A stretch of DNA of 64,000 nucleotides from Nocardioides sp. cx-173 (GTDB taxonomy: Bacteria; Actinomycetota; Actinomycetes; Propionibacteriales; Nocardioidaceae), in NCBI RefSeq assembly GCF_021117365.1, contig NZ_CP088262.1, positions 2,251,001-2,315,000 of the forward strand. Direction: 5' to 3'. The position numbers and the translations under genes are program-made. Below are positions 1 through 64,000 of this stretch, in pieces; the first letter of the stretch is position 1, and every line of letters starts with the position of its first letter. The notes below the pieces were generated by a model that had not been told where the DNA came from, did no database searches, and saw nothing but the letters and a program-made list of their open reading frames with translations.

Positions 1-30
1 GACGACGATGATGACGAGGATCTTGATCAT
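1..30 (-). CDS. N-terminus of an unknown membrane-anchored protein (partial)
   Basis: An ATG at position 30 reading leftward encodes MIKILVIIVV and runs off the window edge. The hydrophobic start looks like the beginning of a transmembrane segment or signal anchor. A GGAG Shine-Dalgarno lies about 7 bases upstream, in the 38-41 region, which is why I accept so short a fragment. The protein cannot be identified from ten residues. It is not Dop, which follows mpa in mycobacteria, because Dop starts with a soluble glutamine-synthetase-like fold. Confidence 0.5.
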   Translation of the reverse strand, partial: MIKILVIIVV

Positions 31-324
31 GGGTGGCTCCGGGGGTGCGGGCCGTCCGCGGTGGACGACGCAGAAGCCATGAGTAGCACACCGCGGGCCG
101 CACCGGTCCGCTCCGACGCGCCGGTGGGGCCGTCGAGATGAGGTGTCGAAGGAGGGTGTGGTCCCCAGTCTCGTGGAGGCGTCGCTGCGCGGGGAGGAGC
201 ATAGGCCCCGCCGCGACCGTGCCGGTGCCGACTCGAACGGCGTGGTGCCCCGAACTGGGCTTCGGCAGTGGTCTCAACCTGGCTCCCTGCCTCCGTACGC
301 GCTGAGCGGGGGCTGTTCCCTCTT
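31..324. other. Intergenic stretch without a recognisable gene
   Basis: Between the leftward gene starting at 30 and the first repeat element I see no coding region with actinobacterial codon bias on either strand. Open frames here have no ribosome-binding site and run through the neighbouring repeats. The stretch must hold the promoter of the leftward gene, but no clear -10/-35 pair stands out. Confidence 0.5.
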
Positions 325-387
325 CGTGGTTTGGTCACAAACCGCACATCTCGGCTGCGTTCGCCCACGGTTTGTGACCAAACCACG
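325..387. repeat. Paired-hairpin 41-bp element, copy 1
   Basis: Left core GGTTTGGTCACAAACC at 328-343 and its reverse complement at 369-384, 41 bp start to start. Outer arms CGTGG and CCACG match. The inner right arm is ACGG rather than GCGG. This is the distal member of a tandem pair downstream of mpa; the 35 bp between the two copies carry nothing recognisable. Confidence 0.9.
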
Positions 388-422
388 GCAACCTGCAGAC
401 ACCGAGCCCTGATGCATCCGTT

Positions 423-483
423 GTGGTTTGGTCACAAAGCGCAGGCAGCGCCGGCCGATGCCTGCGGTTTGTGACCAAACCAC
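423..483. repeat. Paired-hairpin 41-bp element, copy 2
   Basis: Left core at 425-440 and right core at 466-481, again 41 bp apart. The left core has one substitution (CAAAGC for CAAACC) that weakens the small left hairpin. The outer arms GTGG/CCAC and the spacer ends GGC/GCC remain complementary, so the long-range stem survives. It ends 17 bp from the mpa stop codon. Confidence 0.9.
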
Positions 484-499
484 GCGCAGATGGGCCGGG

Positions 500-2257
500 C
501 TACAGGTACTGCCCGGTGTTGGCGACGGTGTCGATGGAACGTCCGGGCTCGGTGCCCTGCTTGCCGGTGACGAGGGTGCGGATGAAGACGATCCGCTCGC
601 CCTTCTTGCCGGAGATGCGGGCCCAGTCGTCGGGGTTGGTGGTGTTGGGGAGGTCCTCGTTCTCCTTGAACTCGTCGACGCACGCCTGCAGCAGGTGCGA
701 GACGCGCAGACCGCGCTGCTGGTGGTCGAGGAGGTCCTTGATCGCCATCTTCTTGGCCCGGTCAACGATGTTCTGGATCATGGCGCCGGAGTTGAAGTCC
801 TTGAAGTACAGGACCTCCTTGTCGCCGTTGGCATAGGTGACCTCGAGGAACCGGTTCTCCTCGGTCTCGGTGTACATCCGCTCCACCGTGGCCCGGATCA
901 TCCCCGCGACGCAGGCGTTCCGGTTGCCGCCGAACTCCTCCAGGTCATCCGCATGCAGCGGCAGGCTGGGGGTGAGGTACTTCGAGAAGATGTCGCGGGC
1001 GGCCTCGGCGTCGGGGCGCTCGATCTTGATCTTCACGTCCAGCCGGCCCGGTCGCAGGATCGCCGGATCGATCATGTCCTCGCGGTTGGACGCCCCGATG
1101 ACCAGCACGTTCTCGAGTAGTTCGACACCGTCGATCTCACTGAGCAGCTGCGGCACGATCGTGTTCTCGACGTCGGAGGAGACGCCGGAGCCACGGGTGC
1201 GGAAGAGCGAGTCCATCTCGTCGAAGAAGACGATGACGGGGGTGCCTTCGCTGGCCTTCTCCCGCGCACGCTGGAACACCAGGCGGATGTGACGCTCGGT
1301 CTCGCCGACGTACTTGTTGAGAAGCTCGGGGCCCTTGATGTTGAGGAAGTACGACTTCCCCTCCTGGCCGGTCTTGGCCGCCACCTTCTTGGCCAGCGAG
1401 TTGGCCACGGCCTTGGCGATGAGCGTCTTGCCGCAGCCCGGAGGCCCGTAAAGCAGAACCCCCTTGGGCGGCTTCAACTCGTGCTCGAGGAACAGCTCGG
1501 GGTGCAGGTAGGGCAGCTCCACGGCGTCGCGGATCTGCTCGATCTGACCGAACAGGCCTCCGATGGACTCGTAGTCGATGTCCGGCACCTCTTCGAGGAC
1601 GAGCTCCTCGACCTCGGACTTCGGTACCTTCTCGTAGACGTAGCCCGCGCGCGAGTCGAGCAGAAGCGAGTCGCCGGCCCGGATCGTGTCGCTGAGCAGC
1701 GGCTGCGCCAGGCGTACGACGCGCTCCTCGTCGGCGTTGGCGATCACCAGGGCGCGTTCGCCGTCGGCGAGCAGCTCCTTGAACATCACCACCTCGCCGA
1801 CCTCTTCGTAGTCGAAGGCGGCGACGACGTTCAGGGCCTCGTTGAGCATGACCTCCTGGCCGCGACGCAGGTCATCGAGCTGCACCGACGGGCTGACGTT
1901 GACCCGCAGCTTGCGCCCGCCGGTGAAGACGTCCACGGAGTCGTCCTCGTTGCGAGCCAGGAAGGTGCCGAAGCCCGCGGGCGGCTGGGCGAGCCGGTCG
2001 ACCTCTTCCTTCAGCTTCATGATCTGGTCGCGCGCCTCGCGCAGCGTCTCCGCGAGGCGCTCGTTCTGAGACGTGACCGCCGACAGCGAGCGCTGGGCGT
2101 CTGCCAGCCGCATCTCCACCCCATGCGAGTGCGTCGGCACCTCGTTGAGCCGGCGGCGCAGGTCGGTCACCTCGGACTCGAGGAAGCGCACCTGGCTCTC
2201 GAGCTCGTCGGGACTCCGCCCGCTACCGCTGCTGGACACACCATCTGACATCGACAT
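500..2257 (-). CDS. mpa: Proteasome-associated AAA ATPase (Mpa/ARC)
   Basis: Hexameric AAA+ unfoldase that recognises pupylated proteins and feeds them to the 20S proteasome. The 585-residue protein has an N-terminal coiled coil (about residues 15-80) that in this family binds Pup, an interdomain OB region (about 90-225), Walker A GPPGCGKT at 271-278 and Walker B FFDEMDS near 340. It ends in GQYL, the C-terminal motif that docks the ATPase on the proteasome alpha ring, so it looks functional. I chose the ATG at 2257 because AGGAGG lies 8 bases upstream; a GTG at 2266 sits inside that Shine-Dalgarno. No pup, dop or prcBA is visible; those genes must lie elsewhere. A repeat separates mpa from the upstream amidotransferase, so it is probably transcribed on its own. 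Confidence 0.97.
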
Positions 2258-2362
2258 GAGGCCCACCTCCTGTACGTGCGACCCTACCCGGGCATCACAC
2301 CAACGGAAGTCTGTGAGCCACGGTGTTGGTCACGATTTGGGACAGGGTCGGTCACCGGACGT

Positions 2363-2429
2363 CCCGTGGTTTGGTCACAAACCGCACGTCGGCGGGCCTG
2401 CGCTTTGCGGTTTGTGACCAAACCACGGG
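2363..2429. repeat. Paired-hairpin 41-bp element, copy 3
   Basis: Left core at 2368-2383 and right core at 2409-2424, 41 bp apart. The outer arms extend to CCCGTGG and CCACGGG, the longest perfect outer stem with copy 6. It lies 23 bp after the amidotransferase stop and about 100 bp before the mpa start, between two genes in the same direction, so convergent transcription is not required. Confidence 0.9.
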
Positions 2430-2452
2430 TGGACGGCGTCCGCCCGCGGGGG

Positions 2453-3184
2453 TCAGCGGGCGTAACGGCGGGCGAAGTTGCGCAGGAGGGTGCCGGGATG
2501 GGTGACGGCGACGGCGCGGGCGGTGTCGCGCAGGCGGTCGGCGTCGGCGGGGTCGAAGTAGCCGTGCGTCGCGTAGACCGAGATCCGGGTCAGCAGGCCG
2601 GGCAGGTCGAGCTCGGGGTGGAACTGGGTGGCGTAGACGTGCTCACCCACCCGGAAGGCCTGGACCGGGCACGCCGCGGCCGTCGCCAACAGCGTGGCGT
2701 GGGCGGGCAGCAGCGAGATCGCCTCCTTGTGACCGCCGTACGCCGTGAAGGAGCGCGGGACGTCGGCGAACAGCGGGTCCGCGAGGCCGGCGTCCGTGAG
2801 CGTCACCGACAGGGGGCCCACGGGCTCGGGGTGGCTGGTGTCGACCACCCCGCCCTGGTGGGTGCCCAGCGTACCGATCCCGTAGCAGGCGCCCAGGAAG
2901 GGGAAGTCGGCCGCGACCACCCTGTCGAGCAGCGCCCCCAGGTCGGCCTCTGCGTGCCGCTGGGCCGCCGACTTGACCCGCTCGGGGTCCGACACGGTGA
3001 ACGCGCCGCCGCCGAGCAGGATCCCGGACCAGTCCTCGAGCACCACGTCCCCCAGGGGGCCGGAAGCCAGGGATCGGGTGTGCAGCTCAGCAGGCGAGAC
3101 CTCCAGGAAGCGGCAGAACGCGTCGTACTCCTCCCGTGCCGCCGCCTCCTCGGCGCGGATGGAGAGCAGCAGGAACGGTCTCAC
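2453..3184 (-). CDS. Class I glutamine amidotransferase domain protein
   Basis: A 243-residue stand-alone GATase1 protein that probably hydrolyses glutamine or a gamma-glutamyl amide. The nucleophile Cys100 lies in GACYGIG and the His/Glu pair in FHPE near residues 188-191, so the triad is intact. There is no synthetase domain. Relatives are often annotated as GMP synthase-like, but nothing here shows that activity. The start is GTG at 3184, overlapping the trmI stop as GTGA, which implies translational coupling with trmI. A paired-hairpin repeat follows its stop codon. Confidence 0.88.
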   Translation of the reverse strand: MRPFLLLSIRAEEAAAREEYDAFCRFLEVSPAELHTRSLASGPLGDVVLEDWSGILLGGGAFTVSDPERVKSAAQRHAEADLGALLDRVVAADFPFLGACYGIGTLGTHQGGVVDTSHPEPVGPLSVTLTDAGLADPLFADVPRSFTAYGGHKEAISLLPAHATLLATAAACPVQAFRVGEHVYATQFHPELDLPGLLTRISVYATHGYFDPADADRLRDTARAVAVTHPGTLLRNFARRYAR

Positions 3185-4185
3185 TCGCCCCCAGCCTCCC
3201 CGACCGCCTCCCCGGCCTCCCCGACCGCCTCGCCGGACCCGTCCTCGACGACCTCGGCGCGCGGCCCGGTGTAGTCGGGACCGTAGGCGCCCGGGGCGGG
3301 ACGGCGGCGCTTGAGCGGAGCCCTCTGGCCGGGCGCCATGCGACGAGCGGTCACCAGGAAAGCCGTGTGCCCGATCATCTTGTGACCGGGACGTACGGCG
3401 AGCCCCTCGACGTGCCAGTCGCGCACCAGCGACTCCCACGCCTGCGGCTCGGTGAAGCCGCCGTGCAGCCGCACCGTCTCCATGAAGCGCGACAGCTGGG
3501 TGGTGGTGGCGACGTACGCGCACACGATCCCACCGGGCCGCAGCGCGTCGGCGGTGGCGTCGAGGCACTCCCACGGCGCGAGCATGTCGAGGATGACCCG
3601 GTCGTAGCGCTCGCCGCTCGCCGGCAGCTCCTCGGCGAGGTCGCCCAGCCGCAGCGACCAGGCCGGGTGGGTCTCGCCGTCGGGCGCGCCGAAGAACTGG
3701 GTCACGTTCTTGCGCGCGACCTCGGCGAACTCCTCACGACGTTCGTAGGACGTCACCCGCCCGAACGGGCCGACCGCCCGCAGCAGCGAGCAGGTGAGGG
3801 CACCGGAGCCGACCCCGGCCTCCACCACGTCGGCTCCGGGGAAGATGTCGGCCATCGCCACGATCTGGGCGGCGTCCTTGGGGTACACGACCGCGGCCCC
3901 ACGAGGCATCGACACCACGAACTCCGAGAGCAGCGGCCGGAAGACGAGGTACTCGCCACCCGACGTCGAGGTGATCGTGAAGCCCTCCTCGCGCCCGATC
4001 AGGTCGTCGTGGGACATCCCGCCGCGGTTGGTGTGGAAGGTCTTGCCGGCCTCGAGGCAGATGTTGTGCTTGCGCCCCTTGGCGTCGACGAGCCGCACCC
4101 ACTCGCCCTCGCGCAGGGGCCCGCGGTGGACTCCCGACCAGGCCTGGGGGGCAACATCGTCGTCGTGCGGTTGGGTCGAGGACAC
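3181..4185 (-). CDS. trmI: tRNA (adenine-58-N1)-methyltransferase TrmI
   Basis: SAM-dependent enzyme making m1A58 in the tRNA T-loop. The 334-residue protein has the N-terminal beta domain of the family, the SAM-binding motif VVEAGVGSGALT around residue 120 and the following Rossmann methyltransferase. The C-terminus is a low-complexity tail of GEAVGEAGEA repeats not needed for the fold. Translation starts at GTG 4185 with TAAGGT (4197-4192) six bases upstream, so the message from this promoter is probably leaderless. Orthologue by position and sequence of M. tuberculosis Rv2118c. It lies 26 bp downstream of the site-2 protease gene and overlaps the amidotransferase by 4 bp. Confidence 0.95.
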   Translation of the reverse strand: MSSTQPHDDDVAPQAWSGVHRGPLREGEWVRLVDAKGRKHNICLEAGKTFHTNRGGMSHDDLIGREEGFTITSTSGGEYLVFRPLLSEFVVSMPRGAAVVYPKDAAQIVAMADIFPGADVVEAGVGSGALTCSLLRAVGPFGRVTSYERREEFAEVARKNVTQFFGAPDGETHPAWSLRLGDLAEELPASGERYDRVILDMLAPWECLDATADALRPGGIVCAYVATTTQLSRFMETVRLHGGFTEPQAWESLVRDWHVEGLAVRPGHKMIGHTAFLVTARRMAPGQRAPLKRRRPAPGAYGPDYTGPRAEVVEDGSGEAVGEAGEAVGEAGGE

Positions 4186-4211
4186 CGCGGAACCTTACTG
4201 GGGGCAGGCGC

Positions 4212-5345
4212 TCACTGGCGAAACGCTCGGTCGACGTCGGCGGTGGACAGCACGCCGTACACGCTCCCGTCCTCCTCGACGAGCACGTACTCCGCCGCGG
4301 GGGTCCGGTTGATCGCCATGACCAGCTCCTCGCCGTCGATGCCGACCGGGAGCCGCAGCCCCTCGTCGAGGGTGCGCGCGACGGTGGACACCGCGACCCA
4401 GGGACGCCGCTCCGGCGGCGTGGCCAGGAGCGCGGCCTCGTTGACCACGCCGACCGGTCGCCCCCCGGTGGTGACGGTGACGATGCTGCCCGCCTCCGCC
4501 TCCTGGGCGCGCCGCACCGCCTCGGCCAACGGCAGGTCGTCGGGCACGGCGAGGGTACGGCGGGCGAGGTCGCGGGCGCGCAGCTCGGGCAGTCGCGCAC
4601 GCAGCCGGGCCGAGGCCATCGCCGCGGTGGCTCCCGACCACAGGAAGGAGGCGATGACGATCGCGAGCACGAAGTCGATGACGTCGGGGGGCCGCCCCAG
4701 TGCCTGCTCCTGGAAGAGCGGCCACAGCAGGACCAACCCGGCCGTGATCCGGCCGCCCCAGCCTGCCGCGAGGGTGCCGCGGTGCACGTTTCCGGTGACG
4801 CGCCACACGGCGGCCTTGAGCACCCGGCCTCCGTCCAGCGGCAGTCCCGGCACCAGGTTGAGGACCCCGACGAGCAGGTTCGCGCCGGCGAGGCCCTGCA
4901 CGGCCATCAGCAGCAGGCCATCGGGGGTGACGAACCACAGGCCCACCCCGACGGCGCCGACCGCCAGCGAGGTCAACGGCCCCACGACGGCGATCCAGAA
5001 CTCCTGGCGCGGCGTGCGGGCCTCGCCCTCGATCGAGGTCATCCCGCCGAGGAAGTGCAGCGTGATCGACTGCACCGCGAAGCCGTAGCGCCGCGCCATG
5101 AGCGCGTGCGAGGCCTCGTGGAGCAGGACCGACCCGTAGAGGATCACCGCGAACGCGAGGCCGGCGACGTACTTCCCGGCGCCCAGGCCTGGTTGCACCA
5201 CCTCGACCTGCGGGGCCATCAGGACGGCGATCAGCCCGGCAATGAGGAACCACGACGAGGACACGAGGACCTCGCTGCCCGCGATCGTGCCCAGCTTGAA
5301 GGTCCCGGGGGGCCGGGGAGCAGGGCGCGGGACGGGGTCGGACAC
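4212..5345 (-). CDS. Site-2 protease family (M50) intramembrane metalloprotease with CBS domains
   Basis: A 377-residue polytopic membrane protease. The zinc motif HEASH is at about residues 76-80 in the second hydrophobic segment, and the third ligand motif LPLDGG lies near 165-170. Six or so membrane segments precede a cytoplasmic CBS pair (about 245-375), the layout of the Rip3-type family, where CBS domains sense nucleotides. Substrates are unknown; relatives clip anti-sigma factors or other membrane proteins. GTG at 5345 is preceded by TAGGTT (5357-5352) and six bases, consistent with a leaderless start. Divergent from the RecB-like gene across 99 bp. Confidence 0.93.
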   Translation of the reverse strand: MSDPVPRPAPRPPGTFKLGTIAGSEVLVSSSWFLIAGLIAVLMAPQVEVVQPGLGAGKYVAGLAFAVILYGSVLLHEASHALMARRYGFAVQSITLHFLGGMTSIEGEARTPRQEFWIAVVGPLTSLAVGAVGVGLWFVTPDGLLLMAVQGLAGANLLVGVLNLVPGLPLDGGRVLKAAVWRVTGNVHRGTLAAGWGGRITAGLVLLWPLFQEQALGRPPDVIDFVLAIVIASFLWSGATAAMASARLRARLPELRARDLARRTLAVPDDLPLAEAVRRAQEAEAGSIVTVTTGGRPVGVVNEAALLATPPERRPWVAVSTVARTLDEGLRLPVGIDGEELVMAINRTPAAEYVLVEEDGSVYGVLSTADVDRAFRQ

Positions 5346-5444
5346 ACCTCGAACCTAGCCGACCCGCGTTCGCCGTCAGCGTGCGGCGTCGCCCTCCCGC
5401 GGGCTGTCGGCGACCTCGCCTAAGGTCGAGGGCGTGAGGTCACG

Positions 5445-6328
5445 ATGACGGTCCATCAAGCGGCGGACGCCTCCCCGGCGCAGCGGGTCTCGACCCCCGT
5501 GGACGGGGTGGAGGTGCTCGGCGCGCTCTCCCCCAGCCGCGCCGGCGACTTCCTGACCTGCCCCCTGCTCTACCGCTACCGCACCATCGACCGGCTCCCC
5601 GAGCCCTACTCGGCCGACGCCGTGCGCGGCACGGTGGTCCATCGAGTCCTGGAGAACCTCTTCGACCTGCCGGCGCTCGAGCGCACCCCGGAGCGCGCGC
5701 GCGGACTGCTCATGCCGGCCTGGGACGAGCTGCTCGACGCCGAGCCCGGCGTGGCCGAGATGTTCGGCACCGAGGGCCCCGACGTCGCCGCCTGGCTGAC
5801 CTCGTGCCGCACCGTCCTCGACCGCTACTTCTCCCTCGAGGACCCCCAGCGCCTCGAGCCCGCCGAGCGCGAGCTGTACGTCGAGGCGCTGCTCGACTCC
5901 AAGCTGCTGCTGCGCGGCTTCGTGGACCGCATCGACGTCGCCCCCGACGGCGCGATCCGGGTGGTCGACTACAAGACAGGGCGCTCGCCGACCGAGGACT
6001 TCGAGGCCAAGGCCCTGTTCCAGATGAGGTTCTACGCCCTCGTCATCTGGCGCACCCGCGGCGTGGTGCCGGCGATGCTGCAGCTGATCTATCTCGGCAA
6101 CGGCGAGATCCTGCGCTACGTCCCCGACGAGCGCGACCTGCTCGCCACCGAGCGCAAGGTCGAGGCGGTGTGGCAGGCGATCCGCCACGCCACCGCTACC
6201 CGCGACTGGCAGCCGCGCCGCAGCCGGCTGTGTGACTGGTGCGCGCACCAGGCCATCTGCCCGGAGTGGGGCGGCACTCCCCCACCGCTCACCCCCGATG
6301 AGGGCCGCGACCCCGCCCAGGACGCGCG

Positions 6329-6332
<4 letters not shown>
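5445..6332 (+). CDS. RecB-family PD-(D/E)XK exonuclease with Cys cluster
   Basis: A 295-residue stand-alone nuclease domain resembling the C-terminal nuclease of RecB/AddB. It shows the AddB-like iron-sulfur pattern: one cysteine near the start (FLTCPLLYRY) and three near the end (CDWCAHQAICP), plus the catalytic VVDYKTG motif around residue 170. No helicase domain is attached. ATG 5445 has GAGG five bases upstream; a -10-like TAAGGT at 5421-5426 predicts a leader of only about ten bases. Its counterpart in M. tuberculosis is Rv2119, also next to trmI. The stop overlaps the convergent ABC gene by 4 bp. Confidence 0.9.
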
Positions 6333-7440
<1,108 letters not shown>

Positions 7441-7444
<4 letters not shown>

Positions 7445-8481
7445 CGCGTCTCACCTCTCGCCGGGCGGGATGGGTCCAAGGGGTTGTGGCACCGCACGTG
7501 GCGCACCCCCTCGTCGGTCAGCTCGGGTGTCTGCGTGGTGCACACCTCGAGGACGTTCTGGCAGCGCGGTGCGAACGCACAGCCCTGCGGCCACGGCAGG
7601 ACGTTGGTCGGCGAGCCGGGGATGGCCGTCAGCGGCTCCCCTCGCGGCGAGTCCAGCCGCGGGATGCTGCCGAGCAGGCCCCCGGTGTAGGGATGACGCG
7701 GCTCCTCGAAGAGCACGTCGCGGGTGGTCGACTCGACGATGCGGCCGGCGTACATCACGTTGACGCGGTCGCACAGGCCGGCGACGACGCCGAGGTCGTG
7801 GGTGATCATCAGCAGCGCCGCGCCGGTGTCGGCCACGAGCTCCTTGAGCACCTCGAGCACCTGGGCCTGGATCGTGACGTCGAGGGCCGTGGTCGGCTCG
7901 TCGGCGATCAGCAGCCGGGGCTGGCACGCCAACGCGATGGCGATCAGCACCCGCTGCCGCATCCCGCCCGAGAGCTGGTGGGGGTACTCCTTGAGCCGCC
8001 GCACGGGGTCGGGGATCCCGACCTTGCGCAGGAGGTCGCCGGCGCGGTCCCGGGCCTCCTTGCGGGAGACCTCGTTGTGGCGGCTGATCACCTCGGCGAT
8101 CTGGACCCCGACCGTGACCACCGGGTTCAGCGAGGTCATCGGGTCCTGGAAGACCATCGCGATGTCGCGCCCGCGCAGCTGGCTCATCTCGTTGCGCGAC
8201 AGCGACATCAGGTCGACGTCGCCGTAGCGGATCTCCCCCGACGTGCGCACGCCGCGCCGCGGGAGCAGTCCCATGATCGCGAGCGACGTCACGGACTTGC
8301 CGCTGCCCGACTCCCCCACCAGGCCGACGTGCTCGCCGGGCCGGATGTCGAAGGAGACCCCGTCCACGGCGCTGGTACGACGTTGTCCGCGCAGCCCGAA
8401 CTCCACCCGGAGGTCGCGCACGGTGAGCAGTGGCTGGCGGCCCGGGTGGGCGCTGACGGTGTCGTGCAGGGACATGGTCAT
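7441..8481 (-). CDS. Oligopeptide/dipeptide ABC transporter ATP-binding protein (DppD/OppD type)
   Basis: A 346-residue ATPase, fourth gene of the importer. It has Walker A GESGSGKS near residue 60, signature LSGGMRQR near 170, Walker B LLIADEP, and the C-terminal C-rich oligopeptide extension (GCAFAPRCQN, later CHNPL). ATG 8481 has AAGGTGA just upstream; a second ATG two codons in is possible. It starts 4 bp after the permease stop, so it is translationally linked in the operon. Confidence 0.95.
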
Positions 8482-8485
8482 GCCG

Positions 8486-9445
8486 TCACCTTCGAGTTCG
8501 GGGGTCGAGGGCCTCGCGCAGCGCTTCGCCGAAGAGCGTGAAGCCGAGTGCGGTGATGGCGATGGCGACGCCCGGGTAGATGGCGAGTCGCGGGTCCGCC
8601 TGGAAGCGGTCCTGCGCGGCGACCAGCATGCGGCCCCACTCCGCCACGGCCGGATCGGCCTCGCCCAGCCCGAGGAAGGACAGGGCGGCGACCTCGATGA
8701 TCGCCGTGGCGAGGTTGAGGGTGGCCTGGACGATCGTGGGCCCCAGCGAGTTGGGCAGGATGTGGCTCATCACGATGCGCCGCTTGCGCAGGCCCAGCGA
8801 CGAGGCGGCCAGCACGTAGTCCGAGCGGCCCTGAGACAGCATCGACCCGCGCAGCAGCCGCGCGAAGATCGGCACCTGCACGACGCCGATGGCGATCATG
8901 ATCGCGTAGGCGTTCTTGCCCAGGATCGCCGCGATGCTGACGGCCAGGAGCAGGCTCGGGATCGAGAGCATGATGTCGACCAGCCGCATGATGGCGGTGT
9001 CCACCCAGCGGCCGAACCGGCCGCCGACGCTGCCGAAGCCGCCGGCCAGAAGCCCGAGCGTCGCGCCCACGGCCAGGCCGATGGCGGTGGAGACGACGCC
9101 GTAGATGAGCGACTGCCGGGCCCCGTAGAGCATCTGGGTCCACATGTCCGAGCCGAAGGAGTCCAGGCCGAGGAAGTGCTCGTCGCTGGGGCCAGGCACC
9201 TTGCTGGGGGTGATCTGGCCGGCCCACTCCGGCGACGCCGGCTCGTAGGACGTCAGCAGCGGGGCGATGATCGCGATGACCACGAACGCCAGCACGATCA
9301 GGGCGCCGAGGATGGCCGAGGGGTTGCGGCGCAGCCGACGCATCGCCCCGCGCCACAGGCTCACCCCGTGCTCCTCCGGATCGCCGCCCGTGGCCGGGTC
9401 CAGGCTGGCCGGACCCGGCGCGGCCGGCATCAGCGGGATGCTCAT
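8486..9445 (-). CDS. Peptide ABC transporter permease (DppC/OppC type)
   Basis: A 319-residue inner-membrane permease with a cytoplasmic N-terminus, about six transmembrane helices, and the EAA-type coupling loop around residues 215-245 (SDYVLAASSLGLRKRRI). The N-terminal OppC region (RRLRRNPSAILG) precedes the first helix. It forms the heterodimeric channel with the gene upstream, whose stop overlaps this start as ATGA. Confidence 0.95.
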   Translation of the reverse strand: MSIPLMPAAPGPASLDPATGGDPEEHGVSLWRGAMRRLRRNPSAILGALIVLAFVVIAIIAPLLTSYEPASPEWAGQITPSKVPGPSDEHFLGLDSFGSDMWTQMLYGARQSLIYGVVSTAIGLAVGATLGLLAGGFGSVGGRFGRWVDTAIMRLVDIMLSIPSLLLAVSIAAILGKNAYAIMIAIGVVQVPIFARLLRGSMLSQGRSDYVLAASSLGLRKRRIVMSHILPNSLGPTIVQATLNLATAIIEVAALSFLGLGEADPAVAEWGRMLVAAQDRFQADPRLAIYPGVAIAITALGFTLFGEALREALDPRTRR

Positions 9446-10446
9446 GCGACCCTCAGCCTCGGGTCGATGACGCCGTAGAGCAGGTCGACGGCGAGGTTGA
9501 TCAGCGAGTAGATGATCGCGATGAAGATGATGTAGCCCTGCAGGACCGGGTAGTCACGGTTGGTGATCGCCAGGAACAGGTAGGACCCGATGCCGTTGAA
9601 GCTGAAGACGGTCTCGGTGAGCACCGCACCGGAGAACAGCAGCCCGGTCTGGAGGCCGATCGTGGTCGCCACCGGCAGCATCGCGTTGCGCAGGACGTGA
9701 CGGCGCGAGATGACGCTGCGGGCCAGGCCCTTGCTCTCGGCGGTGCGCACGTAGTCCTCCTGCATGACGTCGGCGACGGAGGCGCGGGTGATGCGCACGA
9801 TGATCGCCAGCGGGATGGTGCCCAGCGCGACGGCCGGCAGCGCCAGGTGGATCACGGCGTCCCACGAGGCGTCCCACTCCTGGGTCAGGAGGCCGTCGAG
9901 CACCGCGAAGCCGGTCACGTCGGTGGAGTCCATGCGCGGGTCCTGTCGCAGCGCGGTCGGGAACCAGCCCAGCCAGTCCGCGAAGACCAGCTTGAGCAGG
10001 ATCGCCAGGAAGAAGACCGGGGTCGTGACCCCGAGCAGGGAGCCGGAGACGACGAAGGTGTCGAGCAGGCGGCCCTGGTGGCGCGCGGCGAGGTAGCCGA
10101 GCGGGATGCCCAGGACCACGGCGAACAGCAAGGCCGCGAGAGCCAGCTCGATCGTCGCGGGGAAGCGGCTCAGGAAGCTGTCCAGGACCGGCTGGCCGGT
10201 CTGGATGGAGTTCAGGAAGTCGCCCTGCAGGAGGCTCTTGAGGTACGTCAGGTACTGCTGCAGCACCGGCTCGTCGAAGCCGTAGGCCTCGGTGACCCGA
10301 CGCAGGCTGTCCGCGTTTGCGCGCTCGCCGAGCAGCGCCCGGGCCGGGTCGCCCGGCAGGGCCCTCACCCACACGAAGAGGAGGATCGAGAGCCCTGCCA
10401 GGACGGGCACCATCTGCGCCAGGCGGCGGAGGGTGAGACGAAGCAT
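9442..10446 (-). CDS. Peptide ABC transporter permease (DppB/OppB type)
   Basis: A 334-residue permease beginning with the family-typical RRLAQMVPVLAGLSILLF helix, a large external loop, then five further helices with the EAA motif in EDYVRTAESKGL near residue 230. First of the membrane subunits, 42 bp after the binding-protein gene. That gap shows no strong terminator, so read-through from the binding-protein promoter is expected. Confidence 0.95.
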   Translation of the reverse strand: MLRLTLRRLAQMVPVLAGLSILLFVWVRALPGDPARALLGERANADSLRRVTEAYGFDEPVLQQYLTYLKSLLQGDFLNSIQTGQPVLDSFLSRFPATIELALAALLFAVVLGIPLGYLAARHQGRLLDTFVVSGSLLGVTTPVFFLAILLKLVFADWLGWFPTALRQDPRMDSTDVTGFAVLDGLLTQEWDASWDAVIHLALPAVALGTIPLAIIVRITRASVADVMQEDYVRTAESKGLARSVISRRHVLRNAMLPVATTIGLQTGLLFSGAVLTETVFSFNGIGSYLFLAITNRDYPVLQGYIIFIAIIYSLINLAVDLLYGVIDPRLRVA

Positions 10447-10488
10447 CTCCCTACCGCCGCCCGGACGCTGACGCCTGGTGGGACCCGA

Positions 10489-12153
10489 TCACTCGTTCGA
10501 GACGGTGATCAGGTTCCAGACCTCGTCCTGCACCGGACTCGGCTCGTAGCCCTCGACACCGGGCGCGAACCCGAGCGACGGCACCGGGTGCGCGATCGGC
10601 ACGCCGGGCAGGTACTCCATGACCTGGCGGTTGATCTCCTCGTAGAGCGGGGTCTGCTCCTCGACCGTCGGGATCCCGCGCGCCTCGTCGAGGCCCTGGA
10701 AGATCTCGGCGTTCTTGAAGCCCCACTCGTTGGACTCCTGGCCGAAGAAGACGCCGAGGAAGTTGTCGGTGTCGTTGTAGTCACCGGTCCAGCCGAGCAG
10801 GTGGATGCCGTGCTTGTCGGTGCCCTGGATCTTCTCCAGGTAGTCCGGGTCCCACTGGTCCGCGGTGGGCGTGACCTTCAGGCCGACGGCCTGGAGCTGG
10901 GTCCGGATGATGTTGAAGGTGCCCTCCGGGTCCGGCATGTACGGGCGCGAGACCCCGGTCGGGTAGTTGAACTCGATGGTGGCGCCGGCGGCACCGGCAT
11001 CCTCCAGCAGGGACTTGGCCTTGGCCGGGTCGTAGTCGTAGGTGGTCACGTCGCTGGCGTAGCCGTTGACGACCTCGGGGATGAACTGCGTGGCCGCCTC
11101 GGTGCCCTCGGGCATCGAGGTGCTGATGACCTCCTCGAGGTTGATCGCGTGCGCGATCGCCTGGCGCACCCGCAGGTCGTCCAGCGGCTTCTGCTTCTGG
11201 TTCATGCCCAGGTAGAGCACGTTGAAGGCGGGCCGGTTCTCGATCTGCATGCCCGCCTTCTCGAGGGGGCCCAGGTCGGCGGGGCCGACGAGGTCGAAGC
11301 CGTCGATCTCCCCGTTGGTCAGCGCGTCCGCGCGGGCCTTCGGGTCGTCGATCGCGACCACGATCGCCTTGTCGATCTTGGCCTTCTCGCCCCAGTAGTC
11401 GTCGTTGCGCGCGAGGGTGACGTTCTCCTCGCGGTTCCAGGCCTCGAAGACGAACGGGCCGGTGCCGGTCGGGTGCGCGGTGGAGTACTCGGTGTTGCGC
11501 GGGTTCTCGGCGGCGTCGTCCTGGAACTCCTCGAGGGCCGAGGGGCTCTGCATCGAGAAGGCAGGAAGCGACAGGGCCGCGATGAAGCCGGCGAAGGGCT
11601 TCTTCAGGACGATCGTCGCCGCCGCGTCGCCGTCGGCGGTGCACGAGTCGTAGACCGCGGCCTTGGCGTTCTCACCGGTGGCGAAGCCGCGGAACAGTGC
11701 CCCGTAGTAGTAGGTGAGGTCCTCGGTCTGCGCCGTCTCGGGCACGTTGTACCAACGGTCGAAGTTGGCGCACACCGCCTCGGCGTTGAAGTCGGTGCCG
11801 TCGTGGAACTTCACGCCGGTCTCGAGATCGAAGGTGTAGGAGAGACCGTCGTCGGACACCTCCCAGCTCTTGGCGAGCAGTGGCGCGGGGTCGGCCGTGC
11901 CCGGCACGGTGCCGACCAGACCCTCGAAGATCTGCCGCGCCACGCGGAAGCTCTCGCCGTCGGAGACGAAGAACGGGTCGAGCGCCACCGGCTCGGCCGA
12001 CCCGGCGAAGACGAACGTGCCCCCGGCCTCGCCCTCGCCGCCACCTCCGTCCCCGTTGTCGCGGTCGCTCTCCGCGCATCCGGCGAGGACGAGCGACCCC
12101 GCAACCAGGCCGGCGAGAGCGCCGGCTCGTAGACGATTCCTCTTGGTCCGCAC
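10489..12153 (-). CDS. Peptide ABC transporter substrate-binding lipoprotein (family 5)
   Basis: A 554-residue extracytoplasmic solute-binding protein that should capture peptides or similar oligomers for the downstream permease. The first 25 residues form a signal peptide ending in the lipobox LAGC, so the mature protein is lipid-anchored at Cys; an acidic Gly-rich linker follows. The SBP_bac_5 fold spans the rest. GTG 12153 has GAGGTGA four bases upstream. It is the first gene of the operon, so its upstream region (12154-12380) should hold the promoter, although I could not fix a hexamer pair. Confidence 0.95.
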   Translation of the reverse strand: MRTKRNRLRAGALAGLVAGSLVLAGCAESDRDNGDGGGGEGEAGGTFVFAGSAEPVALDPFFVSDGESFRVARQIFEGLVGTVPGTADPAPLLAKSWEVSDDGLSYTFDLETGVKFHDGTDFNAEAVCANFDRWYNVPETAQTEDLTYYYGALFRGFATGENAKAAVYDSCTADGDAAATIVLKKPFAGFIAALSLPAFSMQSPSALEEFQDDAAENPRNTEYSTAHPTGTGPFVFEAWNREENVTLARNDDYWGEKAKIDKAIVVAIDDPKARADALTNGEIDGFDLVGPADLGPLEKAGMQIENRPAFNVLYLGMNQKQKPLDDLRVRQAIAHAINLEEVISTSMPEGTEAATQFIPEVVNGYASDVTTYDYDPAKAKSLLEDAGAAGATIEFNYPTGVSRPYMPDPEGTFNIIRTQLQAVGLKVTPTADQWDPDYLEKIQGTDKHGIHLLGWTGDYNDTDNFLGVFFGQESNEWGFKNAEIFQGLDEARGIPTVEEQTPLYEEINRQVMEYLPGVPIAHPVPSLGFAPGVEGYEPSPVQDEVWNLITVSNE

Positions 12154-12382
12154 GATTCACCTCATGGTCGACACGTTCTCGCAGAGCCCCGGATACTGCC
12201 GTGCTCGTAGAGCGAACGCAGGGGAACATACTCGGCCGCCGACCCCGATGGCTACCGGACGTACCGCGGCCGATGGTCGCGAATTGGCAACGATCTGAAC
12301 TCGAGTCGCCCTCCCACGGGCAGCCTTACACCATCATGACCTCGCGGCGAAGGCCTCTCGTGGGGTCGCAGGCGCCGGGACG

Positions 12383-13093
12383 CTACCCGCGCGCTGAGCC
12401 CGCCAGGCTCCACTCGTGCGACGGTCGGCCCACCAGGTCGACCAGCGACGACAGGAAGACTCGCCCTGGCCCGGCCGGCACCTCCACGTGGTTGGGGACG
12501 ACCAGCACCGTGCAGCCGGCCGCCTCGCCGGACGTGGCTCCGGTGGCGGAGTCCTCGACGGCCAGGCAGTCCGAGGGCTCGACGCCGAGCGCCGCGGCGG
12601 CCGTGAGATAGGGCTCGGGGTGCGGCTTGCCGTGGCGGACCTGGTCGCCCGTGACCACGACGTCGAAGGTGTCGTCCGGCAGCTGGTCGAGGATGGGCTC
12701 GACGAATCGCGTGTAGGACATCGTGACGAGGGCGCAAGGCACGCCCTCGGCGCGCAGCTCGGCCAGGAGCTCGCGCGCACCGGGACGCCATGGCACCTCG
12801 CCGCGCACCCGGCCCACGACCCCGTCGAGCAACCGCTCCACGATCTCCTCCGCGGTGAGCGGCAGGCCGAGCTCCTCGCGCATGTAGCGTCCCGACGACA
12901 GCAGGTCGTTGCCCACGAGCCGCATCGCGTGCTCGTGGCTCCACGTCGCCCCGAACTCTGCGGCGAGCGCATACTCCGCGTCGATCCAGTACGGCTCGGT
13001 GTCGACCAGCGTCCCGTCCATGTCCCAGAGCACGGCCTGGGGAGTCCAGCCGGTAGCGTCCGGTGCCGCATCCGTCTCGGCGGCCTGTTCCAC
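12383..13093 (-). CDS. HAD-superfamily (subclass IA) hydrolase, phosphoglycolate/phosphoglucomutase-like
   Basis: A 236-residue cytosolic phosphatase or phosphomutase. Motif I is DMDGTLVDTEP about 20 residues in, motif II is VTMSYT, motif III is the K of HGKPHPEPY, and motif IV is AVEDSATG; all catalytic Asp residues are present. The cap is the small helical type used on sugar phosphates or phosphoglycolate. The substrate is unknown. GTG 13093 is chosen because CATTCT (13106-13101) lies seven bases upstream and no other start fits, so a leaderless message is likely. Such genes commonly sit near metH in actinobacteria; here an exporter gene intervenes. Confidence 0.88.
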   Translation of the reverse strand: MEQAAETDAAPDATGWTPQAVLWDMDGTLVDTEPYWIDAEYALAAEFGATWSHEHAMRLVGNDLLSSGRYMREELGLPLTAEEIVERLLDGVVGRVRGEVPWRPGARELLAELRAEGVPCALVTMSYTRFVEPILDQLPDDTFDVVVTGDQVRHGKPHPEPYLTAAAALGVEPSDCLAVEDSATGATSGEAAGCTVLVVPNHVEVPAGPGRVFLSSLVDLVGRPSHEWSLAGSARG

Positions 13094-13254
13094 GGTGCTC
13101 AGAATGCTCTCCCCTTCGGTGACTCCTGGACGACGTCGGTCTCCAGTATCGGCTCTGCAGGGCGTGGTCGCACATCGGCGCTGCTGCTGCCCTCGCAGTG
13201 GCAAGCGACCTGGCCGCCGAGGCGCTCCTTGCGGCTTCTCCACCACGGCCCAGC

Positions 13255-15330
13255 TCAGCCGGAGGCTGGACCTCCGACTCGATGGTCGGCGCCAGCCGCC
13301 GCGCGCGGCGGACTCGGCTCGTGCTCGGACCGCTCCACCACGATCCGCTGGGCGACCGATGCCACAGCCTGCCGGACACCCTCCGGCGTCTGGTCGTCCA
13401 TGCCCTCGAGATGCGCCAGGATCCACTCCGCCAGGTCGTCTCGCAGCCGGCCGACGGCCCGGAGGCCGCGTGCGCTGAGCACGAGGTCGTGCAGGTCGCC
13501 CTCGATGAAACCCTGGTCGGCCACGCGGCGGAAGACCGGCTCCAGGACCGCCGGCGGGAGGCTCCGCGACCCGGCTATCCGGGCGATATCGGCGGTGCGC
13601 CTCGAGGAGGTCAGCCCGTAGATCTGGACCAGGGCCCAGATGCCTGCCGCATCGAGGTCCGGCGTGCCGGCCTCGAGCACCTCCAGGACCCGGTCGCCCT
13701 CGCGGCCGTGGAGCAGGCGCGCGATCCGGCGGGACAGGAGCTCCTCGCTGGGTAGCGCCTCCGGCGCGCCGAAGCCCGACCCGAGGTCGCTCGCCCCGTG
13801 CGCCAGGCTGTCGACCAGATGCACCTGCGGAAGCAGCAGTGCGAGGACGAACGCGACCAGCGCCACGGGGGCGGCCCACAGGAACACCTGACTGAGCGCG
13901 TCGGCGTACGCGTCGACGATGGGGGCGATGACGCTGTCCTTGAGCCTGTGGAGCGCGCTCGGGGTGGCCAGTTCGGCGGAGGTGACACCGGGGCTCTTGG
14001 CGATGGCCGCGGGAAGCCGGTCACTGAGGAAGTTGGCGTAGAGGGTCCCGAAGATGGCGGCGCCGAAGGCACTGCCCATGGTGCGGAAGAAGGTGACGCC
14101 CGACGTCGCGACCCCGAGCTCGGCGTAGGGCACCGAGCCCTGCACGATGATCGTGAGCACCTGCATGCTCAACCCGATGCCCAAGCCGAGGACGAACAGG
14201 TAGAGCGAGGACAGCGCCAGCGGGGTCGACGCATCCATGCGTGAGAGCAGGGCCAGCCCGACCGCCATGACCAGGCTGCCCACCACGGGGAAGACCTTGT
14301 AGCGCCCGGTCTTGCTCACGATGTTGCCGCTGAGGATCGCCGTGAGGAGCAGGCCGAGCACCAAGGGCAGCATCCGCATCCCGGAGTCGGTGGCCGAGAC
14401 GCCCTCGACGTACTGGAAGAACGTGGGCAGGAACGTCATCGCACCGAGCATCGTGAAGCCGACGACGAAGCTCAGGGCGCAACAGTCGGCGAACACCCGC
14501 GACCGGAACAGCCGCATGGGCAAGATCGGCTCCGTCGCCCGTCTTTCGATGAGCACGAACACGGCGAGCACCGCGAGGCCGCCGACGATCAGGCCCACGA
14601 TCTGCCATGACCCCCAGCCGTAGGTGGTGCCGCCCAGGCTGGTCGCGAGCACGAGCATCGAGGCACCCAGCGCGACGGTGGCCATGCCGGCGTAGTCGAT
14701 GCGATGGCGGGCTCCGCCGGGGATGTGGGGAATGGTGAAGCGGGCCGCGACGATGACGACCGCGGCGAGCGGCACGTTCACGTAGAAGCACCAGCGCCAG
14801 CTGGCGCTGTCGGTGAGCACCCCACCCAGGAGCGGGCCGATGACCGTGGCGACCCCGAAGACCGCGCCGAGGGCTCCCTGGAACTTGCCGCGCTCACGAA
14901 GGGGGATGATGTCGGCGATCAGGGCGGTCGCGGTGACCGTGAGCCCCCCGGCCCCGATCCCCTGGACCGCGCGGGACGCGATGAGCCAGACCATGCCCTC
15001 CGAGAGCCCACAGAGCGCGGAGCCGAGGATGAACACGGTGACGCTGAGCTGGAACAGGAGCTTGCGCCCGAACTGGTCGCCGAACTTGCCGACGATGGCC
15101 GTCACCGCAGTCTGCGCCAGCAGGTAGGACGTCACCACCCAGGAGACGTGGTTGCCCCCGCCCAGGTCACCGACGATCGTCGGCAGGGCCGTGGAGACGA
15201 TCGTCCCGTCCAGTGCGGCCAGCAGCATCCCCATGCCGATGGTCGCGAACGCCATGGTCCGGGCCCGCCCGGTGAGGGCGACCGGCCGCGACGCAGTCTC
15301 CGGGTCAGTGGGAGCCGTGGCGACAGACAT
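13255..15330 (-). CDS. DHA2-type (EmrB/QacA) MFS drug exporter with long C-terminal cytoplasmic domain
   Basis: A 691-residue proton-driven multidrug exporter with 14 predicted helices over about residues 25-520. The loop 2-3 motif appears as GKFGDQFGRK and the helix 5 antiporter motif as VIGPLLGGVL. Unlike the usual roughly 500-residue protein, it carries about 165 extra soluble residues after the last helix, predicted helical and ending in Pro/Ala-rich sequence. The tail includes a segment like a winged-helix or MarR-like repeat (VFRRVADQGFIEGDLHDLVLS). ATG 15330 has GAGGAGG upstream. It lies between metH and the HAD gene. Confidence 0.92.
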   Translation of the reverse strand: MSVATAPTDPETASRPVALTGRARTMAFATIGMGMLLAALDGTIVSTALPTIVGDLGGGNHVSWVVTSYLLAQTAVTAIVGKFGDQFGRKLLFQLSVTVFILGSALCGLSEGMVWLIASRAVQGIGAGGLTVTATALIADIIPLRERGKFQGALGAVFGVATVIGPLLGGVLTDSASWRWCFYVNVPLAAVVIVAARFTIPHIPGGARHRIDYAGMATVALGASMLVLATSLGGTTYGWGSWQIVGLIVGGLAVLAVFVLIERRATEPILPMRLFRSRVFADCCALSFVVGFTMLGAMTFLPTFFQYVEGVSATDSGMRMLPLVLGLLLTAILSGNIVSKTGRYKVFPVVGSLVMAVGLALLSRMDASTPLALSSLYLFVLGLGIGLSMQVLTIIVQGSVPYAELGVATSGVTFFRTMGSAFGAAIFGTLYANFLSDRLPAAIAKSPGVTSAELATPSALHRLKDSVIAPIVDAYADALSQVFLWAAPVALVAFVLALLLPQVHLVDSLAHGASDLGSGFGAPEALPSEELLSRRIARLLHGREGDRVLEVLEAGTPDLDAAGIWALVQIYGLTSSRRTADIARIAGSRSLPPAVLEPVFRRVADQGFIEGDLHDLVLSARGLRAVGRLRDDLAEWILAHLEGMDDQTPEGVRQAVASVAQRIVVERSEHEPSPPRAAAGADHRVGGPASG

Positions 15331-15437
15331 CGAGCCTCCTCGAGATGGCGACGCTCGAAGTCTTCGCCTGCGCCGACGTCGTGAGAAGGGTCCTTCGCCC
15401 CTGTCCCGCGACACAGGCTCGCCGCGGGCGGCCTGGC

Positions 15438-19175
<3,738 letters not shown>

Positions 19176-19197
19176 GGGACTCCTCTCGGGCTCGTTC

Positions 19198-19250
19198 GGC
19201 GCCCGGGTGGCACCGCTCCTCCAGGGTAGGAGCGCGTCCACCGGCTGGAC
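19198..19250 (-). promoter_or_regulatory. Structured 5' leader of metH (three abutting hairpins)
   Basis: In the metH transcript three stem-loops follow one another: GTCCA-GCCGG-TGGAC (19250-19236), GCTCCT-ACCCTGG-AGGAGC (19233-19215) and GGTGCC-ACCCG-GGCGCC with one G-U pair (19214-19198). The last ends 22 bases before the GTG and about 12 before the ribosome-binding site. Such density suggests a riboswitch or attenuator responding to SAM, SAH or cobalamin. I cannot match it confidently to a known class, although AACCC before hairpin 1 and GGTGCCA in hairpin 3 faintly recall SAM-I. Confidence 0.4.
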
Positions 19251-19387
19251 TGGGTTTCCGAATGGTGACACCGGGCGCGGAGCGCGGTGAAATCCTCGTC
19301 GGTCCCAGCGCACGTCGCTCCGCGCGCATTCCCGTCGGGTGTGCTGGTCGGCCGGAGAGCCTCGCGGTCGGCGACTAGGCTTTCGAC

Positions 19388-20248
19388 GTGATCGAGATCG
19401 AGGACGCCCCCGAGCTGGTGGACCCCATTGTGATCGCCGCCTTCGAGGGTTGGAACGACGCGGCGGATGCCGCGTCCGGGGTGGTGGACCACCTGATGTC
19501 CGTGTGGCACGCGCGGGTGGTGGGTGCCGTCGATCCGGAGGACTTCTACGACTTCCAGGTCAACCGCCCGCAGGTCGGTACCGACGAGCACGGCTACCGG
19601 CGCCTGACCTGGCCCAGCACCCAGATCGCCGTGGCGTCCCCGCCCGACCTCGACCGCGACGTGATCCTGATCCGCGGCATCGAGCCCAGCATGCGGTGGC
19701 GTCAGTTCTGCGCCGAGCTCCTGGCCGCGATCGACGAGCTCGGCGGCGAGCTCGTCGTCACTCTCGGCGCCCTGCTCGCGGACTCCCCCCACACCCGACC
19801 GATCCCGGTCACCGGAACCGCCACGGAGCCCGAGCTGGTCGACCGGCTCAAGCTGGAGCAGTCGACGTACGAGGGCCCGACCGGGATCGTCGGCGTCTTC
19901 CAGGACGCCTGCGCCAAGCTCGACGTCCCCGCGGTGTCGTACTGGGCGGCCGTCCCCCACTACGTCGCCCAGCCGCCGTGCCCGAAGGCCACGCTGGCCC
20001 TCCTCGGCCAGCTCGAGGACCTGCTCGAGGTCAGCATCCCGCTCGGGGACCTGCCGGAGGACGCCCGTGCCTGGGAGCGCGGCGTCGACGAGCTCGCCGA
20101 GGAGGACGAGGACGTCGCCGACTACGTCCGCAGCCTCGAAGAGACCCGGGACACCGCCGACCTGCCCGAGGCGTCCGGCGAGGCCATCGCCCGCGAGTTC
20201 GAGCGCTACCTCAAGCGCCGCGGTGGCGACGAAGCCGGCCCTGGCTGA
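19388..20248 (+). CDS. PAC2 family protein
   Basis: A 286-residue protein of the PAC2 (proteasome assembly chaperone 2-like) family, cytosolic, function in bacteria unresolved. The N-terminal [13 protein letters not shown] and the central [13 protein letters not shown] are typical of the actinobacterial branch (M. tuberculosis Rv2125, next to metH). The last 60 residues are acidic and charged. GTG 19388 follows TAGGCT (19376-19381) and six bases with no Shine-Dalgarno, so a leaderless mRNA is likely. Whether it has any link to the proteasome gene 17 kb away is not shown. Confidence 0.92.
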
Positions 20249-20269
20249 TCGCGCCTGCCGGGTGTCGCA

Positions 20270-20336
20270 CCTGCGGTTTGGTCACAAACCGCAGGTTCTC
20301 GCCGCCCGGATCTGCGGTTTGTGACCAAACCGCAGG
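20270..20336. repeat. Paired-hairpin 41-bp element, copy 4
   Basis: Left core at 20275-20290, right core at 20316-20331, 41 bp apart. Each half alone is a perfect 10-bp stem CTGCGGTTTG/CAAACCGCAG around a GTCA or TGAC loop, the best small hairpins of the set. It sits between the convergent PAC2 and mshC stops, 21 and 22 bp from them. Confidence 0.9.
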
Positions 20337-20358
20337 GTCCGCGACCCAGGCCGGCCCC

Positions 20359-21597
20359 TCAGAGCGACAGGCCGAGCGCGGCGTCGAGCAGCGCCAGCAT
20401 GGTCATGGCAGCGTCCGGGTCGCTGGTGTCGGCCAGGCCGTCGGTGCCGAGGGTGGCGGCGGCCCACGCGTCGACCGCAGCGGCGGCGCGGGGCGCGTCG
20501 AGGTCGTCAGCGAGTGCTGCCAGGACCTCCGTCACGACGGGGCCGGCGGGGGCACCGGCGCCGAGCGAGATCGCCTTGCGCCAGGACGTGACCGTGTCGA
20601 CGGAGTCCCACAGCTCCGCGTCGGTCCACTCCCAGTCGGAGCGGTAGTGGTGGCGCAGCAGCGCGAGGCGGATGCCCATCGGGTCGACGTCACTGTTGCG
20701 CAGCGCGGAGACGAAGACCAGGTTGCCGAGCGACTTGGACATCTTCTCGCCGTCGTAGGCGACCATCCCGGCGTGGGCGTAGACCTGCGCGAAGGGCGTG
20801 CCGGGCACGGCGACCTGAGCGTGGCCGGCGCACATCTCGTGGTGGGGGAAGACCAGGTCGGAGCCGCCGCCCTGGACGTCGAACGCACCGCCGAGGTGGT
20901 GCATGGCGATCGCGGCGCACTCGATGTGCCAGCCAGGACGACCCGGCCCGAACGGGCTGTCCCACTTGGGCTCACCGGGCCGCTCCCCGCGCCAGAGGAC
21001 ACAGTCCAGGGGGTCGCGCTTGCCGGCTCGCTCCGGGTCACCGCCGCGCTCGCCGAAGATGCGCAGCATGGTCTCGCGGTCGTAGCCCGACTCCTGACCG
21101 AAGGCCGGGTCGGCGGTCACGGAGAAGTACACGTCGCTGTCGACGCGGTACGTCGCCCCGGCGGCCTCGAGCCGCTCGATGAGCGCCACCGCCAGGGGGA
21201 TCGACTCCACCGCCCCCACCAGGTGGTCGGGCGGGAGGACGCGCAGGGCGGTCATGTCCTGGCGGAACAGCTCGGTCTCGCGCTCGGCGAGCTCGACCCA
21301 GTCGACGCCGACCTTCGTGGCGCGCTCCAGGAGCGGGTCGTCGACGTCCGTGACGTTCTCGACGAAGCTGACCTCGTGGCCGGCGTTGCGCCAGGCGCGG
21401 TTGAGCAGGTCGAACGCCACGTACGTCGCCGCGTGGCCGAGGTGGGTGGCGTCGTAGGGCGTGATGCCGCAGACGTAGAGGCGCGCCGGCCCGTCGGGGG
21501 TGGTCGTGACCCGGGCACCGGTGGCGGTGTCGTGCAGCGCCACGGGCGGACCCACCTCGGGCAGGGTCGGGACCTCGGGGGCGCTCCAGGCTCGCAT
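20359..21597 (-). CDS. mshC: L-cysteine:1D-myo-inosityl 2-amino-2-deoxy-alpha-D-glucopyranoside ligase
   Basis: Third dedicated enzyme of mycothiol synthesis, joining cysteine to GlcN-Ins with ATP. The 412-residue class I tRNA-synthetase fold is related to CysRS. It shows the zinc ligand in YVCGITPYD, the adenylation motif THLGHA near 52, zinc ligands in WHIECAA and FPHHEM, and the KMSKS loop at about 284. It lacks the CysRS anticodon domain, which separates MshC from CysS. ATG 21597 has TAGGCT (21609-21604) six bases upstream, giving it its own leaderless promoter despite the neighbouring gene 22 bp upstream. It shows that the host makes mycothiol. Confidence 0.96.
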
Positions 21598-21619
21598 GGC
21601 GCCAGCCTAGTAGGGCTGG

Positions 21620-22411
21620 TCAGAAGGGCGGCCACGGGATGGCAGGCCAGTCGCTGCTCGACAGCGGGAGGTGCCCGGTGTTGACCAGGCGGCGACACCG
21701 GCGGTCGAAGGCCTCGATCTCCTGGTCGGTCAGGTGCTGTGCCAGCGCCTCGCCCAGACCACCGCGGAGCTCGGCGCGCAGGCGGCGCACGACCCGGTCC
21801 TCCTCGTCAGTCAGCGCCTCGCCCTGCCATCCCCACAGGACGGTCCGCAGCTTGTGCTCGTGATGGAAGGCGATGCCGTGGTCCACGCCGTAGCGGTGCC
21901 CATCGCTCATCGCCAGCACGTGGCCGCCCTTGCGGTCGGCGTTGTTGACCACGACGTCGAACACCGCCATGCGCCGTAGCGCCACGGTGTCCTCGTGGAT
22001 GAGCGAGACCCCCTGCTCCCGCCCGTCGAGCCCGTCGAAGACGTGGAGCCAGCCGTCCGGCACCTGACCTTCCGGGACCAGGGTGACCGCCTCCTGCTTC
22101 TCGTCCGGCTCCTGCCAGAGCTGGCACATGCCGAGACCGTGCGGCCCCTCGCGCAGCCAGGTGTGCGGCACGACGTCCCAGCCGGTGGCCTCGGAGACCA
22201 GGTACGCCGCCACCTCGCGGCCGGCCAGGTGGCCGTCGGGGAAGTCCCACAGCGGCCGCTCCCCCGCGATGGGCTTGTAGACGACGGTGGTCTCGCCGAT
22301 CTGACCGAGGAAGGTCGCGTTGGAGGCCGGCATGATCCGCCCCTGCAGAGTGAGCTCCCCGTCGGGCTCGAACGCCGGCCTGGGAGCCGGGTCGGGCACG
22401 GCCTGGGTCAC
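21620..22411 (-). CDS. SCO1664 family protein (PI3/4-kinase-like fold)
   Basis: A 263-residue conserved actinobacterial protein with a kinase-like core. VVYKP near residue 43 is the ATP lysine strand, VVNNADRKGGH near 155 resembles the catalytic loop, and YGVDHGIAFH resembles the metal-binding DHG motif of PI4K/HipA-like enzymes. Activity and substrate are not established. GTG 22411 overlaps the DUF3090 stop as GTGA, so the two are coupled. The arrangement with DUF3090, a histidine phosphatase and mshC is conserved across actinobacteria (M. tuberculosis Rv2130c-Rv2135c), suggesting a shared role. Confidence 0.88.
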   Translation of the reverse strand: MTQAVPDPAPRPAFEPDGELTLQGRIMPASNATFLGQIGETTVVYKPIAGERPLWDFPDGHLAGREVAAYLVSEATGWDVVPHTWLREGPHGLGMCQLWQEPDEKQEAVTLVPEGQVPDGWLHVFDGLDGREQGVSLIHEDTVALRRMAVFDVVVNNADRKGGHVLAMSDGHRYGVDHGIAFHHEHKLRTVLWGWQGEALTDEEDRVVRRLRAELRGGLGEALAQHLTDQEIEAFDRRCRRLVNTGHLPLSSSDWPAIPWPPF

Positions 22412-22992
22412 GGGTCCCGCCTGCGGAACCCGTTGGCGCGCACGCAGAGGTGGCCGTCGGGGTCCATCGGGTTGCCGCAGAAGGGGCAGCTCGGGCGGCC
22501 GGCGTCCAGCACCTGCGCGGCCCGCTTGACGAACGCCCGGGCGTGACCGGCGTCGATCCGCACGACGAAGACCTCCTCCGGCTCGGGCTCCTCGAAGTCC
22601 ACGTCCTCCTCCGCCTGGTCCGGGGTCACGACGGCGGCCTCGGAGAAGGGGAACACCTCGATCACGATCTTCTGGTCGGAGGGGTCCCAGGACAGGGTCA
22701 TGGTTCCGGCGCGGAACTCCTCCTCGATCGGCTGCTCCAGGGGGTGGGTGTCCTCGAGGCCCAGCGGTGCCACGGCCGGGATGACGCCCGCGGCCGTGTC
22801 ACTGGCCATCACCTCGTCGAGCAGCTCGTCGACGCGCTCGGCCAGGGCGGCTACCTGCTGCTTCTCCAGCGCGATGCTGGTGAGTCGGACGCCGCTGCGC
22901 GCCTGGAGGAAGAAGGTGCGCGATCCCGGGGGTCCGACCGTGCCCGCGACGAAGCGCTCGGGCGGGTCGAATCCGTGCATGATCGGTGCCAT
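22408..22992 (-). CDS. DUF3090 family protein with C-terminal zinc-ribbon-like motif
   Basis: A 194-residue conserved protein of unknown function. The N-terminus carries FDPPERFVAG, and the C-terminus CPFCGNPMDPDGHLC is a likely zinc-binding C-x2-C...H-x-C site. The start is ATG 22992, with TAGGGT (23005-23000) seven bases upstream and no ribosome-binding site, so it is probably leaderless. Unusually, that hexamer contains the TAG stop codon (23005-23003) of the upstream phosphatase gene. Coupled to the SCO1664 gene by a 4-bp overlap. Confidence 0.9.
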   Translation of the reverse strand: MAPIMHGFDPPERFVAGTVGPPGSRTFFLQARSGVRLTSIALEKQQVAALAERVDELLDEVMASDTAAGVIPAVAPLGLEDTHPLEQPIEEEFRAGTMTLSWDPSDQKIVIEVFPFSEAAVVTPDQAEEDVDFEEPEPEEVFVVRIDAGHARAFVKRAAQVLDAGRPSCPFCGNPMDPDGHLCVRANGFRRRDP

Positions 22993-23002
22993 GCCGACCA
23001 CC

Positions 23003-23722
23003 CTATGACCGGGCCGAAGGGCCCGCGCCACCGCCAACGGGTGCGTCCTCGGCGGTCTTGCGGCGGCGGGTCCGCTTCGCGGGCGGAGCCGCGAGCCAGG
23101 ACAGGTCGCCGTCGTGGGTGTTGGTGGCGAGGACGTAGGGGCGAGTGCCGGTGTAGCGCACGATCGACACCGAGGCCGGGTCGACGTGCAGGCGCTGGAA
23201 CAGGTCGAGGTGCATGCCGAGGGCGTCGGCCAGGACCGACTTGATGATGTCCCCGTGACTCACGGCCACCCACACCGCCCCGGGCCCGTGCTCGGCCTCG
23301 ATCGCCGCGTCATGGCGCCGTACGGCCTCGACCGAGCGGGCCTGCATCGCCTGGAGCGACTCCCCGCCGGGGAACGTCGCCGCCGACGGCTGGGTCTGCA
23401 CCACGCCCCAGATCTTCTCCTTGGCGAGGTCCTTGAGCAGCCGGCCCTGCCACTCGCCGTAGTCACACTCGGTGATGCCGCGCTCGCTGACGGTCCTGGG
23501 GGCGGCAGGATGGCCGGCGGTGATGATCCTCGCCGTCTGGCGGCAGCGCTCCAGGGGGCTGGTGACCACGGCGGAGAGCGGGACCACGGCCAACCGCTCG
23601 GCCGTACGCCGCGCCTGGGCCGTCCCGGTCTCATCGAGCTTGACGCCTGGCGTGCGCCCCGCGAGGGTGCCGCTGGCGTTGGCGCTCGTCCGGCCGTGTC
23701 GGACCAGGATCACAGTTGCCAT
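23003..23722 (-). CDS. Histidine phosphatase (phosphoglycerate mutase-like) family protein
   Basis: A 239-residue enzyme of the branch-1 histidine phosphatase family. RHGRTSAN at residues 8-15 holds the phosphorylated His and Arg, SPLERCRQTA the second Arg, ECDYGEWQG the acid, and AVSHGDIIK the second His. It has a basic Lys/Arg-rich C-terminal tail. It belongs to the actinobacterial clade encoded beside DUF3090 (M. tuberculosis Rv2135c). The physiological substrate is unknown. ATG 23722 follows TACAGT (23735-23730) and seven bases, so it is probably leaderless. Its promoter lies back to back with that of corA. Confidence 0.92.
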   Translation of the reverse strand: MATVILVRHGRTSANASGTLAGRTPGVKLDETGTAQARRTAERLAVVPLSAVVTSPLERCRQTARIITAGHPAAPRTVSERGITECDYGEWQGRLLKDLAKEKIWGVVQTQPSAATFPGGESLQAMQARSVEAVRRHDAAIEAEHGPGAVWVAVSHGDIIKSVLADALGMHLDLFQRLHVDPASVSIVRYTGTRPYVLATNTHDGDLSWLAAPPAKRTRRRKTAEDAPVGGGAGPSARS

Positions 23723-23755
23723 GCCCGGGACTGTAGTGGGGCTACCGTGACTCAC

Positions 23756-24736
23756 GTGATCATCGACAGCGCGGTGTACCGCCACGGCGTCCGGCTGCCG
23801 GTCGACTGCCAGCCGCACGACTACGCGACGCTGCGCGCCCAGGCCAAGGAGCACGGCGACTTCGTGTGGGTGGGGCTCCACGAGCCCGACCAGGCCGAGT
23901 TGGAGCGGGTCGCCGACGCCTTCGAGCTGCACCGCCTGGCCGTGGAGGACGCGGTCGCCGCGCACCAGCGCCCCAAGCTGGAGCGCTACGGCGACCACCT
24001 GTTCCTCATCCTCAAGACGCTCTGGTACATCGACGAGCAGGACGCCGTCGAGACCGGCGAGATCAGCATGTTCGTCGGCCACGACTTCGTCATCACCGTG
24101 CGGCACGGCGAGGGCGGGGCGCTGCACTCGGCCCGTCACCACCTGGAACAGCGCAGCCAGGTGCTCACCCACGGCCCCTCGGCCGTCGTCTACGCGGTCT
24201 GCGACTCGGTGGTCGACGCCTACGCCCAGGTCATCGAGGCGCTCCAGGAGGACGTCGACGAGGTGGAGGAGTCGGTCTTCTCCCCCACGCGAAGCGACGA
24301 CTCGGTGCGGATCTACACGCTCAAGCGCGAGATCGCCGAGGTCCGGCGTGCGGTGCTGCCCCTGCGCGAGCCGATGCGCCGCTTCGCCAGCGGCACGGTC
24401 CCGGGGATGGACGAGGGCGCGGCGCCGTTCTTCCGCGACGTGGCCGACCACCTCGCGCGCGACGCCGAGACCATCGACGGCCTGGACTCTCTGCTGTCCA
24501 CCGCCTTCGACGCCTACATCGCCCGGATCTCGGTCCAGCAGAACGACGACATGCGCAAGATCTCCGCCGGCGTCGGCCTGGTCGCGGCCCCCACCTTGAT
24601 CGCGGGGATCTACGGCATGAACTTCGAGCACATGGCCGGGCTGGGCTGGTCCCTCGGATACCCCGTCACGCTGCTGCTGATGGCGTTGTCGTCGGGGGTG
24701 CTGTGGGTGTTCTTCAAGAAGTCCGGGTGGCTGTAG
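23756..24736 (+). CDS. corA: CorA family magnesium/cobalt transporter
   Basis: A 326-residue pentameric divalent-cation channel. A large N-terminal cytoplasmic domain (about 1-265) with a long stalk helix precedes two C-terminal transmembrane helices. The signature YGMNF lies at the end of the first helix (about residue 285), and the protein finishes with basic residues after the second helix (FFKKSGWL). GTG 23756 has TACCGT (23743-23748) seven bases upstream; an in-frame GTG at 23747 lies inside that hexamer. No M-box or other riboswitch fits, because the predicted transcript has no leader. Confidence 0.94.
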   Translation: MIIDSAVYRHGVRLPVDCQPHDYATLRAQAKEHGDFVWVGLHEPDQAELERVADAFELHRLAVEDAVAAHQRPKLERYGDHLFLILKTLWYIDEQDAVETGEISMFVGHDFVITVRHGEGGALHSARHHLEQRSQVLTHGPSAVVYAVCDSVVDAYAQVIEALQEDVDEVEESVFSPTRSDDSVRIYTLKREIAEVRRAVLPLREPMRRFASGTVPGMDEGAAPFFRDVADHLARDAETIDGLDSLLSTAFDAYIARISVQQNDDMRKISAGVGLVAAPTLIAGIYGMNFEHMAGLGWSLGYPVTLLLMALSSGVLWVFFKKSGWL

Positions 24737-24740
24737 GTCC

Positions 24741-24803
24741 GTGGTTTGGTCACAAACCGCACGCCCCGACCCCGAGAACCTGCGGTTTGTGACCAAACCG
24801 CAC
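24741..24803. repeat. Paired-hairpin 41-bp element, copy 5
   Basis: Left core 24743-24758, right core 24784-24799, 41 bp apart. The outer arms are GTGG on the left and CCGC on the right, which pair only through a G-U wobble in RNA. It begins 5 bp after the corA stop and ends 15 bp from the convergent uppP stop. Confidence 0.9.
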
Positions 24804-24817
24804 GCCCCGGCGAGCGC

Positions 24818-25642
24818 TCAGGCGCTGAGGACGCCGGTGGCGAGCAGCACCAGCACCGCGGTGCCGAGGGCGACGCGGTAGAGCACGAACGGCGTGTAGG
24901 AGCGGGTGGAGACGTAGCGCAGCAGCCAGGCGATGGCGGCGTACCCGACGGCGAACGAGATGACGGTGGCCACGATGGTCGGGCCCCAGCTGTAGGTGTT
25001 GTCGCCGTGCGGGATCTCCTTGAGCTCGTACAGGCCGGCGCCGACGACGGCGGGGATGGCCAGCAGGAAGGCGTAGCGGGTGGCCGCCTCCCGGTCGTAG
25101 CCGAGCATCCGGCCCATGGAGAGCGTGGCGCCGGAGCGGGAGACGCCGGGGATCAGCGCCACGGCCTGGGCGGCGCCCATCAGGACGGCGTCGCGCAGGG
25201 TGATCTCCTTGATCCGCTTCGAGGTCGCTCCGAACCGATCGGCCAGGCCCAGGACGAGACCCAGGACGATCAGGGTCGTGCCGATGATCCACAGGTTGCG
25301 GAAGTCGCGCTCGATGACGTCCTTGAGCAGCACGCCGAGGACCACGATCGGAAGCGAGCCGATGATGATGAACCAGCCCATCCGCGCATCCAGGTGCCCG
25401 CGGTACTCCGCCCGGAAGAGCGACTTGGTCCACATCGAGGCGATGCGCCAGATGTCCTCACGGAAGTAGATGAGCACGGCCAGCTCGGTACCGATCTGGA
25501 CGACCGCGGTGAACGCCGCCCCCGGGTCACCCCACCCGAACAGCTCAGGGTAGATGCGCAGGTGCGCGCTGCTGGAGATCGGAAGGAACTCCGTGAGGCC
25601 CTGGATGACGCCGAGGACAACGGCCTGGAGGTAGTCCCACAC
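24818..25642 (-). CDS. uppP: Undecaprenyl-diphosphatase (bacitracin resistance type)
   Basis: Recycles the cell-wall lipid carrier by hydrolysing undecaprenyl diphosphate. The 274-residue polytopic protein has the two family motifs: GLTEFLPISSSAHL near residue 15 with the catalytic Glu and Ser region, and PGVSRSGAT near 165 with the catalytic Arg. Eight or so hydrophobic helices are visible. I place the start at GTG 25642, eight bases after TAGGCT (25656-25651). M. tuberculosis Rv2136c is the positional orthologue. Confidence 0.95.
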   Translation of the reverse strand: MWDYLQAVVLGVIQGLTEFLPISSSAHLRIYPELFGWGDPGAAFTAVVQIGTELAVLIYFREDIWRIASMWTKSLFRAEYRGHLDARMGWFIIIGSLPIVVLGVLLKDVIERDFRNLWIIGTTLIVLGLVLGLADRFGATSKRIKEITLRDAVLMGAAQAVALIPGVSRSGATLSMGRMLGYDREAATRYAFLLAIPAVVGAGLYELKEIPHGDNTYSWGPTIVATVISFAVGYAAIAWLLRYVSTRSYTPFVLYRVALGTAVLVLLATGVLSA

Positions 25643-25714
25643 GAGCAGGAAGCCTAGGGCCACCCGGGCGAGCCGCCGCGCCGCCCCCAGGGTGTGCCCA
25701 CTAGTTTTGTCGCC

Positions 25715-26665
25715 ATGCAGCAGCGGTCAGTGGGCCACACCGGCCTCAAGGTGTCGCGCGTCGGCCTGGGCACCATGACCTGGGGCCGCGACACCGACGA
25801 GCACGAGGCGCGCGACCAGCTCATCGCGTTCGCCGAGGCGGGTGGCACGCTGGTCGACACGGCCGCCGGCTACACCGACGGTGACTCGGAGTCCCTCATC
25901 GGTCGCCTGATCGGCGACGTGGTGGCGCGCGACGAGATCGTCCTGGCCACGAAGGCCGGCATCTCGCGGCGCTCCGGGGAGCGGGACACCAACACCTCCC
26001 GCGGCAGCCTGCTCACCACGCTCGACGCGTCCCTGCAGCGCCTGGGCGTCGAGCATGTGGACCTCTGGCAGGTCCACATCTGGTCCGACGAGACCCCGAT
26101 CGAGGAGACGCTCACGGCCCTCGACCTGGCGGTGACGTCCGGCCGGGCGTCGTACGTCGGCATCTCCAACTACACCGGGTGGCAGACCGCCCAGGCCGCC
26201 ACATGGCAGCGGGCGGTCCCCGGGCGGGTGAGCCTGGCGTCCACCCAGGTCGAGTACTCCCTGCTCAACCGCGGCGTCGAGCGAGAGGTGCTCCCCGCGG
26301 CGCAGGCGCTCGGCCTCGGGGTGCTGCCGTGGTCGCCGCTGGGCCGCGGCGTCCTCACCGGCAAGTACCGCACCGGCACCCCCTCGGACTCGCGGGGCGC
26401 CTCGCCGGTCTTCTCCGGCTTCGTCAGCGCCTACCTCGACGAGCGCAGCGGTCGCATCGTGGAGGCGGTGGCCCGCGCCGCGGAGGGCCTCGGCTGGACG
26501 ACGCTCGAGGTGGCGCTCGTGTGGGTGCGGGACCGTCCTGGCGTCACCTCCCCCATCGTCGGTGCCCGCACCGCCGCCCAGCTCCGCGGAGCACTCGCCC
26601 TCGAGGACAAGGAGCTCCCGCCCGAGATCGTCGCCGCCCTCGATGACGTCTCGGAGCCGACATGA
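25715..26665 (+). CDS. Aldo/keto reductase
   Basis: A 316-residue NADPH-dependent oxidoreductase of the AKR superfamily with a TIM barrel. The catalytic set is visible as Asp and Tyr in DTAAGYTDGDSE (about 48-60), Lys in LATKAGIS near 83, and His in LWQVHIW near 120. The C-terminal cofactor region includes SPIVGARTAAQL. The natural substrate is unknown. ATG 25715 is seven bases after TAGTTT (25702-25707), a leaderless configuration. It is divergent from uppP and overlaps the following DUF5703 gene as ATGA. Confidence 0.94.
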   Translation: MQQRSVGHTGLKVSRVGLGTMTWGRDTDEHEARDQLIAFAEAGGTLVDTAAGYTDGDSESLIGRLIGDVVARDEIVLATKAGISRRSGERDTNTSRGSLLTTLDASLQRLGVEHVDLWQVHIWSDETPIEETLTALDLAVTSGRASYVGISNYTGWQTAQAATWQRAVPGRVSLASTQVEYSLLNRGVEREVLPAAQALGLGVLPWSPLGRGVLTGKYRTGTPSDSRGASPVFSGFVSAYLDERSGRIVEAVARAAEGLGWTTLEVALVWVRDRPGVTSPIVGARTAAQLRGALALEDKELPPEIVAALDDVSEPT

Positions 26666-26880
26666 GCCGGCACGAACGCCGGGCGCCGGGGCGCGGGGTG
26701 GAGTGGGAGTTCGACCGGGTGACCTTCCCCCGCGAGTTCCCGCGCAACGTCGTCACCAAGCTGCTCGTCGAGCGCGCCGAGCACGGCGGCTGGGAGCTCG
26801 ACCGGGTCCGCATGACCGCCGACGGGACCCGGCGGGTCGTGCTGCGCCGCAAGATCATCCGGGCCGTTCGCACCGCCTGA
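26662..26880 (+). CDS. Small DUF5703 family protein
   Basis: A 72-residue basic conserved actinobacterial protein of unknown function. The core EWEFDRVTFPREFPRNVV...WELDRVRM has two similar strand-helix segments, and the C-terminus is rich in Arg/Lys (RRVVLRRKIIRAVR). The start overlaps the aldo/keto reductase stop as ATGA, so the two are co-translated. Confidence 0.85.
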   Translation: MSRHERRAPGRGVEWEFDRVTFPREFPRNVVTKLLVERAEHGGWELDRVRMTADGTRRVVLRRKIIRAVRTA

Positions 26881-26892
26881 GCTCGGCGAAGG

Positions 26893-26959
26893 CCCGCGGT
26901 TTGGTCACAAACCGCGCGCCGGCGGCCCGCAGATCTGCGGTTTGTGACCAAACCGCGGG
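26893..26959. repeat. Paired-hairpin 41-bp element, copy 6
   Basis: Left core 26898-26913 and right core 26939-26954, 41 bp apart. The outer arms CCCGCGG and CCGCGGG pair perfectly and correspond to CCCGTGG/CCACGGG of copy 3, a compensated T:A to C:G change. It lies between the convergent DUF5703 and TPR gene stops, 12 and 16 bp away. Confidence 0.9.
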
Positions 26960-26975
26960 GTCGACCCGCGCGCGA

Positions 26976-27371
26976 TCACTCGCCGCGCAGCGCCCGGAGA
27001 CTCTCCTCCGCGGTGAGCCGCGACGCCTCGGGGAGCGTGGGCAGCGCGAGCAGCCGCTCGAAGGTCTCGATCGCCTCCTGGCGACGCTCGAGGCGCTCCA
27101 GGGAGATTCCCATCGCGCCGAGCGCCACCGCCGCGGACTCCCCGTCCGGGTCGAGCTGCACCGCCCGCTCGTACCACTCCATGGCCTCATCGACGCGCTG
27201 CGCCCTGAGATGCATCGTCGCGATGTTCGTGCTCGCCAGGGACCTGGCGTACTCCGGGACGTCGTCGAGGGCGAGCACGCTGAGGAAGGTGCGGTAGGCC
27301 TGCTCGGCGTCGCCGGCCTCGCTGGCCCCCAGCGCCTGGACGAAGAGGTGCTCCCAGGGAGTCGTCGTCAT
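26976..27371 (-). CDS. Tetratricopeptide repeat protein
   Basis: A 131-residue cytosolic protein made almost entirely of about three TPR units (for example ARSLASTNIATMHLRAQRVDEAMEWYERAVQLDP). TPR helices mediate protein contacts; no enzymatic domain is present. It starts 3 bp after the M20 peptidase stop and is surely co-transcribed with it. The partner is unknown. Confidence 0.88.
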   Translation of the reverse strand: MTTTPWEHLFVQALGASEAGDAEQAYRTFLSVLALDDVPEYARSLASTNIATMHLRAQRVDEAMEWYERAVQLDPDGESAAVALGAMGISLERLERRQEAIETFERLLALPTLPEASRLTAEESLRALRGE

Positions 27372-27374
27372 GGC

Positions 27375-28709
27375 TCAGGCCTCGCCCAGGAACCGGTCGA
27401 ACACCCGCGCCCCGAACTCCAGCGCGTCGACGGGCACCCGCTCGTCGACGCCGTGGAAGAGCGCGGTGAAGTCCAGTTCGGCAGGTAGCCGCAGGGGCGC
27501 GAAGCCGTAGGAGGTCATGCCCAGCTTGCCGAAGTGCTTGGCGTCGGTGCCGCCGCTCATCAGGTACGGCGCCACGATCGCGTCGGGGTCCTCCGCCAGG
27601 AGGGCGCGGGTCATCGTGTCCACGATGGCGCCCTCGTAGGGCATCTCCCACGGCTGCTGCTTGGAGAGGTAGTCGATGGACACGTGCTCGCCGCACAGCT
27701 CGGCCAGCGTCGCGAAGAACTCGTCCTCGTAGCCGGGCAGGAAGCGCCCGTCGACGTGCCCGGTCGCCTCGGTCGGGATGACGTTCACCTTGTAGCCAGC
27801 GCTGAGCATGGTGGGGTTGGTGGTGTTGCGGATGACCGCGCCGAGCATCCGGGCGGCACTGCCGAACTCCTCGATCAGGCTCTCGGCGTTGTCCGGGGTC
27901 GCCTCCGTGCCGACCAGCTCGGCGACGGACGCCAGCAGGGTCTGCATCGTGGGGGTGAGCCGGACCGGCCACTCGTAGGCGCCGATGCGCGCCACGGCCG
28001 CGGCCAGGTCGGTGACGGCGTTCTCGGCGTTCATCATTGAGCCGTGACCCGCGCGACCGCGGGCCGTCAGGCGCATCCAGGCCATGCCCTTCTCGGCGGC
28101 CTCGATCAGGTACAGCCGCCGACCGCGGACCGTGGTGCTGAAGCCCCCCACCTCGCCGATGGCCTCGGTGCAGCCCTCGAACTCCTCGGCGTGCCTCTCG
28201 ACGAGCACCTGCGCGCCGAGGTGGCCGCCGGCCTCCTCGTCGGCGGTGAAGGCGAGTACGACGGGCCGCTGCGGGACGGCGCCGGCCCGCGCCCGCGCGC
28301 GCACCACCGAGAGCAGCATCGCGTCGAAGTCCTTCATGTCGACGGCACCCCGGCCCCACACGTAGCCGTCCTGCACCTCGCCGGAGAACGGGTGAACCTG
28401 CCAGTCCGCGGCTGCGGCCGGGACCACGTCCAGGTGGGCGTGCAGCAGCAGCGCGCCCCGCTCGGGGACACTGCCGTCCGCCGGACCGCCCCAGTGCGCC
28501 ACGACGGAGGTGCGCCCCGGTGTCGACTCGTACAGCCGCGACTCGATGCCGACCTCGTCGAGCAGTCCGGCGACGTACTCGGCCGCCTTGCGCTCCCCCG
28601 GGCCGTCCTGGTCGCCGTAGTTGCTCGTGTCGATCCGGATCAGCTCGCGACACAGCTCGACGACCTCGCCGGTGGGGTCGTAGGCCATGGTCTCGCCCTC
28701 GGTGGTCAT
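27375..28709 (-). CDS. M20/M25/M40 family zinc metallopeptidase (dipeptidase/deacylase)
   Basis: A 444-residue dizinc hydrolase. Metal ligands appear in LLHAHLDVVPA (His and Asp, near 85), GAVDMKDFDA, and the catalytic FTADEEAGG (Glu pair near 150), with a final His in GTDAKHFGKLG near 405. A lid/dimerisation domain fills residues 180-290. Family members act as carboxypeptidases, dipeptidases or N-acyl amino-acid deacylases. The M. tuberculosis counterpart in this order is Rv2141c, annotated dapE2, but DapE activity should not be assumed. ATG 28688, with GAGG 8 bases upstream, is an alternative start. Confidence 0.92.
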   Translation of the reverse strand: MTTEGETMAYDPTGEVVELCRELIRIDTSNYGDQDGPGERKAAEYVAGLLDEVGIESRLYESTPGRTSVVAHWGGPADGSVPERGALLLHAHLDVVPAAAADWQVHPFSGEVQDGYVWGRGAVDMKDFDAMLLSVVRARARAGAVPQRPVVLAFTADEEAGGHLGAQVLVERHAEEFEGCTEAIGEVGGFSTTVRGRRLYLIEAAEKGMAWMRLTARGRAGHGSMMNAENAVTDLAAAVARIGAYEWPVRLTPTMQTLLASVAELVGTEATPDNAESLIEEFGSAARMLGAVIRNTTNPTMLSAGYKVNVIPTEATGHVDGRFLPGYEDEFFATLAELCGEHVSIDYLSKQQPWEMPYEGAIVDTMTRALLAEDPDAIVAPYLMSGGTDAKHFGKLGMTSYGFAPLRLPAELDFTALFHGVDERVPVDALEFGARVFDRFLGEA

Positions 28710-28786
28710 GACCCCATCAAAGCATTGCCGCGCGGCCACCCGATGCGGGGCCGGGGCGCTGCCTTTGCTACTGTTCCACAGCACTC

Positions 28787-28872
28787 GTCCGGGTGGCGGA
28801 ATTGGCAGACGCGCTAGCTTGAGGTGCTAGTGCCCGTATTAGGGCGTGGGGGTTCAAGTCCCCCCTCGGACA
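28787..28872 (+). tRNA. tRNA-Leu (anticodon GAG)
   Basis: A class II tRNA with a 7-bp acceptor stem (GTCCGGG with CTCGGAC, one G-T wobble), anticodon stem CTAGC/GCTAG around loop TTGAGGT giving GAG, a long variable arm GCCC-GTATTA-GGGC, and a T arm of five G:C pairs around TTCAAGT. CCA is not encoded. TACTGT at 28769-28774 is a likely -10. Confidence 0.97.
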
Positions 28873-28877
28873 CTCAG

Positions 28878-28904
28878 AAGGCCCCGGCTCCACGGGGCCT
28901 TTTG
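28878..28904 (+). terminator. Rho-independent terminator of tRNA-Leu
   Basis: A 9-bp stem AAGGCCCCG/CGGGGCCTT (28878-28886 with 28893-28901), loop GCTCCA, followed by TTTTG. It sits six bases after the tRNA and is a classical intrinsic terminator with a short T run, unlike the repeat elements elsewhere. Confidence 0.88.
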
Positions 28905-28945
28905 TTCATTTCGGGCCCTCGCGACCTGTCCGTACGGCGTCCTCC

Positions 28946-29638
28946 TCAGCCGGGGATGCGCTCTGCCCGCTGCAGGTTGCGGACGAGCTCCTCCGAGCTC
29001 TGCCCGTCGACGTGATGGCGCCACATCGGCGTCCCGGGGGCGCTGCGCCACGACTCGCTCAGAGGGCTGTTGTCGACAGCGTCGAACCCGAGGTCGTCGT
29101 ACAACCGCGTCACCAGCTCGACAGCCTCGCGGTGGTCGCTCGAGACGACGAGCGCCTTGCGGTCGGGGTGGCCGGCGGGCCGCGCCAGTCGGACGATGCC
29201 CGGCAACGCGTCCTCGGGACCGCGCAGCGGGAGCCGCTCGTGGAACTGGACGTGAGTGAACGCCTTGACGACCTGGGAGGTCGGCAGCTGCTCCTGTCGG
29301 AGCTCGTGGACCGTGCTGCGGCCCGAGTCGACCTCGGGGTAGTTGCCGTCACGCCAGACCATGTAGTTGTTGTTGTCGATCACGACCTTGCCCGCCAGCT
29401 CGTCCGCCGGCAGCGTGGCGCCGGGTGCGTACGGGAACGCCAGGATGGCGAAGTCCGACTCCGCGGCTGCCTCCGAGCTCGTGGCGGCCCGCGCCCGAGG
29501 ACCGAGCTCGCGCACCAGGTCCTGCAGGGTCTCGGGCCCTCGTGAGTTGGCGATGACGATGTCGTAGCCCGCGTCCACCGCTATCCGGGCCAGGACACTG
29601 CCTGCCTGGCCGGAGCCGAGGATTCCGAACGTGCTCAT
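28946..29638 (-). CDS. NADPH-dependent F420 reductase-like / NADP-binding oxidoreductase
   Basis: A 230-residue protein with an N-terminal Rossmann motif FGILGSGQAGSVLARIA and the short two-domain layout of the F420-dependent NADP oxidoreductase family (PF03807). The C-terminal half carries VVKAFTHVQF, equivalent to the family's conserved substrate-side strand. Whether it uses F420, which many actinobacteria make, or another acceptor is not readable from sequence. ATG 29638 has AGGA nearby. It lies 40 bp after the TetR gene in the same direction, so it is likely in its operon and controlled by it. Confidence 0.82.
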   Translation of the reverse strand: MSTFGILGSGQAGSVLARIAVDAGYDIVIANSRGPETLQDLVRELGPRARAATSSEAAAESDFAILAFPYAPGATLPADELAGKVVIDNNNYMVWRDGNYPEVDSGRSTVHELRQEQLPTSQVVKAFTHVQFHERLPLRGPEDALPGIVRLARPAGHPDRKALVVSSDHREAVELVTRLYDDLGFDAVDNSPLSESWRSAPGTPMWRHHVDGQSSEELVRNLQRAERIPG

Positions 29639-29678
29639 GTCGTCCTGCTCTCTGAGGGTGCTGCGATGCTGCGGTGCG

Positions 29679-30242
29679 TTAGTCGACCCGCGGCGCCTGG
29701 GGCAACGTCGCCAGGGCGGCCTCGGCGATGGCCATGACCTCCTCGGCGCTTCCGCCGTCCCGGGCGCAGCCGGACATGCCACGCAGCACGGCCACGAGGA
29801 ACAAGGCCAAGCGGCCGGTGTTGGTCGTGGCCGGGAGGTCGCCGTCCCGCACCCCCTGGTCGAGGCGGTCCTGAAGACGCCTGCGGAGAGCCTCCCGCTG
29901 TGCAGCGAGCCGCGGCTCGGTCAGCATGAGACATCCCGGCGGCGTCTCCGAGTCGGTGTGGGCGCGAGCGGCGTCGTCCAGGATCTGGGCGATCGCGTCC
30001 CGCGCCGTCGGCAGGGCCGCTGCCCGATCGACGGCCTCGCACGTGCGCTGGAAGTACACGCTCGAGGCCTCCTCGAAGAGGCGGTGCTTGTCGCCGAAAG
30101 CGGCGTACAGGCTCGGTGGCGTCACCCCCATCGCCGCGGTGAGGATCGCGACGGACGTCTCGTCGTAGCCGGCGCGCCAGAACTGCTCGACCGCCACCGC
30201 CAGAGCGGCGTCTCGGTCGAAGCTTCGGGGTCGGCCTGCCAT
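29679..30242 (-). CDS. TetR/AcrR family transcriptional regulator
   Basis: A 187-residue repressor. The HTH covers about residues 15-60 (FWRAGYDETSVAILTAAMGVTPPSLYAAFGDK), followed by a helical ligand-binding domain with a Cys at PPGCLML typical of one large TetR subgroup. The start could be ATG 30242 or ATG 30254; the latter lies inside the operator palindrome. Divergent from the SDR gene, it should repress both itself and the SDR through the two palindromes between them, with release by an unknown small molecule. Confidence 0.92.
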   Translation of the reverse strand: MAGRPRSFDRDAALAVAVEQFWRAGYDETSVAILTAAMGVTPPSLYAAFGDKHRLFEEASSVYFQRTCEAVDRAAALPTARDAIAQILDDAARAHTDSETPPGCLMLTEPRLAAQREALRRRLQDRLDQGVRDGDLPATTNTGRLALFLVAVLRGMSGCARDGGSAEEVMAIAEAALATLPQAPRVD

Positions 30243-30253
30243 GAGGAGAAGCA

Positions 30254-30312
30254 TACCGTAGTGATCGCTACGGTATGTGCTACGCTCCCCGAATAATCAA
30301 TAGTGATCACTA
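30254..30312. promoter_or_regulatory. Twin palindromic operators between tetR and the SDR gene
   Basis: O1 (30254-30275) is a near-perfect 22-bp inverted repeat with core TAGTGATCGCTA at 30259-30270. O2 is the perfect palindrome TAGTGATCACTA at 30301-30312. The cores differ at one base and their centres are 42 bp apart, four helical turns. O1 overlaps the possible tetR start; O2 lies just upstream of the SDR ribosome-binding site. TACGCT (30281-30286) between them may be the SDR -10. They are very likely the binding sites of the adjacent TetR protein. Confidence 0.78.
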
Positions 30313-30328
30313 CAGAATGAGGATCGTC

Positions 30329-31045
30329 ATGAATCTCGAGGGGGCAGTGGTGCTGGTCACCGGCGCGAACCGAGGCATCGGAGCAGCGTTCGTCGACCAG
30401 CTCAAGCAGCGCGGGGCACGCAAGATCTACGCCGGAGCGCGTGACATCGAGACCCTGGATGCTCAGGGCGTGCACCCACTCGAGCTCGACGTCACCGACG
30501 CCGACCACATCGACGCCGCGGCTCGCGCGGCCGGCGACGTCCAGGTGCTCATCAACAACGCAGGGATCTCGACGGGAACGGCGTTGGTGACCGGGGCGGA
30601 AGCGAACATCCGGCGCGAGCTGGACACGAACTTCTACGGACCGCTGTTGATGACGCGTGCGTTCGCCCCGGTCCTGGCCGGCAACGGAGGTGGCGCGCTC
30701 CTCAATGTGATCTCTGCGCTGTCGTGGTTCACGGCGCCGGGCGCCGGCGCCTACGCCGCATCGAAGGCCGCGGCCTGGATGCTGACCGACAGCACGCGAC
30801 TGGAGCTCGCAGCGCAAGGCACCCACGTCGTGGGAGTGCACATGGGCATGGTCGACACCGACATGGTCCGCGACATCCAGGGGCCGAAGGTCGCACCGGC
30901 GGACCTGGCCAGCGCCGGCCTCGACGCCATCGAGTCGGGTGCCCAGGAAGTGCTCGGCGACGACTGGGCGCGGTTCGTGAAGTCCGGGCTCACCCTGGCT
31001 CCGGGCGCGCGGTACGAGCAGATCCTCGCGGCGCTGGCAGCCTGA
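30329..31045 (+). CDS. SDR family oxidoreductase
   Basis: A 238-residue classical short-chain dehydrogenase. It has the cofactor motif TGANRGIG near residue 12, NNAG near 80 and the catalytic YAASK near 148, with Ser in the strand before it (ISALSW). The substrate is unknown. ATG 30329 is preferred over ATG 30317 because AGGA lies about six bases upstream of it. Its transcription should be repressed by the divergent TetR via the shared operators. Confidence 0.92.
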   Translation: MNLEGAVVLVTGANRGIGAAFVDQLKQRGARKIYAGARDIETLDAQGVHPLELDVTDADHIDAAARAAGDVQVLINNAGISTGTALVTGAEANIRRELDTNFYGPLLMTRAFAPVLAGNGGGALLNVISALSWFTAPGAGAYAASKAAAWMLTDSTRLELAAQGTHVVGVHMGMVDTDMVRDIQGPKVAPADLASAGLDAIESGAQEVLGDDWARFVKSGLTLAPGARYEQILAALAA

Positions 31046-31161
31046 GGCGGATCACTCGCTCGTCCGCGGGCCTGCCACCGACGTGCTCACGCCATCGGGC
31101 CGACTCCGTCACCAGGGACCCGGGACCACGTACCTCGTGCGGATGCCGGGTCGTGGCGTGA

Positions 31162-31689
31162 TCAGCGTCCCGGCCTGGCGGCGGCGCTCCGCACCAGCGA
31201 CGTCACGACGACGACGCTGAACACGATCAGCCCGCACACCATGGCGCGGGCCAGCTGTCCCTCGGCGTGCACGTCCCCATAGCCGACCGTGGCCATGGTG
31301 CTGAGGGTGAAGTAGAGCGCGTCGGTGCGGGTGCTGAGGCCGTCGAACTGACGAGGGGCGAGCAGCTCGACGAGGTAGAAGGCCAACGAGAACGCCGCGA
31401 CGAGCGCCACCACCATGATCGTCAGCACGCCGCCGGGGCGCATCTCGGCGCCACGGCGGACGTGGCGCAGCTCGAGCGCCATCGCTCCCCCGACCAGAGC
31501 GAGGCCGGCCACCGTCAGCAGCAGGCTGGCCGCGATGGCGGCGGTGGATCCGGCCCACTCGACGGGGAAGGCGAAGTAGGCGACGAGCACGCCGGTGGAC
31601 GCCCAGGCCGGGTGCTGCCAGCGCGCGACGCCGCGAGCACGACCGGAGCCGTCCCGCTCGTGCGACGGGGGAACGGACTCCGCGGCCAT
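31162..31689 (-). CDS. Two-TM potassium channel family protein
   Basis: A 175-residue ion channel. Two hydrophobic helices lie in the N-terminal half, then a KcsA-like unit of helix, pore loop with selectivity filter TVGYGDV near residue 133, and a final helix. No cytoplasmic RCK domain is present. ATG 31689 has AGGAGG six bases upstream. It is divergent from the PNPOx/UspA pair; co-location of K+ channel, PNPOx and Usp genes suggests a stress or hypoxia setting, which is inference. Confidence 0.88.
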   Translation of the reverse strand: MAAESVPPSHERDGSGRARGVARWQHPAWASTGVLVAYFAFPVEWAGSTAAIAASLLLTVAGLALVGGAMALELRHVRRGAEMRPGGVLTIMVVALVAAFSLAFYLVELLAPRQFDGLSTRTDALYFTLSTMATVGYGDVHAEGQLARAMVCGLIVFSVVVVTSLVRSAAARPGR

Positions 31690-32061
31690 GGCGACCTCCT
31701 GAGGCGGCAGGACTCCAGCCACCGCGACTGGAGGTCGTGCGGCGCGTCGTGCTCGCGCCGTTCCATCGTCGGGTACGGGCGAAGATGCGTCGAGGCTCGA
31801 CCTGCGTCCACCCGCGGAGGGGACTACCTGGTTCGGACGGTCCCGCCCGCCTCGCTGTGGGACCTCCGGCGGCGCTATGTCTCAGGGCGCCGTGTCCCGT
31901 CCACGTGCGATCCGGACCATCGCTCCACGGGCCTGGGGTGCGTCTCGGACCTCAGGTAGGCGCAGCGCGCACGGGACCAAGGTCCCGGTTCGGTGGGTCC
32001 GCTGGTCCCTCGCCGTCCCGGCCCTGCTGGGTGAGACTGGCTGGACGAGGAGGTGACCCAC
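31690..32061. promoter_or_regulatory. Divergent promoter region with a DosR-like box
   Basis: This 372-bp gap has no credible gene. At 31973-31986 is the perfect palindrome GGGACCAAGGTCCC, matching the core of the mycobacterial DosR/DevR box (GGGACTTTAGTCCC type) at all six outer positions on each side apart from one C/T exchange per arm. It lies 75 bp upstream of the PNPOx start. A partial second copy, GGGTCC...GGTCCC, follows at about 31996-32009. Near the channel gene there is a CTCCAG/CTGGAG inverted repeat. No TAnnnT -10 is evident for the rightward genes. Confidence 0.5.
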
Positions 32062-32478
32062 GTGGACGCCAACCGGAGCTTAGGACGACTCGCCGAGCTC
32101 ACGCCGTACGACTGCTGGTCGCTGCTCGAGGACGTCGAGGTCGGGAGAGTGGCCTGGTGCACCATCGACGGACCGGCGGTGGTGCCGGTCAACGTCACGG
32201 TCGCCGACGGGGCGCTGTGGTTCCGCACCGCGCCGTACTCCACCCTCGTCAACCACTGCCGGGGCGGCCGGGTCGCCGTCGAGATCGACAACCTGGATCC
32301 GACGCGACGCGCCGGCTGGAGCGTGGTCGTCACCGGCATCGCCGAGATCGTGGACGGCGACGAGGTCCCCGGCGGCGTGCACCTGCTGGACACGTGGGCG
32401 CCGGGCAGCCGCACCGCCCACGTGCGCGTGGAGACTCAGCAGGTGACCGGTCGCCGGCTCACACCCCCCGCGCCCTGA
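32062..32478 (+). CDS. Pyridoxamine 5'-phosphate oxidase family protein
   Basis: A 138-residue split-barrel flavin-binding protein of the small PNPOx-like group found in actinobacterial stress regulons. Features are ELTPYDCWSLLEDVEVGRVAW at the N-terminus and VVPVNVTVADGALWFRTAPYS forming the barrel. It probably binds FMN, F420 or heme; true PdxH activity is unlikely given the length. GTG 32062 is eight bases after AGGAGG; the GTG at 32053 overlaps that site. It is followed after 54 bp by a universal stress protein gene. Confidence 0.82.
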   Translation: MDANRSLGRLAELTPYDCWSLLEDVEVGRVAWCTIDGPAVVPVNVTVADGALWFRTAPYSTLVNHCRGGRVAVEIDNLDPTRRAGWSVVVTGIAEIVDGDEVPGGVHLLDTWAPGSRTAHVRVETQQVTGRRLTPPAP

Positions 32479-32532
32479 CCACTCCCCTTCGCTGCCACCT
32501 GTCGCCCCGTCCGCCACGCCCCGAGGAGAACC

Positions 32533-33444
32533 ATGACCGACGCCCCGCAGACCCACCTCGACAGCATCTTCGTCGGCTTCGACGGCTCGGCACCGTCCGA
32601 GGCGGCCCTCGAGTGGGCCGCGGAGCAGGCGTCGCTGGAGGGCCGGCCCCTCGTGCTGGTCCATGCCGTGGCGCCGCTGAGCTCCGGAGCCGCCGCATCG
32701 CTCGGCTCGCTCGGCATCGACACACTGCGCCTGCGTGAGGACATTCTGGCCGACGCCGAGGCGCTGCTCGAGCGCGCGCGCAAGCGTGCGACCGCCGGGC
32801 GCCCGGACCTCGAGGTGCACCAGATGGCGCGGATCGCGGATCCCCGCGAGACGCTGCTGTCGCTGGCCGGCGAGGACCGCCTCGTGGTCGTGGGCTCGCG
32901 CGGCATGGGCCCCGTCCGCAGCCTGCTCCTCGGCTCGGTCAGTCTGGCCCTCACCAAGCACGCATCGGGCCCGGTGGTCATCGTGCGGCCGAACCGGGCG
33001 GCCGAGGCCCCCGGGGACGTCCTCGTCGCGGTCGCCCTCGACGGGACCGACGGTCCCGTGCTGGACCTGGCCTTCCGGGTCGCCTCCTTCCGCGGGCAAC
33101 AGCTCACCGTGCTGCACTGCTTCTGGGACGCCAGCCAGGTCTCGAGCGGCTCCGCCGACGTGCCCGACGACGAGCCGGGCCTGGAGGATCTGCGCGCGCA
33201 GATCAGCAAGCTGGTCGAGGCGTCGCAGGCGGCGTACCCGTCGGTGCCCGTGCACCTGCAGCTCGCCCGAGGATTCGTCGACGCCCGGCTGCTGGAGGCC
33301 AGCCGCCACACCGGCCTGGTGGTGCTCGGCCACCAGCGCAAGCCCCTGCTCGGGGAGCTCGTCTACGGCTCTGTCGCACCCCAGGTCGTGGAGGCCAGCG
33401 CCTGCTCGGTGGCAGTGGTCGGTCTCGCCGACCCGGAGCACTGA
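32533..33444 (+). CDS. Tandem-domain universal stress protein (UspA family)
   Basis: A 303-residue protein of two Usp domains (about 10-155 and 165-300). The first has the complete ATP-binding motif GSRGMGPVRSLLLGSVS; the second has GHQRKPLLGELVYGSVA. Tandem ATP-binding Usp proteins of this size are typical of mycobacterial DosR regulons (Rv1996, Rv2005c, Rv2623), where they are linked to hypoxic growth arrest. ATG 32533 has AGGAG upstream. Probably co-transcribed with the PNPOx gene. Confidence 0.93.
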   Translation: MTDAPQTHLDSIFVGFDGSAPSEAALEWAAEQASLEGRPLVLVHAVAPLSSGAAASLGSLGIDTLRLREDILADAEALLERARKRATAGRPDLEVHQMARIADPRETLLSLAGEDRLVVVGSRGMGPVRSLLLGSVSLALTKHASGPVVIVRPNRAAEAPGDVLVAVALDGTDGPVLDLAFRVASFRGQQLTVLHCFWDASQVSSGSADVPDDEPGLEDLRAQISKLVEASQAAYPSVPVHLQLARGFVDARLLEASRHTGLVVLGHQRKPLLGELVYGSVAPQVVEASACSVAVVGLADPEH

Positions 33445-33553
33445 GAACGGGACCGGCCCGGCGCCGGCCCTGTCGCGCCGTGAGCGCGGGCTGGAGGCGG
33501 TGACTCTTCTCGTACCCCTCCCGGCTGACACCGGCTGGGTGCACGATGGGCGC

Positions 33554-34333
33554 ATGACCGACCTACAGCACCGCGCCAGCGAGCTCCTCCGCCTTCACCA
33601 GGACCCGAGCCTCCTCACCGTCGTCAACGTCTGGGACGTGATTACGGCGAAGGTCGTGAGCGCCGTCGAGGGCACCACCGCCCTCGCCACCGCGAGCCAC
33701 TCGATCGCGGCGTCCCGCGGCTACGAAGACGGCGAGAACATCCCGGTCGACGAGATGATCGCCGAGGTCGCGCGCATCGTCGCCGCGACCTCGTTGCCGG
33801 TCTCGGCCGACCTGGAGGGCGGCTACGGCGACGCGCCGGAGACCATCCGCAAGGCGATCGGCGTCGGCGTCGTCGGTGCCAACCTGGAGGACCAGATGAA
33901 GCCGCTGTCCGAGGCGGCCGCGCAGGTCGAGGCGGTCATGAGGGCCGCCGCCGCGGAGGGCGTCGCGGACTTCGTGCTCAACGCCCGCACCGACGCCTTC
34001 CTCAAGGCCGGTGACCGCGACCCGGCCGACGTCCTCGCCGACGCGATCGCGCGCGGGCGCGCATTCCTCGACGCCGGCGCCCCGGTGGTGTTCGTGCCGG
34101 GCCGGCTGAACGAGGAGCAGGTCGTCGCGCTCGTGGACGCCCTCGGCCCGCAGCGCCTGACCCTCATCGGCATCCCTGGCATCCCACCCTTGAGCCGCCT
34201 GGAGGAGCTCGGCGTCGCCCGCGTCTCCTACGGCCCGATGCCGCAGAACGTCGCCCTCACCGCCCTCGCCAAGCTGGTCGAGGACGTCCACGCCGGTGGC
34301 GGGGTGCCCGCCGACATGCGCATCCTGAACTGA
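33554..34333 (+). CDS. Isocitrate lyase/PEP mutase family protein
   Basis: A 259-residue TIM-barrel lyase of the PEP mutase/ICL superfamily. PVSADLEGGYGD near residue 80 provides the metal-binding Asp, ANLEDQ near 115 the second acidic site, and NARTDAF near 145 the conserved Arg. It lacks the KKCGH motif of true isocitrate lyase, so it more probably acts on oxaloacetate, 2-methylisocitrate or a phosphonate; the substrate is unknown. ATG 33554 is six bases after CACGAT, possibly leaderless. Confidence 0.87.
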   Translation: MTDLQHRASELLRLHQDPSLLTVVNVWDVITAKVVSAVEGTTALATASHSIAASRGYEDGENIPVDEMIAEVARIVAATSLPVSADLEGGYGDAPETIRKAIGVGVVGANLEDQMKPLSEAAAQVEAVMRAAAAEGVADFVLNARTDAFLKAGDRDPADVLADAIARGRAFLDAGAPVVFVPGRLNEEQVVALVDALGPQRLTLIGIPGIPPLSRLEELGVARVSYGPMPQNVALTALAKLVEDVHAGGGVPADMRILN

Positions 34334-34350
34334 CCGCGCCCCGGATTCGA

Positions 34351-34417
34351 CCCGCGGATTGGTCACAAACCGCGCGTACCGGCCGGTAGAACGTGTGGTT
34401 TGGTCACAAACCTCGGG
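34351..34417. repeat. Paired-hairpin 41-bp element, copy 7 (atypical)
   Basis: Left core GGATTGGTCACAAACC at 34356-34371 and right core GGTTTGGTCACAAACC at 34397-34412, still 41 bp apart. Here the right loop is GTCA, so the halves are direct, not inverted, whereas the other eight copies have TGAC. The left stem also carries one mismatch (GGATTG). The spacer contains the palindrome TACCGGCCGGTA. It lies between convergent stops. Confidence 0.85.
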
Positions 34418-34462
34418 TACAGCCGGCAGCCGATCGCGGTGGTCGTACGTACGGACGCGGCG

Positions 34463-35431
34463 TCAGCGCAGGGTGGTACCGACCCAGGCAGGGTCGCTGT
34501 CCGCCTGTCCCTGGATGTCGCCGTCGGAGTCGGTGGCCTGGGTCTGGCCGGCCAGTGAGCGGACGATGGCCTCGTCGACCGACAGGAAGCTGTGGCCGGG
34601 AGCCAGGTCGCGACGTACGTCGTCCTCGGTGCAGACCATGTCGTGGGCCAGGCTCCGCACGAGAGCGCGGACGGTGGCTCGTGGCAGACCCGACACCAGC
34701 GCGACGGCCTCCCCGACCAGGCACTCCGGCGCGAGGGGCAGGACCAGCTGCGGCCGCTGCAGGTCGGCGAGCGTGGCGAACCGGTCCAGCAGCTCTCGGT
34801 AGCTGAGAACCTCGTCCCCGCCGACGTCGTAGGCCCGGTTGTCCGGGTCGCCGTCGAGCGCCCGCACCAGCAGGTAGACGACGTCCTCGACGGCGACCGG
34901 CTGGATGTCGCGCTGCATCCACGCCGGCACCGGCGTCACGGCGAGCCGCTCACTGACCCGGCGCATCAGCTCGAAGGACGTCGAGCCGGCACCGATGACC
35001 ATGGCCGCGCGGAGCACGGTGGTGGGGACGGCGCAGGCCAGCAGGATGTCCTCCACCTCCAGGCGCGAGCGCAGGTGGTCGGACAGACGGCCCGGCGGCA
35101 CCAGGCCGGAGAGGTAGACGATGCGCGACACCTGGGCGTACTCGCACGCGTCGGCGACGTACTGGGCGGCCTCCCGGTCCCGCTTGAGGAACTCCCCCGA
35201 GGCCATCGAGTGCACCAGGTAGAACAGGGCGTCCACCTCACGGACGGCCAGGTGGACCGACACGGTGTCCTCGACGTCGAGATAGCGGCGCTCCACACGG
35301 TCCGACCAGGCGAAGCGGTCGAGAGCGTCCAGGTCACGCGCCGCAGCGACCACGTCGTGCCCCGCGGCGAGCAGCGACGGCACCAGCCGCGACCCGACGT
35401 ACCCCGTCGCGCCCGTCACCAGCACCCGCAT
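34463..35431 (-). CDS. NAD(P)-binding atypical SDR / NAD-dependent epimerase-like protein
   Basis: A 322-residue protein beginning at once with the Rossmann motif VTGATGYVGSRLV, followed by LVHSM near 90, VYLSGLVPPG and the RSRLEVEDIL helix of the atypical SDR group related to NmrA-like and complex-I assembly proteins. It lacks a standard YxxxK pair, so catalysis is uncertain. The C-terminal third is helical. ATG 35431 has GGAGGG six bases upstream. Divergent from the LysR-type domain gene across 76 bp, which may hint at joint control. Confidence 0.85.
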   Translation of the reverse strand: MRVLVTGATGYVGSRLVPSLLAAGHDVVAAARDLDALDRFAWSDRVERRYLDVEDTVSVHLAVREVDALFYLVHSMASGEFLKRDREAAQYVADACEYAQVSRIVYLSGLVPPGRLSDHLRSRLEVEDILLACAVPTTVLRAAMVIGAGSTSFELMRRVSERLAVTPVPAWMQRDIQPVAVEDVVYLLVRALDGDPDNRAYDVGGDEVLSYRELLDRFATLADLQRPQLVLPLAPECLVGEAVALVSGLPRATVRALVRSLAHDMVCTEDDVRRDLAPGHSFLSVDEAIVRSLAGQTQATDSDGDIQGQADSDPAWVGTTLR

Positions 35432-35507
35432 GTCCCATCCCTCCGTCGCCGCGCCCGGCAAGGCCCTCGACGCTAGCCAGTGCGTCCCACTACCCCATAC
35501 TCGGGCG

Positions 35508-36092
35508 GTGGACACCCGCCCCTTCCGCGTCGGCTTCGTCACCGGCGCGACCCCCGACAAGTGGGCGCGCGTATGGCGCCAGCGCTACCCCCGCACCCCG
35601 CTCGAGCTGGTCCCGGTGACCCAGGCCGACCAGGAGCGCGGCCTGCGAGAGGGGAGCCTGGACATGGCGCTGGTCAGGCTCCCCGTGAACCGAGAGGGCC
35701 TGCACTGCATCCCGCTGTACGACGAGGTGCCGGTCGTGGTCGCCGGGCTCGAGCACCTGGTGGCCGCCGCCGACGAGGTCACGCTGGACGACCTGGCCGA
35801 CGAGCAGCTGGTGCTCCCCCACGAGTCGGGGTGGACGCCGAGCGCCGAGCAGCTCGACTGGCCGGACATGGACCTCAAGGACGCCGTCGAGGTCGTCGCC
35901 TCCGGCACGGGGATCCTGCTCGTGCCGATGTCGGTCGCCCGGCTCCACCAGCGCAAGGACGTCGTCTACCGTCCCGTCACCGACCTGCCCACCACCAAGG
36001 TGGGCCTCGCGTGGCTCGTCGACAACGACGACGACCGGGTCCAGACCTTCATCGGCATCGTCCGCGGCCGCACCGAGCGGTCCTCGCGCTAG
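35508..36092 (+). CDS. LysR-type substrate-binding domain protein without HTH
   Basis: A 194-residue protein equivalent to the effector-binding half of LysR regulators: RVGFVTGATPDKWARVWRQRYP begins where LysR proteins have the residue-90 strand, and two alpha/beta subdomains follow (GSLDMALVRLP...VVASGTGILLVP). There is no DNA-binding domain at either end. GTG 35508 with CATACT (35496-35501) six bases upstream argues that this is the true start, not a truncation artefact. No HTH is encoded in the 76 bp upstream. It may sense a metabolite for a partner protein. Confidence 0.85.
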   Translation: MDTRPFRVGFVTGATPDKWARVWRQRYPRTPLELVPVTQADQERGLREGSLDMALVRLPVNREGLHCIPLYDEVPVVVAGLEHLVAAADEVTLDDLADEQLVLPHESGWTPSAEQLDWPDMDLKDAVEVVASGTGILLVPMSVARLHQRKDVVYRPVTDLPTTKVGLAWLVDNDDDRVQTFIGIVRGRTERSSR

Positions 36093-36112
36093 CCCTGCCG
36101 GGCCCCGCACCA

Positions 36113-36177
36113 CCCGTGGTTTGGTCACAAACCGCAGATCGCCGAGCCGCGGAGATGCGGTTTGTGACCAAACCGCG
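36113..36177. repeat. Paired-hairpin 41-bp element, copy 8
   Basis: Left core 36118-36133 and right core 36159-36174, 41 bp apart. The outer arms GTGG/CCGC pair by G-U wobble, as in copy 5. It ends 3 bp before the guaB1 stop codon and begins 20 bp after the LysR-type gene stop, almost filling the convergent gap. Confidence 0.9.
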
Positions 36178-36180
36178 TCC

Positions 36181-37636
<1,456 letters not shown>

Positions 37637-37642
37637 CGGGGC

Positions 37643-38746
37643 ATGACATCGTCCGTCGGCCGCTCCCCCGGCCGCGTCAATCTCATCGGCGAGCACACCG
37701 ACTACAACCAGGGCCTCTGCCTGCCGCTCACCATCCCCTACGCCACGACCGTCACCGCGACCTCCCGTGAGGACGACGGCGTCACGGTGCGCAGCGACAC
37801 GCAGGACGAGCCGTGGACCGGCACCCACGCCACCACGGGCCCCGGCGCCGCCGAGGGCTGGGCGACGTACGCCGTGGGCGTGCTCTGGGCCCTGCAGGAG
37901 GAAGGCTGGCACCTGCCCGGCGTCGACCTCGAGGTGCGGAGCACCGTGCCGATGGGGGCCGGGCTCTCGAGCTCGGCCGCACTGGAGTGCGCGGTCGCGG
38001 TCGCCGTGTGCGGGCTGACCGGGCGCGAGCTCACCGGCGACCTGCGCCATCAGCTGGTGGCGGCCTGCCGCCGCGCCGAGAGCGAGGTGGCCGGCGCCCC
38101 GACCGGCGGGCTGGACCAGAGCGCGGTGCTCCTCTCCGCGCCCGGCGCCGGTCTGCTGATCGACTTCGAGGACGGCTCCACCCGCGATGTGCCCCTCCCG
38201 TGGGACGAGGCCGGGCGCACCCTGCTGGTCGTGGACACCCGGGTCTCCCACGCACTCACCGACGGCGGGTACGGCGCCCGCCGTCAGGACTGTGAGGCCG
38301 CCGCCGAGGCGCTCGGGCTGCCGTCGCTGCGCCGCGCCACGCTGCGCGACGTCGGCGGGCTCGACGACCCCCGGCTCCGGGCCCGTGCTCGCCACGTGGT
38401 CACCGAGAACGCCCGCGTCGCCGACGCCGTCGCGGCCGTCGAGAGCGGCGACTGGGCCGCCCTGGGGGAGCTGATGATCGCCTCCCACGACTCGCTGCGC
38501 GACGACTACGAGGTCTCCTGCGCCGAGCTCGACCTGGTCGTCGCGACCGCGCTGGACGCCGGCGCGCTCGGCGCCCGCATGACCGGCGGCGGCTTCGGAG
38601 GCTCGGCGATCGCGCTGGTCCCGGCCGAGCGCGCCGAGGCCGTGCGCAGGGCGGTCGACGCCGCCTTCGCGGCCGCCGGCTTCGCCGCACCGCGCCACCT
38701 GGACGCCGGCCCGAGCGGCCCGGCCGAGCTCCTCAGGTCGCCGTGA
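37643..38746 (+). CDS. galK: Galactokinase
   Basis: A GHMP kinase that phosphorylates galactose at O1. The 367-residue protein has the galactokinase signature GRVNLIGEHTDYNQG starting near residue 10, the ATP-binding PMGAGLSSSAAL near 105 and the C-terminal GARMTGGGFGGSAIAL near 310. No other Leloir genes (galT, galE) are adjacent. ATG 37643 follows TAGGGT and six bases. The last 14 bp overlap the convergent DUF2252 gene. Confidence 0.95.
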   Translation: MTSSVGRSPGRVNLIGEHTDYNQGLCLPLTIPYATTVTATSREDDGVTVRSDTQDEPWTGTHATTGPGAAEGWATYAVGVLWALQEEGWHLPGVDLEVRSTVPMGAGLSSSAALECAVAVAVCGLTGRELTGDLRHQLVAACRRAESEVAGAPTGGLDQSAVLLSAPGAGLLIDFEDGSTRDVPLPWDEAGRTLLVVDTRVSHALTDGGYGARRQDCEAAAEALGLPSLRRATLRDVGGLDDPRLRARARHVVTENARVADAVAAVESGDWAALGELMIASHDSLRDDYEVSCAELDLVVATALDAGALGARMTGGGFGGSAIALVPAERAEAVRRAVDAAFAAAGFAAPRHLDAGPSGPAELLRSP

Positions 38747-40040
38747 CCCCCACGCGCCCCTCCCGGAAGGCGTGCACGAAGAGCGCGTGGTCCTCGCGGA
38801 CCCGGTCGGCGTAGCCCATCGCGAAGTCGGTCACCCAGCGCACGAGCTCGCGCCGCCGGCCCTCCACGCTCTCCGCGATCGCCTCCTCGACCTGGAAGTC
38901 GACCAGGTCCTGGTCGCTGTCCTCGTCGGAGGCGCAGTGGATCTTGGCGGTGGCGCGACCCAGCAGGTCGACCACCTGGGCGATCTCGCGGGGCTCGGTG
39001 ACGTTCGACCAGTCGAGGTCGACCTCGTACGGCGACAGCTCGCTCACGACGTAGCCGACGCCGTCCAGCTCGGTGTAGCCCAGCATCGGGTCGGTGTGCA
39101 CCTGCAGGGCCCGCTGGCTCACGACCGTGCGGTGGCCCTCGTGCTCGAAGTACCGCTCCACCTGGGTGGTGTCGACGAACCGGCTGATGGCCGGCACGTT
39201 GGCCTGCTTCATCGACAGCACGACGTCGTTGTCCAGGGCCTGGCTGTAGCCCTCGACCAGCACGTTGTACGCCGGCAGCCCGGCGCTGCCGATGCCGAAG
39301 CCCGACCTGCCGACGACGTCGCGCAGCTCGTAGAAGAGGTCGCGACCGGAGCGACGGCGCTCCGGGATGGTCTCCAAGTAGGCCTCGAAGGCCTGGACCA
39401 CCTGGGCGCGCTCCCGCTTGCCCAGACGGCGCACCCCGCGCCCCTCGCGGAAGAGCCGGATCCCCTCGATCTCCTCGGTGCTGGCGTCGAGCAGCTCGGC
39501 GCGGCGCTGGTGCCGCGCGAGGACCAGCGCCTCCTTCACCGGTCCCTCGGTGTTGTCGAGGTGCAGCGCGAAGTCGTCCTCCTCGCTGTGGCGGTACTCG
39601 TCCACCTGCGACAGGTACGCGCGCAGGTAGCGGCCGATCAGCCGCCTCACGTCGTCCTCGGGCAGCGCCTTCTGCCAGCCCACCAGCGCGAGCGACGCCG
39701 CGAAGCGCTGCAGGTCCCAGGTGAACCGCCCCAGGTAGGCCTCGTCGAAGTCGTTGATGTCGAAGACCAGCCGGCCGTCGGAGTTGAGGTAGGTGCCGAA
39801 GTTCTCCACATGCAGGTCACCGTGCACCCAGATCCGGCCGCTGCGCTCGTCGGCGAACGGGTCGTCGGCGCCGCTCACATCGGCGTAGAACAGGCAGGCC
39901 GTGCCCCGGTAGAACGCGTGCGGGTCAGAGGACATGGTGCGGAACTTGCCGCGGAACGCCGCCGGGTCGGCCTCCATCAGCGGCGCGAACGCGTCGCCCA
40001 GCGTCGACACGATCAGCTCGGTCCGCTCGTCCCCGGTCAC
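38733..40040 (-). CDS. DUF2252 family protein
   Basis: A 435-residue conserved protein with a protein-kinase/APH-like look: WVHGDLHVENFG near residue 75 resembles the HGDxHxxN catalytic loop and VFDINDFDEA near 95 the metal-binding IDFD. A C-terminal region has GIGSAGLPAYNVLVEG. Function unknown; probably a small-molecule or protein kinase. GTG 40040 is taken as start, with ATG 40073 (eleven residues longer) as an alternative; neither has a good Shine-Dalgarno. Convergent overlap with galK is 14 bp. Confidence 0.87.
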   Translation of the reverse strand: MTGDERTELIVSTLGDAFAPLMEADPAAFRGKFRTMSSDPHAFYRGTACLFYADVSGADDPFADERSGRIWVHGDLHVENFGTYLNSDGRLVFDINDFDEAYLGRFTWDLQRFAASLALVGWQKALPEDDVRRLIGRYLRAYLSQVDEYRHSEEDDFALHLDNTEGPVKEALVLARHQRRAELLDASTEEIEGIRLFREGRGVRRLGKRERAQVVQAFEAYLETIPERRRSGRDLFYELRDVVGRSGFGIGSAGLPAYNVLVEGYSQALDNDVVLSMKQANVPAISRFVDTTQVERYFEHEGHRTVVSQRALQVHTDPMLGYTELDGVGYVVSELSPYEVDLDWSNVTEPREIAQVVDLLGRATAKIHCASDEDSDQDLVDFQVEEAIAESVEGRRRELVRWVTDFAMGYADRVREDHALFVHAFREGRVGVTAT

Positions 40041-40157
40041 CCGGCAGAGACTGCCATGCTCCGCCTCACCCATCCAGAGCGTGTGAGGGCGCGTACTCAG
40101 ACGCAGCCGGGTACGCGGGCCGCTCCCCCACGGCCCTACGACGGACAGGCTGGAGGC

Positions 40158-40445
40158 ATGAGCACTCCGACCCCCTCCAAGAACACCAACGCCTTCTTCG
40201 CGCAGGCCGCGATCTCGTTCGGCATCGCGCTGCTGACCATGATCTTCGCGATCCTCTACCTGCCGGTCGACCCGTGGATCCGGGCGTTCCTCGGCCTCGG
40301 GACGCTGTTCCTCACCACGTCGTGCTTCACGCTCGCCAAGTGCGTGCGCGACACCCAGGAGAACCAGTACGTCGTCTCCCGGCTCGACCAGGCGCGCGTC
40401 GACAAGATCCTCGCCGAGCACGACCCCTTCCGTAGCGTCTCCTGA
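40158..40445 (+). CDS. YiaA/YiaB-like two-helix membrane protein
   Basis: A 95-residue inner-membrane protein with two close hydrophobic helices (about 13-35 and 42-62) joined by PVDPWIR, then a charged cytoplasmic tail (YVVSRLDQARVDKILAEHDPF). This matches the YiaAB two-helix domain; function unknown. ATG 40158 has GGAGG too close for normal use and CAGGCT six bases upstream, so leaderless initiation is more likely. A strong hairpin follows at 40475. Confidence 0.82.
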   Translation: MSTPTPSKNTNAFFAQAAISFGIALLTMIFAILYLPVDPWIRAFLGLGTLFLTTSCFTLAKCVRDTQENQYVVSRLDQARVDKILAEHDPFRSVS

Positions 40446-40474
40446 CCCCCGGCTCCGCCTCGCTCCCCCGTCCC

Positions 40475-40511
40475 AGGGCGGGCGCACCGTCCCGGACGGT
40501 GTGCCCGCCCT
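40475..40511 (+). terminator. Strong hairpin terminator after the YiaAB gene
   Basis: A 16-bp stem AGGGCGGGCGCACCGT paired with ACGGTGTGCCCGCCCT (one G-U) around loop CCCGG. Only TTC follows, so there is no real T tract. It lies 30 bp after the YiaAB stop and is very stable. Confidence 0.7.
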
Positions 40512-40567
40512 TCTGCATGCTGGTTGAATCGCCGGTAGACCGTTCGCGACGACGACAGGGAGTGCCC

Positions 40568-40930
40568 GTGGCAGCCATCGACCGGATCAAGAGCGCCGCG
40601 TCCGGGGTCGTGGTGATCGGCACCGCGCTCGGCGCGAGGGCGACCCGCACCGCGCGACCGCTGCTCGACAGGGCCGTCCAGGCGGTGCGTGCCCGGACCG
40701 GCACCGGCATGCCGACGCCCGTGGTGCCCAGTGCCGCCCCTGCCCCCGCGCCTGAGCGCCGAACCGCGCCGCAGACCCAGTCACCACCGGCATCCGGGCT
40801 GCCCACGCCCGCGGCGGTGGCGCGGAACATCGCACCGCACCCGCCGACTCCGAGCCCCGCCAAGGCGAAGCCGGCCAGAGCCTCGGCGCCGGGCGCCAAG
40901 CTGCCGGTACGCCGCAGCGCCACCGACTGA
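40568..40930 (+). CDS. Small Ala/Pro-rich basic protein, unknown
   Basis: A 120-residue protein not assigned to a family. The first 45 residues are an amphipathic Ala/Arg helix (IDRIKSAASGVVVIGTALGARA); the rest is Pro/Ala-rich and disordered with scattered Lys/Arg. GTG 40568 has AGGGAG six bases upstream. The N-terminus weakly resembles that of the histone H1-like protein encoded next (IK...GTA pattern), so the two may be distant paralogues. Real coding status is likely but not certain. Confidence 0.6.
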   Translation: MAAIDRIKSAASGVVVIGTALGARATRTARPLLDRAVQAVRARTGTGMPTPVVPSAAPAPAPERRTAPQTQSPPASGLPTPAAVARNIAPHPPTPSPAKAKPARASAPGAKLPVRRSATD

Positions 40931-41046
40931 TCCCGCTCGGGGCGCCCCGGCGCGCTCCGCTGGTGCCCAAGGTCACCCTGACCAACCGCGTCCCGGCTCG
41001 TTGGCTGGGTACAGGCATGACGAACGCACCGACGAAAGGACCTCCT

Positions 41047-41796
41047 GTGGCCCGCAAGAACCCGATCAAGACGATCACCGACGTCGCCCTCGGCACGGCG
41101 GAGACCGCCGCCAGCCTGACCGTCGAGACCGCCAAGGGTGGGGTCGGGCTGGGCAGGCTCGTCGCCGGCGCCATGGCCGCCAAGGCCTCGGAGACCGTCA
41201 CCGCGCTGCTGCCCGGCCGCACCCCGGTCGCCACTCCGCCGGCCGCCGCGCCGCGGGGCACGGCCGCGGAGAGCCTCCCCGCCGCGGTGCCCGCAGAGGT
41301 CTCGCGCAAGGTCCAGGGCGACGCCCTCGCTCCGGAGACCGCGGCCAGGGTGGCCCCCACGAAGGCTCCTGCCCAGAAGGCTCCGGCCAAGAAGACGGCC
41401 GCGAAGAAGACTCCGGCCCAGAAGACGCCGGCCCAGAAGACGCCGGCCAAGAAGTCCGCCGCGAAGAAGGTCGCCGCGCCGAAGGTCGAGGTCGACCCCA
41501 GCACGCCGGTCAACGTCACCGAGGAGCTGGGCCTGGACCCGTCTCCCGTCGCCAAGAAGGCTCCGGCCAAGAAGGCTCCGGCGAAGAAGGCGCCGGCCAA
41601 GGCACCCGCCAAGAAGGCCGCTGCGAAGAAGACACCGGCGAAGAAGGCACCCGCCAAGAAGTCGCCCGCCAAGAAGGCCGCCTCGCCGTCGGCGGAGCCG
41701 TTGACCGACATCGACAAGCAGGCCGACACCGAGCACGTGGACGTGACGCCCGCCGACATCGCGCCGGTGGTGGCGAAGAAGTCGGCCGAGGGCTGA
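41047..41796 (+). CDS. Histone H1-like Lys/Ala/Pro-repeat DNA-binding protein
   Basis: A 249-residue protein with an Ala-rich helical N-terminus (about 1-60), a linker, then two blocks of KKAPAKK/KKTPAQK repeats (about 100-140 and 170-215) split by an acidic insert (VEVDPSTPVNVTEELG), and an acidic C-terminus. The repeats resemble eukaryotic H1 tails and the C-terminal arm of mycobacterial HupB, so non-specific DNA or RNA binding is likely. GTG 41047 is chosen because AAAGGA lies about six bases upstream; ATG 41017 is ten codons earlier. Confidence 0.8.
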   Translation: MARKNPIKTITDVALGTAETAASLTVETAKGGVGLGRLVAGAMAAKASETVTALLPGRTPVATPPAAAPRGTAAESLPAAVPAEVSRKVQGDALAPETAARVAPTKAPAQKAPAKKTAAKKTPAQKTPAQKTPAKKSAAKKVAAPKVEVDPSTPVNVTEELGLDPSPVAKKAPAKKAPAKKAPAKAPAKKAAAKKTPAKKAPAKKSPAKKAASPSAEPLTDIDKQADTEHVDVTPADIAPVVAKKSAEG

Positions 41797-41820
41797 GCCT
41801 CCCGACCATCGACGACGCGC

Positions 41821-41854
41821 GAAGGCGGCGGATCCCCATGGGGCCGCCGCCTTC
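41821..41854. terminator. Bidirectional hairpin terminator
   Basis: An 11-bp stem GAAGGCGGCGG/CCGCCGCCTTC enclosing a second CCCC/GGGG stem, between the convergent H1-like and acyl-CoA dehydrogenase genes. It ends 14 bp before the dehydrogenase stop. No T tract on either side. Its sequence is unrelated to the 41-bp repeat family found at other convergent junctions. Confidence 0.72.
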
Positions 41855-41868
41855 GTCGTCGGGGGGGG

Positions 41869-43086
41869 CTACTTCAGCTCGGCGCTGGAGAGCCCGAGCA
41901 CGCGCCGGGCCACGATGAGCTGCTGGATCTGCTGGGTGCCCTCGAAGATGTCGAGGATCTTGGAGTCGCGGGCCCACTTCTCCAGCAGCTCGGTCTCGCT
42001 GTAGCCCACCGAGCCGGCCAGCTCGACGCAGCCGAGGGTGATGTCGGAGCCCACCCGGCCGGCCTTCGCCTTGGCCATCGAGGCCTCCAGCGAGTTGGGC
42101 TTGCGGTTGTCGGCCATCCACGCCGCCTGGAGGGTGAGCAGGTACGCCGCTTCCCAGTCCGCCTCCATCTGCAGCAGCCGGGCCGCGGCGGCCGACTGGG
42201 TCTGGGCGGGTCGGTCGTAGTCGACGGTGACCCCCGCCTGCGCCAGCAGGTCGCGGGTGAGGTCGAGCGCGGCGCGGGCGCAGCCCACGGCCATCGACGC
42301 CACCAGTGGGCGGGTGTTGTCGAAGGTCGCCATCGCGCCGGCGAAGCCCTGCGAGGTGTCGACCTCCGGTGAGCCGAGGAGGTTCTCGGCGGGGACTCGG
42401 CAGTCCTCGAAGATGATCGTCGCGGTGTCGGAGGCCCGGATGCCGAGCTTGTGCTCGAGCCGGTCGACGCGCATGCCGGGCGTGCCCTTCGGCACCACGA
42501 ACGACTTGATCGCGGCCCGTCCGAGGCTCTTGTCGAGGGTCGCCCAGACCACGATGTGGTCGGCGCGGTCGCCCGAGGTGACGTAGATCTTCTCGCCGTT
42601 GAGCACGTAGTGGTCGCCGTCGAGGGTCGCCGTGGTCGAGATGTTGGCCGAGTCGGAGCCCACGCCGGGCTCGGTGATCGCCATGCCGGCCCACACCCCG
42701 GCGAACCGCTGCTGCTGCTCCTCGTCGGCGACCGAGGCGATCGCGGAGTTGCCGAGCCCCTGGCGCGGCATGGACAGCAGCAGCCCCACGTCGCCCCAGC
42801 ACATCTCGGCGATGGACATCACCGAGGCCAGGTTGGTGCCGTTCCTGACCCCGGCGTCGGCACCATCGGCCTCCTCACGGCGTACGCCGGCGGCGCCCGC
42901 ACCCTCGCTGGCGCCGGACTCGGCGAGCCCGTCGATCATCGCGGCGAGCATGTCGAGCTCCTTGGGGTACTCGTGCTCGGCGCGGTCGTACTTGCGCGAG
43001 ATCGGGCGCAGCATGTTCATGGCGACCTGGTGGGCCTGGCCGACCAGGGGGCGGAGCTTCTTCGGGTCGTCGAGATTGATGGCCAT
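41869..43086 (-). CDS. Acyl-CoA dehydrogenase family protein (catalytic-type subunit)
   Basis: A 405-residue FAD enzyme of fatty-acid or acyl-CoA alpha,beta-oxidation. It has the FAD/substrate strand MAITEPGVGSDSANI near 130, the VTSGDRADHIVVWA segment, and the C-terminal DIFEGTQQIQQLIVARRVLG typical of active subunits. It starts at ATG 43086, overlapping by one base the stop of the upstream dehydrogenase gene. Two adjacent unequal ACADs suggest a heterotetramer like the paired actinobacterial FadEs. The physiological acyl-CoA is unknown. Confidence 0.93.
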   Translation of the reverse strand: MAINLDDPKKLRPLVGQAHQVAMNMLRPISRKYDRAEHEYPKELDMLAAMIDGLAESGASEGAGAAGVRREEADGADAGVRNGTNLASVMSIAEMCWGDVGLLLSMPRQGLGNSAIASVADEEQQQRFAGVWAGMAITEPGVGSDSANISTTATLDGDHYVLNGEKIYVTSGDRADHIVVWATLDKSLGRAAIKSFVVPKGTPGMRVDRLEHKLGIRASDTATIIFEDCRVPAENLLGSPEVDTSQGFAGAMATFDNTRPLVASMAVGCARAALDLTRDLLAQAGVTVDYDRPAQTQSAAAARLLQMEADWEAAYLLTLQAAWMADNRKPNSLEASMAKAKAGRVGSDITLGCVELAGSVGYSETELLEKWARDSKILDIFEGTQQIQQLIVARRVLGLSSAELK

Positions 43087-44450
43087 CAGACCAGCACGCT
43101 TCCTTCCATGACGCCGACCGCGCGCAGGTCGCGGTACCAGCGCTCGACGGGGTGTTCCTTGACGAAGCCGTGGCCGCCGAGCAGCTGGACGCCGTCGAGG
43201 CCGATCTGCATGCCCTTGTCGGCGCACAGGCGCCGGGCCAGCGCGACCTCGCGCGCGAAGTCCTTGCCCGCGGCGGCTCGGGAGGCCGCCTTGTAGGTCA
43301 GCAGCCGCATGGACTGGAGCTCGATCGCGATGTTGGCGACCATGAACGCCACCGACTGGCGGTGCGCGATGGGCTCGCCGAACGCGTGGCGCTCCTTGAC
43401 GTAGGGGGTGACGTAGTCGAGCACCGCCTGGCCCGTGCCGACGGCGAGCGCGCACCAGGCGAGCCGCGAGAGGCGCACGCACTCGGCGTACGAGGTGCCG
43501 TCGGTGTCGCCGAGCACCGCGTCGGCCGGGACCGCGACGTCGGTGAGCGTCAGCCGTGCCAGCGAGGCGGCGCGCACGCCCATCGCCGGGTCGCCCTCGA
43601 CCGCGAGGCCTGGGGTCGAGGACTCCACGAGGAAGAGCACCGGTCGACCCTCGAGCGAGGCGCCGACGACGAAGAGCTCGGCCTGCGCGCCACGCGGGAC
43701 CAGGGTCTTGACGCCGTCGAGGACGTAGCCGCCGGGGGTGCGGGTCGCGGTCGTCGAGGGGCTCAGGACGTCGAAGAGCACCGTGGGCTCGTTGAGCGCG
43801 AGGGCCGCGGCCGGGACGTCGTCGCCCGTGAACGCCGGGAGGTAGGTCTGCTGCTGGGCGTCGGTGCCCCAGAGCCCCAGGGCGGTCGCGACCGAGCCGG
43901 GCGCGAGCGCCGCGACGGCCAGGCCGAGGTCGCCGTGGGCGAGGGCCTCGGCGACGAGGGTGCCGGCCATGGCCGAGCGCTCCTCGGAGATGCCGCCGAG
44001 GGACTCGGGCACGCCGAGGATGGGCAGGCCGATCTCCAGGCTGGCCTTCAGCAGCGGCTCGGGAGCCGCGCACGCCTCGTCGGCCTCTGCGGCCGCCGGG
44101 CGCACGACCTCCTCGGCGAACTCGCTCACGACGTCGACCAGCATCTGCTCGTCCTCGGTCGGCGTCAGGTCGAAGACGCCCGGCGTCGGCGCGGGCGCCG
44201 CACGGACCCCCGGCTCCCCCGCGCGCCCCGACGCCGCGAAGGTCCGGCTCGCGGCGGTGAGGGTCTTGAATCCGCCACGCGTCACCGTGAAGACGGCCTG
44301 CTCGGCCGGCTTGCGCAGCCGCACGCGGTCGAGGACGTCGCTCTGCGCCAGCCGGTTCAGACCGGCGACGAGATAGCCGATGGGGTCACGCGACTCGCCG
44401 CTCGGGACGCCGTGCCGGCCGCCGGGACGCAGGCTCTGGAGGAGGGACAT
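43086..44450 (-). CDS. Acyl-CoA dehydrogenase family protein (partner subunit)
   Basis: A 454-residue ACAD with an unusual 90-residue N-terminal extension (SLLQSLRPGGRHG...TPGVFDLTPTEDEQML) before the normal fold. The C-terminal half has the helical FGEPIAHRQSVAFMVANIAIE and ends in GGHGFVKEHPVERWYRDLRAVGVMEG. It lacks the FEGTxQIQ segment of its partner. ATG 44450 follows TACATT (44462-44457) and six bases, so it is leaderless; the palindrome at 44459-44475 covers that -10 and should be the site of a repressor. First gene of the two-gene operon. Confidence 0.92.
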   Translation of the reverse strand: MSLLQSLRPGGRHGVPSGESRDPIGYLVAGLNRLAQSDVLDRVRLRKPAEQAVFTVTRGGFKTLTAASRTFAASGRAGEPGVRAAPAPTPGVFDLTPTEDEQMLVDVVSEFAEEVVRPAAAEADEACAAPEPLLKASLEIGLPILGVPESLGGISEERSAMAGTLVAEALAHGDLGLAVAALAPGSVATALGLWGTDAQQQTYLPAFTGDDVPAAALALNEPTVLFDVLSPSTTATRTPGGYVLDGVKTLVPRGAQAELFVVGASLEGRPVLFLVESSTPGLAVEGDPAMGVRAASLARLTLTDVAVPADAVLGDTDGTSYAECVRLSRLAWCALAVGTGQAVLDYVTPYVKERHAFGEPIAHRQSVAFMVANIAIELQSMRLLTYKAASRAAAGKDFAREVALARRLCADKGMQIGLDGVQLLGGHGFVKEHPVERWYRDLRAVGVMEGSVLV

Positions 44451-44458
44451 ACCGATAA

Positions 44459-44475
44459 TGTAACTGGGAGTTACA
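44459..44475. promoter_or_regulatory. Palindromic operator over the acyl-CoA dehydrogenase promoter
   Basis: TGTAACTGGGAGTTACA has perfect 7-bp arms around GGG. It overlaps the -10 hexamer TACATT of the leftward operon and lies about 41 bp upstream of the def -10. TGTAACT-type arms are common among TetR regulators of actinobacterial fatty-acid genes. No regulator gene is adjacent. Confidence 0.7.
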
Positions 44476-44527
44476 CTTGCCGCTACACCATGTCGGGTGC
44501 GGCAGGTCACACCACTACGATGGCTCC

Positions 44528-45121
44528 GTGCCTGATCCGGAAGCCCCCAGCGTCCTCGCGCCCTACGGCCCCCTCCCCACCGGTGGTCGGGTCCGCCCGA
44601 TGACCCGGTGGGGCACTCCGGTGATGCACCGCCCCCAGGCCCTCGTGACGACCTACGACGAGGAGCTGACGGCCCTGGCCGCCGACATGGTTGCGACGAT
44701 GTACGCCGCCGACGGAGTCGGCCTCGCGGCGTGCCAGATCGGCGAGGACGTCGCGATGTTCGTCTTCGACTGCCCCGACGAGTCCGGGCAGCGCACGGTG
44801 GGCGTGGTGTGCAACCCGGTGCTGAGCCTGCCGGAGGGTCGCGACCGGGTGCTCGACGAGGACGACGAGGGCTGTCTGTCCTTTCCCGGGGCGTTCGTGG
44901 AGCTCGCCCGCCCCGACACCGCGACCGTGACCGGCACCGGCCTGGACGGCTCGCCGGTCACCTTCTCCGGCGACGGCCTGCTGGCGCGCTGCCTGCAGCA
45001 CGAGACCGACCACACCCTCGGCACCGTCTTCGGCGACCGCCTCCCGACCAAGCTGCGCAAGCGTCTGCAGAAGCAGCACGACAAGGTCGCCGACGAGTAC
45101 CCCGAGACCTGGCCGGCCTGA
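44528..45121 (+). CDS. def: Peptide deformylase
   Basis: An iron metallohydrolase removing the N-formyl group from nascent proteins. In 197 residues all three motifs are present: GVGLAACQIG near 64 (I), EGCLS near 114 (II, metal Cys) and QHETDH near 157 (III, HExxH form). GTG 44528 is six bases after TACGAT (44516-44521), so a leaderless message is expected. The sulfotransferase gene begins 3 bp after its stop. No fmt gene is adjacent. Confidence 0.95.
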   Translation: MPDPEAPSVLAPYGPLPTGGRVRPMTRWGTPVMHRPQALVTTYDEELTALAADMVATMYAADGVGLAACQIGEDVAMFVFDCPDESGQRTVGVVCNPVLSLPEGRDRVLDEDDEGCLSFPGAFVELARPDTATVTGTGLDGSPVTFSGDGLLARCLQHETDHTLGTVFGDRLPTKLRKRLQKQHDKVADEYPETWPA

Positions 45122-45124
45122 GGG

Positions 45125-45760
45125 ATGCCGATCTTCCTACGCGGGGGACGCGCGGTGCTGTTCGTCCACGTCCCCAAGACCGGGGGCACCAGCATCGAGC
45201 GGGTCTTCGAGCGCGCGGGATGGTCCACCTACCTCCTGGAGACGCCGGACACCGAGCGCGAGCTGGTCGCCGTACGCAAGTGCTCACCGCAGCACTACCA
45301 CGCGGAGCTGCTGCGGGCGCTGCTGCGGCTGGGCCGCTTCGAGGCGACGTTCATGATGGTGCGCGACCCGCTCGCGCGCTTCCGCTCGGAGTTCCTGATG
45401 CGCCACAGCCGTGAGCCGCGCACGTCGGCCGCCGACGTCGAGGAGTGGGCAGACCGGTTGCTGCGCCGCTACCGCAGCAACCCGTTCGTGCTGGACAACC
45501 ACGTGCGGCCCCAGAGCGAGTTCCACCTCAAGGGGGCGACCGTCTACCGGCTGGAGGACGGCGTGGACAGCATGGTCGGCGACCTCAACGCCCGCCTCGG
45601 CCTCGACCTGGACCCGGCGGTCCCCCACACCATGCACGGCACCCAGAGGGCGGGCCTGCCGAGCTCCGCCGTGGAGCTGTCCCCGGCGCTGGTCGACCGG
45701 CTGAGCGACTTCTACGCCTCCGACTTCGAGCTGTTCGGCTACCCACGCCCCGTGCCCTGA
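45125..45760 (+). CDS. Sulfotransferase family 2 domain protein
   Basis: A 211-residue PAPS-dependent sulfotransferase. FVHVPKTGGTSIERVF near residue 13 is the 5'-phosphosulfate loop and MVRDPLARFRSEFLMR near 78 the 3'-phosphate binding motif. The fold is that of carbohydrate or lipid sulfotransferases; the acceptor is unknown. ATG 45125 directly follows the def stop, with GAGGG abutting the ATG, so translation is probably coupled to def. The pairing with a housekeeping deformylase has no obvious biochemical logic. Confidence 0.85.
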   Translation: MPIFLRGGRAVLFVHVPKTGGTSIERVFERAGWSTYLLETPDTERELVAVRKCSPQHYHAELLRALLRLGRFEATFMMVRDPLARFRSEFLMRHSREPRTSAADVEEWADRLLRRYRSNPFVLDNHVRPQSEFHLKGATVYRLEDGVDSMVGDLNARLGLDLDPAVPHTMHGTQRAGLPSSAVELSPALVDRLSDFYASDFELFGYPRPVP

Positions 45761-45773
45761 CGGCGGGCCGAGG

Positions 45774-45839
45774 CCCGCGGTTTGGTCACAAACCGCAGGT
45801 TCCGGGCTCCGGAACGTGCGGTTTGTGACCAAACCGCGC
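45774..45839. repeat. Paired-hairpin 41-bp element, copy 9
   Basis: Left core 45779-45794 and right core 45820-45835, 41 bp apart. Outer arms GCGG/CCGC pair. The spacer itself contains the inverted repeat GTTCCGG-GCT-CCGGAAC, so the whole element could form three stacked hairpins. Between convergent sulfotransferase and RNA methylase stops, 13 and 11 bp away. Confidence 0.9.
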
Positions 45840-45850
45840 CCACGTCGACG

Positions 45851-46654
45851 TCAGCGGCGGGCGGTGACCCAGCAGGCGACGGCGCAGGCGGCGGCGACGT
45901 TGAGGGAGTCGATGCCCTCGCGCATCGGGATGACGGCGCGCCGGTCCGCGGACTGCTCCCATCGCGAGGACAGCCCGTGGCCCTCCGAGCCCAGCACCAG
46001 CGCGACCCGGTCCAGGCCGGCGACCGCCTCCTCGATCCCGACGGCGTCGTCGGCGAGGGTGAGCGCGACCGTGGTGAAGCCGCGGGCGGACAGGTCGGGC
46101 AGGGCGCCGTACCAGTCGGGCAGCCGGGTCCAGGGCATCGTGAACACAGCGCCCATGCCGACCTTGATCGAGCGCCGGTACAGCGGGTCGGCGCAGCGCG
46201 GAGCGAGCAGGACGGCGTCGAAGCCCAGGGCTGCCCCGCTCCGAAAGACGGCACCCACGTTGGTGTGGTCCACGAGGTCCTCCAGGACCAGGACCGAGCG
46301 GGCACCCGCCAGCACCTCGTCGATCGAGCGCAAGGGCGGGCGGTGCAGGGAGGCGAGCGCGCCGCGGTGGACGTGGAAGCCGGTGACCTGCTCGGCCAGC
46401 CGCTCCTCGAGCACGAAGCACGGAGCGTCGGAGCGGTCCAGCACGTCGGCCAGCCCGTCCAGCCAGCGCGGCGCCATGAGGAACGACCGGGGCTCGTAGC
46501 CGGCCTCGACCGCACGCCGTACGACCTTCTCGCCCTCGGCCAGGAACAGCCCGTGCTCCCCCTCGAGATGCTTGCGCAGCTCGACGTCGCGCAGGTCGCG
46601 GTAGTCGGCGAGCCGGGGGTCGTCGGGGTCGTCGATCGCGATCAGCTCGGCCAT
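45851..46654 (-). CDS. TrmH (SpoU) family RNA 2'-O-methyltransferase
   Basis: A 267-residue SPOUT methyltransferase with N-terminal L30e-like substrate domain (about 1-105) and C-terminal knot. Motif 1 is NVGAVFRSGAALGFD, motif 2 LVLGSEGHGLS near 215 and motif 3 IPMREGIDSLNVAAACAV. It should methylate a ribose in rRNA or tRNA; the exact nucleotide is not predictable. It starts 10 bp after the cysG stop and is probably co-transcribed with it. Confidence 0.92.
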   Translation of the reverse strand: MAELIAIDDPDDPRLADYRDLRDVELRKHLEGEHGLFLAEGEKVVRRAVEAGYEPRSFLMAPRWLDGLADVLDRSDAPCFVLEERLAEQVTGFHVHRGALASLHRPPLRSIDEVLAGARSVLVLEDLVDHTNVGAVFRSGAALGFDAVLLAPRCADPLYRRSIKVGMGAVFTMPWTRLPDWYGALPDLSARGFTTVALTLADDAVGIEEAVAGLDRVALVLGSEGHGLSSRWEQSADRRAVIPMREGIDSLNVAAACAVACWVTARR

Positions 46655-46664
46655 CAGGACCCCA

Positions 46665-47888
46665 TCACGCGAAGCGCTCGGGATGGGCAACCGCGACGAC
46701 CTCGCCGACGACGATGATCGCCGGAGGCAGGACGGCGTGGGCGCTGAGCTCCTCGGTCAGCGTGCCGAGGGTGGCGAGCACGGTCCGCTCCCCCGCCATG
46801 GTGCCGTCGGCGATGACCGCCACGGGGGTGCCCGCGTCGCGGCCGCCACGTACCAGCGCCTCGGCGATGGCCGGCGCGTTCTCCACCGCCATCATCAGGA
46901 CCAGGGTCCCGTGGAGCGCCGCGACGGCGGCCCAGTTGGTCAACGACTCGGGGTGGCCGGGCGGGAGGTGGCCCGAGAGCACGGTGAATTCGTGGGCGAC
47001 GCCGCGGTGGGTGACCGGGATGCCGGCGACGGCGGGTACGGCGACCGGGCTGGTCAGGCCCGGGATCACGGTCACCGCGACCCCGGCCTCGCGGCAAGCC
47101 AGGACCTCCTCGTAGCCGCGGCCGAAGACGAAGCTGTCGCCGCCCTTGAACCGCACCACCCGCTTGCCGGCGAGCGCCCGGTCGACGATGACCCGGTTGA
47201 TCTCCTCCTGCTGCGCGGAGCGGCCGCGCGGGAGCTTGGCCACGTCCACCAGCTCGACGTCGGCGGGCAGCTGGCCGAGCAGCTCGCGCGGAGCCAGCCG
47301 GTCGGCGACCACCACGTCGGCCTCCATGAGCGCCTTGCGGCCGGCGACCGAGATCAGGTCCGGGTCGCCCGGACCACCGCCGACCAGCGTGACGCCCGGG
47401 GTGTGCGTGCGCTGGTGACGGCCGTGGATGGTGCCCTCCCGGAGACCGGCCAGGATCTCGTCGCGCACCGATGCGGAGAGGCGCGGCTCGCGGTTGCCGA
47501 GCACGGCGACGGTGACGCCCGCGGCGCGGCCGACGGCCGGCGTCCAGGCGGTGGCGTCGCTCGCGTCGTCGGCGCGCACGCAGAAGACCCGCCGCCGTTC
47601 GGCCTCCGCGGCGACGCGCTCGTTGACCTGCGCGACGTCGGTGACGGCCATGGCGTACCAGGTGTCCTCCAGGTCCGCCTCCGCGAACCCGCGCCGGTGC
47701 CAGGTGACCTCGCCCGCTCCGACCAGGCCCTCGATCGCGGGGGTGACGTCCGGGGAGACGACGTGGACGACGGCGCCGGCGGCCAGCAGCTGCGGGACGC
47801 GGCGCTGCGCGACATGGCCACCGCCCACCACCACCACCCGCCGGCCGGCCAGGCGCAGCCCCACGGGGTACGTCGCGATCTCGTCCAC
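46665..47888 (-). CDS. cysG: Siroheme synthase CysG-like (uroporphyrinogen-III C-methyltransferase with precorrin-2 dehydrogenase domain)
   Basis: A 407-residue fusion. The N-terminal third is the NAD-binding precorrin-2 oxidase/ferrochelatase (GRRVVVVGGGHVAQRRV near 15). The C-terminal part is the SAM-dependent methyltransferase (VTLVGGGPGDPDLISVAGRKAL near 165, later VIPGLTSPVAVPAVAGIPVTHR). It makes siroheme for sulfite or nitrite reductase. The middle dimerisation domain is short compared with E. coli CysG (457 residues). GTG 47888 is six bases after GATGAT (47900-47895), possibly leaderless. No cysI or nirB is adjacent. Confidence 0.92.
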   Translation of the reverse strand: MDEIATYPVGLRLAGRRVVVVGGGHVAQRRVPQLLAAGAVVHVVSPDVTPAIEGLVGAGEVTWHRRGFAEADLEDTWYAMAVTDVAQVNERVAAEAERRRVFCVRADDASDATAWTPAVGRAAGVTVAVLGNREPRLSASVRDEILAGLREGTIHGRHQRTHTPGVTLVGGGPGDPDLISVAGRKALMEADVVVADRLAPRELLGQLPADVELVDVAKLPRGRSAQQEEINRVIVDRALAGKRVVRFKGGDSFVFGRGYEEVLACREAGVAVTVIPGLTSPVAVPAVAGIPVTHRGVAHEFTVLSGHLPPGHPESLTNWAAVAALHGTLVLMMAVENAPAIAEALVRGGRDAGTPVAVIADGTMAGERTVLATLGTLTEELSAHAVLPPAIIVVGEVVAVAHPERFA

Positions 47889-47958
47889 GCGCTCATCATC
47901 GCCGGTCCCGCGTGCGGGGTGATGGCCAGGGTTCGGTGCGGCTACTAGGTTGGTCCGC

Positions 47959-48480
47959 ATGAGTCTCGAGCGTCCTCGCAGCCCGAACCCCTACGACCTC
48001 CTGCCCTCCGTGCCGTCCTTCACGGTCACGAGCACCGACGTGGACCACGGCGAGCCGCTCAAGGACGACCAGGTCGCGGCCCAGGGCAACACCTCCCCCC
48101 AGCTCTCCTGGGAGGGCGCGCCCGAGGGCACCAAGAGCTACACCGTCACCTGCTTCGACCCCGACGCCCCCACGCCGAGCGGCTTCTGGCACTGGGTGCT
48201 GGTCGACCTGTCGGCCGACGTGACGTCGCTGGACACCGGCGCGGCCGCCGGGCCGCTTCCCGGCAACGCGTTCCACGTCCGCAACGACGCCGGCGAGCTC
48301 GGGTTCAGCGGCGCCGCCCCGCCGGAGGGGGACCACGCCCACCGCTACTACTTCGTCGTGCACGCGGTGAAGGACGAGTCACTGGGGGTGGACGCCGACG
48401 CCTCCCCTGCGGTCGTGTCGTTCAACCTGGCCTTCAAGACCCTCGGCCGCGCGATCCTGCACGGGACCTACCAGCACTGA
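47959..48480 (+). CDS. YbhB/YbcL family Raf kinase inhibitor-like protein (PEBP)
   Basis: A 173-residue phosphatidylethanolamine-binding protein fold. Ligand-pocket motifs are present: [26 protein letters not shown] near residue 55 (DPDxP), WHWVL and the later GHxY-like [12 protein letters not shown]. The role in bacteria is unclear. ATG 47959 lies seven bases after TAGGTT (47946-47951), a leaderless arrangement. Its stop is only 23 bp from the convergent FMN reductase gene, with no terminator. Confidence 0.92.
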
Positions 48481-48503
48481 GCGAGTCGGCCGCCAGGCCC
48501 GGC

Positions 48504-49100
48504 TCAGGTGCTGAGGCCGCGGAGTCGGTCGGCGAACGGCGTGGGGTCGGCGAACTCGTCGCGGACCACGTGCAGTGAGCGGCGGCCGCCGAGCAGGTCG
48601 GCCAGCTCGCCCGCCGCCCGCTCGATGCGCTGCTCCAGGCCATGGTCGCCAAAGTCCTCGGTCGCCGCGAACACGCCCGTGGGCACGACGACCGCGCGCA
48701 GATAGGCGAACAGCGGCCGCAGCGCGTGGTCGAGCACCAGCGAGTGGCGCGAGGTGCCCGCCGTGGCGCCGATCAGGACCGGCTTGCCGATGAGCAGGCC
48801 GGGCTCCAGCACGTCCACGAAGGTCTTGAACAGGCCGCTGAACGATGCGCTGAACACCGGCGTGACCATGACCAGCGCGTCGGCCTCGCGGACCTGGTCG
48901 AGCACCGCCTCGAGCTCGGCGTTCGGGAATCCGGTGAGCAGGTGGTCGGCCAGGGCATGCGCGAGCGGGCGCAGCTCGACGACGTCCACCTCCGCGCCGG
49001 CGCCGAGCCGGGCTCGCACCGCGTCGGCCAGGCGATCGGTGAGCAGCCGGGTCGACGAGGGCGACGACAGGCCGGCCGAGACGGCGAGGACGCGGGTCAT
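48504..49100 (-). CDS. LLM-partnered NAD(P)H-dependent FMN reductase (CE1759 type)
   Basis: A 198-residue flavodoxin-fold reductase, with VSAGLSSPSSTRLLTDRLADAV at the N-terminus as phosphate loop and VMVTPVFSASFSGLFKTFVD near 75 as flavin-side strand. The ATG at 49100 overlaps the stop of the luciferase-like gene as ATGA. This gene pairing is the known LLM-duo arrangement, where the reductase supplies FMNH2 to the monooxygenase. Confidence 0.92.
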   Translation of the reverse strand: MTRVLAVSAGLSSPSSTRLLTDRLADAVRARLGAGAEVDVVELRPLAHALADHLLTGFPNAELEAVLDQVREADALVMVTPVFSASFSGLFKTFVDVLEPGLLIGKPVLIGATAGTSRHSLVLDHALRPLFAYLRAVVVPTGVFAATEDFGDHGLEQRIERAAGELADLLGGRRSLHVVRDEFADPTPFADRLRGLST

Positions 49101-50218
49101 GCCGACACCGTCCCCACGCCCCCCGCCCGCTCGACCGACCCGGCCGCGGCGTCTCGCGCGGCCACGAGTCCGGCGTGGGTGGGCCCGTCGGGCACGTGGG
49201 CGGGACGCCCCTCGGCGAAGCCGGCCCGCAGGTCGGGCAGGATCTCGCCGAGCAGGTCGAGCTGCTCCAGCACGGTTTTCTGCGGCAGGCCCGCGTGGTC
49301 GACGAGGAACAGCTGGCGCTGGTAGTCGCCGACGTACTCGCGGAAGCCGAGGGTGCGCTCCAGCACCTCCTGCGGGGAGCCCACCGTGAGCGGGGTCTGC
49401 GAGGTGAAGTCCTCGAGCGAGGGACCGTGGCCGTAGACCGGGGCGTTGTCGAAGTACGGACGGAACTCCCGGACGGCGTCCTGGCTGTTGCGGCGCATGA
49501 AGAACTGCCCGCCCAGCCCGACGATCGCCTGGTCGGCGGCGCCGTGACCGTAGTGCTCGAAGCGCCGGCGGTAGAGCTCGACCATCTGCCGGGTGTGCGA
49601 GGCCGGCCAGAAGATGTGGTTGTGGAAGAAACCGTCGCCGTAGTAGGCCGCCTGCTCGGCGATCTCGGGGCTGCGGATGGAGCCGTGCCACACGAACGGG
49701 GGTACGCCGTCGAGTGGGCGCGGCGTGGCGGTGAAGCCCTGCAGCGGCGTGCGGAACCGGCCCTCCCAGTCGACGACGTCCTCGCGCCACAGGCGGTGGA
49801 GCAGCGCGTAGCTCTCGATCGCGAGATCGATCCCCTGACGGATGTCCTTGCCGAACCACGGGTAGACCGGGCCGGTGTTGCCGCGGCCCATCATCAGGTC
49901 CATGCGGCCGTCGGTGAGGTGCTGCAGGGTGCCGTAGTCCTCAGCGATGCGCACCGGGTCGGTGGTGGTGATCAGCGTGGTCGAGGTCGAGAGCAGGATC
50001 CGCTCGGTCTGCGCGGCGATGTAGGCCATCGTGGTGGTCGGCGAGGAGGCGACGAACGGCGGGTTGTGGTGCTGGCCGACGGCGACCACGTCGAGCCCGA
50101 CCTGCTCGGCCTTCTTCGCGATCTCGACCTGCGCCTTGATCCGCTCGTGCTCGCTCGGCGTCCGCCCGGTCGTCGGGTCGGTGGTGACGTCGCCGACGGT
50201 GAAGATGCCGAACTGCAT
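49097..50218 (-). CDS. LLM class flavin-dependent oxidoreductase (CE1758 type)
   Basis: A 373-residue luciferase-like TIM-barrel monooxygenase: MQFGIFTVGDVTTDPTTGRTPSEHER at the start is the signature of the CE1758 branch, with GLDVVAVGQHH, TTLITTTDPVRIAEDYGTL and DLMMGRGNTGPVYPWFG following. It uses reduced FMN from the co-encoded reductase; the substrate is unknown. ATG 50218 has GAGGAG nine bases upstream; ATG 50227 overlaps that site. Divergent from the ABC-2 exporter. Confidence 0.93.
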   Translation of the reverse strand: MQFGIFTVGDVTTDPTTGRTPSEHERIKAQVEIAKKAEQVGLDVVAVGQHHNPPFVASSPTTTMAYIAAQTERILLSTSTTLITTTDPVRIAEDYGTLQHLTDGRMDLMMGRGNTGPVYPWFGKDIRQGIDLAIESYALLHRLWREDVVDWEGRFRTPLQGFTATPRPLDGVPPFVWHGSIRSPEIAEQAAYYGDGFFHNHIFWPASHTRQMVELYRRRFEHYGHGAADQAIVGLGGQFFMRRNSQDAVREFRPYFDNAPVYGHGPSLEDFTSQTPLTVGSPQEVLERTLGFREYVGDYQRQLFLVDHAGLPQKTVLEQLDLLGEILPDLRAGFAEGRPAHVPDGPTHAGLVAARDAAAGSVERAGGVGTVSA

Positions 50219-50353
50219 GTTGCCCATCTCCTCGCACTGGTTGAACGATCTATTACCCGCTCCAACCCGCCCGCGACCTGCGCTATTCCACTCGCCTCGA
50301 ACGTCCCCGCCAACGTCCCCGCGAACGCCGTCGAGTCGTGGGAGGCTGCGGCA

Positions 50354-51154
50354 ATGCCCCTGCACGTCGCCGTCGCGACGCGCGCCTTCAAGAGGTACTC
50401 CACCTACGTGGGGGCCACGCTCGCCGGCATCTTCACCAACTGCGTCTTCGGCGTGATCGCCTGCTTCGTCTACATCGAGGTGTGGGGCCAGAGCCCCGAC
50501 GCCGGCGGGTACGACGTCACGGACGCCGTCACCTACGTGTGGCTGGGGCAGGCGATGATCATGACCGTCGCGATCTGGGGCGGCGGCACCCCCGACGACC
50601 TGGCCCAGCGGATCCGCTCCGGTGACGTGGTGATCGACCTCTACCGTCCCGTCGGGATCCTGGGCTGGTACCTCGCCGGCGACCTCGGCCGGGCGGCGTA
50701 CCACTTGCTCACCCGCGGCGTCGCGCCCACGGTGGTCGGCGGGCTGCTGTTCGACCTGCGCTACCCCGCCGACGTCGTGACCTGGGTGTGGTTCCTCGCG
50801 GCGCTCCCGGTGGCGGTCACGGTCAGCTTCGGGCTGCGGATGCTGGCCGCGCTCACCGCGTTCTGGCTGCTCGACGACCTCGGGCCGCGGATGCTGCTCG
50901 GCTTCGCGGCGCTGTTCTTCAGCGGCCTGACCGTCCCCCTGGTGATCCTGCCCGGCGCCCTGCGCGACGTCGCGATGGTGCTGCCCTGGGCGACGTTCCT
51001 GCAGGTGCCGGCCGACATCTGGCTGGGCAAGCGCACGGGCGCCGAGGTCGCCGAGGGGCTGGCCTTCATGCTCGGCTGGGCCGCGGTGCTCCTCGTCGCC
51101 TGCGCCTACGTCCTGCGCCGCGCCGAGCGCCGGGTGGTGGTCCAGGGTGGCTGA
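50354..51154 (+). CDS. ABC-2 family exporter permease, first subunit
   Basis: A 266-residue membrane protein with six predicted helices, starting AFKRYSTYVGATLAGIFTNCVFG as in the PF06182-type ABC-2 permeases of actinobacteria. ATG 50354 has GGAGG eight bases upstream. Followed, with 8-bp overlap, by a homologous permease and then the ATPase, so together they form one exporter. The cargo is unknown; relatives are annotated for antibiotic, lipid or polysaccharide export. Confidence 0.9.
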   Translation: MPLHVAVATRAFKRYSTYVGATLAGIFTNCVFGVIACFVYIEVWGQSPDAGGYDVTDAVTYVWLGQAMIMTVAIWGGGTPDDLAQRIRSGDVVIDLYRPVGILGWYLAGDLGRAAYHLLTRGVAPTVVGGLLFDLRYPADVVTWVWFLAALPVAVTVSFGLRMLAALTAFWLLDDLGPRMLLGFAALFFSGLTVPLVILPGALRDVAMVLPWATFLQVPADIWLGKRTGAEVAEGLAFMLGWAAVLLVACAYVLRRAERRVVVQGG

Positions 51155-51944
51155 CGCGGCGGTCGACTACTACCGGATCGCGAGCCTGTGGGTGCGCTCG
51201 TCGATGGCCTACCCGGCGTCGTTCTGGATGATGGCGATCGGCAGCTTCCTGATGACCGGGCTCGACTTCGTCGCGATCTGGGTGCTGCTGCGCAACGTCG
51301 ACGAGCTGGGCGGGTTCGGCCTCACCGAGATCGGCCTCCTCTACGGCGCCACGGGGCTCGGCCTCGCGTTCGCCGACCTGCTCGTGGGTCGGGTGGACCG
51401 GCTGGGCCAGATGATCCGGCTGGGCCGCCTGGACACGATGATGACCAAGCCGGTGCCGCTGCTGGTGCAGGTGTGCGCCGACGAGTTCGCGCCGCGCCGC
51501 TTCGCCCGGGTGGCGCAGGCGGGGATCGTCTTCGTCTGGGCGGCGACGTACGTCGACTGGTCGCTGCCGCGGGTCCTGGTCGCCGCCGAGATGCTCCTCA
51601 GCGGGGCGGTGATCTTCTTCAGCCTGTTCGTCGCGCTGGCGTGTGTGCAGTTCTGGACCGCGGAGGGCACCGAGTTCGCCAACGCGTTCACCTACGGCGG
51701 CAACCAGGTCACGCAGTTCCCGATGTCGGTCTTCCCCGCGGAGCTGGTCAAGGCGCTGACGTTCATCCTCCCGATCGCCTTCGTCAACTGGTACCCCTGC
51801 CTCTACCTCCTCGGCCGCGAGGACCCCTTCGGCCTGCCGAAGGTTTTGCAGTTCGCCTCCCCCGTCGCGGCCGCCCTGTGTCTGGGCGCCGCCGTCCTCG
51901 CCTGGCGCTTCGGCGTCCGCCACTACCGATCCACCGGGAGCTGA
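51147..51944 (+). CDS. ABC-2 family exporter permease, second subunit
   Basis: A 265-residue six-helix permease homologous to the previous gene (same PF06182-type family). Features include SLWVRSSMAYPASFWMM at the N-terminus and the cytoplasmic RLDTMMTKPVPLLVQV loop expected to contact the ATPase. GTG 51147 overlaps the upstream gene by 8 bp. Confidence 0.9.
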   Translation: MADAAVDYYRIASLWVRSSMAYPASFWMMAIGSFLMTGLDFVAIWVLLRNVDELGGFGLTEIGLLYGATGLGLAFADLLVGRVDRLGQMIRLGRLDTMMTKPVPLLVQVCADEFAPRRFARVAQAGIVFVWAATYVDWSLPRVLVAAEMLLSGAVIFFSLFVALACVQFWTAEGTEFANAFTYGGNQVTQFPMSVFPAELVKALTFILPIAFVNWYPCLYLLGREDPFGLPKVLQFASPVAAALCLGAAVLAWRFGVRHYRSTGS

Positions 51945-51945
51945 C

Positions 51946-52917
51946 ATGTCGCTGATCGAGGTGACCGACCTGCGTCGCACCTTCACCGTGCGCCGCCGCG
52001 TCGAGGGCGCGCGCCGCAAGCAGCGCACGGAGGTCGAGGCCGTCCACGACCTGACGTTCGGCATCGACGCCGGTGAGATGGTCGGCTACATCGGACCCAA
52101 CGGCGCCGGGAAGTCCACGACGATCAAGATGCTCACCGGGATCCTGGTGCCCACCAGCGGGCGGATCTCGGTCGCCGGCGTGGACCCGAGCCGCCACCGC
52201 ACGGCGCTGGCCCGGCGGATCGGCGTCGTCTTCGGGCAGCGCACCTCGCTGTGGTGGGACCTCCCGCTGCGCGACTCCTTCGACCTGCTGCAGAAGATCT
52301 ACCGGACCGACCCGGCGCGCCACCGCATCAACCTCGAGGAGTTCCTCGAGCTGCTCGACCTGCGCGAGCTGCTCGACACCCCCGTGCGCCAGCTCAGCCT
52401 CGGCCAGCGGATGCGCGGCGACATCGCGGCGGCGCTCCTGCACGACCCCGAGATCCTCTACCTCGACGAGCCCACCATCGGCCTCGACGTCGTGAGCAAG
52501 GGCCGCCTGCGCGAGTTCCTGCGCGCCCTCAACCGCGAGCGGGGCACCACCCTCATGCTCACCACCCACGACCTGCAGGACATCGAGGCGCTCTGCGACC
52601 GGGTGATCGTCATCGACCGGGGCACCCTGGTCCACGACGGCACGCTGCCCGGGCTGCACGAGCGCGGCGGCTCGCACCGGACGGTCGTGGTCGACCTGGT
52701 CGACGAGGCGCCGCCGATCGAGGTAGCGGGCGCCGTGACCCGCCGGGTGGAGGGGCCACGGCAGTGGTTGAGCTTCCCCGCGGACACCAGCGCCGCCCCG
52801 ATCGTGGCGGCGCTGGCCTCGTCGTACGACGTCGCGGACCTCTCCATCCAGGAGCCGGACATCGAGGACGTCATCCGCGAGCTGTACTCGCGCCCGCGGC
52901 CGGCCCGGTCCGACTGA
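51946..52917 (+). CDS. ABC-2 exporter ATP-binding protein
   Basis: A 323-residue ATPase with Walker A GPNGAGKST near 50, signature LSLGQRMRG near 150 (LSLGQ variant usual in DrrA/CcmA-like exporters), Walker B ILYLDEP and switch His in TTHDLQD. A C-terminal extension of about 80 residues follows the ATPase core. It drives the two permeases just upstream. Its last 47 bp overlap the convergent phosphatase gene, so transcripts from the two strands are complementary there. Confidence 0.94.
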   Translation: MSLIEVTDLRRTFTVRRRVEGARRKQRTEVEAVHDLTFGIDAGEMVGYIGPNGAGKSTTIKMLTGILVPTSGRISVAGVDPSRHRTALARRIGVVFGQRTSLWWDLPLRDSFDLLQKIYRTDPARHRINLEEFLELLDLRELLDTPVRQLSLGQRMRGDIAAALLHDPEILYLDEPTIGLDVVSKGRLREFLRALNRERGTTLMLTTHDLQDIEALCDRVIVIDRGTLVHDGTLPGLHERGGSHRTVVVDLVDEAPPIEVAGAVTRRVEGPRQWLSFPADTSAAPIVAALASSYDVADLSIQEPDIEDVIRELYSRPRPARSD

Positions 52918-53986
52918 GGACCAGGACCGCCCGGTCGTCGTCGCCACGCTCGACCTGCTCGATGATTCGCTGAGCCGAGCCGACGGGGCCGCCGTCGCGG
53001 ATGGCGCCGCGGGCGACGCCGCGCAGCCAGTCGATCCCGGAGTCCAGGTCGCTGGTGGGCGACTCGATCACCCCGTCGGTGTAGAAGAGCAGGGCGTCGC
53101 CGACGCAGAGCACGCCCTCACTGACCATCAGCTCGGGGTCGCGCTCGATCCCGATCGCCATCCCGCGGGCGTTGTCGATGTGCCACACGTCCGCGGTCGC
53201 CTCCCAACGCAACGCCGGGGGGTGTCCCGCGCTGGTGATCGAGTAGCGACCGTCGTCCAGGTCGAGGGCAACGTGCACCGCGGTCGCGAAGGAGTCGTCG
53301 AGTCCGCGTCGCAGCAGGAACCGGTTGGCCGCCTGCATGAGGTCGCCCGGGGGCAGGGAGCCGATCAGGCCGCCGAGCGCACCGGCGAACTGCAGCGCCT
53401 GGGGTCCCGCCCCGAGGCCCTTGCCGCACACGTCGACCAGGATCAGCTCGAGCCGGCGGCGCTGCTCGTCCAGGTCGGCCACGAGGAAGTCGCCGGCGTA
53501 CCCCACCCCGTCGGAGGCGATCATCGCCGTCTCCGTATGCCAGCCGTCCGGCAGCGCCGGGAGTGCGCTCTGCGACTGCAACCGCTCCCTGAGCTCGGAC
53601 AGCAGGGCCTCGCTCAGCGGCGACGGAAGTCCGCTGCGCTGGCGGCTGGACTGGTACAGGATCAGCGCGACCGCCACGCCGAGGGTGAGCAGCGCCGCAG
53701 CGCGCGGTCCCGTGACCGGCCCGTCCAGCAGCATCGCGGTCACCGCTGCTGCGGCGGTGCAGGTCGTCATGGCGGCCAGGAACCAGAACCGCAGCAGCAG
53801 CATGCCCACGATCAGCCACACGAAGTACGAGGTGAGCGGCACCGTGTCGTAGTCGATGACCGAGGCGACGAACGCGCACGCGACGCAGATCAGGAGCACG
53901 CCCAGGACCTCGCGCTGACCCTCGGTGGAGCCGGTGCGCCAGCGCCGCACGCGGTCGCGCACATAGCGGGAGACGGTGCTCGTCAC
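52871..53986 (-). CDS. Membrane-anchored SpoIIE/PP2C-type serine phosphatase
   Basis: A 371-residue regulatory phosphatase. Four or so hydrophobic helices (about 25-130) anchor it; then a short linker and a PP2C/RsbU-like domain with GGDF-like metal motif VGYAGDFLVADL near 165, VDVCGKGLGAG near 200, TSAGHPPAL near 260 and LLFYTDGVIES near 315. Such proteins dephosphorylate anti-anti-sigma factors in partner-switching stress pathways. The expected first metal motif is GGDF/GGDW; here it reads AGDF. GTG 53986 has only a weak Shine-Dalgarno. Confidence 0.9.
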   Translation of the reverse strand: MTSTVSRYVRDRVRRWRTGSTEGQREVLGVLLICVACAFVASVIDYDTVPLTSYFVWLIVGMLLLRFWFLAAMTTCTAAAAVTAMLLDGPVTGPRAAALLTLGVAVALILYQSSRQRSGLPSPLSEALLSELRERLQSQSALPALPDGWHTETAMIASDGVGYAGDFLVADLDEQRRRLELILVDVCGKGLGAGPQALQFAGALGGLIGSLPPGDLMQAANRFLLRRGLDDSFATAVHVALDLDDGRYSITSAGHPPALRWEATADVWHIDNARGMAIGIERDPELMVSEGVLCVGDALLFYTDGVIESPTSDLDSGIDWLRGVARGAIRDGGPVGSAQRIIEQVERGDDDRAVLVLSRTGPAAGASTARG

Positions 53987-54078
53987 GTTCGTCGGCTCGA
54001 GCTCACAACCGGGAGGCTAGTGCTCGCGGCCCTCGCTCGTGGCCGTTGGGTCGAAGCCGTCATCACGATTCGGACACG

Positions 54079-56502
54079 TCAGCGCAGCGGTGCCCGCAGG
54101 GACATGCCCAGCGCGGCGAGCTCGCCGCCCACGTCGACTCGCCACTCGCCTGCCTCCAGCCACGCCGAGGTGACCGGGGCGTCGTGGCGCAGCAGTGCCA
54201 GCCCGACGCACACGCCGGCGGTCTCCCCCCACGCGGCGCTGGTCACCTGCCCCACCGGCGAGCCGTCGCGGAGCACGAGCTCGCCGCCCCAGAGCATCGG
54301 CTCTGCGTCCTCCACGACGAACGACGCCACCCGGCGCCGCGCGCCACCCTGCGCGAGCGCGGCGCGGTGCCCCTCGAGCGCCGCTCTGCCCAGGAAGTCC
54401 TTGTCGCCGTCCAGCGCCGTGGCGAACACGAGCCCCGCCTCCACGGGCGTGAGGTCAGGGGTCAGCTCACGGCCGAAGGCGCGGTAGCCCTTCTCCAGGC
54501 GCAGCGACTCGATCGCGTAGTAGCCGGCGTCGACCGCACCCCCGGCCCGCAGGGCCGCGTGCAGGCGCACCGCGTCGGCCGGGGGCACCATCAGCTCCCA
54601 GCCGAGCTCGCCGACGTAGGTCATCCGCGTGGCCCGCACCTGCGCCCCCGCGAGGGTCACCGGACGGCTGGTGGCGAACGCGAACCCCTCCTCGGAGAGG
54701 TCCGCGTCCGTCAGCCCGGCCAGCAGGTCACGCGCCGTCGGTCCCATCACGCCGAGCACGGCGTACTCGTCAGTCACGTCGCGCACCCGCATGTCGAGCC
54801 CGTCCGGCGCCTGCCGTCTCAGCCAGTCGAGGTCGCGGACGGTGGTCGCCGAGCTGGACACCAGCAGGAACGTCGACTCCCCCGTCCGGGTCACCGTCAG
54901 GTCGGCCTCGTAGGTGGCGCGCCGGTTGAGCATCGGCGTGTACACACAGCCTCCGACCGGCACGTCCACGTCGGCGGCGCACAGCCACTGCAGAGCGGGC
55001 AGCGCGCCGGGACCCTCCACGACGTACTTGCTGAAGGAGGTCTGGTCGAACACCGCGACCGCCGTGCGCGTCGCCCGCTGCTCGACCGCCGACGAGGCCA
55101 GCCAGTCGGGCTTGCCCCAGGCGTAGTCGAGCGAGGCGGGGCCGAACACGAGCGGGCGCTCCCAGCCCATACGGGTGCCGAACACGGCACCGGACGCGGC
55201 CAGCACCTCGTGCAGTGGCGAGGTCCGCTGCGGCCGGCCGGACCGGAGCTCGCGGTTGGGCCACGGCACGGCGTAGTGCAGGCCGAGCACCTCCACGACC
55301 CGCGAGCGCAGCCACGTCTCGTCTGCGTGGAACGGCGCGAAGCGACGCACGTCGACCGCCGCCAGGTCGCTGGTCGGCTCGCCCTCCACGATCCACTCGG
55401 CCAGGGCCCGCCCGGCACCTCCGGCCGACGCGATGCCCACCGAGTTGAAGCCCGCTCCGACGAAGAGCCCGGCGACCTCGGGGGTCTGTCCGAGCAGGAA
55501 CTGGTTGTCGGGTGTGAAGGACTCCGGCCCGTTGTAGAACTTGCGGATCCCGGTCTCGGCGAGCGCCGGCACCCGGCGCACGGCCTCGTCCATGAGGACC
55601 GAGAAGTGGTCCCAGTCCTCCTCGAGCAGCTGGAACTCGAACGGGTACGGCAGGTCCGAGGGTGAGCGCCAGGGCTTGGCCTCGGGCTCGAAGCCACCGA
55701 CGACCAGCCCGCCGACCTCCTCCTTGAAGTAGGTCCACCCGTCGGGGTCGCGCATGATGGGCAGGTCGGGATGGCAGCCCTCGACAGCCTCGGTCACGAC
55801 GTAGAAGTGCTCGGCGGAGTGCAGCGGCACGGTGACGCCGGCGAGGTCGCCCAGCGCCTTCGCCCACTGACCGGCGCAGTTGACGACGACCTCGGCCTCC
55901 ACGTTCCCGTGGTCGGTGCGGACGCCGGCGACCCGCGGGCGCCGGGGGCCGTCGACCAGCTCGAAGCCGGTGACCCGCACCTGCTCGACGATCCGCACGC
56001 CGCGCTGCCGGGCACCCTTGGCCAGCGCCTGGGTGACGTCGGTCGGGTTGACCTTGCCGTCACCTGGAAGCCAGATGGCCCCGAGCAGGTCGTCCACGCG
56101 CATGGCCGGCCACAGCTCCTGGGCACGCTCCGGCGACACCAGCTCGCAGTCCATGTCGTACGCCGTCGCGTTGGCGGCCGTGCGCCTCAGCTGCGCCATC
56201 CGGTCCTCGGTGCGCGCGACGATGAGCCCGCCGGTGTTGCGGTAGCCCGTGGCGAGCCCGGTCTCCGCCTCGAGCGAGGCGTAGAGCTCCGCCGAGTACT
56301 GCACCAACCGGGTGCCGCTCTCAGAGGCCCGCAGCGGCCCCACCAGGCCGGCCGCATGCCAGGTCGTGCCGCCCGACAGGTGGCCCTGCTCGAGCAGCAG
56401 CACGTCGGTCCAGCCCAGCCTCGCCAGGTGGTAGGCGACCGAGGTGCCGATCACGCCGCCGCCCACGATGACGACGCGCGATCGCTGCGGCAGGTCAGCC
56501 AC
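54079..56502 (-). CDS. FAD-dependent oxidase-GcvT fusion (dimethylglycine/sarcosine dehydrogenase-like)
   Basis: An 807-residue two-part enzyme. Residues 1-370 are a DAO-type FAD oxidoreductase (VVIVGGGVIGTSVAYHLARLG), then a short linker domain, and about 430-800 form a GcvT-like folate-binding aminomethyltransferase (SKYVVEGPGALPALQWLCA, later GYRAFGRELTPDLTPVEAGL). This layout oxidises N-methyl or secondary amines and can pass the C1 unit to tetrahydrofolate. GTG 56502 overlaps the kinase gene by 8 bp. In this cluster it could play the PuuB-like amine oxidase step; the substrate is not determined. Confidence 0.9.
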   Translation of the reverse strand: MADLPQRSRVVIVGGGVIGTSVAYHLARLGWTDVLLLEQGHLSGGTTWHAAGLVGPLRASESGTRLVQYSAELYASLEAETGLATGYRNTGGLIVARTEDRMAQLRRTAANATAYDMDCELVSPERAQELWPAMRVDDLLGAIWLPGDGKVNPTDVTQALAKGARQRGVRIVEQVRVTGFELVDGPRRPRVAGVRTDHGNVEAEVVVNCAGQWAKALGDLAGVTVPLHSAEHFYVVTEAVEGCHPDLPIMRDPDGWTYFKEEVGGLVVGGFEPEAKPWRSPSDLPYPFEFQLLEEDWDHFSVLMDEAVRRVPALAETGIRKFYNGPESFTPDNQFLLGQTPEVAGLFVGAGFNSVGIASAGGAGRALAEWIVEGEPTSDLAAVDVRRFAPFHADETWLRSRVVEVLGLHYAVPWPNRELRSGRPQRTSPLHEVLAASGAVFGTRMGWERPLVFGPASLDYAWGKPDWLASSAVEQRATRTAVAVFDQTSFSKYVVEGPGALPALQWLCAADVDVPVGGCVYTPMLNRRATYEADLTVTRTGESTFLLVSSSATTVRDLDWLRRQAPDGLDMRVRDVTDEYAVLGVMGPTARDLLAGLTDADLSEEGFAFATSRPVTLAGAQVRATRMTYVGELGWELMVPPADAVRLHAALRAGGAVDAGYYAIESLRLEKGYRAFGRELTPDLTPVEAGLVFATALDGDKDFLGRAALEGHRAALAQGGARRRVASFVVEDAEPMLWGGELVLRDGSPVGQVTSAAWGETAGVCVGLALLRHDAPVTSAWLEAGEWRVDVGGELAALGMSLRAPLR

Positions 56503-57409
56503 CGGCAGCCACCTGGTCCAGCAGACGCGGCAGGTCGGGGCCGCGGAAGACGGCCGCGGCCTTGTCCAGCCGCTGCGCACCCCACGCGAAGAAGTCGAAG
56601 TCGAGCGGGCTCGTCGCGGCCTGGATGAAGCCCCACAGCGACCAGCCGTAGGCCGAGCACAGCGCCTGGACCCGCACCCGCGCCAGGTCGGCCGGCGTCG
56701 GGTCGCCGAAGTAGGCGGCCGTCCACGCCTCGACGAGGTCGGCGTCGAAGTCGCACTCGGTAGCGGTGTTGCCGAGCTCGAAGGCGGCGTCGTTGTTGCC
56801 GGAGTACTCGTAGTCGATGAGCCACACCCGGGTGCCATCGTCGATGAAGTTGGCCGCGAGCAGGTCGTTGTTGCACGGCACGGTCGGGCGACGGGCGACG
56901 GCGACCGCTCGTCGTACCGTCTCCCAGTCCTCGGCGAGGTCGTCGTAGGACGACGGCAGCCGGAAGCCGTTCGACTTCACCGTCGCCAGGTACGTCGCCT
57001 GGCGGGCGAACATGTCGAAGTCGCCGGCGAAGCGGGAGCCGGCGTGCAGGGCGCGCACCGCCTGCGCCGCGCGTCCGAGCACCCGCTCGTCGGCGAACGA
57101 GCCGTTGTCGAGGACCGCGCCGGGCAGGTGCTCGATCACCAGCATCCGCAGATCCGGCCGGTACTCGACGACTCGTGCGCCCACCCCGGCCTCGGCGGCC
57201 CGCCGGGTGTTGTGATGCTCGGCGTCCCGATCGATGCCCAGCAGGGCCACGTCGCCGGTCGAGCAGCGCACCACGAAGTCGCCTCCGTCGCCGGTGCGAA
57301 CCCGCACGTTGTGGTTCGTCAGCCCGCCCGGCAGCTCGGAGACCCGGCGGGACCGCCCCGCCAGGCAGGCGAGGCGGTCCAGGTCGCTGTCGAGCTGGGA
57401 CAGGGTCAC
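56495..57409 (-). CDS. Choline/ethanolamine kinase-like phosphotransferase
   Basis: A 304-residue APH/choline-kinase fold protein: GGLTNHNVRV near 28 is the nucleotide loop, PCNNDLLAANFIDD near 178 the catalytic loop and VWLIDYEYSGNND the metal-binding motif. In choline kinases the catalytic loop reads HNDL; here the His is Asn, while the catalytic Asp is kept. Its GTG overlaps the permease stop by one base, so the three genes form one operon. It probably phosphorylates the amino alcohol or amine imported by the permease (inference). Confidence 0.88.
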   Translation of the reverse strand: MTLSQLDSDLDRLACLAGRSRRVSELPGGLTNHNVRVRTGDGGDFVVRCSTGDVALLGIDRDAEHHNTRRAAEAGVGARVVEYRPDLRMLVIEHLPGAVLDNGSFADERVLGRAAQAVRALHAGSRFAGDFDMFARQATYLATVKSNGFRLPSSYDDLAEDWETVRRAVAVARRPTVPCNNDLLAANFIDDGTRVWLIDYEYSGNNDAAFELGNTATECDFDADLVEAWTAAYFGDPTPADLARVRVQALCSAYGWSLWGFIQAATSPLDFDFFAWGAQRLDKAAAVFRGPDLPRLLDQVAAGG

Positions 57410-59007
57410 TACTCGTCGAAGGCCTCGACGACGGCCTTGTCGATGGTCACCTGCGGCCCGGTGAACCAGTGCTTGGCCGAGACCGCCCACCAGACCGCCA
57501 GGACCGCCAGCGATCCGAGGGTCAGGATCGGCGCGTAGTTGACGAACTTCCACGAGAACTCGTCGTTGAACGGGTTGCCGGCCGGGACGAACGGCAGGAT
57601 GAAGTAGATGCAGATGATGGCGATCTCGGCGACCGCGATGATGTTCATCCACTTGTACTTGCTGCCGTTGGTCCAGCTGCCGGGCTGGAAGTCGTCGCCC
57701 ATCCGCCAACGCAGCCAGATCGGGATCAAAAAGGCGAGGTAGAGACCGATCACCGCCACCGAGACCACGGCGTAGAAGGCCGTCGGCACGATGAGCGGGT
57801 CCTCCTCGGTGCCGATGTTGACCTCGACGAGCGCCGGCAGGGTGATCAGGGCGGCGACGACGGCGACGAGCAGCACGGCGTTGGCGGGGACCTTGGTCCT
57901 CGGGTTGACCTTGGACCACAGCGAGGAGCCGGGGATGGCCTTGTCCCGGGAGAACGCGAAGGTCATGCGCGAGGCGCTGGTCATGCAGGCGGTCGAGCAG
58001 AAGAACTGCCCGACGGCCGAGATCAGCAGGACCGTCCCCGCTACGTTGGTGTCCAACACCGAGGTGAAGATGTAGGCCACGCCGTTGGCTCCGACCCCGG
58101 CGTTGTCCGGGTCGCCGGCCGCGTTGTCGGGGACCGCGAACAAGAACGCGAGCAGGAGGATCCAGCCCCCGATGGCGGAGTAGAAGATCGAGCGCCAGAT
58201 GCCCTTGGCCGCCCCCTCGGAGGCTGCGGTGGTCTCCTCGGACAGGTGAGCCGAGGCGTCGAAGCCGGTGATCGTGTACTGCGTGAGCAGCAGGCCGAAC
58301 GGCATCACGAGCAGCCAGTAGGTCATGCCGCTCGTGGATCCGCCGTCGTAGCCGGAGTTGTTGAATCGCTCGGTGAACACGTAGCTGAAGCTCTGGTGGC
58401 CGTCCGGGAGGAAGACCAGGATCAGCACGATGGCCAGGGCGCCGACGACGTGCCACCAGACCGACACGTTGTTCATGATCGCCATCAGGTGGCCGCTGAA
58501 GATGTTGAGGAGCGAGGCGAGCGCCAGCACGATCACGAAGATGAGGAACACGCGAGTGAGCGAGTAGCCCTCGGCGAAGCCGGTCGAGAAGGTGCTGAGC
58601 GTGAGGTCGATGAACGTCGCACACCCGTAGGCGACCGAGGCCGTCACCGCGACCAGGCCGATGAGGTTCAGCCAGCCGGTGAAGAACCCGGCCCTGGGGC
58701 CGCCCATCTTGGCCGCCCACCAGTAGATGCCGCCCGAGGTCGGGTACGCCGACACCAGCTCGGACATCGTGAAGCCGATCAGCAAGATGAACGCCGAGAC
58801 GATCGGCCAGCCCCAGGAGATGGCGACCGGACCGCCGTTGTTGAAGCCCTGGCCGAAGGTCGTGAAGCAGCCGGCGAGGATCGAGATGATCGAGAAGGAG
58901 ATGGCGAAGTTGGAGAACCCGGACCAGGTCCGGCTCAGCTCCTGCTTGTACCCGAGTTTCGCCAGGAGCTCCTCGTCAGCGTTCTTCGGCATGGTGTCGT
59001 CAGACAT
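57409..59007 (-). CDS. APC family amino acid/GABA/amine permease
   Basis: A 532-residue secondary transporter with 12 predicted helices, starting with the conserved LGYKQELSRTWSGFSNFAISFSI of the BAT1/GABA-permease-like actinobacterial group. Substrates of relatives include GABA, amino acids, choline and ethanolamine. ATG 59007 has GGAGG six bases upstream. It has a good promoter (TTTACA, 17 bp, TAGCGT) and is first in its operon, divergent from the GntR gene. Confidence 0.93.
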   Translation of the reverse strand: MSDDTMPKNADEELLAKLGYKQELSRTWSGFSNFAISFSIISILAGCFTTFGQGFNNGGPVAISWGWPIVSAFILLIGFTMSELVSAYPTSGGIYWWAAKMGGPRAGFFTGWLNLIGLVAVTASVAYGCATFIDLTLSTFSTGFAEGYSLTRVFLIFVIVLALASLLNIFSGHLMAIMNNVSVWWHVVGALAIVLILVFLPDGHQSFSYVFTERFNNSGYDGGSTSGMTYWLLVMPFGLLLTQYTITGFDASAHLSEETTAASEGAAKGIWRSIFYSAIGGWILLLAFLFAVPDNAAGDPDNAGVGANGVAYIFTSVLDTNVAGTVLLISAVGQFFCSTACMTSASRMTFAFSRDKAIPGSSLWSKVNPRTKVPANAVLLVAVVAALITLPALVEVNIGTEEDPLIVPTAFYAVVSVAVIGLYLAFLIPIWLRWRMGDDFQPGSWTNGSKYKWMNIIAVAEIAIICIYFILPFVPAGNPFNDEFSWKFVNYAPILTLGSLAVLAVWWAVSAKHWFTGPQVTIDKAVVEAFDE

Positions 59008-59045
59008 GGAGCGCCTCCGGGTCGGTTCGTGCGAACGTGAACGGG

Positions 59046-59074
59046 ACGCTAGACCCGCGTCGACGGGCTGTAAA
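59046..59074 (-). promoter_or_regulatory. Sigma70-type promoter of the permease operon
   Basis: On the minus strand TTTACA (59074-59069) and TAGCGT (59051-59046) are separated by exactly 17 bp, the best -35/-10 pair in the window. Transcription should start near 59039, leaving a leader of about 30 bases before ATG 59007. Confidence 0.65.
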
Positions 59075-59091
59075 TGGGTCCCGGGTAATTT

Positions 59092-59109
59092 TGGTATGAA
59101 CTCAGACCA
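59092..59109. promoter_or_regulatory. Candidate GntR/FadR operator
   Basis: TGGTATGAACTCAGACCA is an inverted repeat of form TGGTnTGAnnTCAnACCA, with seven of nine arm positions matched. TGGT...ACCA ends are characteristic of FadR-subfamily sites. It lies upstream of the permease -35 and 54 bp before the regulator start, placed to control both. Confidence 0.6.
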
Positions 59110-59162
59110 TTGAGTGGTGAGCGGTTTGACACTGCCGGGCACCCGAACGAAGGATGACGTCC

Positions 59163-59897
59163 ATGACCGCCCCCTCAGCGCAGCACCTGCCTGAGGCGGT
59201 GCTCCGGCCGGTGCGGGGCCACCATGCCTTCGAGGCCTGCGTGGAGCAGCTGGGCACGGCCATCCGGCTCGGCGTCTACCCCCTCGGCTCGACCCTCCCG
59301 CCGGAGCGCGAGCTGGCCGAGCGGCTGCGGGTCTCCCGGGCCACGCTGCGCGAGGCGATGGCCGCGTTGCGCGAGGCCGGGCTGGTCCAGACCACGCGCG
59401 GGCGCGGCGGCGGCACCGTCGTCACCCTCAAGCCCCGGACGCCGTCCGCCCGCGCCGCGGCGCGGATCGCCCCGGCTAAGAGACGCGACTGGCTGGACGC
59501 GCTGGAGTACCGGCGCGTCGTCGAGCCGGGCGCCGCCGCGCTCGCCGCCCAGCGCGAGCTGACCGGCGTACGGCGGGAGCGGCTGGAGCAGGCGCATGCC
59601 GAGGTCGCCGGGGCCGATCGTGCGGCCGCGCACCGGCAGGCCGACAGCCGGTTCCACCTGACGGTCGCCGCGCTCAGCGAGTCGCCGCGGCTGATCGAGG
59701 CCGTGACCTCGGTCCAGGCCACCCTGCACGAGATGCTGCTGGCGATCCCGGTGCTGGACGCCAACATCGCCCACTCCGACCGCCAGCACGCGACGGTCGT
59801 GCGGGCGATCCTCGCGGGCAGCCCCGACCGGGCCCGCCGGGCCATGGAGCACCACTGCGACGACACAGCCGCGCTGCTGCGCGGCCTGCTGGGATAG
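59163..59897 (+). CDS. FadR/GntR family transcriptional regulator
   Basis: A 244-residue regulator with N-terminal winged helix (PLGSTLPPERELAERLRVSRATLREAMAALREAGLVQTTRGRGG) and a C-terminal FCD helical domain with metal/ligand-binding His residues (DSRFHLTVA, HSDRQHATVV, MEHHCDDT). ATG 59163 has AAGGA eight bases upstream; ATG 59154 overlaps it. It lies between the two catabolic operons and 7 bp before the GS-like gene, so it probably represses the cluster until its substrate is present. Confidence 0.92.
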   Translation: MTAPSAQHLPEAVLRPVRGHHAFEACVEQLGTAIRLGVYPLGSTLPPERELAERLRVSRATLREAMAALREAGLVQTTRGRGGGTVVTLKPRTPSARAAARIAPAKRRDWLDALEYRRVVEPGAAALAAQRELTGVRRERLEQAHAEVAGADRAAAHRQADSRFHLTVAALSESPRLIEAVTSVQATLHEMLLAIPVLDANIAHSDRQHATVVRAILAGSPDRARRAMEHHCDDTAALLRGLLG

Positions 59898-59904
59898 GAG
59901 CCCC

Positions 59905-61281
59905 ATGACGACCACCGAGCTGCGCAACGAGCGCCACCTGAGCATGCAGCACCTGCTCGACCGGATCCGCGACGGCAGGGTCGACACCGTGATCGTCGCC
60001 TTCACCGACATGCAGGGGCGCCTGCAGGGCAAGCGCCTGCACGGGCACTACTTCGCCGAGCACGTGGTGGCCCACGGCACCGAGGGCTGCAACTACCTGC
60101 TCGCCGTCGACGTCGACATGAACACCGTCGACGGCTACGCCATGTCCTCGTGGGAGCAGGGCTACGGCGACATGGAGTTCGTCATGGACGAGCGGACGAT
60201 CCGGCTGCTCACGCACCTCGACGGGACCGCGATGGTGCAGTGCGACCTGGCGTGGTCCGACCACTCCCCGGTCCTGCAGTCCCCCCGCTCGATCCTGGCC
60301 CGCCAGCTCGAGCGCTGCGCGGAGCAGGGGTGGACGGCGCTCGCCGGCACCGAGCTGGAGTTCATCGCCTTCGACACGACGTACGAGGCGGCCTGGGCGT
60401 CGGGCTACCGCGACCTCACGCCGGTCAACCAGTACAACGTCGACTACTCGATCCTCGGCACCACCCGCGTCGAGCCGCTGCTGCGCTCGATCCGCAACCA
60501 CATGTACGCCGCCGGGATCGACGTCGAGGGCGCCAAGGGCGAGTGCAACCTCGGCCAGCACGAGATCGGCTTCCTCTACGCCGACGCGCTGACCACCGCG
60601 GACAACCACGCGGTCTACAAGAACGCCGCGAAGGAGATCGCCGCCCAGCAGGGCAAGGCGATCACGTTCATGGCCAAGTACGACGAGCGCGAGGGCAGCT
60701 CCTGCCACATCCACCTGTCGCTGCGCGGGACCGACGGGTCGCTGGTGTTCTGGGACGAGGACAAGGGCGAGCGCACCCCGCTGTACGACCACTTCGTGGC
60801 CGGCGTGCTCGCGACGGTCTCGGACTTCACGCTGATGTTCGCCCCGAACATCAACTCCTACAAGCGCTTCGCCGACGGCTCGTTCGCCCCCACCACGATC
60901 GCCTGGGGGCTGGACAACCGCACATGTGCGGTGCGGCTGGTCGGGCGCGGACCCACGGCGCGCATGGAGAACCGGATCCCCGGCGCCGACGCCAACCCCT
61001 ACCTCGCGCTGGCCGCCATGCTGGCCGGCGGTCTGCACGGCATCGAGCACCGGCTGGAGCTGGAGGAGCCGCTGACCGGCAACGCCTACACCTCCGGGCG
61101 CCCCAAGGTGCCCTCGACCATGGCCGCGGCACGCGAGGCCTTCACCACCTCGGCCATCGCGCGGGCCGCGTTCGGCGACGAGGTCGTGGACCACTACACC
61201 AACATGGCCGACGTGGAGCTCGCCTCCTTCGGTGCGGCCGTGACCGACTGGGAGCTGCGACGCGGCTTCGAAAGGCTGTGA
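59905..61281 (+). CDS. Glutamine synthetase-like gamma-glutamyl amine ligase
   Basis: A 458-residue GS-fold ligase (PuuA/GlnA3/GlnA4 type). AGTELEFIAF near 150 and EGAKGECNLGQHEIGF near 205 supply metal ligands, HIHLSL near 270 the substrate/ATP site, and TIAWGLDNRTCAVRLVG replaces the NRS-type loop of true GlnA. There is no GlnA-type adenylylation Tyr segment. It should join glutamate to a primary amine (putrescine, ethanolamine, methylamine or similar). Ends by sharing one base with the ALDH start (TGATG). Confidence 0.9.
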   Translation: MTTTELRNERHLSMQHLLDRIRDGRVDTVIVAFTDMQGRLQGKRLHGHYFAEHVVAHGTEGCNYLLAVDVDMNTVDGYAMSSWEQGYGDMEFVMDERTIRLLTHLDGTAMVQCDLAWSDHSPVLQSPRSILARQLERCAEQGWTALAGTELEFIAFDTTYEAAWASGYRDLTPVNQYNVDYSILGTTRVEPLLRSIRNHMYAAGIDVEGAKGECNLGQHEIGFLYADALTTADNHAVYKNAAKEIAAQQGKAITFMAKYDEREGSSCHIHLSLRGTDGSLVFWDEDKGERTPLYDHFVAGVLATVSDFTLMFAPNINSYKRFADGSFAPTTIAWGLDNRTCAVRLVGRGPTARMENRIPGADANPYLALAAMLAGGLHGIEHRLELEEPLTGNAYTSGRPKVPSTMAAAREAFTTSAIARAAFGDEVVDHYTNMADVELASFGAAVTDWELRRGFERL

Positions 61282-62639
61282 TGAGCTCCTACACCGTCAT
61301 CAACCCGGCGACCGCGACGCCGGTGACCGACGTCCACCTGGCCTCGGTCGAGGAGACCGACGCCGCGATCGAGGCCGCCCAGGAGGCGTTCGTCGGCGGC
61401 TGGCGTGACCTCGCGCCCGGGGAGCGCGCGCGGCTGTTGCGGCGCTTCGCCTCGGTGGTCGACGCCCACGTGGAGGAGCTCGCCGAGCTCGAGGTCCGCA
61501 ACGCCGGCCACACCTGGGGCAACGCCCGCTGGGAGGCGGGCAACGTCCGCGACTGCCTCAACTACTACTCCGCCGCCCCCGAGCGCCTCTTCGGCCGGCA
61601 GATCCCGGTGCCGGGCGGGGTCAACCTGACCTTCCGCGAGCCGCTGGGCGTCGTGGGCGTGATCGTGCCGTGGAACTTCCCGATGCCGATCGCCGGCTGG
61701 GGCTTCGCGCCCGCGCTGGCGGCCGGCAACACCGTGGTCCTGAAGCCGGCCGAGCTCACGCCGCTGACCGCCATCCGCCTGGGCGAGCTCGCCCTGGAGG
61801 CCGGCCTCCCGGAGCACGTGCTCACGGTCATCCCGGGCAAGGGCACGGTGGTCGGCGAGCGGTTCGTGACCCACCCGCTGGTGCGCAAGATCGTCTTCAC
61901 CGGCTCGACCGCGGTGGGCAAGCGGATCATGGCCGGCTGCGCCGACCAGGTGAAGCGCCTGACCCTCGAGCTCGGCGGCAAGAGCTCCAACATCGTCTTC
62001 GCCGACGCCGACATCGACGCGGCCGCGGCCACGGCGCCGTACGCCGTCTTCGACAACGCGGGCCAGGACTGCTGCGCCCGCTCCCGCATCCTGGTCCAAC
62101 GCTCGGTCTACGACGAGTTCCTGTCCAAGCTGGAGCCGGCGGTCACCGGCCTGCGGGTGCTCGACCCCACCGACGAGGCCAGCGAGATGGGTCCGCTGAT
62201 CTCCGCACAGCAGCGGGCGACGGTGCGCGGCTTCCTGGACGAGGTCGAGGTGGCCTTCGCCGGGACGACCCCCGGCGGTGACGGGTTCTGGGTGCCCCCG
62301 AGCGTGGTCACCACCGAGGACGCCGAGGCCCGCATCTGGCGCGAGGAGGTCTTCGGGCCGGTCGTGGCGGTCATGCCGTTCGACGACGAGGCCGACGCCG
62401 TGGCGCTGGCCAACGACACCGAGTACGGCCTGTCCGGCTCCATCTTCACCCGCGACCTCGGCCGCGGGCTGCGCGTCGCCCGCGCGGTCGAGAGCGGCAA
62501 CCTCAGCGTCAACTCCCACTCGGCGGTCCGCTACTGGACACCGTTCGGCGGCTACAAGCAGTCCGGCCTGGGCCGCGAGCTCGGCCCGGACGCCACCACG
62601 GCGTTCACCGAGGAGAAGAACGTCTTCATCGCCCACTGA
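61281..62639 (+). CDS. Aldehyde dehydrogenase family protein
   Basis: A 452-residue NAD(P)-dependent dehydrogenase. VPWNFPMPIAGWGFAPALAAGNTVVLKPAE near 130 binds cofactor, LELGGKSSNIVF near 230 carries the general base Glu, and GQDCCARSRI near 263 the catalytic Cys. Coupled to the GS-like gene by a one-base overlap, so it likely oxidises the gamma-glutamyl amino-aldehyde (PuuC-like step). Confidence 0.95.
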   Translation: MSSYTVINPATATPVTDVHLASVEETDAAIEAAQEAFVGGWRDLAPGERARLLRRFASVVDAHVEELAELEVRNAGHTWGNARWEAGNVRDCLNYYSAAPERLFGRQIPVPGGVNLTFREPLGVVGVIVPWNFPMPIAGWGFAPALAAGNTVVLKPAELTPLTAIRLGELALEAGLPEHVLTVIPGKGTVVGERFVTHPLVRKIVFTGSTAVGKRIMAGCADQVKRLTLELGGKSSNIVFADADIDAAAATAPYAVFDNAGQDCCARSRILVQRSVYDEFLSKLEPAVTGLRVLDPTDEASEMGPLISAQQRATVRGFLDEVEVAFAGTTPGGDGFWVPPSVVTTEDAEARIWREEVFGPVVAVMPFDDEADAVALANDTEYGLSGSIFTRDLGRGLRVARAVESGNLSVNSHSAVRYWTPFGGYKQSGLGRELGPDATTAFTEEKNVFIAH

Positions 62640-62648
62640 CCCCCCACC

Positions 62649-62684
62649 GGTGGTCGAGGAGGGACGAAGTCCCGTCTCGAGACC
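62649..62684. repeat. REP-like inverted repeat of a second family
   Basis: A 36-bp imperfect palindrome starting GGTGGTCGAG and ending CTCGAGACC, with inner hairpin GGGAC-GAA-GTCCC at 62661-62673. From memory, similar GGTxGTCGAG/CTCGAxACC units are frequent in Nocardioides intergenic DNA. Only one copy is seen here. It lies within the 70 bp between the ALDH and SDR genes. Confidence 0.6.
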
Positions 62685-62709
62685 CCGCAAGACGAAAGGC
62701 ATCATCACC

Positions 62710-63489
62710 ATGGCAGGACGCATCCAGGACCGGGTCGCCGTCATCACCGGCGGCTGCTCGGGCATCGGCCTGGCGACCGTGCAGCGCTTCGTCGAGGAGG
62801 GCGCCAAGGTCGTCATCGGCGACATCGACGACGAGCGAGGCGAGAAGCTCGTCGACTCGCTCGGCGGGGAGCGAGTCGCTGCGTACGTGCACGTCGACGT
62901 CACCGACAAGGAGCAGGTCGACGCGCTGTTCCGCACGGCGAAGGAGACCTACGGCTCGGTGGACATCGCCTTCAACAACGCCGGCATCTCCCCGCCCGAG
63001 GACGACTCGATCCTCGACACCGACCTAGACGCCTGGCGCAAGGTGCAGGAGGTCAACCTGACCAGCGTGTACCTGTGCTGCAAGGCGGCGCTGCCCTACA
63101 TGCTCGAGCAGGGCAAGGGGTCGATCATCAACACGGCGTCCTTCGTGGCCGTGATGGGTGCGGCCACGTCGCAGATCTCCTACTCCGCCTCCAAGGGCGG
63201 GGTGCTGTCGATGACCCGCGAGCTCGGCGTGCAGTTCGCCCGCCAGGGTGTCCGCGTCAACGCGCTGTGCCCCGGCCCGGTCAACACCCCGCTGCTGCAG
63301 GACCTGTTCGCCAAGGACGCCGAGCGAGCCGCGCGCCGCCTGGTGCACGTCCCGATGGGACGCTTCGGAGAGCCGGAGGAGATGGCCTCGGCCGTGCTGT
63401 TCCTGGCCTCGGACGACTCCTCCTTCATGACCGCGAACACGTTCCTGGTCGACGGCGGCATCTCCGGCGCCTACGTCACCCCGCTCTGA
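62710..63489 (+). CDS. SDR family oxidoreductase (3-oxoacyl-ACP reductase-like)
   Basis: A 259-residue classical SDR with TGGCSGIG near 14, NNAG near 88, catalytic Ser in INTASF and YSASK near 157. The C-terminal VDGGISGAYVTPL is family-typical. ATG 62710 has only a distant AAAGG. It may act on an alcohol or oxo intermediate of the same pathway. A REP-like repeat separates it from the ALDH gene. Confidence 0.93.
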   Translation: MAGRIQDRVAVITGGCSGIGLATVQRFVEEGAKVVIGDIDDERGEKLVDSLGGERVAAYVHVDVTDKEQVDALFRTAKETYGSVDIAFNNAGISPPEDDSILDTDLDAWRKVQEVNLTSVYLCCKAALPYMLEQGKGSIINTASFVAVMGAATSQISYSASKGGVLSMTRELGVQFARQGVRVNALCPGPVNTPLLQDLFAKDAERAARRLVHVPMGRFGEPEEMASAVLFLASDDSSFMTANTFLVDGGISGAYVTPL

Positions 63490-63490
63490 C

Positions 63491-64000
63491 ATGTCCGCGC
63501 CCGTCATCGGCCTGACCACCTACCGCGAGCAGGCGGCCTGGGGGGTGTGGCGCCAGCGCGCCGACCTGCTGCCCACGCAGTACGCCGAGGCCGTCACGGC
63601 CACCGGCGGCCTGCCCGTCCTGCTGCCGCCGGTCGCGGTCGCCGGTGCGGCGGACGAGGTGGTGGCCCGCCTCGACGGGCTCGTGGTCTGCGGCGGCGCG
63701 GACGTCGACCCGGCGCGCTACGGCGCCGAGCCGCACCCGCGCACGGCCGGGTGGCGACCCGATCGCGACGCCTGGGAGGCGGCGCTCCTCGACGCGGCGG
63801 AGGCGGCCGGCCTGCCCGTGCTCGGCGTGTGCCGGGGGATGCAGCTGATGGCCGTCCACGCGGGCGGTGCGCTCGACCAGCACACGCCGGACCTGGTCGG
63901 CGACGAGCGGCACTCCCCCGGCGGAGACGAGTTCGGCGCGGTGTCCGTCGCCACGGCGCCGGGCTCCCGGCTCGCGGGGCTGGTGGGCGAGCACCTGGCG
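63491..64000 (+). CDS. Gamma-glutamyl-gamma-aminobutyrate hydrolase family (PuuD-like), partial
   Basis: The visible 170 residues are the N-terminal part of a class I amidotransferase-type peptidase C26: VIGLTTYREQAAWGVWRQRADLLPTQYAEAV at the start, VVCGGADVDPARYG near 57, and the nucleophile in GVCRGMQLM at about Cys113. The catalytic His/Glu lie beyond the window. ATG 63491 is one base after the SDR stop. It would release glutamate from the gamma-glutamylated product, the last Puu step. Confidence 0.92.
   Translation, partial: MSAPVIGLTTYREQAAWGVWRQRADLLPTQYAEAVTATGGLPVLLPPVAVAGAADEVVARLDGLVVCGGADVDPARYGAEPHPRTAGWRPDRDAWEAALLDAAEAAGLPVLGVCRGMQLMAVHAGGALDQHTPDLVGDERHSPGGDEFGAVSVATAPGSRLAGLVGEHLA

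Follow-up and report, generated by a model that had tools for sequence, protein, structure and literature searches.

The window analysed here is a stretch of 64,000 nucleotides (C1:2,251,001-2,315,000) in the single-contig chromosome (4,445,725 bp) of Nocardioides sp. cx-173 (G000 in our genome set), which we take to be a soil bacterium. A core scan of the window found 18 copies of a 16-bp, near-palindromic core (GGTTTGGTCACAAACC), compared with a chance level of 0.11 core matches per window at up to three mismatches (100 shuffles). These cores form nine pairs at the positions reported in an earlier sequence-only reading of the same DNA; 16 cores are exact, and those at 425 and 34356 carry one mismatch each. 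Every pair makes up an element of 57 bp in which the two cores start 41 bp apart. The same reading had described each pair as the core followed by its reverse complement, and this holds for eight of the nine, the exception being 34356/34397, where the second core lies on the same strand in direct orientation.

The first two elements, at 328..384 (inverted cores, 41 bp) and 425..481 (first core with one mismatch), start 97 bp apart, and the third lies at 2368..2424, a position at which the orthologous junction in the related genome G009 has no element. Convergent junctions contain the other six, at 20275..20331, 24743..24799, 26898..26954, 34356..34412 (the direct pair, with one mismatch in its first core), 36118..36174, and 45779..45835. 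At the junction of the element at 20275, elements are also found in G009 and G055 and none in G024; at that of the element at 24743, G055 has no element and an intergenic gap of 6 bp versus 81 bp in cx-173. Our independent gene calling thus upheld the earlier description of six copies between convergent genes and three behind a single gene, the latter all following co-directional genes.

Stable hairpins are predicted for all nine window copies (-26 to -58 kcal/mol), and this folding, together with the six copies between convergent stops, is what might be expected of bidirectional terminators or of mRNA 3'-end stabilisers at convergent genes. We consider this explanation very unlikely, as the 15 bases after the stem contain 0-3 T and no T-run, the 41-bp distance is retained by direct-orientation pairs, copies are also present upstream of the nuclease-like gene described below, and the element occurs only within a region of about 125 kb in a genome of 4.4 Mb. 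The proposal that the element is recognised by a protein or forms a composite RNA structure, and is not just a terminator, stands in part: a plain terminator is disfavoured and a dedicated protein is very likely; the stable hairpins may still have an RNA role, which would explain none of the gene linkage. No Rfam family matched the element at the gathering threshold (the sole match above threshold in the window is a tRNA), and the literature searched, which left most subscription papers outside its coverage, held no account of the element, nor of cognate repeats linked to any DUF559-type protein; the earlier reading had likewise not recognised it as a described family.

Across the whole cx-173 genome, 44 core matches were found at up to two mismatches, compared with 1 for a reversed-pattern control. 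They resolve into 22 elements (20 pairs, one triple spaced by two steps of 41 bp, and a single unpaired core), of which 14 lie between convergent genes and 8 after co-directional genes by our own gene calling. The genome-wide tabulation that the sequence-only reading had suggested as a check gave a constant spacing (all 22 core-to-core offsets below 50 bp equal 41 bp), no element inside a called gene (0 of 22, and 1 of 18 in the G009 stretch examined), and a single cluster. All 22 elements fall within C1:2,172,325-2,296,835, about 125 kb of the 4.45-Mb chromosome, and none is more than 75 kb from the nuclease-like gene; the rest of the genome has no core at up to two mismatches, and the odds of 22 random positions clustering so tightly are negligible. 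The invariance claimed for the spacing does not extend to every relative: one pair in G009 is spaced 42 bp, many cores in G123 have no partner at up to one mismatch, and the parts of G056 examined contain five lone cores versus two pairs. The 41-bp phasing is thus true of cx-173 and several relatives, and it is not absolute.

A scan of genome contigs gave at least 120 matching stretches; among the 80 listed, which are uninformative on the total spread of the element, all come from Nocardioides except one from a Pimelobacter metagenome-assembled genome (MAG). The element was not found in viral contigs. When the neighbours of copies outside the cluster in G055 and G024 were inspected by eye, nothing striking emerged as a clue to a regulator. 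The confinement to about 125 kb, the element-flanked nuclease-like gene, the palindromes of its paralogues, and the insertion behaviour were not visible to the sequence-only reading.

The nuclease-like gene encodes a protein of 335 aa, lies on the minus strand at C1:2,246,151-2,247,158, between 3.8 and 4.9 kb ahead of the window, and has an element on both flanks. In a structure model of the protein, an N-terminal part resembling the AbiEi antitoxin, which is likely to be DNA-binding, precedes a C-terminal EDxHD-type (Vsr-like) nuclease domain; both folds are recognisable in the model. Residues E191, E195, D227, E238, D240, and H244 are invariant across 28 sequences, a pattern taken from the family itself. 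A Foldseek search of the PDB returned nothing at E <= 0.001 (best match 1zel, Rv2827c, 3.2e-3), and the same search of BFVD gave eight matches at that threshold, several named DUF559 or mismatch/Vsr endonuclease. A sequence search of solved structures had no match at E <= 1, and the Vsr/DUF559 Pfam match was under the gathering score. Family proteins, where named, are called hypothetical, DUF559, or very-short-patch-repair endonuclease. The gene is the single family member in cx-173 at E <= 0.001; plasmids gave no match, and of 32 viral-contig stretches that fit one peptide pattern, none was confirmed as a relative.

The presence of this gene follows that of the repeat among close relatives. 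The terminus block of cx-173 is by synteny largely common to the element-bearing genomes G055, G024, and G009 and to the element-free G025, G028, and G047; the element-flanked 335-aa gene is in the first three and missing from the stretches of the last three. The presence pattern is identical for a 577-aa gene near 2.19 Mb; its neighbour, a 332-aa gene, is likewise not in the element-free stretches, nor is it in G024. The comparison covers genes up to about 2,266 kb, a position that the element-free stretches do not reach. De novo repeat searches covering 120 kb around the dif site in G025, G028, and G047 and 40 kb of G001 gave nothing comparable to the element.

Within the genus, 38 of the 147 genomes searched with the protein contain close homologues, with best E values of roughly 1e-81 or below and identities of 50-100%; below these orthologues there is a gap in identity, followed by paralogues at 35-44%. 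The orthologue is present in 24 of the 27 genomes with at least 10 core matches, a threshold of our choosing, and in 14 of the other 120. The three element-bearing genomes with no orthologue at E <= 1e-20 are G056 and the MAGs G143 (71% complete) and G144 (87% complete). When four of the 14 low-core genomes were rescanned with the core flanking their own orthologue, all four proved to have dispersed copies, most of them with a partner at 41 bp. The matches at up to two mismatches numbered 23 in G036, 21 in G087, 11 in G118, and 13 in G098 (three in each adjoin the gene), counts that are to be read against the chance rate of a comparable 16-mer (0.11 matches in 64 kb when three mismatches are allowed). 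These genomes had few initial core matches because the first search missed their drifted core.

Flanks were compared at 30 of the 38 orthologue loci, counting as a core any sequence within two mismatches of one of eight core types, several of them derived from these loci. A core lies upstream of the gene in 29 of the 30, a 41-bp pair upstream in 25, and a core downstream in 27; control windows of the same size about 1 kb off the loci had a core in 0 of 30 on either side. At 19 of the 30 loci a weak second core (up to five mismatches) accompanies the downstream one at a distance of 41 bp, either towards the gene or on the far side. We regard the linkage of gene and repeat as secure.

The cluster lies around a dif-like site (2,200,891, the sole occurrence in cx-173, searched with what we take to be the dif consensus) and opposite dnaA (position 367 of 4,445,725), so that terminus sites were considered first, that is, organising or fork-arrest sites around dif that would be matS-like or Ter-like. 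The cluster is likewise in the terminus region of relatives such as G055 and G024, which speaks for such sites; GC skew was too flat to help. The elements are centred on the gene, however. Their median offset from it is 0.1 kb in cx-173 and in G055, -2.0 kb in G024, 1.2 kb in G009, -3.8 kb in G081, -9.1 kb in G032, and 19 kb in G123, and dif lies 31-54 kb away, the gene being nearer than dif in all 12 genomes compared. These 12 are the genomes with known positions, which were retyped from listings, and for G009, G036, G087, G118, and G098 they cover only the stretch around the gene or dif. The test dropped elements more than 150 kb from the gene (none in cx-173, 2 of 10 in G055, 2 of 15 in G024, 7 of 23 in G032, 18 of 32 in G123, and, among the matches listed, 5 of 29 in G066), together with one weak match in G032 and matches on other contigs of G066 and G081; the centring in cx-173 is unfiltered and independent of these choices. 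Also against terminus sites, the three syntenic relatives that have dif show no such repeat around it, and paralogues of the gene at other places are flanked in a like manner by different palindromes. The linked gene, and centring on it rather than on dif, led us to reject the terminus-site idea, to which we assign a distinctly low probability.

Comparison of junctions between species revealed insertion-like differences. Among 277 orthologous junctions in cx-173, G009, G055, and G024, an element is present in both genomes at 27, in one at 32, and in neither at 218. Presence thus differs at 32 of the 59 element-bearing junctions, which are not separate events because the species pairs are non-independent. 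At the 27 junctions with one paired element in a single partner, the intergenic region is longer by a median of 95 bp (11 to 250) in the genome that has it, compared with a median absolute length difference of 10 bp at element-free junctions. Visual inspection of 22 filled/empty comparisons, in which divergence is high and some sites are repeated across relatives, revealed no target-site duplication.

These differences bear on a reading in which the elements are static binding sites of an autoregulated regional chromosome organiser or regulator, similar to parABS, whose nuclease domain is not used for copying. In keeping with such sites, 39 of the 44 core copies in cx-173 pairs are identical while spacers and flanks have diverged, and the elements of this genome avoid coding sequence. 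Also in keeping with them, proteins of the AbiEi family are reported to bind inverted repeats that precede the genes encoding them (PMC7319586). We nevertheless consider static sites unlikely, given the discrete length differences and the changes in presence noted above, and given that the terminus regions of G025, G028, and G047 are largely syntenic and free of elements. Furthermore, the spacers in cx-173 are weakly related (mean identity 0.46 versus 0.36 for random, maximum 0.84), as in copied units, and the flanks are near random beyond a few bases. Copied units that kept their cores while their spacers drifted fit best.

Many paralogues of the gene have unrelated palindromes of their own on both sides. 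At 11 of 20 paralogue loci (35-44% identity), identical words of at least 16 bp are shared between the 450 bp before and the 300 bp after the gene, compared with none of 782 windows of gene size drawn at random from those loci; the other nine loci share no such word. Genome G023 contains four paralogues with about 50-61% mutual identity, each with a different inverted pair on both sides (spacings on the two flanks of 41/41, 35/35, 34/33, and 40/40), and two of the four have in-frame stops within the matched range. These pairs come from a 13-mer motif search of 17 family loci, run without a control, in which a clear pair on both sides is absent in several (the three of G346, G106a, G062b, G012b). 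Other paralogues, in G121, G102, G012, and G022, have inverted arrays with a period of 30-31 bp. The most repeated upstream 13-mer is the flank motif at 12 of the 20 paralogue loci, the other eight being uninformative, and 4 of these 12 (G027, G062, G012, and G128) have a further copy within the 20 kb examined; the large cluster of solo elements may therefore be special to the terminus orthologue group. More distant relatives of the protein occur in 78 of 296 genomes of the class and in 45 of 114 genera. At 30 of their loci, 4 of them incomplete, flank words of at least 16 bp were found in 11, including other families in G203 (27 bp), G218 (24 bp), and G296 (33 bp).

Based on these results, we favour, at a probability of about 0.6, a nuclease-like protein with its own cognate repeat family, which would work much as REP and RAYT do with an unrelated enzyme. 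Two protein units would sit on the two cores, along a single face of the helix and at a distance of four turns, and binding upstream of the nuclease-like gene would repress that gene; by analogy, both binding to the element and this autorepression are likely. Action of the nuclease at the element or at a break would then place paired-element copies of about 75-95 bp in nearby intergenic sites, where seeded copies would survive mainly at gene 3' ends. We are least sure of the step in which the nuclease spreads the element. What is observed is the linkage, the flanking, the way core and gene vary together, length differences of the size of an insertion, and, at loci with shared flanks, distinct repeats at different paralogues; we infer binding, repression, cutting, copying, and mobility. 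Counting against this reading are the missing target-site duplications, the paralogues that share no flank word or show no clear pair, the in-frame stops in G023, the scarcity of further copies near paralogues, the many elements of G123 far from the gene, and the element-bearing genomes that have no orthologue. More tentatively, and with the chances somewhat against it, the system may represent a new Actinomycetota class of selfish or domesticated element: solitary AbiEi-EDxHD nucleases, each paralogue with a private flanking palindrome pair, that would write copies of about 60-95 bp into neighbouring intergenic DNA and co-evolve with them, an HUH-independent counterpart of REP/RAYT possibly acting by local break-and-copy and not by transposition.

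REP-like palindromes are widespread. Since the elements cluster around a nuclease-type gene with that palindrome on its own flanks, our results suggest that this nuclease family and its repeats form a previously undescribed partnership. If true, the existence of another enzyme family, not of the HUH type, with palindromes of its own would mean that partnerships of repeat and enzyme arose more than once; it would also give a function to a large family now known by the non-specific names listed above and provide protein-target pairs, four of them in one genome, for studying the co-evolution of nuclease and site.

The anatomy is close to that of REP/RAYT systems (GTAG-type REPs), in which short, often paired palindromes lie in intergenic DNA close to the 3' ends of genes and also on both sides of a cognate gene (PMC3733652); the same source notes one large group of REP-like palindromes (CGTC) with no dedicated enzyme. 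Both systems also have a repeat sequence that differs between lineages. A classical REP/REPIN family moved by a RAYT (Y1, HUH) transposase has next to no probability here, the linked gene being of a different fold. Y1_Tnp (PF01797) had no match at E <= 0.001 in any of 18 genomes including cx-173, compared with 5 of 14 control genomes that were positive, and on this absence a RAYT partnership was rejected; because the defining enzyme was not found, we do not file the system under REP/RAYT. By eye, the GTAG/CGTC tag tetranucleotide is absent at the palindrome end in the consensus with flanks of cx-173, G009, G024, and G055. The present system also differs from REP/RAYT in keeping a 41-bp spacing while its spacers diverge and, in cx-173, in having its copies near the gene.

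Other known systems each share part of this layout. In MatP/matS, too, the terminus region contains numerous short sites that are nearly palindromic, whereas the sites described here are centred on a gene and not on dif, form 41-bp pairs, and are missing around dif in syntenic relatives. As for Vsr and DUF559 endonucleases, our protein falls under the Pfam gathering threshold and has an additional N-terminal part; we know of no repeat association for Vsr. Unlike EDxHD homing endonucleases such as I-Bth0305I, the protein is chromosomal and free-standing, has another DNA-binding part, and has repeats on both flanks of its gene. Finally, compared with type IV antitoxins such as AbiEi and Rv2827c, the AbiEi-like part is here fused to a nuclease-like domain, and the palindromes are also downstream of the gene and dispersed.

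The paired element, two 16-bp near-palindromic cores 41 bp apart start to start, was itself found duplicated at three places in the Nocardioides sp. cx-173 genome (C1 denotes contig coordinates of the genome named). The two members of these double elements begin 100 bp apart at C1:2,221,798/2,221,898, 100 bp apart at C1:2,236,128/2,236,228, and 97 bp apart at window positions 328/425. When orthologous junctions were compared, double elements were also found in the relatives G009 and G055, at some junctions matching those that carry the doubles in cx-173. In another relative, G066, eight cores in direct orientation form an array (C1:703,375-703,684) whose steps are mostly 41 bp, with a single step of 48 bp.

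In G056, dif is surrounded by cores (C1:4,501,523-4,708,400), yet an orthologue of the nuclease-like gene was not found at E ≤ 1e-20. In the stretches read, the cores of this genome were mostly lone and their palindromes longer; they are possibly relics left once the nuclease-like gene was lost. The orthologue of G061 (locus L242) contains an internal TGA, and that genome holds only 2 core matches at ≤2 mismatches.

A 13-bp motif forms inverted arrays with a period of 30-31 bp both before and after paralogues of the nuclease-like gene in G121, G102, G012, and G022 (L256, L258, L259, and L267, respectively). Strong tandem repetition with a 21-bp period was seen in G024 (L063-L068, C1:970,001-1,090,000). 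An Rfam match places a tRNA gene on the plus strand at window positions 28787-28872. In cx-173, the gene adjoining the nuclease-like gene lies on the minus strand, beginning near position 6057 of L046, and presumably encodes a protein that looks like the Pup ligase PafA.
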